64,000 nucleotides of DNA from Daedaleopsis sinensis (Eukaryota; Basidiomycota; Agaricomycetes; Polyporales; Polyporaceae): the NCBI GenBank assembly GCA_033807695.1, contig CM066311.1, forward strand, positions 1,426,001 to 1,490,000. Reading direction: 5' to 3'. Numbering within the stretch: position 1 is the first letter of the stretch; each line of letters begins with the position of its first letter. The notes under the pieces were generated by a model, which was given only the letters and a program-made list of their open reading frames with translations, was not told where the DNA came from and searched no databases. This document shows positions 1 to 64,000 of the stretch, piece after piece. The position numbers were made by a program, and so were the translations under genes.

Positions 1-1436
1 AGTCTTGCAAGTGAGTGGTTCGTCTCAACTCTTCTTTTGCGGCCATGCTGACAATAGCCCGATAGCCAACGCTGCACCGATGCTCGTCACGGAGGTCTCG
101 TACCCTCTCTACCGCCCCCAGCTCAGTTCGCTCTACAACACCCTCTGGTACTCCGGTAACATCATGTAGGTCATTCGTCTCAGACGGCATCTCGCGCTTT
201 ATTTATCGAGCTCGACGACAGCGCATCGTGGACTGCGTTCGGAACCGCGAGAATGGCCAGCGACTGGTCATGGCGCATCCCGTCCTTGCTTCAGGCTATC
301 CCCTCTGTCCTCCAGTTCTTCTTGATCTGGTTCGTGCCCGAGTCTCCGCGTTGGCTCATAAGCAAGGGCAAGGACACCCAGGCCCTCCGAACACTCGCCT
401 ACTACCATGCTGACGGCGACCAGACCGACCCTCTCGTCGTCTACGAATTTGAGGAAATCAAGACGGCGATTAAGATTGACCAAGAGAGTAAGCTACGCAT
501 TCCACCCGTGCTAGGTCTCGGGTGCTGACGCTCTGTCCATCTCGCAGCGAAGAAGAACGTCGGGTGGAAGGCCCTCGTCTCCACCAGGGGCAACCGCAAA
601 CGGATGGGCCTCGTCATCGCGATCGCCTGGTTCTCGCAGTGGTCTGGCAACGGCCTCGTGTCGTACTACCTCAGTAAGGTGTTCACGACGATCGGCATCA
701 CGGACACGAACATCCAGCTGCTCATCACTGGGATCCTCGCGATCTGGAACCTGTGCTGGGCTGTGTTCGCGTCGTTCCAGGTCGAGCGCTGGGGCCGCCG
801 CTTCCTCTTCCTGACCTCGGCCGCGGGCATGACGCTCTTCTTCACGCTGCAGACGATCTGCTCGGCGCGGTACGCGATCACGCAGAGCGATGCTGCCGCA
901 CACGCGGTCATCGCGTTCATCTTCCTGTTCTACGCTGCATACGAGTGAGTACCTTTCACATAGCTCGTATAGAGATTCGCATCTGACATGCTCTTTTCTT
1001 AGTATTGCATTCACGCCGCTCATCGTGTCGTACACGCTCGAGATCCTGCCGTACTCGCTGCGCGCGAAGGGCTTCAACGTATTCAACTTCACGATCTCCG
1101 TCGCGCTCATCTTCAACCAGTACGTGAACCCGCTCGCGCTCGAGGCGCTCGGCTGGAAGTACTACGTGAGTGCCCGTCCCCGTCCAGCATCGGTACGCGC
1201 ACACAAGAGCTGACGAGGGCACACCCACACAGATCGTGTACTGCTGCTGGCTCGCTTTCGAGCTCGCGTTCTGCTTCTTCTTCATCATCGAGACGAAGAA
1301 CCGGACGCTCGAGGAGACCGCGGCGCTGTTCGACGGGGACGACCTGCAGGCGCTCCACGCCGCCACGCAGCACGCGACCGAGGTCCGCCACGAGGACTAC
1401 GACGAAAAGAGCTCCGACCAGAACCTCAAGGTCTGA
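1..1436 (+). CDS. MFS sugar transporter, copy 1 (5' end outside window)
   Basis: C-terminal two thirds of a sugar-porter-family permease of the plasma membrane (hexose or lactose-permease type). Exons read by splice signals and by comparison with copy 2: <1-10, 66-165, 222-487, 548-944, 1003-1165, 1233-1436; all introns are GT-AG and 51-67 bp. Visible family marks are PESPRWL after TM6, a long central loop (YHADGD, EFEEIKTAI), WFSQWSGNGLVSYYL in TM7, and RWGRR in the TM8-9 loop. The C-terminal tail is hydrophilic (ETKNRTLEETAALFDG). The TM1-TM4 half lies upstream of the window. It is very close to copies 2 and 3 and shares all intron positions, so the cluster arose by tandem duplication. Substrate is not determinable from sequence. 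Confidence 0.93.
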
Positions 1437-3398
1437 GAGGTCTGGCCTCGCACGTTCTCTCCCCGCGGTGCCCTCAACCGTCCCGGTACCGATCTCCTCT
1501 GCTCTCTTTCCTCGCGGGTTCAATGTGTTTATTTCATCGGTCTCGGTCGCGCGAATGCGGCAGGTGGCGCGGTCTATCTCGCGCCCGCGGCACAAACGTA
1601 CCGAGAACGACTGCGGCGGGGCGCGCCCTTCGTCCTCCCCGCCCGTACACCCTCATCTTTCCGACACCCACCCCCATATCATAATCCATATCCCATATCA
1701 TGTGCACACTTCTCTTCGCATTCGGAACCACCTCGCTCCCGGCCGGTCACGGCGTCCTCCATTGTCGGCCCTGTACATTACACTACTTGCTTTGGCCCCG
1801 CACCCGCACCCTCCCCCTCTCCTCTCCGCCGACTCAGACTCGGACCAGGGCGACGCATGGGATGCGCACGCCCTCGCCGCCCTCGCGGCATGTACATCAT
1901 GGCTGGACGAACCCTACTGTGTACTACTCGATATCTAGTCCTATAGTACTCACTCGTTCCCTCCCTCGAGTCTCTGTGTACGCGCTAGGAGAGTCTCGGA
2001 CCTCTTAGAGGAGCGCTCGCCCGCGCGCGCCCGTCTTGGAAGCAGGGTCTGAGGTTAAGGCGTTCCAATTCATTTCATTCAGTAGGACGATGCGCCGGAG
2101 AGCGTTTCGTAGGTGTCGCATCTCGATGGTACGTACACAAGTACAGGTGCAGGCTTACTAACGCGTCCACGAAGAAGTTCAGGATCGCGATTCGGAGGCC
2201 GGGCGTCTGCCAGAAGATGGGGTGGCCTGCCATTGCTGTTGCATCAATAGGTCCGTGTGTATCAATGTATGTATGTTCTACGACGCCTCGATCGCGTGGT
2301 GCTTGCAATTGACTTGAACTGCTGCTATCTACTACAGGAACATATGCATTGAAGGCTGTCCAGCTGCAGTGCTAGGGGAAGAGCGCTTCAGAACAGCCGA
2401 ACTAGACGCTCGGCCCTGTGAATGAACGTGAACGTTTGAACCTTGTACCATAACTGTGACGCTGCTCTCGAGGTACCATCGCGTTTAACCCTGCAGCGTG
2501 GCCTCCATCGTCCTCCATTCCACCCAGCAGTCCTTTAGCTCGGGCCGCCTCCATTGAGCCTCGTCCAGGTCCATACAATGGGAATTGGTGAATCGGAGAA
2601 ACCGCGGGGGGATCTCCATCGCCGCCCGGCGATTTGTTACCTCACGCTTCCAACCTCCCTTGATAGACTGACAGGCTAGCTCAGTTCTAGCGCCATCGAA
2701 GCCCCTTTCGTGCGTGCTGCTCAACCAACCTTGACAATCAAACAGCCGACTGAAGGGAATGCAGGCATCCAATCCTCCGACGCGGACCTAGAGGGCAATG
2801 TCACCCTGTGACACGGGCATCCAGGACGGACCCAAGCAGGCATCACAAAAAAACCGGCTGGAACTTGTATGTCGCGAGACAAAAACTCCCCAATAGTTTA
2901 ACCGGGCGTCCGGGAATTACTGAGGCGATACAGGCCCATGGGCGCCGTGTTCGCGGAGGCATTGGATAGTGCCTGGAGCATGGTGGAGTTGGACTGGCCA
3001 GGTATGTATCCATCGTCCTTGGCCTGCGCGGTCTAACTCCCCTCTACTTATCTGAAGCTCGTCTGGAGCGAGGCTCGCAACTGGCGCGTTCTCTTCTCGC
3101 CTTCCGATCGCGCTCGCTTCCCAGGCCGCGCAATCACGCTCGAGCTGTGCCTGGCCGCTGCGTTCTCAGGCGCCATCGGCGAGCAGCGCATGCGCATCTC
3201 GGTCGCAAGATAGACGACGTCGTGCGCGTCCCGAACCCTCGGTCACAGGCTGTCATTTACTTCGCGGTCACCTGCCCGCCCCTCGCCGCGTTTGGGTGCG
3301 AGCATCTGCTATAAAGCTTCCTCCCCCGCAGCGTCTTCCCCAGCTTCTCCCAGCTCACGTCCCCCACCTCGACTTCAAGCCCGTCCTTTGTGTCCATT
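1437..3398. other. Intergenic region between MFS copies 1 and 2
   Basis: No convincing gene. It should hold the 3' UTR of copy 1 and the promoter of copy 2. Around 3050-3215 there is a short open stretch (L-V-W-S-E-A-R-N-W-R-V...) without a recognisable family; it could be a relic and I do not call it. Confidence 0.5.
3310..3315 (+). promoter_or_regulatory. TATA box of MFS copy 2
   Basis: TATAAA lies 89 bp upstream of the ATG at 3399. The copy 3 gene has the same element 69 bp upstream of its ATG. Confidence 0.55.
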
Positions 3399-5529
3399 AT
3401 GGCAGTCGGTCCCGCAGTAGCCGCCCCTCACAGCGAGGGCTTCCAACATCTTGTGGATCCTAAGCGGACGTGGTACAATAACAGACGGTCCGCATCATCG
3501 CATCGTTGCATCTTGTACAGGAGCTGACCACATCCCCTGCATAGACTCATCACTCTGCACGCATGGCTTGTTCTCCTGTTCGTCGGTGTTCTCTTCGGTC
3601 GTATGCCACAGAACTCACCGCGCTTGCGATTTATAGCCTTATCACCTCCTCGACCAACGGTTTCGACGGCAGTCTCATGAACAGTCTTCAATCTATGAAC
3701 CAATGGGAGACGTACTTCAACACACCCCAGGGTGGCATCCTAGGCTTGTTGAACGCCATTCAGGTCAGCGATGCCTGCTGTCTATTCTCGTCCTTCTTGA
3801 CGTGCGCGCTAACTGCATGCACGATCAAGAACATTGGCTCTCTGGCAGGCTACCCCTTCGCCCCCTATCTCTCCGACGGTATTGGTCGCCGGCCCACCAT
3901 CTGGATTGGCGCGGTCCTCATGGTCGCTGGCGCCGTCTTCCAGACCGTCTGCAGGAACATCAACCAGTTCATTGGTGCCCGGTACGCCCGCTCCCAGGCA
4001 TGAAAACGGTTCGGTACGTGCTGACTTCCGTTCTAGGTTCCTCATCGGTTTCGGTTTGAGTATCGCGTGTAAGTGGGCCCATTTCAAACTAACTTCTGTG
4101 GGCCGCCGTCAGCTCACGCGGACCTGCGTTATATATAGCCAACGCTGCTCCCATGCTCGTCACGGAAGTGTCGTACCCCGTCTACCGCCCGCAACTCAGT
4201 TCGCTCTATAACTCCCTCTGGTACTCGGGTAACATCATGTATGCCACATTTCACCCCCGCGTCTTTACACATCTTTGACGTCATCTTTGTAGCGCTTCTT
4301 GGGCCTCTTTCGGAACTGCGAAGATCCAGAACGACTGGTCGTGGCGCATCCCTTCCATACTCCAGGCCATCCCCTCCGTGCTCCAGTTCTTCCTCGTCTG
4401 GTTTGTCCCCGAGTCGCCGCGTTGGCTTGTGAGCAAGGGCAAGGAGACTCAGGCGCTTCGGACACTCGCTTACTATCATGCGGACGGCGACGAGTCAGAT
4501 CCTCTCGTTCTGTACGAGTTCGAAGAGATCAAGACCGCCATCCGCATGGACAACGAGAGTGAATATCAATATCCGCTGTTCGCTGTTGTATATACTCACG
4601 GAGCGCCGACGTTTATCCAGCGAAGAAGAACGTCGGATGGAAGGCCCTCGTTGCAACCAAAGGCAACCGTCGGCGTCTGCTCATTATCGTTGCCATCGCA
4701 TGGTTCTCGCAGTGGTCCGGCAACGGTCTCGTGTCGTACTACCTCAATAAGGTCTTCGACACGATCGGCATCACGGACAACTCCATCCAGCTGCTCATCA
4801 CCGGTATCCTCGCTATTTGGAACTTGTTCTGGGCCGTATTTGCGTCGTTCCAGGTCGACCGCTGGGGTCGCAGGTTTTTGTTCTTGACCTCGGCCATCGG
4901 CATGACGCTCTTCTTCTCGCTCCAGACGATCTGTTCCGCTCGCTACGCGATCACCCAGTCCCCGGCAGCCGCGCACGCGGTCATTGCATTCATCTTCCTG
5001 TTCTACGCCGCTTACGAGTGAGTGACTGTGTCTCACACAACTCGTGTAGAAACTCGCTTCTGACATACTCTCCGCTCAGCCTTGCTTTCACGCCGCTCAT
5101 CGTGTCATACACGCTCGAGATCCTGCCGTACTCGCTGCGCGCGAAGGGCTTCAACGTCTACAACTTCACGATCTCCATCGCGCTCATCTTCAACCAATAC
5201 GTGAACCCGATCGCCCTCGCGAAAATCGGCTGGAAGTACTACGTGAGTGCCCATTCCTCCCCATATGCCGCTCGGAGTATCCTAGTGCCCCCGCTGATGC
5301 TAATGCAACCCTCGTGTAGATCGTCTACTGCTGCTGGCTCGCGTTCGAAACCGTGTTCCTCTACATCTTCATCGTCGAGACAAAGAACCGCACGCTCGAG
5401 GAGACCGCTGCGCTCTTTGACGGCGAGGACCTCCAGAAGATCCACGCGGCCGCGACCAACGCGACAGAGGTCCGCCACGAAGACTATGACGAGAAGAGCT
5501 CAAACCCGGACGCGAACGCCAAGGCATGA
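3399..5529 (+). CDS. MFS sugar transporter, copy 2 (complete)
   Basis: Complete sugar-porter-family permease, 522 aa, 12 predicted TM segments, plasma membrane. Exons: 3399-3487, 3545-3577, 3637-3763, 3830-3981, 4037-4068, 4139-4238, 4293-4558, 4621-5017, 5080-5242, 5320-5529; the sum is an exact multiple of three. The acceptor before 3830 is AAG rather than CAG, chosen because copy 3 has the same junction (Q/H-I-G-S versus Q/N-I-G-S). Motifs: STNGFDGSLMNSLQ in TM1, YLSDGIGRRP in the TM2-3 loop, PESPRWL after TM6, DRWGRR in the TM8-9 loop. The start ATG is the first in frame, after a TATA box. It is an intact paralog of the interrupted copy 3 and the template for locating that insertion. Sugar specificity cannot be read from sequence. 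Confidence 0.95.
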
Positions 5530-6403
5530 ACAGCCCGTTCACATTCTCTCGATCCTCTCTTCCACTCTCCTCGGAACCCGGGCCTCCGCCTCCGCAGGTC
5601 TGTCTCTTGTATTTGTACCGAGCTGTCACGACGGGTGGTGGACACAGACACGCGCTTCTAATATACTTACGAAAGTTCCGGCATCTGTATATGACAGTGA
5701 CCACGGGGATCCGTCTGCCCCGCAGCGTTGCTCTCACGTCTCTCATGTTCTCTAGGATCTGCACATATCTTAATTAGTACACAGGTGCGGAATGTCCATC
5801 ATGCCCGGTGACGCACTTTCCTGCCGTTTGTGCTGCAGTGTAATAGTACCTTTATCTTTCACTCCTCTCCTGAGTCGCGCGCAGTGGGATTCGCCTGTCA
5901 GTGAAGATACAGCCGGAGAGTATCGAGACTGCCGTAATCAGAAAATGCGTTCACTGCGGTCGAGACTTGTGCTGACCTCCATTTGCACGCTCTAGGGGAT
6001 TCGCCTTGTCGACGCCCTGTACGAGGGCCCGGAGCTCGACGTGCTCGTAACCCTCCTTGGTGGAACGTGCAGCGCTCTGGAAGCATGTCCCCGTGCCGAT
6101 ACCAGAATGCGGCGCGAGCAGTTAGAAGAGCACCGAAGACATGTCACGACACAGCGGTGGGACGGCGCCGCAACCTTGTTCGCAAGCGTTCTAACCCGCG
6201 AGCAGTTTGGTATTGAGATAGTCCTCAGCGTTCAGCCCGGAAAGCCGTGCGGGCTCCAATCGGTCCGCCAGAATCTATGGCGGCCGCGGTCAGGTGTCCC
6301 CTGCGCCGTCCTTCTTTCGAGAGGCCGCCCTGTTTATAAACTCTTCGCGCCGTATCGTCGTGCGTCACCGGCTCGTCTCTCGTCCCCCGGAGGTCCCATC
6401 ATC
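5530..6403. other. Intergenic region upstream of MFS copy 3
   Basis: No gene supported. Contains the 3' UTR of copy 2 and the promoter of copy 3. Confidence 0.5.
6335..6340 (+). promoter_or_regulatory. TATA box of MFS copy 3
   Basis: TATAAA 69 bp before the ATG at 6404, matching the layout of copy 2. Confidence 0.55.
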
Positions 6404-7291
6404 ATGGCAGTCGACGCGGACGCAACTGCAACTGCACGCACGCCCCCTGCGGCGCCCCCGACCGATGGCTTCTACCACCTCGTCGACCGCAATAGGAAGT
6501 GGTACAACAACAAAAGGTCCGTTGTGCACGGCGCCGTCCACTGCTGCGGTTACTTACTTGCTCGCTGCTGCAGACTCATCACCCTCCATGCCTGGCTCGT
6601 GCTCCTGTGAGTACTTAATACTGAGTGCTGAGCAGCTCACGGGCCGGTACGTGGCGTCTAAGCTGAGCATGCGGACCGTCTCACGCGCAGGCTCCTCACG
6701 TCCTCGACAAACGGCTTTGACGGGAGCCTCATGAACAGCCTGCAGTCGATGCCGCACTGGCAGGCCTTCTTCGGCAACCCGCGCGGGGGCACGCTGGGCC
6801 TGCTGAACGCCATCCAGGTGCGCCTCCGCTCCGCTGACCCTAGTGTCCCTTCATATACATAATCTTGACATGGTTGACATGGAACGGGACTTGCCCCGCA
6901 CTGGCAGCACATCGGCTCGCTCTCGGGCTACCCGCTCTCGCCCTACCTGTCCGACGGGCTTGGTCGGCGGCCGTCTGTGTGGGTTGGGGCGACGTTCATG
7001 ATCGCCGGCGCGGTTCTCCAGACTGTCTGCAGGAACATCCACCAGTTCATCGGCGCGAGGTACGTACGGTGCTTTCGTCTGGTATGTCCTGTGCACTTAC
7101 TGCAGGGGTCCTCGCACAGATTCCTGATAGGATTCGGGGTCAGTCTTGCGAGTGAGTGGCTTGCCGTGCTCGCTGCGCAGACATCCACTCGCATTCCAGA
7201 GGGGTGTGACTGGCTTGAGGCTCCTTCGAGGCTCATGCGGCCGTGTAATGCCCAGGTCCCGCGGCGGCGATGCTCGTCACGGAGGTGTCCT
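6404..7291 (+). pseudogene. MFS sugar transporter copy 3, 5' half, interrupted by giant transposon
   Basis: First half of a third sugar-porter paralog. Exons 6404-6516, 6574-6606, 6691-6817, 6908-7059, 7120-7151, 7256-7291; splice positions equal those of copy 2. Reads STNGFDGSLMNSLQ, then LSDGLGRRPSVW, and ends in the conserved stretch MLVTEVS. At that point, in the Ser-Tyr codons (GTG TCC T), the sequence switches into the terminal inverted repeat of the 40.6-kb element. The remainder of the gene resumes at 47933. No stop codon, frameshift or splice loss is seen in this half apart from the insertion, so the disruption looks recent. The gene cannot make a full transporter while the element is present. 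Confidence 0.93.
7289..7291 (+). other. Target site duplication, left copy (CCT)
   Basis: The 3 bp immediately before the left TIR, matching CCT at 47933-47935. One copy is enough to restore the transporter codons. Confidence 0.85.
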
Positions 7292-8060
7292 CACGGCATG
7301 CATGGCCACATTCCAGGACCCCTGACAGTCACATGGAATTCCCATGACAGTCATAGTCGCCAAGGTAATTCCTTGAACATGTCATACGTCAGGACAGTAT
7401 GAATGTCGCAGGCATTTCTCTACATGATTCTTTGTACAAGTAGTCTAAGCTGGCGAGCTCAATGTAATTCACTTGACATATGCTTGGAATGGATACAATG
7501 TGGCTCGAGACAGTGGCTAGGAATCACCGTGGAATTTAATGTGTGTCGAGCATTCCAAAGGTATGGCCTGCTTCGAGAAAAGGACGAGAAATGTACCGCC
7601 AAGGAAGTGTAACTAACAAAGGCCGTGACATCCTTGAGATTGTCGTCTTTCATGTGTATGTCACAAGGGCTAGAAGGTAGGCAGGTAAGTCAATGTCACG
7701 GCGAGACAAATGCGTTAGAAACAGGGCTTTACCGTGGCAGGAAAGTTGTTTGACATGTCCCCGACCTTTTGACCATACAGCCGATGTCCCACCCAAAGAT
7801 ACGTGCAGCAAATGCTACTGTCAAGGGTATTCATCAGTGCAGGAAAGTTTATCGGTCAATGAATGTGACATGCCTTTGACACTCCCCTATCACGTCCTTT
7901 GGAATGCACATGGAATTGCTATGGAATGATTGACCAGGGCTCTCGAAAGCGCTGCATCGCGGAGAGTCGCCCCACCTCGCGAACATTCGCATTCGACGCG
8001 GGGAGTTGCGGCTGAGAGCGAGTGAGAGATGTCGGTGAGAGGGAGCGCACCGTCGTGCGC
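7292..8060 (+). repeat. Left terminal inverted repeat (769 bp)
   Basis: Matches the reverse complement of 47164-47932 without indels; I found about three substitutions by eye. Rich in short palindromic motifs such as TGACATGTC-like and GGAATTCC-like boxes, which could be transposase binding sites. ORFs inside the TIR (for example 7693-7929) are mirrored in the other copy and are not credible genes. Beyond 8060 the two ends diverge. Confidence 0.95.
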
Positions 8061-10230
8061 TCGCCTGCTACTTGCAGCTCTCAGACGTGACCGCCCGCAC
8101 TGACCAACAGCCATTGCGCACGCTCACGCTCACGGCCCCGGTCGCGACCTGCCAGGAGCTGGAGGTCATCCTCGTGTAGCCGATAGGCGTGACTCTTCGT
8201 CTGAGTCCGCGCCGCGCCGGTCGCGAACCGACAGCCATTGCGCATGCTACCGGACGCTCACGCTCACGGCCCCGGTCGCGACCTGCCAGGAGCTGGAGGT
8301 CATCCTCGTGTAGCTGATAGGCGTGACTCTTCGTCTGAGTCCGTGCCGCGCCGGTCGCGACTGCTCGCCTCAGTGCGAGCGAATGAGAGTGCTCCCGCGT
8401 ACACGACGCTCGCGTCAGTGCCGACGGTCACACCCCAGAGCTGTAAGTAGCGGGCGAGAGCGACTCGTCGTCTGAGTGCGCGAGCACTCGCGGTTGAGTG
8501 CACTCGGACGCTCACGTTCGCGCCGCCGGTTGCGACTTGGAGCTGGACGTCAGCCCCGAGTGCGCGACACCGAGCTCCCGCACGCACTCGGACGCTCACG
8601 TTCGCGCCGCCGGTTGCGACTTGGAGCTGGACGTCAGCCCTGAGTAGCGGGCGAGAGCGACTCGTCGTCTGAGTGCGCGAGCACTCGCGGTTGAGTGCAC
8701 TCGGACGCTCACGTTCGCGCCGCCGGTTGCGACTTGGAGCTGGACGTCAGCCCCGAGTGCGCGACACCGAGCTCCCGCACGCACTCGGACGCTCACGTTC
8801 GCGCCGCCGGTTGCGACTTGGAGCTGGACGTCAGCCCTGAGTAGCGGGCGGGAGCGACTCGCCGTCAGAGTCCGTGCGACAGAGTGCTCCCGCACGCACT
8901 CGGACGCCCATGCTCGCGCCGCCGGTTGCGACTTGGAGCTGGACGTCAACCCCGAGTGCGCGACACCGAGCTCCCGCACGCACTCGGACGCTCACGTTCG
9001 CGCCGCCGGTTGCGACTTGGAGCTGGACGTCAGCCCCGAGTGCGCGACACCGAGCTCCCGCACGCACTCGGACGCTCACGTTCGCGCCGCCGGTTGCGAC
9101 TTGGAGCTGGACGTCAGCCCTGAGTAGCGGGCGGGAGCGACTCGCCGTCAGAGTCCGTGCGACAGAGTGCTCCCGCACGCACTCGGACGCCCATGCTCGC
9201 GCCGCCGGTTGCGACTTGGAGCTGGACGTCAACCCCGAGTGCGCGACACCGAGCTCCCGCACGCACTCGGACGCTCACGTTCGCGCCGCCGGTTGCGACT
9301 TGGAGCTGGACGTCAGCCCCGAGTAGCGGGCGGGAGCGACTCGCCGTCAGAGTCCGTGCGACAGAGTGCTCCCGCACGCACTCGGACGCCCATGCTCGCG
9401 CCGCCGGTTGCGACTTGGAGCTGGACGTCAACCCCGAGTGCGCGACACCGAGCTCCCGCACGCACTCGGACGCTCACGTTCGCGCCGCCGGTTGCGACTT
9501 GGAGCTGGACGTCAGCCCCGAGTAGCGGGCGGGAGCGACTCGCCGTCAGAGTCCGTGCGACAGAGTGCTCCCGCACGCACTCGGACGCCCATGCTCGCGC
9601 CGCCGGTTGCGACTTGGAGCTGGACGTCAACCCCGAGTGCGCGACACCGAGCTCCCGCACGCACTCGGACGCTCACGTTCGCGCCGCCGGTTGCGACTTG
9701 GAGCTGGACGTCAGCCCCGAGTAGCGGGCGGGAGCGACTCGCCGTCAGAGTCCGTGCGACAGAGTGCTCCCGCACGCACTCGGACGCCCATGCTCGCGCC
9801 GCCGGTTGCGACTTGGAGCTGGACGTCAACCCCGAGTGCGCGCGACACCGAGCTCCCGCACGCACTCGGACGCCCATGCTCGCGCCGCCGGTTGCGACTT
9901 GGAGCTGGACGTCAGCCCCGAGTAGCGGGCGGGAGCGACTCGCCGTCAGAGTCCGTGCGACAGAGTGCTCCCGCACGCACTCGGACGCCCATGCTCGCGC
10001 CGCCGGTCGCGACTTGGAGCTGGAGGTGTCCTCCGAGTAGCGGGTCGGCATGACTCTCTGTATGAGTGTGCGCCGCGCCGGACGCGACTGCTCGCCGCGG
10101 TGCGAGCGAATGGGAGCTCTCTCGTACACCGCAACGCTTGCGTCAGTGCCGACGGTCACGCCCCAGAGACAAGTAGCGAGAGACAGCACCTGCTCGTCTG
10201 AGTACGCGCGAGCCCTCGCGGTTAGGTGCA
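8061..10230. repeat. Left subterminal GC-rich tandem array
   Basis: Composite array. The commonest monomer is 84 bp, containing GAGTGCGCGACACCGAGCTC and GTTGCGACTTGGAGCTGGAC. From 9126 it is organised into 199-bp higher-order units (84 + 115 bp) starting at 9126, 9325, 9524 and 9723. A less regular leader lies at 8061-8460 and a divergent tail at 10020-10230. Long ORFs on both strands are produced by repeat periodicity and are not called. The position just inside the TIR fits the subterminal repeats that CACTA transposases or accessory proteins bind. Confidence 0.88.
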
Positions 10231-10407
10231 TCCGGACGGTCAGTCCAAGATGTCAGCTGTCATTAGGAGCTGTTCGTTAGCTCTAGCGCAAGAGACGGTT
10301 GATTGATTGTAGAGGCACTTAATGCAATGTAGTGATATGCTGCTTGTGACGGGATCGCATTGCCTACTACTGAGTGTAAGTTACATATTGATTAGCTCTG
10401 CAGAGGC

Positions 10408-13400
10408 CTAGGTAAGCTGAGGACTCTGCTTATGATGCATCTTGTGACTTACCCTGTCCAGTGCCTTGATGACGACACATTCTGTGCCAATATCCTCGGG
10501 GGTGTACTTGAGACTTGCAGCGTGTGAGATGACATCGACCAAGGGGACAACAACACTGCCTTTGTCGAAACTGTTGTAGTACAGGGCCGCATTGAGCGCA
10601 GGGTATTGCCGGTATGGATCCTTGACACGGTCTTCCTCGGAGAGCTTGGAGTACGTTTCGACAATCAAGAATGGCTCGATCTTGATGTTGCCACCTTCTT
10701 CCCTGCGGTTGTGGTAGAAGATGGAGGATATCCGTCCCACGAGAGGGGATTGATTCTGTGCGGTCCGGAAAACGATGATGGAGTTGCCTTGATTGTACTC
10801 GTGAGTCGCAAAGTTGACACCGTCTCGGGAGACTTCTGCGACAAATTGTCCGCAATCGTGGAGACGGGCTAGACTGTTATCTATAGGGTCGGACACGGAT
10901 TGGAAACGCCCACGCCCGGTTGTGTTGACGATATGGAGGAGTGACTCGTAGATGTGCGAGCTAAGGCGTTTTTCTTGCCGTCGATTATAAGTGTGGGAGT
11001 CCAGGCCATCGAACCCGCTCGAGAGAACGTCGGTGACACGTGTACCCCGGGCACTGTCGCAGAATGCGGTATCGTAAGCTTGCACCATAGTTTTGTACTC
11101 CTCAGATTCAGGCCACTTCGTGCTGCACATCAACCACCGAACGCTAGCTCCCAGATAGAAGTAGCGCATAAAGGTGCCAGGCAAGTCCGCTACCGGAAGA
11201 CGTCGATAGGTGGTTAGGAACTGTCACTGCCAGCAAGAGCTCAACAAAACGGACGTACCAGCCTTTGAGTTCGTGTTGAGGCGGAGAAGCATCCCATTAT
11301 ACCTCTCAAAGGGGAATGCCCACCATCCGTGCACGGGGCCGAAGATTTCCAGGAATAGCTTCAGATGCAGTGCTAGATGGTTGTTAGGGACGAGTTTGTG
11401 GTCGTAGAGCTTCCGAAGCCCAATGAGGTATTGCTGCATGTGGTATTCATAGGTGGTTGCGCGCGAGGAACTCATGGATCTGCGAGCCGCGAGATCGACG
11501 GCAACGATCAGATGAATGAAGTTGTCAAGGACCGCCTTCTCTTCCGCCGTAGAGGTTGAGCATCCCCACAACCGAACGAGGGAGATGGCCATGTTGATTG
11601 TGCAGACCGTGCGCCAATGGTCGGCCTTCAACTTTCCCCCTCCCGCAGTTCCGAAGGTAGTTGGTGCTCGTTCGATCCAGGAAGGGAGAGTGGTGGAGGC
11701 AATGTCGGCGCAAAGTTGCTGCAGAACAGGAGGAGTGAATACCTGGTATGGGGACGGCTGCCGTGGAGGCTCATCGTAGGGAAGGCGAAACCTAGAGGCA
11801 TCCTCGTCTAGAACTGGAGGGAGTTCGAACGTCTCGAGATTGTCGTTGAGTGCGAAAGCCTGGATAGATCAAAGTCAGCGCGCTGATGCAGACCAGTATC
11901 GAACGGCGACGTACCCATGCCAGTAATGCTTGTGCGAACTGTCGTTTTGTGAGCTTTGACGTAGTCTCTCCCACAACACGATTGAAGCGCGCTACGGCAG
12001 ACAGGTAGTCGCGCCGTACATTCGTCAGTGCGTCGACATCGCGGGCGGCCAGTGCCTTCTTGATCCGATTGAGCTGAGCCTGCTGCTCCTTCGGGGAGTG
12101 AGCTTTAAGCTCGGCGGTCTCACGGAGGCCGTCTGTATGCCACACTTTGCGACAATGATGAGCGAGCTCGCCGAGAAACAGATTGTGCATGACATCAAGG
12201 ACGACGTAGCGAGTGGGGTCCCAGTAAGGTAGTCGTAGGAGCTGGGACCAACGAATCCCGTGAGTGTCGAAGACCTTCTGCCTCAAGGCCGCCGTCGGCG
12301 CTTCCTTCCATGCATTTGCGTGGAACGCGTGTTCGAACCAGCTTCGCGGGTTAGGCCACTTCGTGCTGTCGACCTCCTGTAGGTCCCGAAGGGTCATAGG
12401 ACACATTGAACAGAAATGTGTAGAAGAGTAAGACCCGAACCCGGCAGCCTTCCGAGCTGCGGGTAGATCAGCAATGAAGGGGATGACAGCTGCCCGAACC
12501 AGGCGACCCATCGAGTAGTCGGCAGTCTTCTTGAGGAAGATGCCTGGGTTCCACAGCTTTATGAGCTGGTCGACGAGTGGACGAAAGAGATGGTTCAGCT
12601 GCTCGAGGGAGGGCTCTTTTGGACCAGGTATGACTCCGGCAAGATAGATGTTCTCGGGGCGATAGCGGAGGTGAGGAGGGAGATTGAGGCAGGCGAGGAA
12701 GATAGCACCGACGGAATGCGCTTTGCCTGCGGCCTTGTTGCCGTACGGATTGAACCAGTCCACAGAGAAACTGAAGACGAGATGCGCAGAGTTGTTCGGC
12801 TGAACAGAGAATAGAGTCCTCCCATCGGGGCCGCGAAACTCACGGATGGCGGAAGATTGCATGATGTCATGACACCATTCGGAAGTGCTTGCATCCCAAG
12901 ACTTCTTAATCTCTTTCTCGATGTCTGGTCTCCCCATGAACTCCGCGATCCAGGACTCGAAGCACCGGTATGGGTAAGTGCGCACAGCGCGATAGACGAG
13001 TTTGACAGGATCGCGTTTTTTGATGGGTCGGATCCGCTTCTCCACGACCAGAGGGGAGTTGCAGGGCTCCTGGTCGACATCACGGTACGTACAGATGTGG
13101 GGGTAGGGATCGTCGGGCTTAGTCAGGTCAGGCAAGTATGTCGCGAAGCAGGTGGAACAGCAGGCGTAATTTGTTATGTGCGGGTCGAGGTCCAACATGT
13201 TCATTGCGGTACGGATGTCGAGCGGGATGCTGCGAATGAGATTTTCGTGGGCGTAAGTGAGAGCATCACGATTGTTTCCCCAAGGATTGACGAAGTCGAC
13301 GGTAAATGCGCCAAACAGCAAGACTTTCAACGTTGCTAGGAGGAACTCGACGCGAGGGAACGACACTGCTGCCATCGAGTGCATGATAGTTGCCATGAGA

Positions 13401-14372
13401 AGACCGGCGAGAATGAAGGGTTGCATCGATGAGCGGTCGCGATGCAACCCAGCTATTGTCACGATCAATACGTGATCGCTGGCTAAACCATACCACGTAC
13501 CTTCAGGGACGACGGTGGGCTCTGCCGCGGTGGGATCGATATTATGTCGAAGCAGATGTTCGTACGCCAGCTTGTTCCAAACGTTCCGCTCTATCTTCAC
13601 AAGGCGAGCGAGCTCTTCTTTCATAGATCTCATTTCCGCGGCAAAGCGATGGTCGGTGTCCTTGTCACCGACATCCACAAGACCGTCGTATTTGCTCAGG
13701 GACTGCATAAGCCAGTTTCGGTACGCCAGGAAGTCAAAGTTCTTCGGATCAAATTGCGCAAGCTCTCCAGGCGGATCGTTCAACGACGTTGGTGCAGCCG
13801 TGAACACAAGGGCGGGGGTTTCGGGAATCGCCTTCGCCATCAACATTCTGTACGACTGAAGCTGTGCATGCAAGTCCTTTCTAGACCGAACCGCACTGGC
13901 CGTCTACAACTCGGGTCAGCTCCGATGGCGTGCGATAGCAAGAACGCACTCACTGCATGTTTTTTCTGCATATTGAGGCCTTGCTGTGCGTCAGCTTCCG
14001 CAGTTGGTTCTGGCGCCGATGCATCAACTTTCTTGGTCTACTCGTTCACCGTTAGCAATCGTGGTAAGCCACTGCTGAAACCGGGGAACGTACCGACGAT
14101 TGCGCTCCTCGTTGTCCCGGCTCCCGCGTCCGCGCTGCTCGATCACGAGGGCGCACATGCAGGGGGGCGTCGACTACGGGAGGATCGACCAGAGTCGATG
14201 TGACGATCGCATGCTCTACAGCGGCCTGGGCGTGTTGCTTCTCCATCGTACGCATTGCGTCGGCGGCGGCATGCTGTTTCGCCGTCGTCGAATTCGTTTT
14301 CTTTCCCGGGAGTATGCGGTCGCCATTGCGATGTGTTGTGTGGATGCAGATACTGCAGAGACACACCGGCAT
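10408..14372 (-). CDS. Tnp2-type (CACTA superfamily) DDE transposase
   Basis: Probable mobiliser of the element. Exons on the minus strand: 14094-14372, 13954-14037, 11915-13903, 11259-11859, 10408-11189, giving about 1244 aa, all phases compatible. The N-terminus starts MPVCLCSICIHTTHRNGDR, a Cys-rich opening common in basidiomycete Tnp2 proteins. The core has VDWFNPYGNKAAGKAHSVG (first Asp, about 12757), YVVLDVMHNLFLGEL (second Asp, about 12190) and HGWWAFPFERYNGMLLR (Glu, about 11300), consistent with the D-D-E triad. The last two exons carry the DUF4218-like C-terminal region. The junction 11259/11189 was chosen because it is the GT-AG pair that keeps frame. A further small 3' intron near 10447 is possible, which would change the last residues. 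No inactivating mutation was found. Confidence 0.9.
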
Positions 14373-14523
14373 TGGCAGGGAGGGGGAGCTGGGAAGAGAT
14401 GCGTGGGAGCTGTTAGTAGATCAGTCCCATCGACATGGGTGATGGCAATACGGAATAAATCTTTGAATATATAGATTAGCAAATGACCGGTCGATTAAAT
14501 ACAAAACCGGAAGGAAACAACAA

Positions 14524-15960
14524 CTAGACTGATGCCGCCCCTCTCGGCCGGGACCTGACTGTTTCCCAGATAGGATAGTCCATGTGAGACACTACGGACT
14601 CCTTGGGATCTAGCGGGTCAATCTTGGGGTATAGCAACCAGGAAGCGGCTATGATGAGCAGTACTGCTGTCAGCGCGGTTACACGCCAACGTCGAATAAG
14701 CCGAGAGCGTGATTCTACTGCAAGGAGGAGCAGTGCACCGTCAGCTGCGCGAACATGCGTTGACTGTGGACGGTTACTATCAGCGGGCCTGCAAGATCGC
14801 TGCGAGCGAGATGCAACCTGAACAATACATACCGAGACCTCCTCGTGGACTTGATGTGTCGCAATTTCCGACGAGTTCGAGGCCAGAGTGGCTAGGGAGT
14901 GCTTAGAAGACTTGGTCATCGCGGTCAGTCGCGTCACGGAGTCACCAGTCGCGCAAGATATGCATACCGAATTCGTTGTGGCTTCGTCGGCGCTCTCCGT
15001 GGATGAGAAGAGAGGAGATCCAGTCTCCACCTGGGGCTCCGATGGAGACCAGAGGCAGTTCAGTTGCGAGGCTGGAGTCGACGTGTCCAGGGGGTTCATG
15101 GAGATATCGCCCAATAAAAGGCTGTTCCGGTACGTGGGGTACTTTGTCACAGCATTCGACGTCGTCACCAGTCGCGGGTTCTTGTTGAGCGAGACTTGAG
15201 GTGCTTCGACATCGATATTAGCCCGCCCGATAATCAGCTGGCTTCGTAGATCCTGGATGGCTCTTTTCGTCTCTTCTCTTCGAATCCTTTCCATTTTCTC
15301 TGCCGCGTGCTCTGTGGGATGCGTAGCGCGTGAGTTACTGCCGTCTACGCGCGGGAAAAGCACTGCAGGGTGTACTCACGATCTTGACCCAAGAGAGCGT
15401 TTTCGCAAGCGCGTAGTAAGGATTCAACTCGAGCCATCAATTGAAGGACTCGCTCATCCATAGATGGTGCACGCAGCGGTTGGCGATTCGAGGCCTGAAA
15501 ACGTGGAGGTCAGGTGCAAAAACGGGTCGTATATGGTTACATTTCAACGTACATCTAGACGTACGAATCTGATGATATCTTCCAGTAGAGTATGGCTGCC
15601 TTCGTGTAGCATCTCAAGACGACTCAACATGGCTGAGTACCGTCCTGCAGCCTCCCAAACATCGCTACTATCGCCGTGGGCCGTCCTATATGGCTGATCT
15701 GTCAAAGTCCCCCTGAGTCCAATGATTACATACCTCGTATCCACTGAGGTTGGCGATTGAGGATAGCTCATAGGTGGTTCAGCGCTCGGTGCCTGAATGG
15801 AGGGATACTCCGGTGGCGTGAGCGGGTCGAAGTCCTTCGCGGGGTCGTCCCGCTCTGCGGGCCCAGTCTCGCAATGAGCGTGATCTTCCTCGGAATTATT
15901 CATGCTCTCTGCCTCAAGGTTTGATAGCTTGATCTCTAGAGCGGAGAGCAAGGGGCGCAT
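14524..15960 (-). CDS. Element cargo protein with C-terminal membrane anchor
   Basis: Unrecognised family, about 436 aa. Exons: 15553-15960, 15380-15494, 14524-15311, in frame. The start at 15960 is the first ATG (MRPLLSALEIKLSNLEAES); the frame is open further upstream, so a 5' exon is possible. The body is acidic and Ser/Thr-rich with short helical stretches (DERVLQLMARVESLL, EKMERIRREETKRAIQDL). Near the C-terminus RLIRRW is followed by one hydrophobic segment, VTALTAVLLIIAASWLLY, and then a 34-residue tail. This is tail-anchor-like topology with a long bulk domain on the cytosolic side. It lies next to the transposase and on the same strand. The tail invites comparison with KASH proteins, but no KASH signature is visible. 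Confidence 0.7.
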
Positions 15961-16432
15961 GAGGTGGTCAGAAGGAAAGAGTTGTGGCTGGAGTCGAGCG
16001 CCACGACGCGATTTGACCTGCCCAGCCAAGAATTAAAGATGGCCTTTATGATTCAGAACGGGAAAGGGAAGCGGATCGACGCACATAAGCCAAAGAGTTG
16101 CATTATCTTGCAAGCACCTGCAGCAACACATTGGCGCGTTCGATTCGGCAGTGGGATACAAACACTAAATATATAATTTTTGACATCCAACTGAGTGAAA
16201 TGATGGATGTGGGACCATTACGGTAGATGTTAAGATATGTAGGGAAGTACAGGAGCAAAGGGCGGCACAAGGCAAAGGGGAGAGGAGAAAGGACGAGACG
16301 AGAAGAGCGTAAGACGATGGTCTTCGTCTATAACTATGCGCGAGAAGTGATAGGGGAGGAAGGCTGGATTGACACGGATGCTCGAGAGGAGGGCGTGCGG
16401 CCGTCGACGAGGAGACAGGCTACTCACTGCAA
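15961..16432. other. Short intergenic stretch in the element
   Basis: No gene supported. 16250-16330 is purine-rich (AGG/GAG runs). Confidence 0.4.
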
Positions 16433-17596
16433 TCACACAACCACGAGGGAGGGATTGGAGTTGATGAGATGGACCGTCCGCTCCCATTCCCCGGTCGGCT
16501 TGGACCAGTGACTGATCACGCCAGAACTGACGCGTGTACCGGTCACGACGGCCTTGTACCAAACACCGACGTGATGGAGCATGGGGTGAGGGTGACCACA
16601 GTTGCTCGTGGCCTTGCGTGCACCATGAACCCAACGCATGATGGTCTTGCGTTCGTCATCGACATCAGCGGCGTGCTGGACGAAGGACGAGGCAGTGCGC
16701 AGCACGAGCTCTTCGAGTAGAGGCAGCCGGCGAAGTGCCTTGCCCCATGCAACACCGTCATTCCAGGGGCGACGAGCCATGCGGCGACGACCCTGCCAGA
16801 ATCTTTAGTAAGTCCCGGCAGAACGAGTCACGGATAACACATGGACATACATTGTCAGCGGCCTCCCAGAGCTTGAGTTTTTGAAGACGAGGAGCGGCCG
16901 CAATGATCGCGTCCAAGATGTCGTGCTCGTGAGGGTAAAAGTCGAGTATCAGAGCGTGGAGGTGCTGGAGGGGCGGCGTGATCTTGCGGAGCAGGATAGA
17001 AGGCGAACGGCACTGAGGCGTGCTCAGTGAGAGTAAGACCCGAGAGCAGCGGGGATGAACGTGTGGCACGATACAGTCGGAGGGACCGGCGAAGGCGGTG
17101 ATGTGGGCAAGGTCGAGAGCGCGAAGAGGACAATCCCTAACCGATCCGCATGTGAAAAGACGAACTTCTGCGAGACCCCTGTGGCGTACGAGGAAATCGG
17201 GGAGGAGTTTGTGGGCGTAGTTCGTCTCGAAGAGGCGAAGGTGGGGGAATTGCAGGCCCGCGAGGGAGGTCAGGACGGTAGGTTGACGCGACGTAATCGA
17301 GAGATCTAGGTGGACGATGTTGGGGACCAGAGTGAGGTAGAGGCCGAGGGATCGATAGGAGACTGGGAAGAAGAGGATGATTTTGAGATGGGAGACGGCG
17401 GCACCCACAGCTGCATCGGTAGTCGCCACTGCGTTCTTGAGTTCGACGGGGCCACATATGAGGACGTCCTTCTGTACGAGAACAACGTTAGACGGATGCA
17501 CCAGTGCGTGAGGCGGCAGCTCACCTTGAGAGGCAGGTTCTGAGCTTCCTGTCCCGGAAGGAATGCCTCGGGCAAACGGTGGTTGGACGAAGACAT
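16433..17596 (-). CDS. Leucine-rich F-box-like protein A (element cargo)
   Basis: 350 aa from exons 17525-17596, 16851-17471, 16433-16792. Starts MSSSNHRLPEAFLPGQ. The middle contains irregular leucine-rich segments (LTLVPNIVHLDLSI, FPHLRLFETN, LQHLHALILDFYPHEHDIL, APRLQKLKLWE), as in basidiomycete F-box/LRR-type proteins, but the F-box itself is not evident at the N-terminus. The C-terminal exon begins GRRRMARRPWNDGVAWGKAL and matches the last exon of 30638-31897 (GRR...RRAFNDHLSWNRGL...LEELALRT), so the two are paralogs inside one transposon. A role as substrate receptor or protein-binding scaffold is only a family-level guess. Confidence 0.8.
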
Positions 17597-18592
17597 CTTT
17601 GAGGATGGGCGTGTACGACGCGTGAAAAGTATGAGGTGGTTAGAGGGAAGGTGAGAGTTGGTGCAGAGGGATGGCGAGGATTGGGCACCCTAGGCCTACA
17701 CCATATGTACAGTTGGCACACAAAGCCTTTACAGAGGTGGCGATGTCAATGGGCTTGGTGACGTGTGGTCAGGGCGACCACTAGAAGGTGCACTGTAGAG
17801 TTCCAGTCGCATAGGCATAGTCCAGTCCTGAGGGGGTGAAGCAAAGGGTGAGGGGAATTCTGCGTAGCTAGCAGCTTAGGAGGATTAATCGGAGGAGGAG
17901 GAGGAAGCAGGCAAGGATGAGGGAAGCGCGGGGCACCTGGGCGTTCAATTGCAAGCGCCCGCTTCCAGTTGTCACGCTCTGAGCGCCACCAGTATCCTTC
18001 CGTCACGCGTCACGGTTCAGCTAGCGTGCGTTTAACCTCCGACATTGATTTGATCAGTGGGAGCAAACTACAAGCAGGTACGCATCGTCACTCTTCGGCT
18101 TCCCTCCTTCTTCTAGTAGTACCGTGCTCTGGTCGTGACTACCTTGCACAGACAGCGGCGACACGCACTGAGCCGCGCGATCGACTTAAAGTCAGTCGCA
18201 TAGTATCGGCGTGTTGTGCGCTTTCCCGCGAACGGTGGCCAAGTAAGTCGTCGTAGGTCGCTCAAGCTGGAGGAGGGGGCAGCGCTGGGGCAGCGGCACA
18301 CGCGGAGACAAGAAGAGTAAGCAGGGATAGGCGATGAGCACGGTCAGAAATGGCTATCATGTATGCGGAATCGTAGACGCATCCTCCATAGACTTAACTT
18401 CCCTCTGAAGTCTGACATCTGAGCGACGAGCTTCCCGTGTCACACTTCAGGTACATCGGCCGAAGTATCTCATCCACTTTTCTCGATTTCATCACGCGCA
18501 CGACAAATTCTCTACTGCTACGTATCACTAACGCTGCATCCACTGTTCCTGACGCGGGCGCCCGCGTAGTTGTCTGCTGCCCTTGTCCTGCT
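17597..18592. other. Gene-poor stretch in the element
   Basis: No supported gene. A minus-strand open frame at 17746-18006 (MTEGYWWRSERDNWK...) is Pro-rich and isolated; it may be noise or an upstream exon. Confidence 0.35.
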
Positions 18593-20123
18593 TCACCACC
18601 TACCGCCGACACCTACCGCCGAAGCACCGGCTTCTCCACCGCCACTCGTTCCATACAGACGGCCAGCGTCGGCCCGAATCCGGAGCTTCCCTTCGTTGAG
18701 TCGTTTAGCACCGCGCTCGATACTTGCGATGTGTACTTCAAGAGGGATCGTGTCCTGGGTGAGCTCCGGAGCGCTCAGCTTGTCGCGGAGCTCTGATAGT
18801 TCCGCCTCGATGGTGAGGAGTGTTTCTGTCGTGGCCACGACGTGAGCGACGGACAAGCTACGGTACCAATCGACGTTGCGGAGGATGTCGACCTGCTGAG
18901 TAAGCTGCTGGAGCTTAGCCCTGTTGCCACCAACCACGGTCCAGATGTCGGAAAGAATGTCGCCAACCGCGGCTTCGGTGACCATGAGCGCCTGTTGAGA
19001 CAAGGTGCGGATGTTGTAGAGCTTTTCCTCCAAGCGATCCAGTGCGGAAGCAACAGCGGTGGCCTCGATGATAACCCGTGCGACCTCTGACGAAAGTACG
19101 CTCATCACGGACGTGAACATCTGGCCGGCGGTCTCAGTAGAGTCGACTCCGGAGGCCTGTGCGTCGGCGATTGCGCGCAAAGCATACTCGTCAAAGGCGA
19201 GCACGCTAATAATTCAATCATGAGTGCAAAGGTCACATTGACAACAGAGAGGCGACGTACGTGTCCACAGTGCCGTATAATTTGGCAGACAGTAACTGCA
19301 AGTCACGACCAACTCCCTTGGCGTCATGAGCAAACTCCTCTAGAGAGCTCGAAAGGACCTCTCGGTTGGAGAGGTTGCTGGCTTCGACAATGACGACGAG
19401 GTCCTTGACGGCGAGTTCGGCATGCTTCACCCCAAGCGCGAGTTGAGAACCCGCAGCTGAGTGCGTGAGCAGCTTGTCGAGCGTACGGCTCTGCACAGCC
19501 ATGAGACCGGGGAAGTCGATACGTTGAAGTTGATCGTTCAACGGCTTACGACCTATATTGCCGAAGGTAGCGGCTACGGCGCCAGCAGCGACGGTGACTT
19601 TGCAGGCACCGAATCCGGGGAAGATGGTACAGATGGGTGCCAGGCTGACAGTTGCGACATCGACGACGTAGCCAAACGACAGGAGGAGCAGGTAAACGGC
19701 GAGGAGAAAGATGGCGGGGGCCTTGAGGATGAGCATGACTGAGGTCAAGACGTCGATGGCTGACTTTAGAACGGATGCAAGGAAGGTAGTGAACGAGATG
19801 AACAAGTTGCATTGGTCGGGGGGTCTGGAAGCCACAACAGCCGCACCGTTTGGCTCGTGCGCCACAGCGACATCGGTAGAGTTGTCATCGACCAATTCCA
19901 AGTCCTCGTCAACTGCAACGGGGTTGGCAACGACGATGTCCTCCGGGGGGGGTGAAGCGAGAGCGCGACGGCGAGCAGACGATCTTGTGGATGTGGACGC
20001 GGACGACGCATTCTCGCTCTCGGGCATGACATTCTTTATCCCAATCAGTCAAAAACTAACGGCGAGTGCGAGGCTGGAGCCCACCTTTTTGCCTTTCTTG
20101 CTTCGCGATGACATGTCGCTCAT
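18593..20123 (-). CDS. Membrane protein with long helical C-terminal domain (element cargo)
   Basis: 474 aa from exons 20085-20123, 19261-20033, 18593-19205; phases agree. Start MSDMSSRSKKGKK is basic. Residues 16-90 are polar and acidic. Residues about 105-140 are strongly hydrophobic (TSVMLILKAPAIFLLAVYLLLLSFGYVVDVA), followed by a second weaker hydrophobic segment (APICTIFPGFGACKVTVAAGAVAATFG). The remaining 300 residues are Ala/Leu/Glu-rich and predicted helical (TLDKLL, VKDLVVIVEASNL, ALDRLEEKLYNIRTLSQQA, TIEAELSELRDKL), suggesting coiled coil. No family is recognised. A membrane-proximal helical rod is the expected shape, similar in outline to nuclear-envelope or membrane-tether proteins; that comparison is inference. 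Confidence 0.8.
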
Positions 20124-21170
20124 CGAGAAAATTTAACACTGGACAGGGACGACAAGTTTGTCAATGGTAAAGTGGCGAGGGGGAGAGGAGGAGACGAGTG
20201 AAAGCGCGCGTCCGCTTTTGTGCACGTGTGCCACTCGGAGAATGCCATCAGCAGAGAGATGAACAGATGCATCGCACACGAGGCCGAACACACGAGGGCC
20301 TTATACCGGTGCACAACTACCCAACGTGCATACAGTCATTGCCAGAGGGCGAGCACGAGAGGGTAGAAGACGTACAGCGCTGGCCCTTTGCGGGGAGCGG
20401 AGGAATGCACTGACGCGCGCTGTGGAAAGGTACCTAGGTGACAACACGTTAGCTTGGCGCGGTTTCGGTTGGATGAGAAACGCATTGTAAAGTAGGAAAA
20501 CAAATGGAGGAGGTGAAGGGCAGTAACTTGAGTTTGTCGGCGTGATGGAACTGGAAGGTGGAAAGTTGGACGTACCGCGATACAAGAATATTCCTACATC
20601 AGCACGTTGAACGTCGACCAGTTCGTTGAATTCGATCAGGAGTGTGGGACGCGACAGTAGTGTTGCGTAGCTCCTAGTACACCCCCTATATCTACCACCC
20701 TCGCTGTGGGCGGGAAAGCAGAATGAGAATACTGAATCGAATGCGAAAACCATATGACATACAAAACCACCAGGGTACGAGTAACGACCAGCGTATGGCA
20801 ATACTTCAACTTCCGTGGCCAGGAACTCGAGGAGGACTCCGTGGACAACGCTTAAAACGATAACTTGGCTTGAAGACCTGAGCGAGAACCCGGTACATAG
20901 AGAAGATTGTAGCGGGAAGAGGGAGGACACCGTCGTACGGAACACAAGGGCGCCAGGCTGGCAGTAGCTGGTGGCAGCAGCGCCTCTTCAACTTCAAGGC
21001 GCCTGGTACGCTGCATACTAGCGCTGAAGTTCTAAAGCGCTGAGGTTGCGCCTCCGCGCGAAACTGACACACTTCATCATCTAGGACAGAAACGATACAC
21101 AGGTACGAATACAGAAGGCGTTGTAGATTACTACGGTAATTTCGGCTCAGTTAGTCTGCACTGAAAGGAG
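20124..21170. other. Gene-poor stretch in the element
   Basis: No supported gene. The 214-aa minus-strand open frame at 20301-20945 has no domain, biased composition and several in-frame splice-like signals; I do not call it. Confidence 0.35.
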
Positions 21171-21626
21171 TCAGCGAGCGTACTGTTGGAGGCAGATATG
21201 ATACTGACCACTAGCAGCAAGGGCCGTCGCAAGTCCGACCTCAATCAAGGCCTGGACCTTGGCCCGATGAGCGTTGACATCCTTCCTCGCCTGGATAACG
21301 AGTTCAAGAAGGTCGAGGAACTGGGCCTCGGTAGTGAAGCACATGCTGATGTCGGACAGGACGCCTGGTCCCCCACCGGAAGACAAGGTGATCTTTTTCT
21401 CCACCTTCATTGCGCCCGTCAGACCTTTACACATCCCAGAGGTCATGGATCTTACCGCTTTGTGGCTGGTATTCACAGCCGCATCGATCCTGACAACGCA
21501 GGCGAGCGGCGCTGAACTGGCGGCCTTGCGCGCTCGAGCTTCTGCAGCCGAAGGTAGCAGCAATATGACGTCTAGTAAAGTCAAAAGGATGTGAGCGATC
21601 ATATGTAGGGGTTTTACTACACACAT
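21171..21626 (-). CDS. Hypothetical helical protein fragment, related to neighbour at 22.1-22.8 kb
   Basis: Minus-strand open frame with a hydrophobic run (MIAHILLTLLDVILLLPSA) and a C-terminal helical block LSDISMCFTTEAQFLDLLELVIQARKDVNAHRAKVQ. This block resembles FDSELEFWDFLRLVSQTMTAAEAHRDDLASQLQ encoded at about 22200-22320, so the two look like diverged copies of one domain or exons of one gene. Exon structure between 21640 and 22060 could not be resolved. Function unknown. Confidence 0.45.
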   Translation of the reverse strand: MCVVKPLHMIAHILLTLLDVILLLPSAAEARARKAASSAPLACVVRIDAAVNTSHKAVRSMTSGMCKGLTGAMKVEKKITLSSGGGPGVLSDISMCFTTEAQFLDLLELVIQARKDVNAHRAKVQALIEVGLATALAASGQYHICLQQYAR

Positions 21627-22058
21627 ATGCTTTCTCCAAGCTCCTGGAAGACCACTCGAGTCGACTTGAAGGGGCTTGGCGGAAACGTAGTCACGTCGAC
21701 TTGATCGGCGAAGAAGAGAGTGCGAGGCGAGCTGACGAGACTTCAGTAAAGCTACGCGAGCCTGTCACCAGGTAATACACAGCATACCTGTATAGCATCT
21801 TAGATACGTTGGATCGCGAATATATGCGGTAACAAGGACGCCACTCAGAAAGTCGGGTGGCTACTACGACAGGGTCTAAGATGAGGCGTCGAAGCGCCGA
21901 AGGTCTTCAAATGCGCGTTTACAACAAAGGATGCCATATCAGTGACCTCAGTGGGAGAGCCGTTGCTCAGTGGTCATGGAGACGTTATCGCATTACACGT
22001 GTACACGATTGTATCAGACTAGTGCCAGGTGAGCCTGAGTTGTTGAGTCAGACGACCG

Positions 22059-22783
22059 TCATTCTTGACCCCTGCAGGAAGTAATCAGCGAAACGAGCGA
22101 CCAAACACAGTTTAGAACTGGCCTAGAGAGCTCCGGCATGTGAGCATCGTTCTTGCAAAACATTCTCACTCCCGGCTGGTGACACGGGATCATATCTAAT
22201 ATCGGCTGCAACTGGCTGGCCAGGTCGTCGCGATGAGCCTCGGCCGCTGTCATGGTCTGGGAGACCAAACGAAGGAAGTCCCAGAACTCAAGCTCTGAGT
22301 CGAAACGGACGGTGAACTCCTTGACGACGTCGCGGTTCCAGTAACGCAGACCGACGGTACGGTATTTCTGTCATTGTCTCATGAGACTACGGGTGAGAAA
22401 CTGGATGCGTTGAAAACCTACCGTGCTGCATGCCTCGATCATGAGGCGGTCCTCGGGTGGGGATAGATGAACAAGAGGGGGCACGGCATATGGTATTAGC
22501 CCACAGTCCAAGACAGGGTACACCAAGAGTGCATCTGGTAACAGCAGTTAGCCAACCGTAGCGGGGAGACATGAGTAGACTCACATGTCTCACGAGATGT
22601 GCCCGCCAGCTGAGCGACGACGACCGTCGTGCGCTTCCACGCCGTTGTATCCTCCAGAGATGGGTGTAAGCCCTCCGCGTATGAGGTGTCCGGCGTACAC
22701 AGGTCAATTGAGGGGAGAGAGCTGCGTCAAACAGTTAGTAAGGGGGATACTCACGGGAGTTGCACACCTAACTCGTCTGCCAT
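22059..22783 (-). CDS. Hypothetical cargo protein (5' part well supported)
   Basis: Starts MADELGVQLP at 22783 and continues through GT-AG introns: SLPSIDLCTPDTSYAEGL, then TTAWKRTTVVVAQLAGTSRE, then ALLVYPVLDCGLIPYAVPPL, then KYRTVGLRYWNRDVVKEFTV, with a helical end DDLASQLQPILDMIPCHQPG near 22190. The reading frame is maintained across each splice, which supports a real gene. The 3' end is uncertain: it may stop near 22059, or splice on to the related segment at 21171-21626. No known family. It lies between the helical membrane protein and the D-I-F domain protein on the same strand. Confidence 0.55.
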
Positions 22784-23474
22784 GGTGTGTTGGTAATGAA
22801 CGTTTCAGAGGTTGGGTGAAGAAGTGGGGAGAGGTAAATGCGTAGTTTCCTCACTATATGGCATCGCAAGAGCCGGAGCTTGAAACTAGGACAAAGCAAA
22901 GTGGGAGATCCCCGTTAATCATGATTCAAGTCTAGAATGTAGAATGCTGGGGAGACGATAGTCGCTATAGTACTAGACGAGACACCAAGCGACAGCATAC
23001 TGAGCCATGCTATTAGATATTGGAGGTTTATGACGCCAGATGTCACCGAGTAGAGTATCTTGTCAAAGGTTAGAGATGAGTGAGGGTGACTGCATCCATG
23101 AGCGCGAGAAGGTGAAGGATATATAAGGTCACGGTTCAAATGTTCGAGACGATAGTGGGCGGACAGCGCTAGTCGTTCAACCGGGCCGAGACGGGCTGAT
23201 AAAGCACACGCGGCCCTCATAATACATAATATGCATCATCTACTGAACATAATAGCTAACATACCGCTCGCGTCGTCATATCCTACAAGCTGAAGTTAGA
23301 GTCCGAACCGACGGGCGTGAATAGATCACGGAGTCTATCCTGATAGTCCACAACGCATCGTGTAGTAGAGCTATAGTCAGGGTGAGCACAAACGCAACAT
23401 GGAAGTGAGGCGATACAGCATACCAGGTGCATATGTACCACCCTCTCAACCAGGTTCCAGGCAGAAAGTCACGA
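22784..23474. other. Intergenic stretch in the element
   Basis: AT-richer than the surroundings; no gene supported on either strand. Confidence 0.4.
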
Positions 23475-24517
23475 TTATCCGCGACGTCCGGGCTGCGGTA
23501 AAGAGGAGTTCATCAGACAACATATACGGTGGCTGAGATAGGCCCTTACCTCTTGCCGGAAGCGGTATCGATAGGTCAACATCGTAGCCCTTTTGACCCA
23601 GCTTGGGTCGCCGTTTCTACGCAAGACGAGCACGCGCGAAGCGTCGGTGGGTTGGGGATTTTCGACGTAGATATCTACCCAGAGCTTGTGCGTGTTCATC
23701 ACCCACATTTTTGTTCGCAGAGGTGAATGATAGATAAATATGTCGTCGGTGTTGGCATCGGGAAACATGGGAGGATAGTGCAGCTCGAATGGACCACAAA
23801 CCCGATACCATGTGGTGAATCCTGGACGACCACGGCAATTCCAGTTCTTTCGATAGAGGCCCCATTGACACTCTTCGCTGAGATCGTCTAGAGACATGTG
23901 GGTGATGTGATGAGTCAGAACGTGCTGGACCTTGGAGGTTGGCGCGGCGACGCCTGCTGCATGCGATGAAGACGATGCTGTGGCCGGTTCAAGCGCATTG
24001 TCGTGCGACCCGCAGGCCGCGTCTACGGAACCAGAGGAGAGATCTGGGGTGCGAGCGGTGTGGGATGGCCCACGGAAGTTGAAGAGTCCAGAGAAAGATT
24101 GTGTGGGTGATGGGGAGTTAGCTATAAAGCTTTGCGGATGCAGGGAGCGCGAGATCGATGCTGCAGAGGTGCCGCTGAGCCCGAGTTGTCTGCATGATAT
24201 TGGAGTATCCTCTGCGTCCAACGAATTGTCTGACACCTCTTCCAGGTAGGCGCCGGAGCAGGGAGACCACCCTTGTTGCGAATCATCGTCGTCGTGTATG
24301 GACCCTGATGTACAGTGGAAGTGTTGATATCGGTGGTTGGGTAGAACAGATAATGATGGCAAGGGAGAGACATACCTTGCTCACTTCGTGACGGTCCCTC
24401 ATTTACTGATTGACTATCTTGGATAAGTCCTGTGGTCGGTGACGAAGACGAATACTCTGATGCAGTTTGTTTCATGAGCTCCAAACGAAAGATGGTATAC
24501 GGGCGGCCTACCTGCAA
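23475..24517 (-). CDS. D-I-F / P-S-W-V domain protein A (element cargo)
   Basis: Unrecognised family, about 330 aa. Minus-strand exons: up to 24517 (QVGRPYTIFRLELMKQ...), splice to GSIHDDDDSQQGW at about 24308, and a short last exon adding PGRRG and a TAA at 23475. The N-terminal two thirds are Ser/Thr/Pro-rich and low complexity. The C-terminal third is a compact domain: WYRVCGPFELHYPPMF, then TDDIFIYHSPLRTKMWVMNT, then PTDASRVLVLRRNGDPSWVKR. The same order of D-I-F, S/T-D-x-x-R-x-L-x-L and P-S-W-V occurs in the gene at 27603-28748, so they are paralogs. A first exon around 24628-24643 (MRIGD) is possible but the junction does not keep frame cleanly. Confidence 0.68.
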
Positions 24518-24997
24518 TAGATCCCGCCATATCGCAAGCCCAACGAAAGCAGCCAGGGCAGACTCCAGGACGAAATGTTAGGTGGGAGTGCGGGCGCCGG
24601 TCATGACCAGTCTATGTGCATACTTACAGTCACCTATTCGCATGGTGTCAATGGCTCTTCGCTTTCTCAACGCAATCGCATACCGTTCGAATTACACCGG
24701 ACTAATCGCTTGAAGCCCGTGCCAGTGGAGAAAGTCGGCGGGAAGAGCTGCTTGACCGACTGCTAGAGCTCAAGTGAAGGGGTTTCCGACTCAGCCGTGG
24801 CGGCTCACTAAGAATTCAAGCTTCAAGGTTCAAACGTTGATCGCGCGGCCGCGCTCTGGGCTGGGCGCGCGCTTATATAACTCCTAATATTGGCAGATGC
24901 CATCGAGGAAACGTGATTTACTACTGTTTCGTTGTCTCTATCGACTAGTATGATAGTACACTGGTCATCTTGTCATTGTAATCCACCGCGCGTACAA
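24518..24997. other. Intergenic stretch in the element
   Basis: May hold the first exon and promoter of the 23475-24517 gene. Otherwise nothing supported. Confidence 0.35.
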
Positions 24998-26483
24998 TTA
25001 CTGGTACATGATCATCGCGATGCATATGGCGGTGAGGAGCCAGGAGAGACAGAGGAGCATAGCGATCGCGCACAGGGTGACGCGAGGCCTCGCCTCGTTG
25101 CTTCGTGAAGGAGTTTGTGACGACCCGTTACCTGTCTATGGCTTAGTAACGACACGCGTAGGGGATCTAGGAACGTACCCGGCATTGGCTCATGCGCCTT
25201 CCAGATCATGCACAGGGATGGAGCTTCGACGTTCATGACTCCCGCTGCGATGAGAAACTCGTCGAGCTCTTCGTTGTAATGCGCCTATCACCTTCAGTTA
25301 GCGGTTCCGTAGACGGTCGCGCGCTTTACGTGGCAGACCTACCGCGACGGCGAGAGCCTTTGCTGCCTTTGGGATGAGCTTCTTGCACATCGCTTCCGGC
25401 CGGGAACGTCCTTCGTTGTCCCGGCAATCAAGGATGGGCAAAAGATCCCACACAGTGATCTCCCCCGATGTGCTTCCCGTGAGTACAGCTAGGTCACCAT
25501 GGATCCATAGAACGTCGGTCGGGAATCTTTCCTCGACCTCATCTTCCAAGGTGCAGAGTACCTGGCCCGATTCGATGTTATAGATGTCCACTCCACTGTG
25601 CAGATTTGACACTGCAATGCGTTCTCCATCGTGAGATATGCTTGCGCGCGCACTGTTGAGGAGAATCTGAGGTCGAGTTGAGGTACATAGAAAAAGGGCG
25701 CGAGTCTTACACCAAGCCGTCGAAGGATACTTTACGAACTTGAGTCCATCGTGTGGTTTCGAACACTCTGAGCATCACAGTCAGTAGAAGAAGTGTGTGG
25801 AGCTCGTTACTCGAGCAGCTTACATTAGACCATGGTGCATGTATGTCACCGCAAGGAGAGACGTATGTTGTGAAGACGACGTCCAATGGACACTGGTAAC
25901 GATCACCTCCCTAGGCTTGCCATGGGATACCTGAGAGGGCTCATTCAATGTGCACTCCTTCTCGAAGTATCCGGCTGTCAATTTGTGGAGTCCGTGTGAG
26001 GTTACGATGATCGTTGACGGAAAAAGCTTCGCACCCGCGCAATCCCATCTCCAAACGGATAGTTCGGAACACGCTCCTACGGCCAGACGGTCGCCCATAA
26101 GAGCGAGACATTCCACAGGTTTGTTATGAGCCCATACTCCATAGACCTCAATGCTGTTCTAGAAAGAAGTTAGAGTGCTGTGCACCAGATAGATGACCAT
26201 GGATGAAGCGACCTACACCTCCAACGTTCATACACGCAATTGTACCATCGGCAAGACCACAAATCATAACATCATCTCCAGGAGGTGCCCAGATGAGTGC
26301 AAGGACCTCTGTTGTTCCGGTAAAAACGTAGAGTAAAGCGCTCTTCTGCACATCCCAGATACACACCCGGCCATCGAGTCCAGCAGTGGCGATGAATATT
26401 CCAGTCGGGCTGAAGGCCACTTTAGTGATCCCTCGTGTGTGACCGCCGGCAAGGCGTTGAAAGTCTTGATATCCTTGTGGCAT
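24998..26483 (-). CDS. WD40-repeat protein with C-terminal membrane anchor (element cargo)
   Basis: 406 aa from six exons: 26217-26483, 25824-26158, 25713-25767, 25343-25666, 25179-25284, 24998-25131; all phases agree. The N-terminus is a canonical WD40 blade (GHTRGITKVAFSPTGIFIAT, then AGLDGRVCIWDV), followed by weaker blades (VECLALMGDRLAVGACSELS, ISHDGERIAVSNLHSGVDIY, VLTGSTSGEITVWDLLPILD). The last exon ends in a single hydrophobic segment, VTLCAIAMLLCLSWLLTAIC, five to ten residues before the stop, so the beta-propeller would be tail-anchored on the cytosolic or nucleoplasmic face of a membrane. The topology recalls Sec12-type proteins, but I see no specific Sec12 match. The start is the first in-frame ATG before the first blade. 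Confidence 0.87.
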
Positions 26484-27602
26484 ACCAGGAAGACAGTGAT
26501 GTTACGAAATGAGGTCGTTGCAGCTCGAGAAAGTGCGCCACTCAAGCTTCAAGTGCGGCAGGGGTTTGGGAACATGGATGAGAGAAGCGCCCTTTCAACT
26601 ACCGCCAACGATCACGTGAGTGCAACTTCAATCCCGACCGAGTCGGAGTCCCGCCGGCAGAGGAAGCACATTCGAGCGGTACCGGTAGGCTGATGTGCAT
26701 GAAGGTAATTACTGCTAGTTCTCGAGAATGCGTACTCGTTCGGGCCGCCCACGCGCTCCTCCGCGAGCTGGCCAATACACTCCTCCGAGTCATCCTCCGA
26801 TGCGCCGCCACCCCTTCGCGAACACCCCAGCATCGACCGTCCCGCTCCGTCTTCACCCGCCCTACCTCAGCCCACCCGTTCGCAGCTCACACGTGTTTCC
26901 CAGGAGGTTCGTGCGGATGCGCCCAACGTACGGGCCCCACCGGTACTCGCGCTTCAGCATCTCGAGCCCCCGTCGAATGCCGGTCAAAGGTCATCGACCG
27001 GGTACGGTCGACGCGCATCCCCGCCCGGCAACCATCCTCAAGTCTGCGCGCCCCAGCGAGATGAGCTGCTGTGACCGGTAGCGCCGCGCCAAGCGCGACC
27101 GAGAGACAGTTGCCAGGAAGGGATGTGCGATGTGCAGACGGATCGCAGTGCGAACGTACTTTGCGGTAGCGATGTTGCACCTCCTTCTGCCACCCTCACC
27201 TGCTTCAGCCGTGGGGCCCAGGGGGCGGACGCTGCGCGGGGAGGCTGACGGAGTGGACCGGGCAATAGAAATCGAAGCCGGTCGCGATCAAGTAGCCATC
27301 GACGTTACCAGGATCTTCATCACGTCGGTCACCTTTGTCTGTCTCGCCTCACCGGCCTTGTATAGGCAGCTGAAGAAGCACTCCTCGACGGAGAAATGCG
27401 CGCCCGGAGACCTTCATGTACCAGAGGACACGGCGCGGTGTCGGCTGTCAGGCGCTAAAAGTGGAGGCCAGCGGAGGAGACGAACATGGAAGGCAATTCT
27501 GTAGATTAGACGTCGCGTGCGTTCTTTATACGATTACATGAGTATAAGAGTAGCTATGTATAGCCTACCACAGTTTACGAGAGGAGCAGGGAAGAAGGAG
27601 GT
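26484..27602. other. GC-rich stretch, coding status unclear
   Basis: 26690-27080 is GC-rich with overlapping open frames on both strands (for example + strand 26728-27081, Arg/Pro-rich). None shows a family, a membrane segment or a clean splice pattern. It may be a degraded gene or a bidirectional promoter region. Confidence 0.35.
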
Positions 27603-28748
27603 CTAGTTGAGGATGAACACAGTAGCTACGTCGAAGTTTGATCAGTACGGGTTCAGATAGTGAGAGCTCACACATACCAATGCTCATAATCGACTCGTAT
27701 TGCTTCCGGAACCACACGTCGGAAACCCAGGACGGAAACTTGGACGGTGCGAGAGCAAGTTTTCGCCCGTCGCTGGGACGGTCAATGCCTAGCAAGACAG
27801 GCTTCCAGATTGGGTTCCCTTCGTCCGGGTGATCGGTCCACAGCCATAGCTGGATTCCCCGGTGGGACTGGTGCCAGAAGATGTCGCCGATGGTGAGATC
27901 CGGGTGAGTAGTCATGTCGGGCGGGTGTAAAATGGGGGCAGGAAGTGGCCCAGGGTTCTTGGGGTCGTACTTCAGTGGTTGAAACCAAGCGGTGTCTGTT
28001 CGCTCAACCGCAGTTTCCTTGCCCTTCCGCGACTTCGGCGTCGCCTTCTCTTTGTCTGTGAGAGGGCAGAGCCTCGTCACTCGCTTATAACTCTACGCCT
28101 TGTGTTAAAGAAGGAGGAAAGCCATTGGCGATGATATACCACTGACCATAGGATCGCCAGGTTGCACGGCTGGTTGAGAACGCGAAACACTCTGCGCATC
28201 GACGTGTTTGGCAGGTGGTCCGATGTTCATTTGAAGGTCACGAAGAGACGCAGACCTTGTGGTCCGACGTGACGGAAGAAGGGGCTCAGGCTTGATGGAG
28301 GGGGAGCGAATGGAGGGTGCGATCGGGGTTCCGGACCTCGAAGCAGATCGTCTACCAGCCTCGTTATCGACCGGGAGACAAAAACGTACCCCCGAGGCGA
28401 CCACACTCCCCTCGCCATTACCAGAGCCATCGCGGATGTCTCTTCCGGGACCCAAACTTCCAGCGCGCGAGGATGGTGCAGTTGAGGGGGGCGTCGATGC
28501 TCGAGACAAATGGGTCGTAGCCGGCGTAGGAGTTCGTGACGCAGCTGTTCGAGCGGGCGTGCTACGAGCAGAATCCGCAGGATATGCGGATGTATGTGTG
28601 CTGCGAGATTGAGACGAGAATATCCCCTTGGTGCGACGGGTAAGGCCACTTCTCGCAGAGACCGAGTCTGGAACAGGCTCCAGCTTCACCGTGCTGACAC
28701 TACTATCGCTTCTTGATGAGACGGCGGATGCTACAAATGCTGCTAATT
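27603..28748 (-). CDS. D-I-F / P-S-W-V domain protein B (element cargo)
   Basis: Paralog of the 23475-24517 protein. Exons 28143-28748, 27678-28055 and 27603-27625; phases agree and the last exon reads ATVFILN then stop. The 5' limit at 28748 is the point where the open frame meets a splice-acceptor-like site, so a first exon upstream is likely. The N-terminal 200 residues are Ser/Thr/Pro/Arg-rich (SRTPTPATTHLSRASTPPST). The C-terminal domain has DTAWFQPLKYDPKNPGP, then LTIGDIFWHQSHRGIQLWLW, then RPSDGRKLALAPSKFPSWVS. Nothing identifies a catalytic role. Two copies of the same architecture in one transposon point to selection for a function of the element or for diversification. Confidence 0.7.
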
Positions 28749-29486
28749 GACGCACCTCAATATAGGATGGGGATCAAACTGCCTGAGAACCGTTGGCAGC
28801 GTAGTCGGCGTGAAGTAGGGTGGTGTAGAGGATGAGAAATCGAGATACGTGGTAGCACCGGCATCTTCTTTGCTGATTCGAGCCCGGAAGACATAGTCCG
28901 CAACTGGATGCCTGGCAGACATGAGCAGATGAGCTACACTGCAGAGACGAGGTGTTACGTGGAACGAACAGGAGTGGGAGGCGAGACAACTCGAAGTGGT
29001 GGAGGCTTGCAGTCTCTTTGTCTGATTGCAGACAAACGTGTAGATAACCCCATCAAAACGTGGGGACTTCGCGATTGAGATCTTGCGACTTGACCAGAGC
29101 CAAGAATATGGCGTACCGAGGTCACTGAAGCAATTGGCGTCGAGGGATGGTGGGAAGAGACATCAATGTATGCAGGCTGAGGGGTTGCAAGCTTCCGTTC
29201 AGGCTGAGGCTGAGCGCTGAAGCGCTGACAGGTTAAGGTTGTCGGACGATGCCGTACGTGCCCCGGGACCGTCCGATAGCGTCCGCCGGGCCGGAGCTGA
29301 GCGCTGAGGAGAGACGCCGCCTACGGTTGGGTACTCAGCTGGTTATACCACGATATCAGAGGCAGAGGACCCTAGCTGCTACAAGGTCTGCTACGAACAA
29401 TGACAAACTATCCCGTGCACCGGATCGTACATACATACTTCTTCGAGGTGGCCTACTACTAGGACACCGATCCTATACCCACCGAC
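28749..29486. other. Intergenic stretch in the element
   Basis: May carry the 5' exon of the preceding minus-strand gene. No other gene supported. Confidence 0.35.
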
Positions 29487-30106
29487 TCATCGTTCGCCCT
29501 CCGCCTCGGAGGAACCCTCATCCTCGGGGTCCTCGGAGTCCTCCAAGCCGGCGAAATAGCCGTTCCCCAAGTAGGTACGACAGTACAGAGTGAAGTTGGA
29601 TGGTTGTGCGTATGCGATGTGGTTCAGCCTGGAGAGGATTAGCTCCCTCTTGGCCGTCAATTCGTCGAAGATTGTCCAAAACCGCTGCATGAAGCGTGCG
29701 TAGATTGGTCGACTTGCGAAGCGGATGTTTATCCATGACTTGTGCGGTCTTCCCGAAGCAAGACTTGTCGAGAAGCGAACACACAGCTCGGGCTAGAAGT
29801 GAAACGAGGGTGATCAATCTCTACCACCAGTGACATCCTCATTGTACACTTACGTTATCCGGAATGGCCTCCATGTCAATACCGATGATCATAGTAGCGA
29901 CTGTGACGCTATAGAAGCTGCCTGTGATAATGATCGCAACTAGACAACAGCTCAACAATATTGTGTGTCGTCAAAACAGCGACGTACTCACACTCTCCAG
30001 CATCCAGTTCGCTGAGCATGACTCCACCTGGTCTGAAGTCCGGCTCCGGATCCCGCTGATCGGTGAGGGCATATTGCACATCTTGAACGGCAGCAAACCG
30101 CGTCAT
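29487..30106 (-). CDS. Hypothetical 162-aa cargo protein
   Basis: Exons 29992-30106, 29854-29921, 29487-29792, in frame over two GT-AG introns. Starts MTRFAAVQDVQYALTDQRDP, continues FYSVTVATMIIGIDMEAIPD and PELCVRFSTSLASGRPHKSW, and ends in an acidic tail (LEDSEDPEDEGSSEAEGER). No signal peptide or clear membrane segment. Family not recognised. An additional 5' exon near 30170-30250 is possible. Confidence 0.55.
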
Positions 30107-30637
30107 GGGGCTGGAACAGCTCACTAGTCAGAAAAGATGGGAGAGTGGTAGAGATTATGCGACTCACAACTGGCCTCCAACTGGACCGGCCTGCTCGCAG
30201 GAGCGAGGGTAGTTTAGGATGTGTGTGGCAGTGGCGGTTGGGACACTCATCGAGGTGAGATGAAGGGTGATGCTGGCCAGATCTGGCGCACAGAGACCTG
30301 AAATATGTTTCTATACAAAGTAACATTCCGAGCAACTGTGAAACTGCTTTGTAGTCATTGAACGGTCAGCGCGACAAGCACTAGCAGAGAGATTCACGTA
30401 CGCAGTGACGACGGGCTTGAAACAATGAGAGAATGCGAGAATACAACAGAGATTATGCAGTTTTAAGTATTACGACAGGAGTATAAGCTAGCAAAGACGA
30501 GCGCGAGATTTAAAACGGAGACAATCGTGATACTAGCAAGGTAAGGAGGCATGTCCTAAAAGCGCGGATGAAGAGTGGCAAAGAATGCCAACCGAAGTAT
30601 GTGTCGACGGAGAGAAGTACGATCGAAGCTGGCGACT
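30107..30637. other. Intergenic stretch in the element
   Basis: Nothing supported apart from a possible 5' exon of the 29487-30106 gene. Confidence 0.35.
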
Positions 30638-31897
30638 CTAGAAATCCACGTCCTGGTAGCGTACTCCGCGGACAGGCACGCCGAGCCTGACCCAGTTACC
30701 TCCGTCTTTGAACCACTTCGTCAGGGTTGAAGTCTTCACCGTGTTGCCATACCAGATACTGATATGGAACAGGTTCGGGTGTTGACGACGCGTCGTCGAA
30801 GAGCTCGAGCGTCTCGTTCCTTGAACCCAGCCCATGAGGAGCCGCCACTCCAAGTCGTGATCGCCGGGCCGTACTACCAACTCGGCAGACGTTCGAAGAG
30901 CAAGTTCCTCGAGGAACACGAGCTTTCGCAGACCGCGGTTCCAGCTGAGATGGTCGTTGAAAGCTCGACGGATGGAAGTGCGACGCCCCTGCACGAATAA
31001 CCAAAATATGAGTAAATGATCGAGTATGCATCCACCAATGCAGACACACCGGGCGTGCTTTCTTCTCCAGAAGTTTCAACTTCCGTAGCGTAGGGGCGGC
31101 CAATGCAATGCCGTCGAGGATCTCGAAATCGTCGGTCAAGAAGTCGAGTGTAAGACTGTAGAGGCTGCGCATTGGCGAGAGATTTCGTATCTTAGAAGCA
31201 ATGTAGAGAGAAGAGTCGTCGTTGGAGATGAGAAGGCGTGTCAAGCCTTCGTGGGCGATTGCGTCTATGCAGGGAGCGCGACATTCCAGCGTTGTGATAC
31301 GAGCGAAGCTTGTCGCTTGAAGGGGACAAGGGCCTTCACGCTCGTGGCATGCATCGACAACGAGCTCGCGTATGGATGCGTTGCATCCGAGGAAACCTCG
31401 AATAGCTCCATGAGGTAGGTTCGTCTTGAAGAAAGAAAGATCCTCGAAGAAAACCTGAAAGAAGGCGGCGGCGGGTGTAGTTTTAGGGAGCATGAGTGTG
31501 AGGTCCGTGAGGTTGGGGGCGTTGCGGAGGGCGTTACGAATTGCAGGCACATAGGCAGCTCGCGCATACGGGTCGGTGAGGGCGGTGGGGGATACCGTGA
31601 TTGTAAGCTCTCGGAGGACGGAGCGAACGTCGTTGTCGGCTTGGGCAACCTTCGCAAATGCTAACACTTCCGCGATGCTTGAGATTGTGCGGACGGCCTA
31701 ACAGAATCGAAACTCAGATTGTGTGCGACGCTATACGCTATGAAGAGAGCTCACGTACCTTCGGAGCCGCTCTGAGGACGAGCTAAGAAGGCACCCATTC
31801 CTCAGTGAACATTCTTGCCACGATGCATGCTCATTAAGTCACTCACCTGGTCTACCATGGCCTGGGTATGAAGCTGGGTATAGATAGAGACAGACAT
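30638..31897 (-). CDS. Leucine-rich F-box-like protein B (element cargo)
   Basis: 357 aa from exons 31847-31897, 31759-31782, 31050-31697, 30638-30988; all phases agree, including a 24-bp micro-exon. Starts MSVSIYTQLHTQAMVDQ. Leucine-rich segments include LRNAPNLTDLTLMLPKT, ARITTLECRAPCIDA, LTRLLISNDDSSLYIAS and RSLYSLTLDFLTDDFEILDG. The last exon (RAFNDHLSWNRGLRKLVFLE) matches that of the gene at 16433-17596, and both have an intron at the same place. Both resemble the F-box/LRR proteins that are numerous in Agaricomycetes, but an F-box is not visible. Probable duplicate within the element, now diverged. Confidence 0.8.
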
Positions 31898-32484
31898 GAC
31901 GAGGATGTGCTGAAAGAGTCGAGTGTTTGGTCGAGGTGAGAGGCGCAGAGGCAGCAGGAGCTCACGCATGGCAAACGATGGATCATTGACAAAGGTGCTT
32001 GTGCGCACTTTGTCGCTTTTGAGTGAAGTACGTCATCGAATGCAAGCCGTAATCTCGCAAGGACTCAGTGCGAGATTAACGGCTTGGGGGCTAGCCTGCA
32101 AAGCTCGCCGAGTGCTCCATATAAGATGAGGCGAGTCGCTAAAGAAAGTGACAGATCTAGATCGTAGCCGGAGGAGGAGGAGGTCGGTCCAGAGAACCTC
32201 TCCGAGAGCGCCCGTATGGACGGCACCCTTCACGGTCCCACGCCACCGCGACAGTCTATTGCCACGAAGCACTGAGCTAGTACTAGTAAGTCTTTGGTTC
32301 CTTTATCGTTGCCCATTTTCATAGTTTTGTAGACTCGGCGGCGACTCGTCCGTACGTTCGGCAGCTTAATAAAGACGTCGTTTGAAAGCAGAGGATACAA
32401 GTAAGCAAGCCCTGGACCTCCATCTCCCTAAAGTTCACGCCATTTCCACACCACAACGTCAGTGCACTCTCAGCGACCCTCATA
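31898..32484. other. Intergenic stretch in the element
   Basis: Divergent promoter region between the LRR-like gene (minus) and the small TM gene (plus). No gene supported. Confidence 0.4.
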
Positions 32485-32691
32485 ATGCTCTCCGTCGTCG
32501 CCAACAACCCGTTCTCGTACACGTTCCTCATGGCCCTTGCGATTTGCTTTACTCTATACGCTTTGGTCGAGGAATATATGCCCCCGGCTGCCGCTACCCG
32601 CATACCTGCCCGGGTAGGACTGGTGCGTAGTCAGCTAGCTTCCGCATTCAACGCTCTTCATAGTACTTATCGTTCTATTCAGGGGCTCTGA
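32485..32691 (+). CDS. Small single-pass membrane protein (68 aa)
   Basis: MLSVVANNPFSYTFLMALAI opens a 68-residue frame whose first 30 residues form one hydrophobic segment (FLMALAICFTLYALV). It is followed by a polar, weakly helical tail (RVGLVRSQLASAFNALHSTY). It is short, so a chance ORF cannot be excluded. The strong hydrophobic segment fits the membrane-rich character of the cargo set. Confidence 0.4.
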   Translation: MLSVVANNPFSYTFLMALAICFTLYALVEEYMPPAAATRIPARVGLVRSQLASAFNALHSTYRSIQGL

Positions 32692-34662
32692 GGGATTGCC
32701 TGTTTCCAGTCGAACGTTGAACCTCGAACATCGCTCACAATCTAGGCTACCAGGAATGTGGGTGGCTCTCAGGTATATCGTAACGCTCAAGTCACTAACG
32801 ATCATATGGTTGCAATTGACAGGCCTGGTTTGTTCGGTGTTTGAGTAGAGCTATAGCGGTTCCTATTTGTACCTGCGATGTTGGGCGTATGCACAATACC
32901 TGAGTCCAACCAAGTCCTACACATTCACGGTTCCAGAGCACGAAGTCCGCCATAACTTTCCACGATCATGAGTCCGTACCGAGCCCAGTTTAGGTACCTC
33001 CCGAATGAATCAACATGAATACCAAGTAGTGGAGGTAGCCCGTCGCCTCCCGAGCGACCTACCAGGAGCGTTGGTCCGAGGTCGCACTGTGACTTTGAGA
33101 TGGATAGGACCGACGCGGTGGATCAAGCGGATCGGGCGGATCGGGCGGATCGGGCGGATCGGGCGGATCGGGCGGATCGGGCGGATCGGGAGGAGGACTT
33201 CCGAGGACTTCCGAGTCGGAGTATTTTGTAAAGCTTCGGTCCTTCGTATTTTTCTCGCTGTGTACACTGACCTCATTCTAGTCCGGACCCCCTTCGAATT
33301 CGTAAGAAATGGCTCAACTCTGGCCGCCGCTACGCCGCCCTTGAAAGCTGAGCAGTGAGCACCTCCCCTGAGCCTAGAGTTCGTTCCATTCTGACAATCA
33401 ATCACAGCGCTACAGCCTGACCTGAAGAACAAGCCTTATTGGAACGATGCACCCCGCCGATACAAGAAGTCGTGTGCTCTCGAGCTCGACTAGTGCTGCC
33501 GCAGTACTAGCCTTGCCATGACAACAGCCCCGCTATCTCTAGGAAGAACTCGTCCGGCCCGATCGATTATGGCGTATGGGCTCAAGCATATATTTCTGCT
33601 CATGTTTGGTCACGTATGGCACTTCGCTCTAGCAGAGAAGTCGCACACCCGAACAGATCCGAACAGACGCAAGCCTCCAGAGTTGGGATATCCGGCCGAC
33701 CCGCCCTGTCCGACCCGCCCTGTCGACAGAGCGGGTCGGCCCTGTCGCACGTAATAACGACCTCCGCACCTGCCACGAGGAATCCGTGGAATTATCGAAG
33801 GCGCGGGGTGGTCTAAATGGGCGGTGATTCTGTCATGCGCAATGCATTCTGAACCACAGGACCCTTGGCGCTTGTCCATAAACTAACGTCCAGTTGCTAA
33901 GTAAGTAAGAGTACTTATCGACGCCGATCCCATCCAGTCCTATCCCGTCCCATCTCACCCACGTGACACGCTGACAAACTCGCTCGGCGGGCGCAGCACT
34001 GAGCCTCAGCCTGTACTCGGCTAAGTTGAACATGGAAAGTTGGACTTGTACGTTGCACTGGTTGGTGCTTGAGAGTGAGATCCAGTCTAATCGTTCTGTG
34101 AGTGAGTGTGAGGTGAGCACCCTATGACCTCGAGCTACAATCGGCTTCATATCACTGACATCAGGACCTTCCAGCCCCTGTAGATACTCAGAAGATGCCA
34201 CGGCGGCGGGAATGATCAAACAGCTTCCGTGAAACTGCTCTTAGATCGAAGTTATCCAGTTAACGCTCCGCGACTTGCCGCGCCGAGACCTTATAACGAA
34301 ACGTGGTCAAGATCCGCTGTCTGGCCACAATTAAGTCATCCGCCCTCGCTGGTACCGAAGTTATCCATCTCATTTCTATGCAGTGCTACACCAGCCGACT
34401 CGATGCTGCTTAGATGTCAAAATCACAGACACGAGTGCTTTGGGGACACGTTCAATAGGATGCAGTCAAGCCTAAAGTCTGCCAAACTCAAACGTCCTCG
34501 CAGGGTCGCAGTGGCAGCGGGTAAGTTGTTGAACCTCTCCGTCGATTCGAACCATCGTTTTCCATCGAGACTCCGCTCGGCAGGCGTCAACTCTGTTTTG
34601 AGCACGCTTATAACCTACTCTCCCATCGTCTATCCTCCAAACAACTCCCTCTGGTTGTAGCT
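32692..34662. other. Gene-poor stretch in the element
   Basis: About 2 kb without a credible gene. Contains the 9-bp tandem repeat at 33127-33190 and short repeats of CGACCCGCCCTGT type at 33700-33745. The 117-140 aa ORFs over the 9-bp repeat are artefacts of the repeat. Confidence 0.45.
33127..33190 (+). repeat. 9-bp tandem repeat (CGGATCGGG)n
   Basis: About seven uninterrupted copies of a 9-bp unit, CGGATCGGG. On the + strand it would encode Ile-Gly-Arg repeats, but no gene context supports translation. Confidence 0.85.
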
Positions 34663-35613
34663 ATGACTGACAAGGTGCATGCTAGCCGACAAGGAGCCCC
34701 CGGATGCGACGATACTCAGCTCTCTTCACCTCCGCCCTCGCCTCTGCCTCCGCAACAGCCGGTAAGTACACTGCTTCAGCTACATACACGTACTGATCAC
34801 CGTCCGTAGGCTGCCTCTGAAACTGAGACGCAGTCGCGCGACCATTCTGTTTACCCACTCCGTCCTGCGACATTCCATCCCCATGAACGACTCCGATCCT
34901 CCTGTGACCCCACTGCTGCAGTCACGCCCTCTTCTTTGCGTGGCGATGAGCGGCTCCAGCCCTCGTCGTTCAATCCTGCTACTCAACTCCGTCCTGCGAC
35001 ATTCCATCCCCATGAACGACTCCGATCCTCCTGTGACCCCCCTGCTGCAGTCACGCCCCTCTCCTTGCGTTCCGATGAGCGGCTCCAGCCCTCGTCGTTT
35101 AATCCTGCTACTCAACTCCGTCCTGCGACGTTCCATCCCCATGAACGACTCCGGTCCTCCTGTGACCCCCCTGCTGCAGTCACGCCCCTCTCCTTGCGTT
35201 CCGATGAGCGGCTCCAGCCCTCGTCGTTTAATCCTGCGACTCAACTCCGTCCTGCGACGTTCCATCCCCATGAACGACTCCGGTCCTCCTGGGACCCCAC
35301 TGCTACAGTCACGCCCTCTTCTTTGCGTGGCGATGAGCGGCTCCAGCCCTCGTCGTTCAATCCCGCTACCCAACTCCGTCCTGCGACGTTCCATCCCCAT
35401 GAACGTGTGCAATCCTCCTGGAACCCCACTGCTGCAGCCACGCCCTCTTCCTCGCGTTCCGCTGAGGGGCTCGAGCCCGGCGCGTCGTTCAGTCCCGCTA
35501 CTCCACTCCGACCGGCCTCCTTTGGTCGCGAGCTACCACCCTACGCTGGGTCCCCAGTCGGCTCTGGTGCCGCACAGCCAGATCAGCAGGGTGGGAATGC
35601 CCATGACCGATGA
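34663..35613 (+). CDS. Protein with five tandem 43-residue repeats (element cargo)
   Basis: Exons 34663-34761 and 34810-35613, about 300 aa. Starts MTDKVHASRQGAPGCDD, then a Pro-rich linker (SSPPPSPLPPQQP), then 129-bp repeats beginning near 34861, 34990, 35119, 35248 and 35377. In the chosen frame each repeat reads LRPATFHPHERLRSS, then DERLQPSSFNPATQ. This frame was preferred over the overlapping one (MNDSDPPVTPLL...) because only it joins to an upstream exon with a clean GT-AG intron, and because its composition is more protein-like. 129 is a multiple of three, so copy number changes keep frame. No signal peptide. Function unknown; probable protein-interaction or variable-length linker. 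Confidence 0.62.
34861..35505 (+). repeat. 129-bp tandem repeat, five copies
   Basis: Exact 129-bp period at 34861, 34990, 35119, 35248 and 35377 with only scattered substitutions, so recent expansion. Lies within the gene 34663-35613. Confidence 0.92.
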
Positions 35614-36792
35614 GCACAAGGATCAGGAGGGTTTGCTAGTCAACGGTACGCATACTATCACGATCCCCACCACCATGTCTCCGTGACCCAGCCCCAACAC
35701 TCAAAGCACACAACATTGTGCGCTCTCCCTCCCCCTCCCAGTCTTGATTCTTGATGCGATCAGGCTTGCGTCTTCTTGGTTTCGGAACGAGCAAAATTGT
35801 TTTGTATATCAGAGCTCTTTTAACATCAGTTTACGATATCGACCTCATGTATAGTAAAGACGTCTGGGTACAAGTGAATCATCGTTTGGTAGACATCTAG
35901 GTGCAAGTGACTATTTAAGTATACGACTTCAAAACTGAGTGACAGACACTATACATGAATGTCAACGCAGCGCTGGAACCTAACCTCGCCTGCCAGATCG
36001 GCGCAAGAATTCTCGTATATACGCTACAACAAATTGACCGCTACGGCGAGGACGCAAGCGTGATATATCTGCCCAAATCGTGCCCTCAAGCTTCAACAAG
36101 CTTCAAGACGGAGCAAAAGAGGTGACGGGCGAGTGGGACATGTCCCAACAGCCTGGCTCGAAGCGTCTCTCCGGCGGGGCGCCTAACCAACGGCGCTCGG
36201 ATGGTCCCGAGGCGGTACCGGTCAGTCCCGCCCCCCACAGCCCCCCACCCGCTCCCCCGCCGTCCTCTTTGACTCCGAGCTCCACCCTCCGATGCCCGAA
36301 TAGCTATACTTTAAGGGCGCACGCTCGTCCCAGCCGTTCGTTCGTCCTGCGTTCGGGTACATCTTCAAGTCAATACCGAGTCCCCCTTCTCTCTACCGTC
36401 GTAAGGTAGTGCTCCGAGGCTGGGGCTTCCAGAACCGGCGCTGACACAGATGTCCTCCCGCAGTTATAGATGGACCAAATCCAGACGTTAAGTACTCGCT
36501 CCGAGACGTACCTCGAGCTCGAGCAAGTGATACTTTAACGACGACTGTCTCCGTCCTCGTGTAGAAACTAGCGTGACGTCGAGCCGCTCGAGATGCTATT
36601 GGCAATTTGGGCATCAAACTCGCGGTGCGCGCCTCGCAAATCACGCCTCTCCTTTGTGCGAGTGGCGAATGTATTGATCCTTTGTTAGTCTCAGCATATG
36701 AGTGCAAGAGGCGCGCTGCTGGGCTCACTCAAGTTACTTCCCATCTACCACCCGCGCCACTCCTCACCATCTGCCTCTATACGTCGTCAAGG
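35614..36792. other. Gene-poor stretch in the element
   Basis: No supported gene. 36100-36290 has overlapping Pro/Gly-rich ORFs on both strands without a family. Confidence 0.4.
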
Positions 36793-37425
36793 ATGGCGTA
36801 AGTAGCCATCATGCCGCCTCGTCGTGACACTTGCTAACCACCATTGATATATAGCGTTCACTCTCCTGATGTCCCTTTTCTGGATTTGCAAGCGTCGTTC
36901 GCGTTTGAGGATGTCGCGCAAGGAGGCGTGTCCGACTTGTCTCAACTGAAGCGGGTGCCCACACAAGTCGCTCTCATCAAGATCTGCGAAGAAACTCGAC
37001 TCTGTGAGTTCTTTATACGTCCTTGCTGGTTTTACTTGGCCTCTAACCTATGACCTGCAGTCGGCCTTCTCGTCACCGAGGCCGTCGTGCAAAATAACAC
37101 ACACGTTCGTCCTGTTCATGGTACCACGATTCTGAAGATTAGAGTCGATGACAAGTATACGCTCGAGATGTCTCAGGTTTGGCTCCCCCACCATTGTGTT
37201 ACCTAAGCGTGGTCCTTACATATTCAACAGACTTACTTCACGACCTCCATCGTCATCAATGGCGAAAACGCCAAGTATCATATCGGCCTCGGGTCCTTCG
37301 AGTCTTGGAAGCGCTTCAATGATCTGTGGCTGAACGCGAGCCAGGAGTACCAGACGTACAGCGATCGCATTGATGATGCCTTTGAGGAAGTTTTCAGGAC
37401 GTTGCCGGTCGAAGAGAGGGACTAG
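36793..37425 (+). CDS. Hypothetical 154-aa cargo protein
   Basis: Exons 36793-36797, 36855-37003, 37061-37176, 37231-37425; every phase agrees and each intron is GT-AG, so the gene is convincing although short. Reads MAVHSPDVPFLDLQASFAFE, then QVALIKICEETRLFGLLVTE, then GTTILKIRVDDKYTLEMSQT, and ends DDAFEEVFRTLPVEERD. Mixed alpha/beta, no membrane segment or known motif. Function unknown. Confidence 0.68.
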
Positions 37426-37749
37426 GGCGATGATTAGAAGCATGGTGGTGAGTGAGATGACCCGTGGATGTCTTGGAAGGTCGCCACGAGATCGAGATGT
37501 CGCTCGCTACGCTCAACGCGGCCATGGAAGGATGGCGGGGAGGATGCGGTGTGCGGTGTACAATGTCGAAGTTGGTCCCAGCTGAATGATATGATGTCCC
37601 GAGTCGATAACGTGGCTTGTCATGCGGTTGCCAGCCAGGTGAGTGGTTTGAATATGTCCGGATTGCCGACGATGGGCTCCTACTGCACCGGCGTCGTACT
37701 ATGCCCGCGCATCCATCATGCCGCGTCCCGCCCACGTCTGAAGATCTGA

Positions 37750-38850
37750 CACCCTAGGGCCCTATCGCTCACTGTACCGCGCCGGTTCCTGGTCGCTCCC
37801 GCGACGCGCTACGCCGCGTTCCTAGTGCACCGGCGTCGTATTTACACTACGCCCGCCTTCCGTTAACGTCCACGCCACGACGACTCCCGCTCACCTCCTG
37901 CTCACTTTCGACTGCCCATCGCTCACATAGTATGCACCGCGCCTGTCGTGCGTTGTATCACCTCAAGACCGCACTACGCCTGTTCTGTTCCTGTTGGAAC
38001 GGACTGGCTCCTCTTCACGTCCGCAACCAGCCTTCCTCCAATTCACGCCCGTACCTCACAGCCGTACCTCCTCGCCACGTCTGCGACCCGCCTCCTTCAG
38101 CTCACGCCACCACCGCCCTACCTCCTACGCAGGTCCGCGACGCGCTCGCCTGCAATCACGTTCGCGACCGGCCTCCTCCAGTTCAACCCACCTCCTCCAG
38201 CTTACGCCAACATCGCCCCACCTCCAGCTCACACCAGCACCGCACTACCTCGCACTACCTCCTACTCACGTCCGCGATGCGCTCGCCTCCACTCACGTTC
38301 GCGACATGCCTCCTCCAGTTCACCCCCAGTTCACGCCCATACCTCCAGCTTACGCCACCACCGCCCCCACGTCCAGCTCACACCAGCACCGCCCTACCTC
38401 CTACTCACGCACGTCCGCAACGCGCCTCCTCCAGTTCACTCCCGCGCCTCGGTGTACGTCCGCGACCACCAGTACAGGCTTCGCGGCATGCTCGCCCCGG
38501 ACCCGCACTTCTACCCTACGTCCGCGACGCGCTCACGTTCACGTCTGCTACGCACTTGCTCGATCTCCTACTGATATCCAGGACACGCTCGCTGCAGTCA
38601 TCGCCCGCGACGCACGTCACACTCCCTCCTGTTCGCGTCCGCGACCCACTTGCCCCAGTTCACGCCCGCACCGCGTCGTTTCCCCTTCAGTTTACGTCCG
38701 CGACGCCCTCGCTACTATTTACGAAACGTCTCCTCCCTCCAGTTTACGTCTGCACCACATTGCCTCCTGCTCACGTCCGCGACGCGGCCCCTCCAAGTCT
38801 ATGTTCGCGACGCGGTGCGCATTGCTTACCTTTTAGCCGATAATTGAACC
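37750..38850. repeat. Degenerate C/T-rich repeat cassette
   Basis: About 1.1 kb of imperfect repeats built from phrases such as CGTCCGCGACGCGC, CTCCAGTTCACGCCC and CCTACCTCCTACTCACG. Three overlapping long ORFs on the + strand (up to 303 aa) share no family and arise from the absence of stop codons in this composition. Could be a decayed minisatellite. Confidence 0.7.
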
Positions 38851-39156
38851 GGCGAATAGTGTCTATGTTGGATAGAAAATCTCCGGTCTGAAAGGGGATA
38901 GATGTTCGAGAAACATTTGAGCTGGTATTGGACATGAGCTGGTATTGGACAACGTTCTGCTTATAACAGTTTTTGGACGATCATTAATTATGCGCCCAAC
39001 TCATAAGCGCTCGGACCGAGAACATACGCGTCAAGCCAGGTCAAGCCACGTCCTGTCTTCCCTCATCAGTACCCTCCTCCATAGCTCGAGTCCGACTCTG
39101 CTGCTGCAAATCTGTCTGCACCATACACGTCTGTTATATCCAAGGGGGTTCCTACG

Positions 39157-40248
39157 ATGCGCTCGAGTGCGAACGCTCGCGCACGGTTTGACCCGCGTCG
39201 ATTCGCGACCGAGATTCAGCCATCGTCCGGTGAGTGGCGTCCTCACCTTTTTCGTTGTGTATCGCTCACATTGCACTCAGAGAAACGTGTACACTTCGAC
39301 CGCAGTCCTGCAGCGTCTCCCAGATCGCCCAGACCTTCAACGTCTGCGGAAGCTACACCTCTTCCTGCAAATCCTCTACCCACCTCTTCCACTTCACGGG
39401 TCTGGCGGTTTGCTCCGTCATGGTTACCATCCTCCTGGCTTCCCTGCTTTGTTATCGTGTTCTATCTTCTTGTACGGGATGGCTGGATAGCCGTTGCGTT
39501 GACAAAGCTTTCTTCAAGCACGGCCAGGGTGGGCACGCCGAAAGGATGGTATCATTGGCTACATTCAAATCACGAAACCATTCCGCTTGAGGTGCGGAGG
39601 TACGTGGAGGACGCCGTCGCTCGATCGTATCGCGGACCTGTTGGGCTGCGAGACTACGCCCTTGCCGCCGATGGTGGAATGATATTCGAAGAACTCACTT
39701 CCCCTCTCTCCGACGGCACCACATCGTTCCATCGTTCCACCCTCTATCCCCACTCCCCCGAAAATGTTCTTGATGAAGACACTAGGGTTGGCCATTGCTG
39801 GTTGATACCTACAGGGAATGGGCAGGTTGGCATCGTGTTACCTGAACTCATCTATCCGACCCACGTCAGCATCGACCACATTCCGAAGGAAATAGCCGCC
39901 GATATCGGCCAAGCTCCCCGCAGGCTGTTCCTATGGGGTGTAGTGGATGGCGCAGGCAATCTCCAACGCTTCCAAGAGAACGTCTCTGATTTCCAGAACA
40001 AGAGCACCGGCGACACATGGGGTCCTCCCGTCACTACCGAGGGTCTATCTTTCATCTTGCTCGCCGACTTCGTCTACGACATCCATGCAAACCCTACCCA
40101 AACGTTCCCACTCACTACACGTACAGCCGACTACGCCATCAACATCGGTCTTATCGTCTTGCAAATCGTCAGCAATTGGGGCTCTGAATCCACCTGTGTG
40201 TATAGGACGCGCATACATGGGGTCAAGTACACCAATCAGGAGATGTAG
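39157..40248 (+). CDS. SUN-domain (Sad1/UNC-84) protein carried by the transposon
   Basis: 346 aa from exons 39157-39229 and 39281-40248 (51-bp intron, GT-AG). Residues 1-70 are basic and Ser/Pro-rich. About 77-99 is one TM segment (WLPCFVIVFYLLVRDGWIAV). About 148-337 is a SUN domain in order: ADGGMIFEELTSP, PENVLDEDTRVGHCW, GQVGIVLPELIYPTHVSIDH, IPKEIAADIGQAPRRLFLWG, FPLTTRTADYAINIGLIVLQ, IVSNWGSESTCVYRTRIHGV. These are the standard conserved blocks (APR-F-x-W-G, SNWG, T-C-x-Y-R-x-R-x-H-G). SUN proteins sit in the inner nuclear membrane with the SUN domain in the lumen and pair with KASH proteins in the LINC complex. This copy lacks the long coiled coil of animal SUN1/2; a short linker is normal in fungi. 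The presence of this gene inside a DNA transposon is the odd point. Confidence 0.93.
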   Translation: MRSSANARARFDPRRFATEIQPSSGEWRPHLFRCVSLTLHSEKRVHFDRSPAASPRSPRPSTSAEATPLPANPLPTSSTSRVWRFAPSWLPSSWLPCFVIVFYLLVRDGWIAVALTKLSSSTARVGTPKGWYHWLHSNHETIPLEVRRYVEDAVARSYRGPVGLRDYALAADGGMIFEELTSPLSDGTTSFHRSTLYPHSPENVLDEDTRVGHCWLIPTGNGQVGIVLPELIYPTHVSIDHIPKEIAADIGQAPRRLFLWGVVDGAGNLQRFQENVSDFQNKSTGDTWGPPVTTEGLSFILLADFVYDIHANPTQTFPLTTRTADYAINIGLIVLQIVSNWGSESTCVYRTRIHGVKYTNQEM

Positions 40249-40627
40249 ATTTCCCATCCTAGGTATGTGTCGCACCGATATTCCTTCCCTCACAGGATTT
40301 ATCCGTTGTGCCCTGTAGCCTCAACGAAGACTTAGACTTGTTACGCCACCCGGTAGCTACCGAGCCGACTCGCATGAACGCCTTTGTAATAGTATGTATC
40401 ACGCAAATGATTGTTATTTTCTTCGTTATCATCTTGCCCGCACGCACGTATATTCATCCTTGCTCCAAGCTTAAGGTTTGCTCCGTCCGTTCTCTGGCGT
40501 TGACCTCTTGGCACGACGTTTTTGACCCCTTTGCGCTTTTCACCGTCTTTTGGCATACATACTACATTGCCATCAGCGTCTTATAGACAGTATAAATGCT
40601 CGAGCCACGGGTCCCACATTTTCCACC
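40249..40627 (+). other. SUN gene 3' region with small TM open frame
   Basis: Probably SUN 3' UTR. A + frame from 40374 reads MNAFVIVCITQMIVIFFVII, a hydrophobic segment, and runs about 70 residues to 40586. It may be a small membrane protein or chance. Confidence 0.35.
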
Positions 40628-42684
40628 ATGATTCCCTCACCACACGAGCCACGCGAACTTCCAACGATCGCCGAAAGCCTGGCACCCCACCCTCAGACTG
40701 TGCAACCAGCGCCTTTCGACACAAGTGAGCCCCCTCCGGTTGCCGGCTTCAAGCGACTTGCCTCAAGAGCAGAGCTCGTGAATAAGAAGAACGTGAAGGT
40801 ATCTCCAAACGTGAGTGCGCTGTCATGTAGTCATATCGGCGGCTGAATCAGACGGCCTTGCGCTAGGATTGGGCGAAGGCGATAAGCGTGAAGGAGCACA
40901 AACGATACCAGATTGATATTCGTCGCAAATCGCAGGAACCACTTGGCGGAGCGGATGTACGTACCGTGGCTGGCTACTGGCCGTACATCGTATACTCTCT
41001 GATACACTTGTCCCCACATCAGATCTCTTCTGTTTGGCGAGGCTACGGTGAGGCCCCTGTTCAAGAATCAACGCCCGCCTCCGCGCAACCCCCTCCTGCG
41101 GACGCACAGACTGATATCACGGGGACTGAAGTTTTGCCTGAAGACACGCAGCGTTGCGCCCCAGACCCAGAGCCGACTCTTGTCCACCCCGCACCGACCC
41201 CCAACGAAGCCCAAGTCTTTACCAAGGATACACACGTCTCCGCTATTGACGGCGAGATCGCCATCTCCGACCTACAGCAAGCTGACGTCGACGTTCAGCT
41301 TCCCTTCGCCGACGTGATGCTGGACGCACATCAGCATCTCGCCTACGTACAACCATCCCCCGCTAACGCACAACTTCCTGTCGACGAGGCACAAGTCTCT
41401 ACTATGCACACACAGGGCCAGATTACCCTCTCCGACCTGCAGCAAGCTACTGTTGGCGCCCACCTTCCCCCCAACAACATGCAGGCTCCTGCCGACGACA
41501 TGCAGGCTCCTCCCGTCGACATGCACGCTCCGCCCATTATGGACGCTATGCGGCCACTTCCCGCCGACGAGCAGCACCGTCTTGCCGACATGCAGCAGCC
41601 TCTCACCGACGTACAGCCTCCTGTCACCGGTATACAAATCCCTCTCATCAACGTCGAAGTCCCTCCTCCTCACGCGCAACCGCCTCTTCCCGTTGCGCAA
41701 CGGTCAGCGGCTGACGTGCACCATGATCGTCCAGCCACGCAAAATGGTCGTGTTGATGCAGACGTAAATATGATTCCCGCCGACGTTCGACCTCCTCGGA
41801 CCGACATGCAACCGCCAGAAGACCCCATGGAGGAAGATGATCCTCGAGAGCTACAAGTGCCGCAGGTCCCCTCTACTTGTCCCGTACCCCCCTACCCACA
41901 GGCGCACATCCGACAGAAGAGTTGCAATCCGGGCTCTGCAGCCCAACCATCGGAACACCTGGAGGGTCGCAACGACGACCCGCATCAGGCTCGAGCTCCT
42001 TCGGTGGGAGCGTATAATCCACATGCTGCATCGCATCTCTCCGGGCAATCCCTGACACGAGCGCCCGCTGCTCGTGCAATGTCGGTGGCCAACGCACCTC
42101 GGACTGTTCAGGGCAAGCCTAGTTCAGGGAAAGGGAAACAACGTGCTCCTGCGGGACCTGTTCGTCCAGTGGTTCCCCTCCCCAATGGGCGAGCATCTCA
42201 GCCTCCTATTCAGTCTTTCATGTTCAATTTCCAGGCAACGCCACAGCCTGTGTCCGTCCCCACCAACATTATTCCATCGCGAGCGAACGGCGTTGGGCAT
42301 ATCTCGTCGTCGCAAGTCGCTCCCTCTTATGGGGCGATGCGCGTGAATGAGCTTCAAAAAGGTACTGGAGCACCTGAGGCGACGTCGGCGCATGCGCATC
42401 GACTCGGGGCCTTCGATCGCACTGGAGGGTCACAACCAGCCCAAGGAGGTTATGCTCCCCAACATGCACCGTCCCACGGAGGGGTCTATGCGTCCCAGCA
42501 TGCACCGTCCCACGGAGGAGTCTATGCGTCCCAGCATGCACCGTCCCTCGAAGGGGCGTATGCGTCCCAGCATGTACCTGCTGATAGATATGGTCACCCT
42601 CTCCGGGCACCGCAACATGGTCAAACTCTCGATCCGGCCGTCAGATATGCCAGCGATGCGAACCACCAGCAACAGCAGTGGCAG

Positions 42685-42729
<45 letters not shown>

Positions 42730-44954
42730 CAACAACAACAACAACAACAGCGGCAGCACAACAACCAGCATCAACCGCAGGCACATAACTACCATTCACC
42801 GAGCACTTCGCAAGGTCCACATGGTGCGAACATGGTACGTCTTCCCAATCCTAGATGTAGATGTTCAGTGATGCGCAGGCTCACGATATTCTGTAGCCCG
42901 GGCCACCTACGGAGGTAGTGGAGCTATGGGACAGGCTCGCAGATCACGACAAGCAACGCTTGCTCACATATCTCACACCTGCAAATCACCAGCCGTCAAT
43001 TCTGCGGCCCTCGGACGTTGTAAGTGTCGACTTCTGTTACATGAACTACTGTTAACTGACTGCTATCTTAAAGGACTATGACATGGAGGACAACAGTCAA
43101 CATGTCCAGCAGGGCTACACGAACGTACAGTCTGGTCCGTATGGCGGGTTCCCGCCCGCGACTCAATATTCCACACCGAACACCCTCGGTAGTGGAGAAT
43201 ATCGCGCAGGACCGTCTTCAACGAGGCAGAGCAGCCAACCCGCTTACACTCAACGTTCCGCACCGATGACCCCTGGTCGTGGAGACTATCGCGCTGGACC
43301 GTCATCGACGAGACAGAATGCCGGTGCAACTGCTTACACTCCAGCGCAGATCTTCGCTGTGGAACAGGATGTGAGCCTGACAATTTTTCAAACGAAGACT
43401 ACACCTATTAACTCAATCTAGTCCATCGCCCCTCAAACACCGCACTCTGAGCACATTACAGTTGTGCTCATGAATCACGTCCAGTCGTTCGCAGCAGACT
43501 TGGCTGCTCAAACTCGTGCAACGTAAGCTGGTATCCCTTGACGCACAGACCTGGAACTCATAAAATGCTTCAGTCACGCTATTGCGGAGAACCTGAAAGG
43601 AGTTCACGATCAACTCAATCACATGCAATCTCTGCCGGATACTCCCCAGCGAGTTCCCCACTACACCCCCTGCAATTCGCCTACTGTTCGTCGAAGTGCT
43701 CGTCAGTCCCGTTCCAAGGCTGCTCGCATTAATCTCGCGCAACTCGATCGTGAGGAGGGCGAGGATTTCACCGCGCGGCTTCAGGCCGTTACGTCCGACG
43801 ACGACGAGGATGGCGAGACGCCTTCGGCCGGTTTGCTCGGACACGACGACATGCCGAAGATTCCGAAGACTACGGACAGGGAAGAGGCGTTAATGATTGG
43901 GGGTATGACCAAGCAACAGCGCTGCGACGTTGAAGGGACATACCTGAATCGTCTACAGGTGCGTGCACTCTTTTCTGATTTCGGCTAGGGAGATTTAGTC
44001 ATTTTCACCCAGGAAATCGTCCGAGGTCGCCTGCTCCACCTCCTCGGATGCACTACCTTGGACGATATAGCTGAAAAGTGTCCGCCTTTGACGGAAGACG
44101 AATTGGCAGACTATGCACTACAGAAGGGCAGCTACTTCAATCCCAGCAACTTTCGGATCGACCTCAAACTCGGCTGGAAGAGAGAGCCTTTCAACGTCGA
44201 AGCTCGTAGCTTCCTTGTCCGCTACATCATGCAGTGGGCGGCCGGGCAAGACGTCACTATTCCATCGCGATATCTCACACCAACTCAGATTGGTTTGGCG
44301 GTGGATAGCCACATGGATCATGTCCGCACGAAGTGGCGGCAATTGACAAAGCCAGCGAGTCCTATGGCGATGCTCAAACGTCAGACTGAAAAGGCGAATA
44401 GTAGCCGCCAGAAGTCGGTGCGTAGAGCGGTCTCACCGTTGCCGTATGATATGCTGACACATTCTTAGCTTTTGATCGCCATGCGTCACGTCGTGGCAAA
44501 GTATGGCATGAGAGCGCACGTTGCCCTCCTCAGCAAGCTGGAACCGCGACATATGTGCAGCGATGAGCCTCTCGACACCGATGCGGAAGACACCAACACT
44601 TTCCTGGTCACGCAGGCAGAGTGGCAGAGCGACGCCTTTCGGCTCTTCGTACGTCATCTCTACGACATCTACGTCCGCGACTGGAGGAGTCCGGTTGGAG
44701 GCCGTCGTCGCTCCGGCAGGGGTCCCCGCAAACGGATCGAGGACACGGGACGCTCCGTCGACTCTCCTGCTCCAATTGGCCTCTGGGTGAATTGCTATAG
44801 CCCTGAATGGCTCTCGAAGCAGGAAGATTGGGAGATCCTTGAGCTCCAGATCGTCAACAAAGTCTACGATTTGACGATCGATACGAAGACAAATGTCGGT
44901 GCGAAGGTTGCTGCTGAGTTGCAGAGTGCTATGGGAGAGATAAGGGATGGTTGA
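40628..44954 (+). CDS. Very large Q/P-rich protein next to the right end of the element
   Basis: About 1300 aa. Exons 40628-40810, 40867-42834, 42897-43019, 43074-43370, 43422-43522, 43574-43958, 44013-44417, 44469-44954; all phases agree. A further 66-bp in-frame intron (40957-41022) is likely. Layout: short N-terminal block (VKEHKRYQIDIRRKSQEP); 500 residues rich in Asp-Met-Gln-Pro phrases; repeats of YASQHAPSHGGV; a polyglutamine tract; a second disordered region with two copies of YRAGPSSTRQ; then a folded C-terminal part (EIVRGRLLHLLGCTTLDDIA, AEWQSDAFRLFVRHLYDIYV, EWLSKQEDWEILELQIVNKV). No known family. Its place beside the subterminal array, opposite the transposase, resembles CACTA elements that encode a second protein (TnpA-like) binding subterminal repeats. 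That role is inference. Confidence 0.75.
42668..42750 (+). repeat. CAG/CAA microsatellite encoding polyglutamine
   Basis: Run of CAG then CAA codons within the large gene 40628-44954, encoding more than 20 Gln. Confidence 0.9.
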
Positions 44955-45164
44955 CGACGGGATTGGCTGTTGGTGGGTTTCATTCTGATGATGACTGTGC
45001 GATACATACACGAATGCAGGCAATCTCGTGAGAACGGTCGTCTCGCGACTTCTTCCACACAGCAGGCAAGACATGCACCGCGGCACGCACTGTCTGCTAC
45101 TGCTAAGGTGAGCAATCCACTTGAGCGTTCCATGACAGAAGACGAGTCGCTTCCGCCCGCTACT

Positions 45165-47163
45165 CGGGGCTGACCTCTAGTCGCGGTCGGCGGGCGTACT
45201 CGTCGTCCGAGTGCGCGCGAGAGCTCTCTGTCGCACGCACTGAGACGACGAGTCACGCCCGCCCGCTACTCGGGGCTGACCTCTAGTGGCGACCGGCGGG
45301 CGTGCTCGTTGTCCGAGTGCGCGCGAGAGATCTCTGTCGCACGCACTGAGACGACGAGTCACGCCCGCCCGCTACTCGGGGCTGACCTCTAGTGGCGACC
45401 GGCGGGCGTGCTCGTTGTCCGAGTGCGCGCGAGAGATCTCTGTCGCACGCACTGAGACGACGAGTCACGCCCGCCCGCTACTCGGGGCTGACCTCTTGGC
45501 GACCGGCGGGCGTGCTCGTTGTCCGAGTGCGCGCGAGAGATCTCTGTCGCACGCACTGAGACGACGAGTCACGCCCGCCCGCTACTCGGGGCTGACCTCT
45601 AGTGGCGACCGGCGGGCGTGCTCGTTGTCCGAGTGCGCGCGAGAGATCTCTGTCGCACGCACTGAGACGACGAGTCACGCCCGCCCGCTACTCGGGGCTG
45701 ACCTCTAGTGGCGACTGACGGGCGTAGTACGCTATGTGGAGCTGACCTCCAGCTACAAGTTGCGACCGGCGTTGGCGACCGTGAGGGGCCGGGTGCGCCC
45801 AACCGCGAGTGCTCGAGCGCACTCGGATAAGAACCAGGTGCCCTTGCCTTCCACTTACAGGTTTATGGCGTGAACACCGGCACTTGCGCAAGCGTCGCGC
45901 TCCACGGCAGGCTCTCACTGAGGCGAGCAGTCGCGACCGGCGCAGCGCGCACTCATACAGAGCGTCGCTCCCACCCGCTACTCGACGCTGACGTCCAGCT
46001 CCAAGTCGTGACGGGCGGAGCGAGCATGGGCGTCCGAGTGCGTGCGGGAGCTCTGTGTCGCACACTTGGAGCTGACGTCCAGCTCCAAGGCGCGACTGGC
46101 GTCGCGAGTGTGAGCGTCTGAGTGCACTCAATCGCGAGTGCTCGCGCCCACAGACGACTCGTTGCTCTCGCACGCGCTCCAACTACGAGTCGCTCCCACC
46201 CGCTACTCGACGCTGACGTCCAGCTCCAAGTCGCGACGGGCGGAGCGAGCATGGGCGTCCGAGTGCGTGCGGGAGCTCTGTGTCGCACACTTGGGGCTGA
46301 CGTCCAGCTCCAAGGCGCGACTGGCGTCGCGAGTGTGAGCGTCTGAGTGCGCCCAACGGCGAGTGCTCGCGTTCACTCGAATGACCAGTTGCGCTCGCCT
46401 GCTACTTGCAGCTCTCAGACGTGACCGCCCGCACTGACCAACAGCCATTGCGCACGCTCACGCTCACGGCCCCGGTCGCGACCTGCCAGGAGCTGGAGGT
46501 CATCCTCGTGTAGCCGATAGGCGTGACTCTTCGTCTGAGTCCGTGCCGCGCCGGTCGCGACTGCTCGCCTCAGTGCGAGCGAATGAGAGCGCTCCCGCGT
46601 ACACGACGCTCGCGTCAGTGCCGACGGTCACACCCCAGAGCTGTAAGTAGCGGGCGAGAGCGACTCGTCGTCTGAGTGCGCGAGCACTCGCGGTTGAGTG
46701 CACTCGGACGCTCACGTTCGCGCCGCCGGTTGCGACTTGGAGCTGGACGTCAGCCCTGAGTAGCGGGCGGGAGCGACTCGCCGTCAGAGTCCGTGCGACA
46801 GAGTGCTCCCGCACGCACTCGGACGCCCATGCTCGCGCCGCCGGTTGCGACTTGGAGCTGGACGTCAGCCCCGAGTAGCGGGCGGGAGCGACTCGCCGTC
46901 AGAGTCCGTGCGACAGAGTGCCGCCGGTCGCGAACCGACAGCCATTGCGCATGCTACCGGACGCTCACGCTCACGGCCCCGGTCGCGACCTGCCAGGAGC
47001 TGGAGGTCATCCTCGTGTAGCTGATAGGCGTGACTCTTCGTCTGAGTCCGTGCCGCGCCGGTCGCGACTGCTCGCCTCAGTGCGAGCGAATGAGAGCGCT
47101 CCCGCGTACACGACGCTCGCGAGAGGCTGTGATACAGCTCTTAGCCTGGGTGAGCAGGTACGC
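45165..47163. repeat. Right subterminal GC-rich tandem arrays
   Basis: Three blocks. (1) 45165-45715: 106-bp units (CGGGGCTGACCTCTAGTGGC...) starting near 45271, 45377, 45483, 45587 and 45693. (2) 45966-46350: two copies of a 225-bp unit in the orientation inverted to the left array. (3) 46388-47130: sequence in the same orientation as the left array (46391 onward matches 8062 onward, including the GGAGCTGGAGGTCATCCTCG phrase), although it sits before an inverted TIR. The long ORFs here are repeat artefacts. Confidence 0.85.
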
Positions 47164-47932
47164 GCGCACGACGGTGCGCTCCCTCTCACCGACATCTCTC
47201 ACTCGCTCTCAGCCGCAACTCCCCGCGTCGCATGCGAATGTTCGCGAGGTGGGGCGACTCTCCGCGATGCAGCGCTTTCGAGAGCCCTGGTCAATCATTC
47301 CATAGCAATTCCATGTGCATTCCAAAGGACGTGATAGGGGAGTGTCAAAGGCATGTCACATTCATTGACCGATAAACTTTCCTGCACTGATGAATACCCT
47401 TGACAGTAGCATTTGCTGCACGTATCTTTGGGTGGGACATCGGCTGTATGGTCAAAAGGTCGGGGACATGTCAAACAACTTTCCTGCCACGGTAAAGCCC
47501 TGTTTCTAACGCATTTGTCTCGCCGTGACATTGACTTACCTGCCTACCTTCTAGCCCTTGTGACATACACATGAAAGACGACAATCTCAAGGATGTCACG
47601 GCCTTTGTTAGTTACACTTCCTTGGCGGTACATTTCTCGTCCTTTTCTCGAAGCAGGCCATACCTTTGGAATGCTCGACACACATTAAATTCCACGATGA
47701 TTCCTAGCCACTGTCTCGAGCCACATTGTATCCATTCCAAGCATATGTCAAGTGAATTACATTGAGCTCGCCAGCTTAGACTACTTGTACAAAGAATCGT
47801 GTAGAGAAATGCCTGCGACATTCATACTGTCCTGACGTATGACATGTTCAAGGAATTACCTTGGCGACTATGACTGTCATGGGAATTCCATGTGACTGTC
47901 AGGGGTCCTGGAATGTGGCCATGCATGCCGTG
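47164..47932 (-). repeat. Right terminal inverted repeat (769 bp)
   Basis: Reverse complement of 7292-8060, ends GGCCATGCATGCCGTG. Differences seen by eye: three single bases. Confidence 0.95.
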
Positions 47933-47935
47933 CCT
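47933..47935 (+). other. Target site duplication, right copy (CCT)
   Basis: Directly follows the right TIR and equals 7289-7291. Confidence 0.85.
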
Positions 47936-49328
47936 ACCCCGTGTACCGCCCGCAGCTCAGCTCGCTCTACAACTCCCTATACTTCTCCGGCAATATCGTG
48001 TACGTCCCCCAGCCCGCGCGTATGTGTGCTGGCGCGGAATAGGCTCTGATGTCAGCGGCTCCAACTTCGCTCTCGCAGCGCGTCCTGGACATCGTTCGGC
48101 ACCGCACGCATCGACAGCGACTGGTCGTGGCGCATCCCGTCCGTGCTGCAGGCGGCGCCGTCCGCGCTGCAGTTCTTCCTCATCTGGTTCGTCCCGGAGT
48201 CCCCGCGGTGGCTCGTGAGCAAGGGGAAGGAGAGGGAGGCGCTGCACACGCTGGCGTACTACCACGCCGACGGCGACGAGGCGGATGCACTCGTGCTGTA
48301 CGAATTCGAGGAGATCAAGGCGGCGATTAAGATGGACAGAGAAGGTGACTCGCACACATCCTTGTGCACACCCGCCCCGTCTCCCCCGCATCGCGCTCGC
48401 AGACCATGCATCATGGGCTGACGCACCGTACTGCAGTCAAGAATAACGTCGGCTGGATGGCGCTTGTCGCGACGCGGGGCAACCGGCGGCGGATGCTCGT
48501 CGCGATCGCCCTCGCGTGGTTCTCGCAGTGGTCCGGGAACGGCCTCGTCTCGTACTACCTCAACAAGGTGTTCGACACGATCGGCATCACGGACGCGGCC
48601 GTGCAGCTGCTCGTCGCCGCGCTGCTCGCGCTCTGGAACTTCGCGTGGGCGGCGGGCGGCGCGCTGCAGGCGGAGCGCGTCGGGCGGCGCACGCTCTTCC
48701 TCGCGTCCGCCGCGGGCATGACGCTCTTCTTCACGCTGCAGACGGTGTGCTCCGCGCGCTATGCGCTCACGCAGGCCGCGCCTGCCGCGCACGCGGTCAT
48801 CGCGTTCATCTTCCTGTACTATGCCGCGTATGAGTGAGTGCGCGCCCGATCGGGGTCTGACTTTGGGGCAGGAGCTGACGGGGCGTGTTCCGCTTGCAGC
48901 ATCGCGTTCTCGCCGCTCATCATCTCGTACACGCTCGAGATCCTGCCGTACTCGCTGCGCGCGAAGGGTTTCAACGTGTTCAACGTCGCGCTCTCCGTCG
49001 CGCTCATCTTCAACCAGTACGTGAACCCGATCGCGCTTGAGGCGCTTGCCTGGAAGTATTACGTGAGTCGTCGTCTTCCGATCGCGATGTTGTTCATGCT
49101 CACACTCGTGCACGGCAGATCGTGTACTGCTGCTGGCTCGTGTTCGAGACCGCGTTCGTGTACGTGTTCGTCATCGAGACGAAGAACCGGACGCTCGAGG
49201 AGACCGCGGCGCTGTTCGACGGCGAGGACCTCCGGACGCTCCAGGCTGCGGCGCGCGACGCTGCGCAAGTCCGCCCGGGGGACGATACCGATGAGAAAAC
49301 GTCACATGCTGAGATTGAGGCGGCGTAA
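47933..49328 (+). pseudogene. MFS sugar transporter copy 3, 3' half
   Basis: Continuation of the gene begun at 6404. Exons 47933-47999, 48079-48344, 48437-48833, 48900-49062, 49119-49328. Begins in the codons for Tyr-Pro-Val-Tyr-Arg-Pro directly after the target duplication. Then follow DWSWRIPSVL, PESPRWLVSKGKE, WFSQWSGNGLVSYYL, ERVGRR and the tail ETKNRTLEETAALFDG; stop at 49328. All splice sites and the reading frame are preserved. No promoter or start codon of its own is evident, so it is probably silent, or transcribed only by readthrough from the element. Confidence 0.93.
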
Positions 49329-50888
49329 GGAGTTGCACAGGAGATTCGTGCCCTGGGCCGTCGCCAGTTGAAGAGTCACACTCACTGCGATTATATGTAG
49401 ATTCTACTACGTAGCTTGGGTGCCTGCGATGTTCGGGTCACTACCCAACGCTGGCACGCCGTGTATTATATGGTGCAACGGTGGGAGTTGGGTGGAAGGA
49501 GAAGTTGTGCCCAAGGAATACGTAGCGGCGGCAGATCCCGAGCGCCCACCTTGTTATTACCATTACAGCAACTTGACGCAGTGGAAGCGTGCAGGGCTCA
49601 TATGTATGATACCCTGAAGTCCCTAGATCGAAACTAGGAGTTGCTATCTCTATATTTTTTCAACCCCGTCTCTTCAGCTTGTTCTAACCAGACATGCATG
49701 TTTCCGAAGCTGATATTATTGTTTGGATCTAGTGCATGCCAGCAACGTTGAAACGTTAATGTTGCCATCGAGGCATGCATAAGTACTTATATTATTTGGT
49801 CAAAGTTGGTCTTATCCTTATCCTAAGTGCTCGTCGCTGATTAGAAGCTCAGTAATGAGGACAACATGATAGTACTGGTAAGTAGTACTACGTCGTGGAG
49901 GAGGAGGAGGAGGAAGAAACTTTCGGCAAGGATGAAGAGCACGCAAGCGCGCGATGATCCTCCATCTCATGCATGATGCCAGTGGCCACGAGTCCTGGCA
50001 CTTAGAGACGTAGCACCTCAAGACTCCCGGTGTATCAATTCTACCACCAGCATGTGGCTCATGAATCATTCTATGTAGGTCAATAGGACGTCGACGCCGT
50101 CGAGCTCCAATCCGACGCTCCGTGATGGTCTAATCTGGTCTCATGCTCGCTCGTACTCGATGAGTACGTGAAGCTTGTCAGCTTGAGCTTGATCGCCCAT
50201 TGTCAAAGCCAGTTTCTACAGTGTTGGCATAGATGCACGACGGACTCGAGTCTCGACAGCGACTAGTGGACGCTCAGAGTCATAGCCAGCTCCATCCGTA
50301 GTGACGAGGGGGCACCCACCCCTTTCCTCCATGTTTGGGGGGGTACTAGACTACTTGAGCACTCACAGAGGAACTGTAGATGCTTTGGGGCCATGGATGG
50401 CAGCAGAGGGTTAAGTACAGGGATACGAAGAACGCGGGAGTTTATATCCATAAAGGTCATCTGATGATTGCAGGCATCCACTACCATTGGTCGTGGGCAT
50501 CCGCTGGCCAGCGGGAGTGCTCTCCAGATGCTAGTAACTCCTGCGCCGGATAATACGACAGTCAGGGTCTCTCGCGCGCACTGTTGAGGACAACAGAAAG
50601 GGAGATGAGATGAGGAGGCATGGAGCACTGTAAAGATGATTGTGGGTTATAATCACCCCCCGCGGGGTTGATTTCCGAAAATCACCCCCAATCCGGGCGA
50701 TTTCAAGTAAGGGGTGATTGTCCGGACATAATCACCCCCCTGATAACATACGGATTGGGGGTGATTTTCGTATACCTAGTTTAAGTGAGCACGCTTCGCA
50801 AGTTCAACTATCTTATAGACATATATACTACTACTATTAGTACGGTGATGTAGATCGCAATGTTGGCGTTATGGACGTGCTATAGCTA
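49329..50888. other. Intergenic region right of the MFS cluster
   Basis: No gene supported. A G-run lies near 50337. The segment 50642-50790 contains repeated AATCACCCCC motifs and an inverted repeat, likely the end of the neighbouring transposon. Confidence 0.45.
50676..50770. repeat. Perfect 20-bp inverted repeat with AATCACCCC motifs
   Basis: CGAAAATCACCCCCAATCCG at 50676-50695 is the exact reverse complement of 50751-50770; a 55-bp spacer holds further GGGGTGATT and AATCACCCCCC boxes. Related TAATCACCC boxes occur at 53400-53460, beyond the other side of the transposase gene, so these may be subterminal binding sites of that element. Confidence 0.75.
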
Positions 50889-53268
50889 CTATGATATCGA
50901 ATCCTCGTCTACAACAAATGCCCGGGCGAGTGAACCACTGCGGTCAACTATTCCCCACCCCTTGGTGACCGAGTCAGGGACCCGTCCGACCGCGCACTGA
51001 ATACACCGAATATCCATAACACTCACTGGTCCGTACTGCCTGTAATAATGTATGTCGAGCCGGTCATCACTCTCGGTGATCGCGCAGGTTCGAACGGCAG
51101 CCAGAATAACCGTAGTTGGGCCTTCCAGGTGCAGGTCTTTCACCGCGGCTGGTGAGCTGAATTCGACGTAGAAGATCCGCTCGAGGCGGCCATAGAATGT
51201 TTGAAGGTCATACACAGATGTGCGGTCCCGTTTACGGGCATGCTTGTCGACGAGTATCTCGTACTGAGATCATCGTGAATTAGTTGGAGTTAGTATCCTG
51301 TCTGAGTACAACATGCACCGTGACGTACTCTCACATATGTTTGGTCCCGCTGATCACCATGCCTCTTGAGGAGAGCAGCTGCGGGGATTGAGTCGCCGTC
51401 AATGATGCGGACCTTTCCCCACTGCTCGATGTCGCGGGGTAGGTGCCTGCGGACCGCGGCCGTGGCAGCTGACGGTGGTTTCAACTCAAATCTTGTGACA
51501 AGTGCACCGACAATCTTATCGGTGAGACCCTTGTCACTGGCAAGCGTCAGGATGCGAGATGGCGGGGACAGAACACAGCTGGTATCTATAAGCAGACAGT
51601 CAGTGATGTCATATAGTATCATGGGAGCTTATTGTGGTTGCGTACAGGCAGGGACTTGTCGTTCACCGCGTGCGAGAGTGTCTTCAGGGCGCCGCCGTGG
51701 CTGGAGGTCGAGCTCTTCATGTAAGTCGTAGAGCAGCTTGATGCGTGAGAGACGAGCAATCGCGATGAGGTGGTTGTCCATGCTGGCCCATGGGAATCGT
51801 CGGCTCTTGATTGCCGGTTGCAATTGCCCGCAAAACCGCTCCATTGGGAAGGCCCAGTACGCCCATACCGGGCCAACGGCTTCAATGCTGTCGGCAATAT
51901 GGAGGAGAGAGTGGACCGTGACAGGGCAGGTTGCCATACGAGCGGGGTTACTCTGATAGTAGTATCTGGCAGTTTAAAATATGTGCGTGAGCAAACAGCA
52001 GTCACCCCGGGAGATGGTTTGGAATAATAGTAGCCTGAGCGTGAATGGTAGGTAGTAGGTACTTACTTCTCATATGTCTGCACCCACTGAATGAATCCTT
52101 CACGGATCATCTTGATGTCCTCGGTCGAGAGCTCGAATTGGAGGCACAGGGAGATGAGACGTACGAGTTTGACGAAGTGATTATAGTACCGGACATGTGT
52201 GAAGCGTCGTCGCAGGAGGACAGGTGCAATGTACATGGTCCAGGTTGTCCAGGCATCAGCGGTGCACGCAGAGCGGTCCTGTGAGATGTCACCCAGCCGG
52301 GGACCAAAGATTGATGGCAGCGTGTCGCCTGAACGAGCTGTGGCCTCTCCAACAGCGTCCCAGACAGACGGTGCAAGTTGATAGGACCCAGTGCCTTCGT
52401 CGAGACCTTTAAATGCACCGGTCCACAGCGCGACGAGATTAGGGATTAGGTTCTCCCATATCTGATGCATGAAGTCATAGGGGAACGAATGGGGAAGTGA
52501 TATTGACGGCAGGTGGCTAAGAAGTGGTACTCCCTTGATGCCGGACGCTCGGGCGAGCCGCTCGCTTTCAGCATTAGTTTGAGCAGCCATAACTTTACGG
52601 CCTTCACGCAGCATTTCGTCGTGGGTGCGCATCGGGAGGGCAGCCGGGTCGTACTTCTTGCAGAGCACAGACCCTTCTTCGAGGACAGCGGGGTGGTGTG
52701 CGCGGTCAAGTGGAACATAGTGTGCAGGAGACGTAGAGTCAGGTGTGCGAAGGCCTCGTATCTTACAGATGCGACATGGATAGAGAGCATTATGCCCTTT
52801 CATTTGCATGACCATTGAGACCGCGGGGATGTCACCACAGACGATGATGAGAAATGCACGGAGGAGGAATTGGGTTTTGGTAAGAATGTCGAAGGCTGTG
52901 ATACCGACAGTGAGCTCGAGGAATTCTTGGAGAGCAGGCCAGAGGAAAGAGTCGAAATCTTTTGGCTTCTTGGGACCGGGAATGACGCAGAGGGGGATGA
53001 TGTTCTCCTTGTGAAAGCGGACCTCTGGCGGGAGGTTGTAGTTGTATAGGATGACCGGCCAAGCAGACTTCTTGCGGCGTCGCCATGGAGCGAAACCGTC
53101 AGTCGAAAGACCCAAGGCAATATCACGACGATCAGAGAAGAACGTGCAGCCAATATCTCGGCCTTCGACGATGATTCGACGCTGGCAAAGACCACGGTAG
53201 TGAGCGCTATCGAACACGTCCTTTACGCCCGCCGCGGGGTCATGTGTGAAGTCAGCTCGATATCCCAT
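50889..53268 (-). CDS. Tnp2-family transposase, second element (5' truncated)
   Basis: Exons 52067-53268, 51646-51965, 51329-51585, 50889-51263, all in phase, about 715 aa. Core motifs: LGLSTDGFAPWRRRKKSAWP (first Asp), IPLCVIPGPKKPKDFDSFLW, CRICKIRG zinc-binding pair, FPYDFMHQIWENLIP (second Asp) and YWAFPMERFCGQLQP (Glu). It belongs to a Tnp2 lineage distinct from that of the giant element. Upstream of 53268 the frame runs back to about 53315 and meets stops, so the N-terminal region normally present in this family (200-400 residues) is missing. Element borders are not certain. Likely non-functional as it stands, although the catalytic residues remain. Confidence 0.85.
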
Positions 53269-54632
53269 TTCTTCGGCTGTTTTGTGATGACGCTGCCAGG
53301 TGAGGCAAATATTTCTATTATCATCTACATCTGCTAATGCTAATCACTCATAATCATGTCGTTCTTTTAATCATGGTATAATGGCAGCCCAACTGATCAT
53401 GTCTTCATAATTACAATAAGTTCTAGGACATAATCACGGGTCCACTCATAATCACCCTTGAGTACGAGCGTAATGAGGACGGTCATAATCATCCCATTAA
53501 TAATGACGGTCATATTCATCACACGTATTCAGCCCAGTTTACAATTCACCATAGTTACACCGTCTACTACAACTGCCCCTTGCAGCACGTCTCCGAACTT
53601 CCCATCCTACTGGTCCGTGCTCCGCAACGTGAGCGTGCAAGGCCATTGCGTCTCCAACGAATGGACGGCTTCAAGACCATCGACCGTCCCGCCACTGGCG
53701 CGGAGCATTCGGAGGAAACCGGCCATGGTGTTGCGATGGGTTTAGGGCTTCACTTCGGCCGGGTCACAGGCTCTCTGGTGTGAGACTAGAGACCGTGACC
53801 CTCGGGCGAGCAAAGGGCACCCCATGCTCAGGCCCGTAGTCTGCGTGCCATCCTACTAGCTGTGCACCTCTAGCGTCGTTCTTGGTTCGACCAGATTGAC
53901 TGTTCTCGGTTCGACATGGCTGTATGATGATGCGCACCTTGGATATGCCTATCCCGGGGCAGTCATACGCTTTCTGATATGTCAAGGAGCGCCACCCGGG
54001 GCCCGGGTGAGTGTGTGAGCCCTTCTACCGCCAGGAGAGCTGAGAGAATGCGAATAGGACGCTCGTAGCCTGAGACAGGATCGTGCTTACCTCAGTCCCC
54101 ATGCAATCCTCCTATAGTAGATACCTCGTCCGAGTGGCCAGTCAGATTGGCGCCAGAGCGTGCCGCAGTGGTCATGGCCAGCCGTTCTGGGTGCATGATC
54201 AGACAGTGTACGTACTCGCATAGCATGCGAGCACTATTATTGAAGGCCAGAGATTTGGGCGTACCGTGCACTAGCATGCGTAGAGATAGAAGTTCATCTC
54301 CACTGAGTTGATACTGGGACGTATCAACTCAGTGGCACTGACCGACTCGCAGTCACTTCGTCCCCGGCCGGGAATTGCCCATAGTAGTTATATCGGCATC
54401 TGGTCCGGGCCAGAGCTGCTGATAGTGATAGAATAGATATGGCAGGTTATGTTGAAAGGCTAGAGAGGCGTGGTCCGAGGATGAGGCCTGAGGAGGAGCA
54501 GGAGAAGACACATCCGCAGCCGCAGCCACTGGTTATGCGCCTACTCAAGCGTCTATTGCGGAGCCGGCGCGGTCAACAGTAACTTCGTGGAATATATCTA
54601 AACTTGATATAATATCGTTCTAGGTTCTACAG
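53269..54632. other. Intergenic region between two transposons
   Basis: 53280-53530 has repeated TAATCA(CCC/TCC) boxes. No gene supported in 53530-54632. Contains the palindrome at 54300-54335. Confidence 0.4.
54300..54335. repeat. Palindrome, 14-bp arms, 8-bp loop
   Basis: CCACTGAGTTGATA, loop CTGGGACG, TATCAACTCAGTGG; arms perfect. It lies about 300 bp beyond the 3' end of the KDZ gene. Confidence 0.85.
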
Positions 54633-57600
54633 TTACATATTCAATCCATCCGTAACACCTTCATTACCTCCTCGTATGTAGCGATGTTGGTTACGCGTGA
54701 GGTTAACGCGGCTCGTAGGGACTAGTATGGCAACAAGGTTGGTTAGTATATAGACCACATCGACGTAATGTAACGGTAGTAGTACGCACCAGTGTATGAT
54801 CCAGCTTGTCACCGTCTGTACTCGGCTTCCGCACGTTATCGTATGTTTCCTTGCACGAGTCGCGCATGCGCTCATACATGTCACCCTGCTGATACGCGTA
54901 TGCACGTGCCCCTTCAGACATTCCCTCTGATTGGGCTACTGCCAGCCAGCACTGCGACAGCGTGTTGTAGCCATTATAAGCGTGACGAAAGTCGGCACAT
55001 GTATAGTTGACGAGAGTGTCAGCTTGAGTCTTCGCCATGCGCTCACGGTGCCAATGTGCACAATCAGCTATAGTAATCAATGAGTATAAGACGTAAATTG
55101 CTAGGCAGACACACTCTCACCTCTCAAAGCCCATGCGGCCGCCTCCGCTTCGGCTGACTCGTCACCATGCTCACCCTCCCTTCCCTTGCCCTTCCGATCT
55201 GGCTGCTTTCTTCTATCCTTGGGAGGCTGGAAGACAGACCAAATCCACGAGCCCGATGTCAGAAGCTTACCATCGCCCTTGCTGCGTGCATGTGTTAGAT
55301 CAACCATCTTCAAGTCCTTCTCGAGATCAATGGGGCGAAGGTTGTCCTCCATACGCCCTTGTCCCGCAGGAACCTTCAGCAGGGTACGCAATCGTTGAAT
55401 TAACTCGAAGTTGTGGTTGTAGCGTCGGGCTTCGCGTCGTCCGAGATTCCGAGACTCGTCTATCTTCGTCTGCTCGCGTAGATGGTGCTTCTTCCCACCA
55501 CCATCATGCTTCTTCTCGCCGAGATGAGAAGCAGCGTGTTTGACCGATTGACGTACTTCGTGCAGCAGGTCGAATGCCAAGCCAAGACGTAACTTCAATT
55601 CATACTCGGCCAGCGTGCGGATGTCGTATGCTGTCAGCTCCTCTGCGTTGAAGTCGGAAGGAAGTGCCAGAACCTCCTCTCCATCGTCTTCGTCTTCGTC
55701 GGGGTCTTCAGGATTGTCGATCCCATCGGCAGGCTCGTCCGGTAGCGGAAACAGGGACATGTACTTCTTCTGTGTCGTGCGCCACTCCGCTAACCGTCTG
55801 CGATACGCACTCTTGGATGTAGATAGAGCTACAGCTGCACGATCGGCTTGCTTGGAGTGTGCGTGGATATCTCGCATAGTGAATCTACGCGTCCATGAGT
55901 AGCAGAAACTCAGTGGAGCACATTCACGTGTGAGATTGTAGCACTTACTGTTCCATCTCGATTTCGATCCCGGTCTTCATGAACAGGCCGGTGCCCTTCC
56001 GCAAATTGGATGCAACTTCATCTAGGCCGGGCTTCTGTGTCTGTTCGTGCACAGCGATTAGATCCGCTAGAGCCTTCTCACGGGAGGGCACTGCCGGGGC
56101 GGGATATGAGACATAGACAACATATGTCGATACACACAGAGCTCACTGCCATGTCGGTCGAGCACGTACACGCTCCTTTCGTACGCCGCTTCCTTCTCAC
56201 GATAGTTTGACGGTGTCGGGGCAGTCGTGTGAATCTCCATCTGAGCCCATTCGAGAGATTGAACGGCTCCGGCGATCGCCACCAGATCTGCGAATTGTTC
56301 GGTTGTATGCATTTGAAGGTTGTATGCTCGCACAAGTTGTTTCGCAAGCGTGTCACCTAGGACGGGTATCAGTGGAGCTGATCTGTGACACACCATGCCA
56401 TGGATGGGGCTTACTGAGCCGTTCCAACTTCTGTCGATTCCAGAAGTTGAAGAGGTCGTTAAGAGAGTCGTGACGAGCGCCCGCAGTCATCTCGCGTGTC
56501 GACAGCCCTGCGATGTTGTTCTCGGCCCAGGGAGTCTCGACCCACTCGCCGTGGATATGGCCGAAGCCTGTGGCATATGCGACACCATAGACAACTTGAC
56601 ACTTGTCTTGGTGAGCGTGTGCATGGAACGCCGGTATACAACACTCCATGTCCTTGATGAGCGGTACAAGATCCGGAAACTTCTTGGTAAATCGTTCAAG
56701 TAAGCCCTTGATCGCGATGCAGAAAACGTCGTATGAGGCCTTGCGGCCAGGAAGTAGTTCCGTGCCACGAAGGGCTCCTGCCCATGCATAGTCGGTAAAA
56801 TCGAACCTGCAGCCTTCATTAGCATCACGCATGCGTCGTGAAAATGAGCTGAATGTGCCATATACCGTTCTCCAGTAATCAGGTCTACGACCGCGCCGGA
56901 CCGGAAAAGAACATGGCGGCAGGTCACAGCGACAATTCCGCTGATGTCAACGAATCGGAATTTGCCCGGCCGTTGCGAGCGAGCTACTTTGAATCCACTG
57001 CAGGTGTGCGTCTGTAGCAAACAGTTTCAGCAGATATCCTGTAGGTATGCTCAGGGCTTACTGGTCTGTCGTCGTCGTCGGCATAGCTCGCTGTAACCAT
57101 GTCGGCCATAGAGTTGTGATCGACGAAAAATCCTTGACCCTGAGCCAGACTGACGTCGTTCGAATCGTCCACTTTCGTCTTCTTTTGGAGGCTGTGATTG
57201 CCATCGGCCCCCAGCACTATAGAGTAGATGTATCTACAACGATGCTTCATCAGTAGATGCGTCAGCTACAGTGTCTTTCAGGAATACGACTTACTTTAAG
57301 TCCTCCGGACAATCGCGCCAGTCCGATGGCAAGTTGAACCCCGGTGATGGGCATGCTACGCAGGGCACCGTTATGTCATCCGGGTGCCGATTTGGAACTA
57401 CGAGGTTGTGGTGCTTGCCCGACCGTTTGACCATAGTCAGATACGCATACAAACGGCTGACCAACCGGAACTCGCGAGTACGATCCTGCGTTGAGATGTA
57501 CGGTAGTACAGCGTCAGAGGTAACGCACTGACAGATGATACGAGGCAATCCGAACCTTGACGTCAGCCGGGAAGGCATTATCTGTGTAGCGTGCTAAAGC

Positions 57601-58739
57601 GCGGATGAAATGGCGAGTACTGATTTTTGCGTTATACCACAGTTGGTGCCATGTGCGTAGCAAAGAGTGAGTGAACGCGCTATGAGGACTTTTCTGTGTC
57701 GCGGGCCAGAGACGCGCGCGAAGCAGTTGAGTGATGTGGTCGGAGGCGTCGGGACAATGACAGTAGTGCAGCTGGCATTGATGTATACCATTGGTGTGAC
57801 CAATGACGAAGTTCGAGGGTTCGGACGTCGGCGCAAGGTGTGGACATGGATAACCATGGTGACCGAGGTGGATGATGAACTCTAGGCTCACTAGATCGTA
57901 TTTCTTGAAGAATTTGCCGGTCCACGCCTCTATGAAATGGAACCATTGGTTCCGGTGAGCGGTAACCATGCAGGTCTTACAGCACAACTCTCCATTGTCG
58001 CAATCCATACAGCGGTAGAGAGCGTCTCGGCCACTGTCGCATGGACACTTGGCTATAGGTTTTTGTGGAGCTTCCCAGGACAGGAGGTCGTCTAGCATAG
58101 TCGGGAAGCGACAACGCCATTCGGCGATCTTCTCGGAAATATGTTTCTACACGTGTTAGGGGTGAACGACCGAGATATTGGTGGCGATTGGATTGCAAGA
58201 GTATCACGACTCACTTTAGCAGCTTGCTTGCGCTCCCTCTTATCGCAAGGTGTAATACCGACAGCTGGGCCCTCTCCGGGACTTGTCATAGGCTCATCGA
58301 CCCATTCTGAGGTATCCTCTTGAACGGAATATTCCGTGGCCACAGGATGGGCAGATATGGGGACAGAGTGAATTTCTGTCGAACTCTCTGGCGAGTTTCG
58401 ACGAAGTCGTTTATGCGCAGGCTCCAGAACCTCGTCGTCGTACTCTAAAGTGTGTCGGACAGGGACCTGTGTGCCAAGAGAGTTACGAACATAGACGGTA
58501 TCGACTCCAGTTGGTCGTTTGAGGGCATGCGAGCCCATCTTCGATACTCTCTTCCCGAGTTTCTTGAAGGCAGCATGGCCCATCGACGACCGCATCTTGG
58601 AGAAGAAGAGATGGTGTGTAGTATTCCATTTGCCTGACCTTGTAGAAGTGGTTTGTGGAGCAACAAAGCGGTCGGCCAATGCAACGCGGCCACCAATGCG
58701 GGCGCTATCATTAGCTTTGACTGGTACATAGCGGTACAA
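54633..58739 (-). CDS. KDZ transposase with CxC2-type cysteine cluster
   Basis: Kyakuja-Dileera-Zisupton family transposase spread over at least eight minus-strand exons. From the N-terminus: a basic region (GHAAFKKLGKRVSKMGSHAL); a cysteine cluster at about 57900-58050 with C-x-C, C-x2-C and C-x2-C plus CPH (CxC2 type); CVACPSPGFNLPSDWRD; LGADGNHSLQKKTK (first catalytic Asp, about 57206); a DISGIVAVTCRH block; GRKASYDVFCIAIKG (second Asp, about 56735); IPAFHAHAHQDKC; HGEWVETPWAENN (Glu, about 56540) and STREMTAGARHDSLNDLFNF. The C-terminal 400 residues are charged and helical. The last exon ends at 54633. The exact start is uncertain: 58739 is where the open frame meets an acceptor. No stop or frameshift was found in the core. 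TIRs were not identified. Confidence 0.87.
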
Positions 58740-60521
58740 TCTGCAGGGCAGGACATCGTCAGCTCAATGAACAAGACGCCACGGTGTTGCGCTACGCACA
58801 TGTAGATATATCCATCGTGGTGACAGTTTGACCCAGCATTTGTTGGACTCTGCAGCCGATGTGAGCATAACGTCTGACACTTAACCTCGGTTCATGAAGT
58901 ATGACGGCTCTCAAATTAGTCATATATACATATATGATCTAAGAGTTGAACATGTGCAGAGGTTGCATGGCAGCGCCCCATTAATCCAGCATGCAGTAGC
59001 TCAGTCGACGCGAGCATTAGCAAAGAGGCCTACCAAAACGGGCATCAACTGACTACGACTGCCAAGGTGCAATGTGTTCGATGCAGCTGTGTGGATTTAT
59101 GCAGCACCACATTCTCGTGTCATGCTGCGAGAATAACTACGCGCATGCATCGCACTCGTCTGTCGAGACTCGAGTAGTGGGGTCCGATCTGAATATGCAC
59201 GGCCTGAAATGCGTACCTTCATCGTGCGAGAGCTCTTGACTTGGACTCATCTAGATGATCTTCTATCGCCGCAGATTTGCTACCTATAGCTTCGTAGTCA
59301 GCGACATATCACTGGGTATGCGCGGTGTCTGACCGATGAAAGCATGTACAATTCTACGTACCAGTCAACTTGGACCATTCGTGTTGAACCGTGAGAGCGA
59401 TGCCCTTGCGCTGCAGGTAGACACGCGTACGAAAGCAACGGATTCCGGTAGAGTAGACATTGCCTGTAGTGTCATAGTTCAGAAAGCCCGGGGAATCATG
59501 ACATTGGGTAGGAGGATGGTGTGAGGGACATATATGCTATGATGATTCAATAGCAAGTAAGCGCACTGAGACGGGAAAGGCAAGGTGACCGTATAAACAG
59601 GTGCATACAGCGCTTATTAGTATCTCGCAGGAGCGACCAAGGTCGTTGGGCCAACTTGACGTTGTCGGACTGGTCCTCGGTCAATTATTCTCCTAGGCCT
59701 CTTTTGGTTTTGCAATCCACGGCATCTACTGAAGCGCATAGGATTGGTACTGTCTACACCCTCTCTGCCATCTGTAGCCACCGTCTCCGAGTCCCAACTT
59801 CTGCCGCCGTTTGCAGGCTGAGGGGATGTCACTCCAACTGGACGGCACGGATCAACCTCGACTTCGGGCAGATTGCATAGACGACATATTCAGGAGGACC
59901 AAACACCATGATACTGCACAGGACTCCCGTTCGTACTAGTACAGCGTCATCCGAGCGGGAGCTGCAACAGCAGCGTACTCATATGCCTCACGCGCGATAT
60001 CGAGCAATCTTGGCAAATACAGGTCTCCTGGGCGATCAGATTTTACCACGAACTCAATGCGCACAGGTGCCATTCGCCCGCTCACTAGCACGCACGCCCG
60101 CCCCCACGATCCGCCCATCTCTGTTGAAGTACAATTTCCTCCTCCTAGCATTTTACGCGAGCTGATTTCTGGTACGTGCAGTTATGGAGAGAGGGCAGCC
60201 AGACAACATGTCTCAAAGCCGTGCGGTTTGAAATATAGTTGCGCAGCACCACCGCGTCTGCACAAGATGCGGCACTTGGAGAAGAGCAAGACCGAGGAGG
60301 GGCCCCCACCACATGACCTCAGATGCGCTAGGATTCACTTCGGCCGTCACGTCAAAGAGTCCTCGGTTTGGCTTTGTGGAGCGCGGACATCCGGACGCTT
60401 TGTTGTTAAAACATCCAGCGGGTGGCCAGGTCGCCTAAATCGGGGATTCCTAGCTGAGGCTTTCCCTACCACCACTGTTGTCACCACTCTCGTCTCCTTC
60501 AGATCACCACATACTCCTGCC
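58740..60521. other. Intergenic region right of the KDZ gene
   Basis: Should include the KDZ 5' exon and terminus. ORFs at 59656-59880 and 59908-60165 have no family and no splice support. Confidence 0.4.
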
Positions 60522-61736
60522 ATGCCTCATCAGCCGGCTACCCCAGTTGGCGTTATCTGCGAGAGGTTTCTGCCGTCTATCCCTGCCCGACTGGCGGCCC
60601 GACGGCCATGCAAAGCTTTTCCGGGAGAAGACCACATCGTTCAAGCCAGCTATGGCGTGAAGAACATTGAGCATCTTCTCATGCTCTTTGAAATCGTAAG
60701 AACTCAGCCAGCACACTCTTCGCTCGAACCCCACCACTAACCATGTGCATAGTGCCCCAGACGATGCGAGCGCCATCGTAAGCCGCTGGAGCTGCAGGTC
60801 GACCCGTGGCAACGCTTCTTATGTTTGCAGGCATTGATCGAACTCGATGAGATCCCTCGATGCTACAAGGCTGGCGAATTCCGCGAGTTCTGCCGCCAAG
60901 AAAGCGAGAAACTTATCGCACAGTTTTGTGGAGACGACGCGACCCGAGTGGTTCAGCGTGGTTCACGTGCCGCCACCTCTGCCCATTCCACTTGGACTAC
61001 TCCGTCTCGATCACATATGTCTGCCACCACTCAATCTTCCCGCTCTTCTACGTCCCGCCGCATTCGACCGTCCCCGTACGCAGTCTCGGCCTCCCCCGTC
61101 ATCCTGGGCCGAAAGCCGTTGCCCAGGACGAAGTGCACCTTCTATATATTCACCATCGATAACCCCGCACCGAAGTGTGTTGATGTCCGCACGATTCAGG
61201 AGCCCGATGGCCGGTCTCGAATCGCCTGGTACCACAAGGACATCCGTGGTGTTGTCGCAACTCACTTCGGCATCGGCAAACACCAACACCTCGCCTTCCG
61301 CTATCACATGTGGGACCCGACAGAGGGCGCGTGGGTTCCCGCACCCAAGTCTACCGATACCCTGACGCTGCGTCCAGGCGAAGGGCGCATCTTCAAGCAC
61401 GTTAGCGTCCAACATGTTGAAGGCTTCGATTTCTACCTATGGGTCGCGCTTCCGGACGCCACTCGGCCGTCTGAGCCACCGCTAGTCTCAGATTGTGAGC
61501 CCTCGGAGGGGCGCGATGTCACGCCGCCGCCTCCAAGTTCGTCTCCTGGGCCACAGTCTTCTCAAGCGTCAGGCCATCATGCGAGCGCTGCTGACGGCTC
61601 CTCGAGGGACTACCAGCGTAGGGTGTTGCAGACCCATGCATCGGGTGAGTCGCAGGTTAAAAAGCGTAAAGGAAAGGAGAGGGAGGTGATTGTGATTACC
61701 GATGACGAGTTAGAGGATGTAGACGGATGTTTTTAG
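60522..61736 (+). CDS. Cys-rich-motif protein of unknown function, copy A
   Basis: 385 aa from exons 60522-60695 and 60753-61736. Starts MPHQPATPVGVICERFLPS, then ASYGVKNIEHLLMLFEI | CPRRCERHRKPLELQVDPW, then QRFLCLQALIELDEIPRCY. A middle segment TKCTFYIFTIDNPAPKCVDV, then KHQHLAFRYHMWDPTEGAWV looks like a compact beta-rich domain. The tail is disordered and ends in a Lys-rich then acidic stretch (KKRKGKEREVIVITDDELED) that could act as a nuclear localisation signal. The order Y-G, C-x3-C, L-Q-V/M-x-P, L-C-L-Q is shared with the neighbour at 62028-63190, so they are paralogs. No known family. Confidence 0.75.
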
Positions 61737-62027
61737 TCTGCCAACTATTGCCTGTGACTATCGTATCGCGGCATGCGCTTCTAGACGTGTATTCACATCA
61801 TCTTTCATGCAGCCGGATTATGCTTGATTAACAGCGGTGACCACACGAAAACAGAGAGAGTCGTAGCGGTGATGGGTGGCCGACGCTTTGTCCATGTCTG
61901 CAGGATGGGTGGCCGACGCTTTGTCTATGTCTGCAGCCTCTATAAAGCACTTGCTCTTCCGCTTTTCCAGCGACACTCCTCTTACACCTCTCTCTCCACA
62001 CCACGCCACCCTTGTCCTTTCTGCGCA
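61737..62027. promoter_or_regulatory. Promoter region of 62028 gene with duplicated 36-bp block
   Basis: TATAAA at 61941-61946, 82 bp before the ATG. Just upstream, the block GGGTGGCCGACGCTTTGTC...GTCTGCAG occurs twice in tandem (about 61874-61935). Confidence 0.55.
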
Positions 62028-63190
62028 ATGGTCGACGATCGTGTCCGTGCGATGGTGACTCGGTATCGCCCTATGATGCAAGCACTCTCTGCCAAGCTGC
62101 GGATCTGCCCTCTCAAAGGGACACACTCGGTCAAGATCAACTATGGGAGTGACCGGCACTCCCGCCTGGACGTGGGTCAGATAACCGAACAGGTAAGATC
62201 TGCCAGTATAAGCCTGTCGCATCCTGTTCTCACATCCCACAGTGTTCCGAATTCTGTCTGTGGGACGGGCAGCTCACCGTCTTGCAAATGCACCCACGCG
62301 ACCTCATGCTGTGTCTCCAGGAGATCTCAGTGCTCAAACCGCCACCCTACAACGACGATCTCTGGCTCGTGGTTTGCGCTCTCAAGGCGATCAGCATTGC
62401 CGAGCAGCACCAACACTTCAAGGACATTCTCGCCATCATTCCCGACGGAGCGGAACACGACGAACCCAGCCCTGCGGTCGCCAAACCTGTGAAGGTGTTC
62501 ATCTATATGGAGGTTAGTGTGCCCGGCGTATGATTCTGTCGGTTGTGCGTAGAGCTGAAACCATCGCAGGATGGGGAGATGCCCCTCGAGGTCGATGCAT
62601 GGGGCACCTTCAGACGCAACACCTTGTGGTTTATCTTCTTTCAGAAGAGAGTCCTCAAGGCGATTGCGAAGGTAAACCCCCCTGGCAGGGAGAATCACTA
62701 CGATGTCTGGGACCGACAGTGCGCCAACTGGGTCAAGGCGCGCCCTTCGAAGTCAGCGCCACTCATGCTCGGCGAGGGCATCGTGTACAAACGACGCGGC
62801 GTCACGATTACACCTGCATCCAAACAATATATCGCCCTCATTACCCATCCTGTGTTCGCCACGGCAGGATGCCTCGTCGACTCAAACGTGTGTGACGGCA
62901 CTACCATCTCGGATGAGACTGAAATGGCGGAGGTGGGGAGCACGGCACCGGCGGACGAATCGGAGGGGCGAGACGATTTTCTTGAAGGTTCGTCGACCGC
63001 TCTAGGCCCGCGGGGCGTCAAACGGGCAGGATGGACCATGTCGTCCTCGAGGAAGAAGAAGCGGACGACTAAGGATGCAGCGAAGCTAATTTCGGTAGGG
63101 AAGGGCAAGGACAGGGCAGTGGAAGCTGATGTCGCGTGCGAACTGCTGGGCGAGGACGGTGATCCCCATAGTGTCACGTCTATCGAGTAG
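62028..63190 (+). CDS. Cys-rich-motif protein of unknown function, copy B
   Basis: 351 aa from exons 62028-62192, 62243-62512, 62570-63190; phases agree. Reads MVDDRVRAMVTRYRPMMQAL, then KINYGSDRHSRLDVGQITEQ, then CSEFCLWDGQLTVLQMHPRD, then LMLCLQEISVLKPPPYNDDL. The third exon holds a conserved-looking segment (WGTFRRNTLWFIFFQKRVLK). The tail has a basic cluster (SSRKKKRTTKDAAK) and an acidic end. It shares gene structure (intron immediately before the first Cys of C-x3-C) with the upstream gene 60522-61736, so tandem duplication. Probably nuclear by composition; no function can be assigned. Confidence 0.78.
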
Positions 63191-64000
63191 ACCTTAGGTT
63201 TCATTCATGTTCGAGCGACACTACTTGGCTGTTGATGTACTAAGTGCGAGGCGAGCACTCGCATTGTATAGTCGCATGTGAAATTGATAGCGAGTTCGAT
63301 TGAGAACCAGGGGGCTCTAGCCCATACGTCCGAACATCCCCAACCACATGAACGCTACATACACCCAGTCTGCACTTTCCGGAGTGCAGCGATTATTACA
63401 AGTTGGGGACATGGCTGTACCTGAGTCCCGCGTGTTGCGGTTCGTCTCTTCATACCTATGTTTCTAAGTCTGATAAGGTGTTGAGCACTTAACAAACCGA
63501 CATGATCGTCCGTGCTCACTCACCGGATCCTGATCGACGTTGATGTTGTGTTGTTGTGGTAGACGTACTGCACGCGAATGGTCGAGAGCGAAGCGGTGTT
63601 GCTCTCGACCAGTTTGCGTCAGATATGTACAGCTATGTGCTGATTGGGTTGAGTCGCAACTTATTACACACGCAATGACAACTGTGCAACGGAGAAGTAC
63701 CAAGCAGAGTACTCACGAACGTAATGCTGTTTCAGCATCGAAAACATGTTTCGTCGATTGTGCGCGCTGCTGCGTGACTGAGGGAGATTGTATGCTGCTG
63801 CACGCCTCGTCCAAACTTGAATGCGAGAAGGGGATCCGGATGATAGGAGGTGTGCGGAGCCTAGGATCTGCTGAGACGTTCTGTTCGCACACAGTGGTTC
63901 TCGATATGCCAGAGTCGCAAGCTAAAGCGTGTGCTGTTTGCCGAGCAGAAACGCTCAGGAAACGAATTCAGGTGGTGTTCAGAATGTCGAGAGTATGCGA
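63191..64000. other. Right window end, no gene supported
   Basis: A minus-strand frame at 63464-63703 has no family. It may belong to a gene beyond the window. Confidence 0.35.

Follow-up and report, generated by a model that had tools for sequence, protein, structure and literature searches.

A 40.6-kb transposon lies at positions 7292-47932 of the window, by which we mean the whole 64,000-nucleotide stretch of Daedaleopsis sinensis DNA that was analysed, and splits a paralog of a sugar-transporter gene. Genes were modelled with our own predictor from the sequence alone, at a default and a laxer setting, and several have counterparts in a related element at C7:2106412-2137502 (the C7 element). 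The features, including the terminal inverted repeats (TIRs) and target site duplication (TSD), are as follows.

6749-7291, plus strand: host flank, 5' part of the split sugar-transporter paralog (gene model, paralog comparison)
7289-7291: left TSD copy (CCT), directly outside the left end
7292-8063, plus strand: left TIR, starting CACGGCATGCATG
8446-10044: left subterminal GC-rich tandem array with units of 84, 115 and 197-199 bp (repeat analysis)
10367-13840, minus strand: Tnp2/EnSpm-type DDE transposase, five-exon model, 1072 aa (Pfam, gene model)
16433-17596, minus strand: LRR-like protein 1, 350 aa (gene model, C7 counterpart)
18593-20027, minus strand: MP, 459 aa (gene model, C7 counterpart)
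24998-25688, minus strand: WD40-like beta-propeller gene (WD), exons partly modelled (laxer setting only; domain seen in the C7 homolog)
27603-28230, minus strand: X, a 170-aa protein without known domain (gene model, C7 counterpart)
30638-31969, minus strand: LRR-like protein 2, a relative of LRR-like protein 1 (default-setting model shorter, 30638-31798)
39157-40248, plus strand: SUN (Sad1/UNC) domain protein, single-exon ORF, 363 aa, C-terminus NWGSESTCVYRTRIHG (Pfam)
40628-44954, plus strand: Q-rich protein at 40628-42918, followed by the conserved region P408 at 43623-44954 (gene models)
45137-46921: right subterminal tandem arrays, in part inverted and in part direct copies of the left array (repeat analysis)
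47161-47932, minus strand: right TIR (inverted-repeat alignment)
47933-47935: right TSD copy (CCT), directly outside the right end
47936-49328, plus strand: host flank, 3' part of the split sugar-transporter paralog (gene model, paralog comparison)

The two TIR arms, 7292-8060 and 47164-47932, align over 769 bp with three mismatches and no gap, both extend to 772 nt (7292-8063 and 47161-47932), and the termini read CACGG..CCGTG. The TSD is set at 3 bp because the next base outward differs between the flanks. Joining the flanks (up to 7291 and from 47936) produced one gene model of 462 aa with 74% and 69% identity to the intact neighbours at 80-1436 and 3695-5529, the latter of which matches Pfam Sugar_tr (E 3.2e-90); the precise empty site of the 40.6-kb element is GTGTCCTACCCC. 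An earlier note on this DNA had described 769-bp inverted repeats with about three differences, CACGG termini, a 3-bp CCT duplication and an interrupted paralog giving the exact empty site, all of which were recovered here. When the 23-base end motif was searched for within the element with up to six substitutions, only 7292 and 47910-47932 matched and no third terminus was found. The segment 7292-47932 is one insertion, a single intact-looking giant transposon. Because the genome search found the full TIR in this one copy only, movement of the window copy itself is argued from its own TSD, its empty site and its relatives.

At the default setting 11 gene models lie wholly within the element, with more at laxer settings. 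For eight genes of the element, the transposase included, the C7 element holds a counterpart (WD among them modelled at the laxer setting only), and models beyond these eight are weak or unshared, so that the "over a dozen cargo genes" first proposed are not firmly supported. The Q-rich protein and P408 are possibly one gene. No Rfam match was obtained at the gathering threshold.

Transposase and related elements in the genome

The transposase model has no internal stop and matches Pfam PF02992 (Transposase_21, tnp2) with E-values of 8.5e-17 and 1.7e-16 and scores of 60.5-61.5 bits against a cut-off of 28.6, in agreement with the Tnp2/CACTA type given in the earlier note. Landmarks picked by eye were VDWFNPYG (344), FIADLPAARK (439), CSMC (461) and PFERYNG (809); it was likewise by eye that CSMC and the D/D/E landmarks were chosen as candidates for the C(2)C motif and DDE residues of EnSpm. 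In a tree built without Repbase references, where long branches meet, the window protein groups loosely with PF02992 proteins from Trametes, Ganoderma and other fungi and is part of no starred set.

The terminal motif CACNGCRTGCAT..GGACCCCTGA, with up to three mismatches, occurs at 21 ends in the genome, compared with none for a reversed-pattern control. Fourteen of these ends form seven giant pairs, the window element being one, four form two small pairs of 0.3-0.4 kb, and three are single. The seven giant elements measure 24.6 to 83.5 kb, each with long inverted repeats (0.77-1.4 kb; no mismatch over the 800 TIR bases compared in the 83.5-kb element), and their TSDs are CCT, TAT, CTT, GAA, TAC, TAC and TCC. 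The small pairs are MITE-like and lie at C1:1229811-1230212 (402 bp) and C1:1190159-1190490 (332 bp). Two copies of the family hold a nested element of 3.2-3.4 kb with 7-bp duplications, and extra DNA separates core genes in the C5 element (about 24 kb) and in the inner C8 element (about 53-59 kb).

EnSpm elements are described as having 5'-CAC..GTG-3' ends and a 3-bp TSD (PMC12730594). The ends found here are CACGG..CCGTG in the window and CACAG..CTGTG in the other six paired elements, with a 3-bp TSD in all seven. Judged by these sequence features, the window element is a DNA transposon of the EnSpm/CACTA superfamily.

Movement was addressed with the C7 element and C8:2832230-2864479, which match over 26.4 kb at 99.36% identity, a figure taken from seven hand-chosen HSPs. 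None of 34 HSPs runs more than 5 bp into the flank, and the compared flanks do not match each other; this near-identity between unrelated flanks shows that the unit of about 30 kb moves as a whole. The earlier note had named the same 40 kb in all strains, with no empty site and unrelated flanks elsewhere, as a finding that would refute its reading. As far as one genome shows, the situation is different: relatives of the same build occupy other sites, and the C7/C8 pair is about 99.4% identical between unrelated flanks.

The shared gene complement

Transposase, LRR, X, WD, SUN and P408 genes are present between the ends of all seven paired elements and stand in the same order in six of them; the window element has both LRR genes and MP outside the common order. 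Even the smallest paired element (24.6 kb) keeps the transposase, two LRR genes, X, WD, SUN and P408. MP is present in four elements and was not found in the other three.

Association with the transposase was also evident genome-wide. Matches were merged by hand into loci (transposase from 58 to 33, MP 30 to 17, P408 49 to 29, LRR 48 to 25, WD 77 to 35, X 46 to 43), with all 30 SUN matches kept unmerged; the locus counts are lower bounds, that of the transposase being at least 33 from the 43 of 129 candidates that were scored. The 50-kb surroundings of the 33 transposase loci amount to 6.2% of the genome and contain 15 of 17 MP, 24 of 30 SUN, 26 of 29 P408, 23 of 25 LRR, 35 of 35 WD and 40 of 43 X loci. 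The shares fall when the distance is cut to 30 kb (MP 14/17, SUN 21/30, P408 21/29, LRR 22/25, WD 34/35, X 36/43), and some loci lie more than 50 kb from a detected transposase (SUN 6/30, P408 3/29, X 3/43, LRR 2/25, MP 2/17). Conversely, relatives of X occur within 50 kb of 31 of the 33 transposase loci. In Trametes pubescens a homolog of MP (TRAPUB_8487) and one of the transposase (TRAPUB_8489) carry neighbouring tags, both on contigs of 32,224 bp.

In the nine best pairs of window and C7 genes, codon positions 1 and 2 are 46-80% identical, third positions 28-43% and fourfold sites 22-46%, the Q-rich and second LRR pairs having 32-33% identity only. Codon patterns of this kind indicate that the compared genes are under purifying selection. 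Because six families recur in seven of seven elements, keep their order in six and have these codon patterns, most of the presumed cargo is better regarded as a conserved gene complement. Of the "cargo-bearing giant element" of the earlier note, the reading as one giant CACTA/EnSpm-like element with long TIRs and a precise empty site stands, but most inner genes are not random cargo. The gene set appears unlike variable cargo and suggests rather the fixed set of a complex autonomous element.

The SUN protein matches PF07738 (Sad1_UNC) at 67.8 bits against a cut-off of 22 and has, by eye, one transmembrane-like stretch and a SUN C-terminus; its C7 homolog matched SUN2/SUN1 structures in the PDB (1.5e-8 to 2.7e-7). 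LRR-like protein 1 gave no F-box match. MP has hydrophobic stretches, seen by eye, and the fold predicted for its Fomes homolog (P0001, pLDDT 78) is all helical with long helices; this fold had no PDB match at E <= 0.001 (best 1e-2, to F-BAR and other helical bundles), and an MP profile gave five weak PDB matches only (E 0.07-0.9). P408 returned a single homolog in the protein search, and the poor model of its Lentinus homolog (P0031, pLDDT 54) had no match at E <= 0.001. An association of TET/JBP genes with the giant elements was considered and rejected: only one of 22 genome matches lies inside the seven paired elements (C5:920246), and the window element has none.

Alternative explanations and possible roles

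We favour the reading of the locus as an intact-looking giant EnSpm/CACTA transposon with a conserved gene set, to which we assign a probability of about 0.93, a figure that leaves aside the roles of the accessory genes. Mobilisation of an ordinary host segment, with its genes as passengers, by two small CACTA copies would also be expected to leave near-identical TIRs, and the small paired-end MITE-like elements of the family (402 and 332 bp, C1) show that short copies exist. We nevertheless consider this composite origin highly improbable: there is one TSD and one empty site at the outermost ends, no third terminus within, the same six gene families between the ends of seven of seven elements, and two copies of about 30 kb that are collinear at different sites. 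Two independent small elements around host DNA, which the earlier note had listed as a potential refutation, are ruled out by the single TSD and empty site, the lack of an inner terminus and the shared content. Chance gene capture by an ordinary CACTA element, inflated by nested insertions, is in line with the nested 3.2-3.4 kb element and its 7-bp duplications in two copies, and Pack-TYPE elements take up coding DNA in plants (PMC8903248); since the genes are common to diverged elements and look constrained, and the smallest element at 24.6 kb still has the full series from transposase and two LRR genes to P408, this too seems very unlikely.

It is also conceivable, if doubtful, that variable, host-serving cargo is the point of the element, as in a Starship-like vehicle, and that the conserved genes are old passengers. 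This is compatible with the preferred reading and could fit the larger elements. In its favour are the size range of 24.6 to 83.5 kb, the extra DNA between core genes in C5 and in the inner C8 element, and the Starships of 41.9-605.8 kb reported from the basidiomycete Tremella (PMC13066641). On the other hand, the core gene set and its order are kept across diverged elements with codon patterns of purifying selection, and the mobility enzyme is of DDE type. The C5 extra DNA has a Tet_JBP match, which is what nested insertions of KDZ or of other transposons with a TET gene would produce, and two ORFs sampled from 3.9 kb of the extra DNA in C8 lacked a Pfam match. The genome search for a DUF3435 captain gave no match, a weak argument as control genomes were likewise silent, and none was obtained among the scanned element ORFs (a subset) and models. 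Identity as a Starship was rejected on the DDE enzyme; given the silent control, the captain search carries little weight, and the ends are not decisive, direct repeats and TIRs being reported for one Tremella Starship (PMC13066641).

For the giant CACTA transposon, the Tnp2-type transposase would act on the TIRs and subterminal repeats and would cut and paste the whole 25-84 kb unit; the accessory proteins may, more speculatively, serve the element and not the host. SUN and MP might act at the nuclear envelope to tether or position element DNA, or nuclei in the dikaryon, and LRR, WD40 and X could be adaptors acting on host factors or silencing. A tentative and rather unlikely extension is that the accessory set forms a dedicated module for transmission and protection of a giant DDE lineage in Agaricomycetes, with SUN and the membrane rod MP as an element-encoded nuclear-envelope bridge that would aid spread between dikaryon nuclei or through meiosis, and with LRR, WD40 and X directed at host factors. 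If true, a mobile unit of Starship scale would have been reached from a cut-and-paste transposon. Why a CACTA element needs SUN-domain, LRR and WD40 proteins in any case becomes testable, and the repeated set could make these families look expanded in polypore annotations.

Comparison with known systems

Ordinary CACTA elements have short TIRs, whereas those of the giant elements reach 0.77-1.4 kb. The Tnp2-type transposase, CAC..GTG ends, 3-bp TSD and subterminal repeats are shared with EnSpm/CACTA (CMC/CMCT group), but the giants differ in their 24.6-83.5 kb and in having six to seven gene families, accessory or core, in common, where one or two ORFs are usual (PMC6431247). According to the same review, cut-and-paste transposons lose efficacy significantly once the cargo exceeds 6 kb, although 100-200 kb have been moved in artificial constructs. 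Cut-and-paste DNA transposons are commonly regarded as small, yet the DDE elements of 25-84 kb described here have matching ends, TSDs and a kept multi-gene complement, which suggests that in mushrooms large transposons of the cut-and-paste kind can do more than carry chance cargo and can form complex mobile units.

Among fungal systems, CNIRT6 of Cryptococcus neoformans is likewise a basidiomycete member of the CACTA superfamily, with CACTG-like ends and experimentally observed movement, but its description has one transposase gene of about 6.9 kb and no accessory module (PMC12810828). Plavaka and KDZ are DNA transposons found in related fungi, the Agaricomycetes, and some of them carry TET/JBP as an accessory gene. 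Plavaka ends are given as TGT..ACA (2-bp TSD) or CATCA..TGATG (2-3 bp), neither of which matches CACGG..CCGTG; TSDs are 7 bp long in Kyakuja, which lacks TIRs, and 8 bp in Zisupton (PMC12730594), and KDZ was rejected on the 3-bp TSD of the window element and the lack of a PF18758 match in the scanned element ORFs and models. Starships are also fungal, measure tens of kb or more and move many genes as a unit, but are mobilised by a tyrosine-recombinase captain (PMC13066641) and not by a Tnp2-type DDE transposase. No giant fungal CACTA element with this gene set appeared in the inspected titles and abstract openings of CC0, CC BY and CC BY-SA papers in PMC, which is not proof of absence; basidiomycete giants are already reported as Tremella Starships (PMC13066641), and judging from these sources the novelty would lie in giant elements of DDE type that keep a fixed gene set. 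The nearest precedent found comes from a red alga, Chondrus crispus, whose enlarged En/Spm elements measure 16-20 kb and have four to five ORFs (Kojima et al. 2013, as cited in the review PMC6431247); they resemble the giants in enlarged size and in having several ORFs, but are smaller and algal.

Termini and insertion site of the window element

The 40.6-kb element starts with CACGGCATGCATGG and its opposite end is the complement of CACGGCATGCATGG. The earlier note had described 769-bp terminal inverted repeats (TIRs) with some three differences, and pairwise alignment gave exactly three mismatches over 769 bp, the full arm being 772 bp long. Also as claimed there, the element is bordered on both sides by CCT; one base further out the flanks differ, so that the target site duplication (TSD) is 3 bp. 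The empty site read from an interrupted paralog was equally borne out: joining 7291 to 47936 restores a third sugar transporter as a single 462-aa model, with 74% and 69% identity to the two intact neighbouring paralogs. An end-motif search found no third terminus within the element. Internal to the TIRs lie two tandem arrays which are copies of each other, part inverted and part direct; CACTA elements usually have repeated subterminal regions.

Features of the window
80-1436: intact sugar-transporter paralog (gene model)
3695-5529: intact sugar-transporter paralog (gene model and domain scan)
8446-10044: GC-rich tandem array, internal to left TIR
45137-46921: GC-rich tandem array, internal to right TIR
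50889-53268, minus strand: second PF02992 (tnp2) transposase gene (domain scan)
55213-58098, minus strand: KDZ transposase (PF18758) and CxC2 cysteine cluster (PF18803) pieces (domain scan)

The last two features lie in the right flank. The tnp2 transposase there is at most 26% identical to any sequence in the transposase tree, and the KDZ/CxC2 pieces represent a further, neighbouring transposon.

Giant elements elsewhere in the genome

Across the 51.6 Mb genome (24 contigs), of which the window is C12:1426001-1490000, the full TIR is found in a single copy, this one, plus five weaker matches. A search with the terminal motif, drawn from the outer 34 bases and allowing at most 3 mismatches, identified 16 ends, or 21 once relaxed, and 0 with the reversed pattern as control. 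Fourteen of the 21 form seven inverted pairs, every one of which encloses a transposase match; the C5, C6 and inner and outer C8 elements were read at their ends only (outer 800 bp).

Giant elements, named by contig
C12, window element: 40,641 bp; TSD CCT
C7:2106412-2137502: 31,091 bp; TSD TAT; TIR 1391 bp, 98.9%
C8:2832230-2864479: 32,250 bp; TSD CTT; TIR 1399 bp, 99.1%
C8:4053688-4137220 (inner C8): 83,533 bp; TSD TCC; 800 TIR bp, 100%
C8:4051883-4166270 (outer C8): 114,388 bp, 30.9 kb minus the nested one; TSD TAC; 800 TIR bp, 99.9%
C5:899528-947237: 47,710 bp; TSD TAC; 800 TIR bp, 99.5%
C6:2052865-2077454: 24,590 bp; TSD GAA; TIR ~775 bp aligned, 97.3%

The inner C8 element (83.5 kb) sits about 1.8 kb from the left end of the outer one (30.9 kb), each with a 3-bp duplication and near-perfect TIR ends, and looks young given zero mismatches across 800 TIR bases. 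Four further ends belong to two 0.3-0.4 kb pairs (C1:1229811-1230212 and C1:1190159-1190490), likely non-autonomous, MITE-like derivatives. Three ends are unpaired (C12:2455232, C3:3618492 and C6:3621502), the first being the left-hand terminus of an element that is a sister to the window one, with a TIR 68% identical and a nearby X gene (encoding a 170-aa protein without known domain) 69-80% identical; the terminal motif found no right end for this sister, which is either truncated or diverged there.

The C7 and C8:2832230 elements are collinear in opposite orientations, with 26.4 kb at 99.36% identity (sum of seven selected local alignment segments). None of the 34 segments extends more than 5 bp into the flank, the flanks (411 + 998 bp; 229 + 521 bp) have no mutual match, and the TSDs are unlike (TAT vs CTT). 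Both carry a transposon of the same kind, 3.2-3.4 kb long, at different sites (C7:2114401-2117790; C8:2839657-2842852, within the transposase gene), with inverted arms of ~1.1-1.4 kb, ends CACCTGTGGTCACC and 7-bp duplications TCGGCAG and GGTTCGA; it is absent from the window. Taken together, these sequence comparisons indicate that the ~30-kb unit moved whole, prior to the nested insertions.

Shared gene set and its conservation

Gene models came from a purpose-built predictor working on sequence alone, for which 223 kb of the genome served as training data; at its default setting it placed 11 models wholly within the window element. Amino-acid identity between the window and C7 elements is 52% for the transposase, 46% and 33% for the first and second LRR-like proteins, 66-69% for a putative membrane rod protein (MP), 36-51% for the WD40-like protein (WD), 36-41% for X, 45-46% for the Sad1/UNC-domain protein (SUN), 35-42% for the conserved region P408 and 32% for the low-complexity Q-rich gene beside it. 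In these nine gene pairs, the weakest of which have 32-33% amino-acid identity, codon positions 1 and 2 are 46-80% identical, the third 28-43% and fourfold sites 22-46%. With the proteins kept and synonymous sites looking saturated, these codon-position identities point to purifying selection on the accessory genes as well as the transposase.

Zones of 50 kb around the 33 transposase loci make up 6.2% of the genome; within 50 kb (in brackets, 30 kb) of such a locus lie 15 (14) of 17 MP, 24 (21) of 30 SUN, 26 (21) of 29 P408, 23 (22) of 25 LRR, 35 (34) of 35 WD and 40 (36) of 43 X loci, counted from match lists merged by hand, the search counts being lower bounds. X is near 31 of the 33 (50-kb zones). 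Transposase, LRR, X, WD, SUN and P408 occur between the paired ends of all seven giant elements and MP in four, in the order P408 - SUN - (MP) - X - WD - LRR - transposase - LRR in six, with P408 ~2.0-3.4 kb off one end and LRR ~2.5-3.8 kb off the other (match starts). In the window element the transposase and P408 still lie towards opposite ends, but both LRR genes and MP are out of place. In C5 the order is broken between WD and LRR by extra DNA, which includes a Tet_JBP domain match (C5:920246-920638). The ~53-59 kb of extra DNA in the inner C8 element (C8:4057000-4116000) lies between the outer LRR and the transposase and includes one additional LRR match; two ORFs from a 3.9-kb sample of it had no Pfam match. 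A distant transposase group of six loci (three on C3, C4:1193185, C7:1089745 and C9:128593) has WD and X, and beyond these a single weak P408 match (C3:4482973, E 5e-4); C4:797223 and C7:161641 have X alone.

MP relatives with up to 71% identity were found in Fomes, Ganoderma, Cerioporus, Earliella, Polyporus, Daedaleopsis, Trametes and Lentinus. The best named transposase matches, in Trametes and Ganoderma, reach 54% identity, with weaker ones extending to Agaricus and Puccinia. This spread of relatives suggests that the host is a polypore (Polyporales). Hints from other species come from Trametes pubescens, where TRAPUB_8487 (MP homolog) and TRAPUB_8489 (transposase homolog) are each listed on a 32,224-bp contig; from a Phlebia brevispora predicted protein combining PF02992 and WD40 models, as would result from mis-joined neighbouring genes; and from a Lentinus tigrinus P408 homolog with a stretch resembling, by eye, the final part of the Q-rich gene in C7, because of which these two may belong to a single gene, Q-rich plus P408.

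Accessory proteins, mechanism and known systems

The SUN gene of the window element is a single-exon, 363-aa ORF (PF07738) with a C-terminus of SUN type, and its C7 homolog matches SUN2/SUN1 structures. Another SUN match (C8:1046146, a 730-aa open frame), distant from every detected transposase, may be the host's own gene. The Fomes MP homolog is predicted to form long helices (pLDDT 78), with no structural match at E <= 0.001. The C7 WD protein matched several WD40 propeller models, all below cut-off (best E 1.3e-6), LRR model matches were weak, and domain scans gave X and P408 no family match above cut-off.

Alongside the ends, TSD, empty site, one whole-unit copy pair and common gene set, all directly observed, the transposase family suggests that a Tnp2-type enzyme would cut and paste the element, acting on the TIRs and subterminal repeats. 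Roles for SUN, MP, LRR, WD and X are speculative: the SUN domain would most directly suggest a role at the nuclear envelope, and the LRR and WD40 proteins might act on host factors.

In its ends, TSD and transposase family the window element agrees with EnSpm/CACTA, and does not fit Plavaka or KDZ, as these are defined in PMC12730594, in keeping with the Tnp2/CACTA-type transposase originally noted. As to Starships, the enzyme found here is of DDE type; a genome search for a DUF3435 captain gave no match, but its control genomes gave none either. The ends cannot decide Starship membership, because a Tremella Starship is described with TIRs and direct repeats in PMC13066641. Among known elements, the closest precedent identified is an enlarged En/Spm of Chondrus crispus, of 16-20 kb with 4-5 ORFs, as described in a review (PMC6431247).
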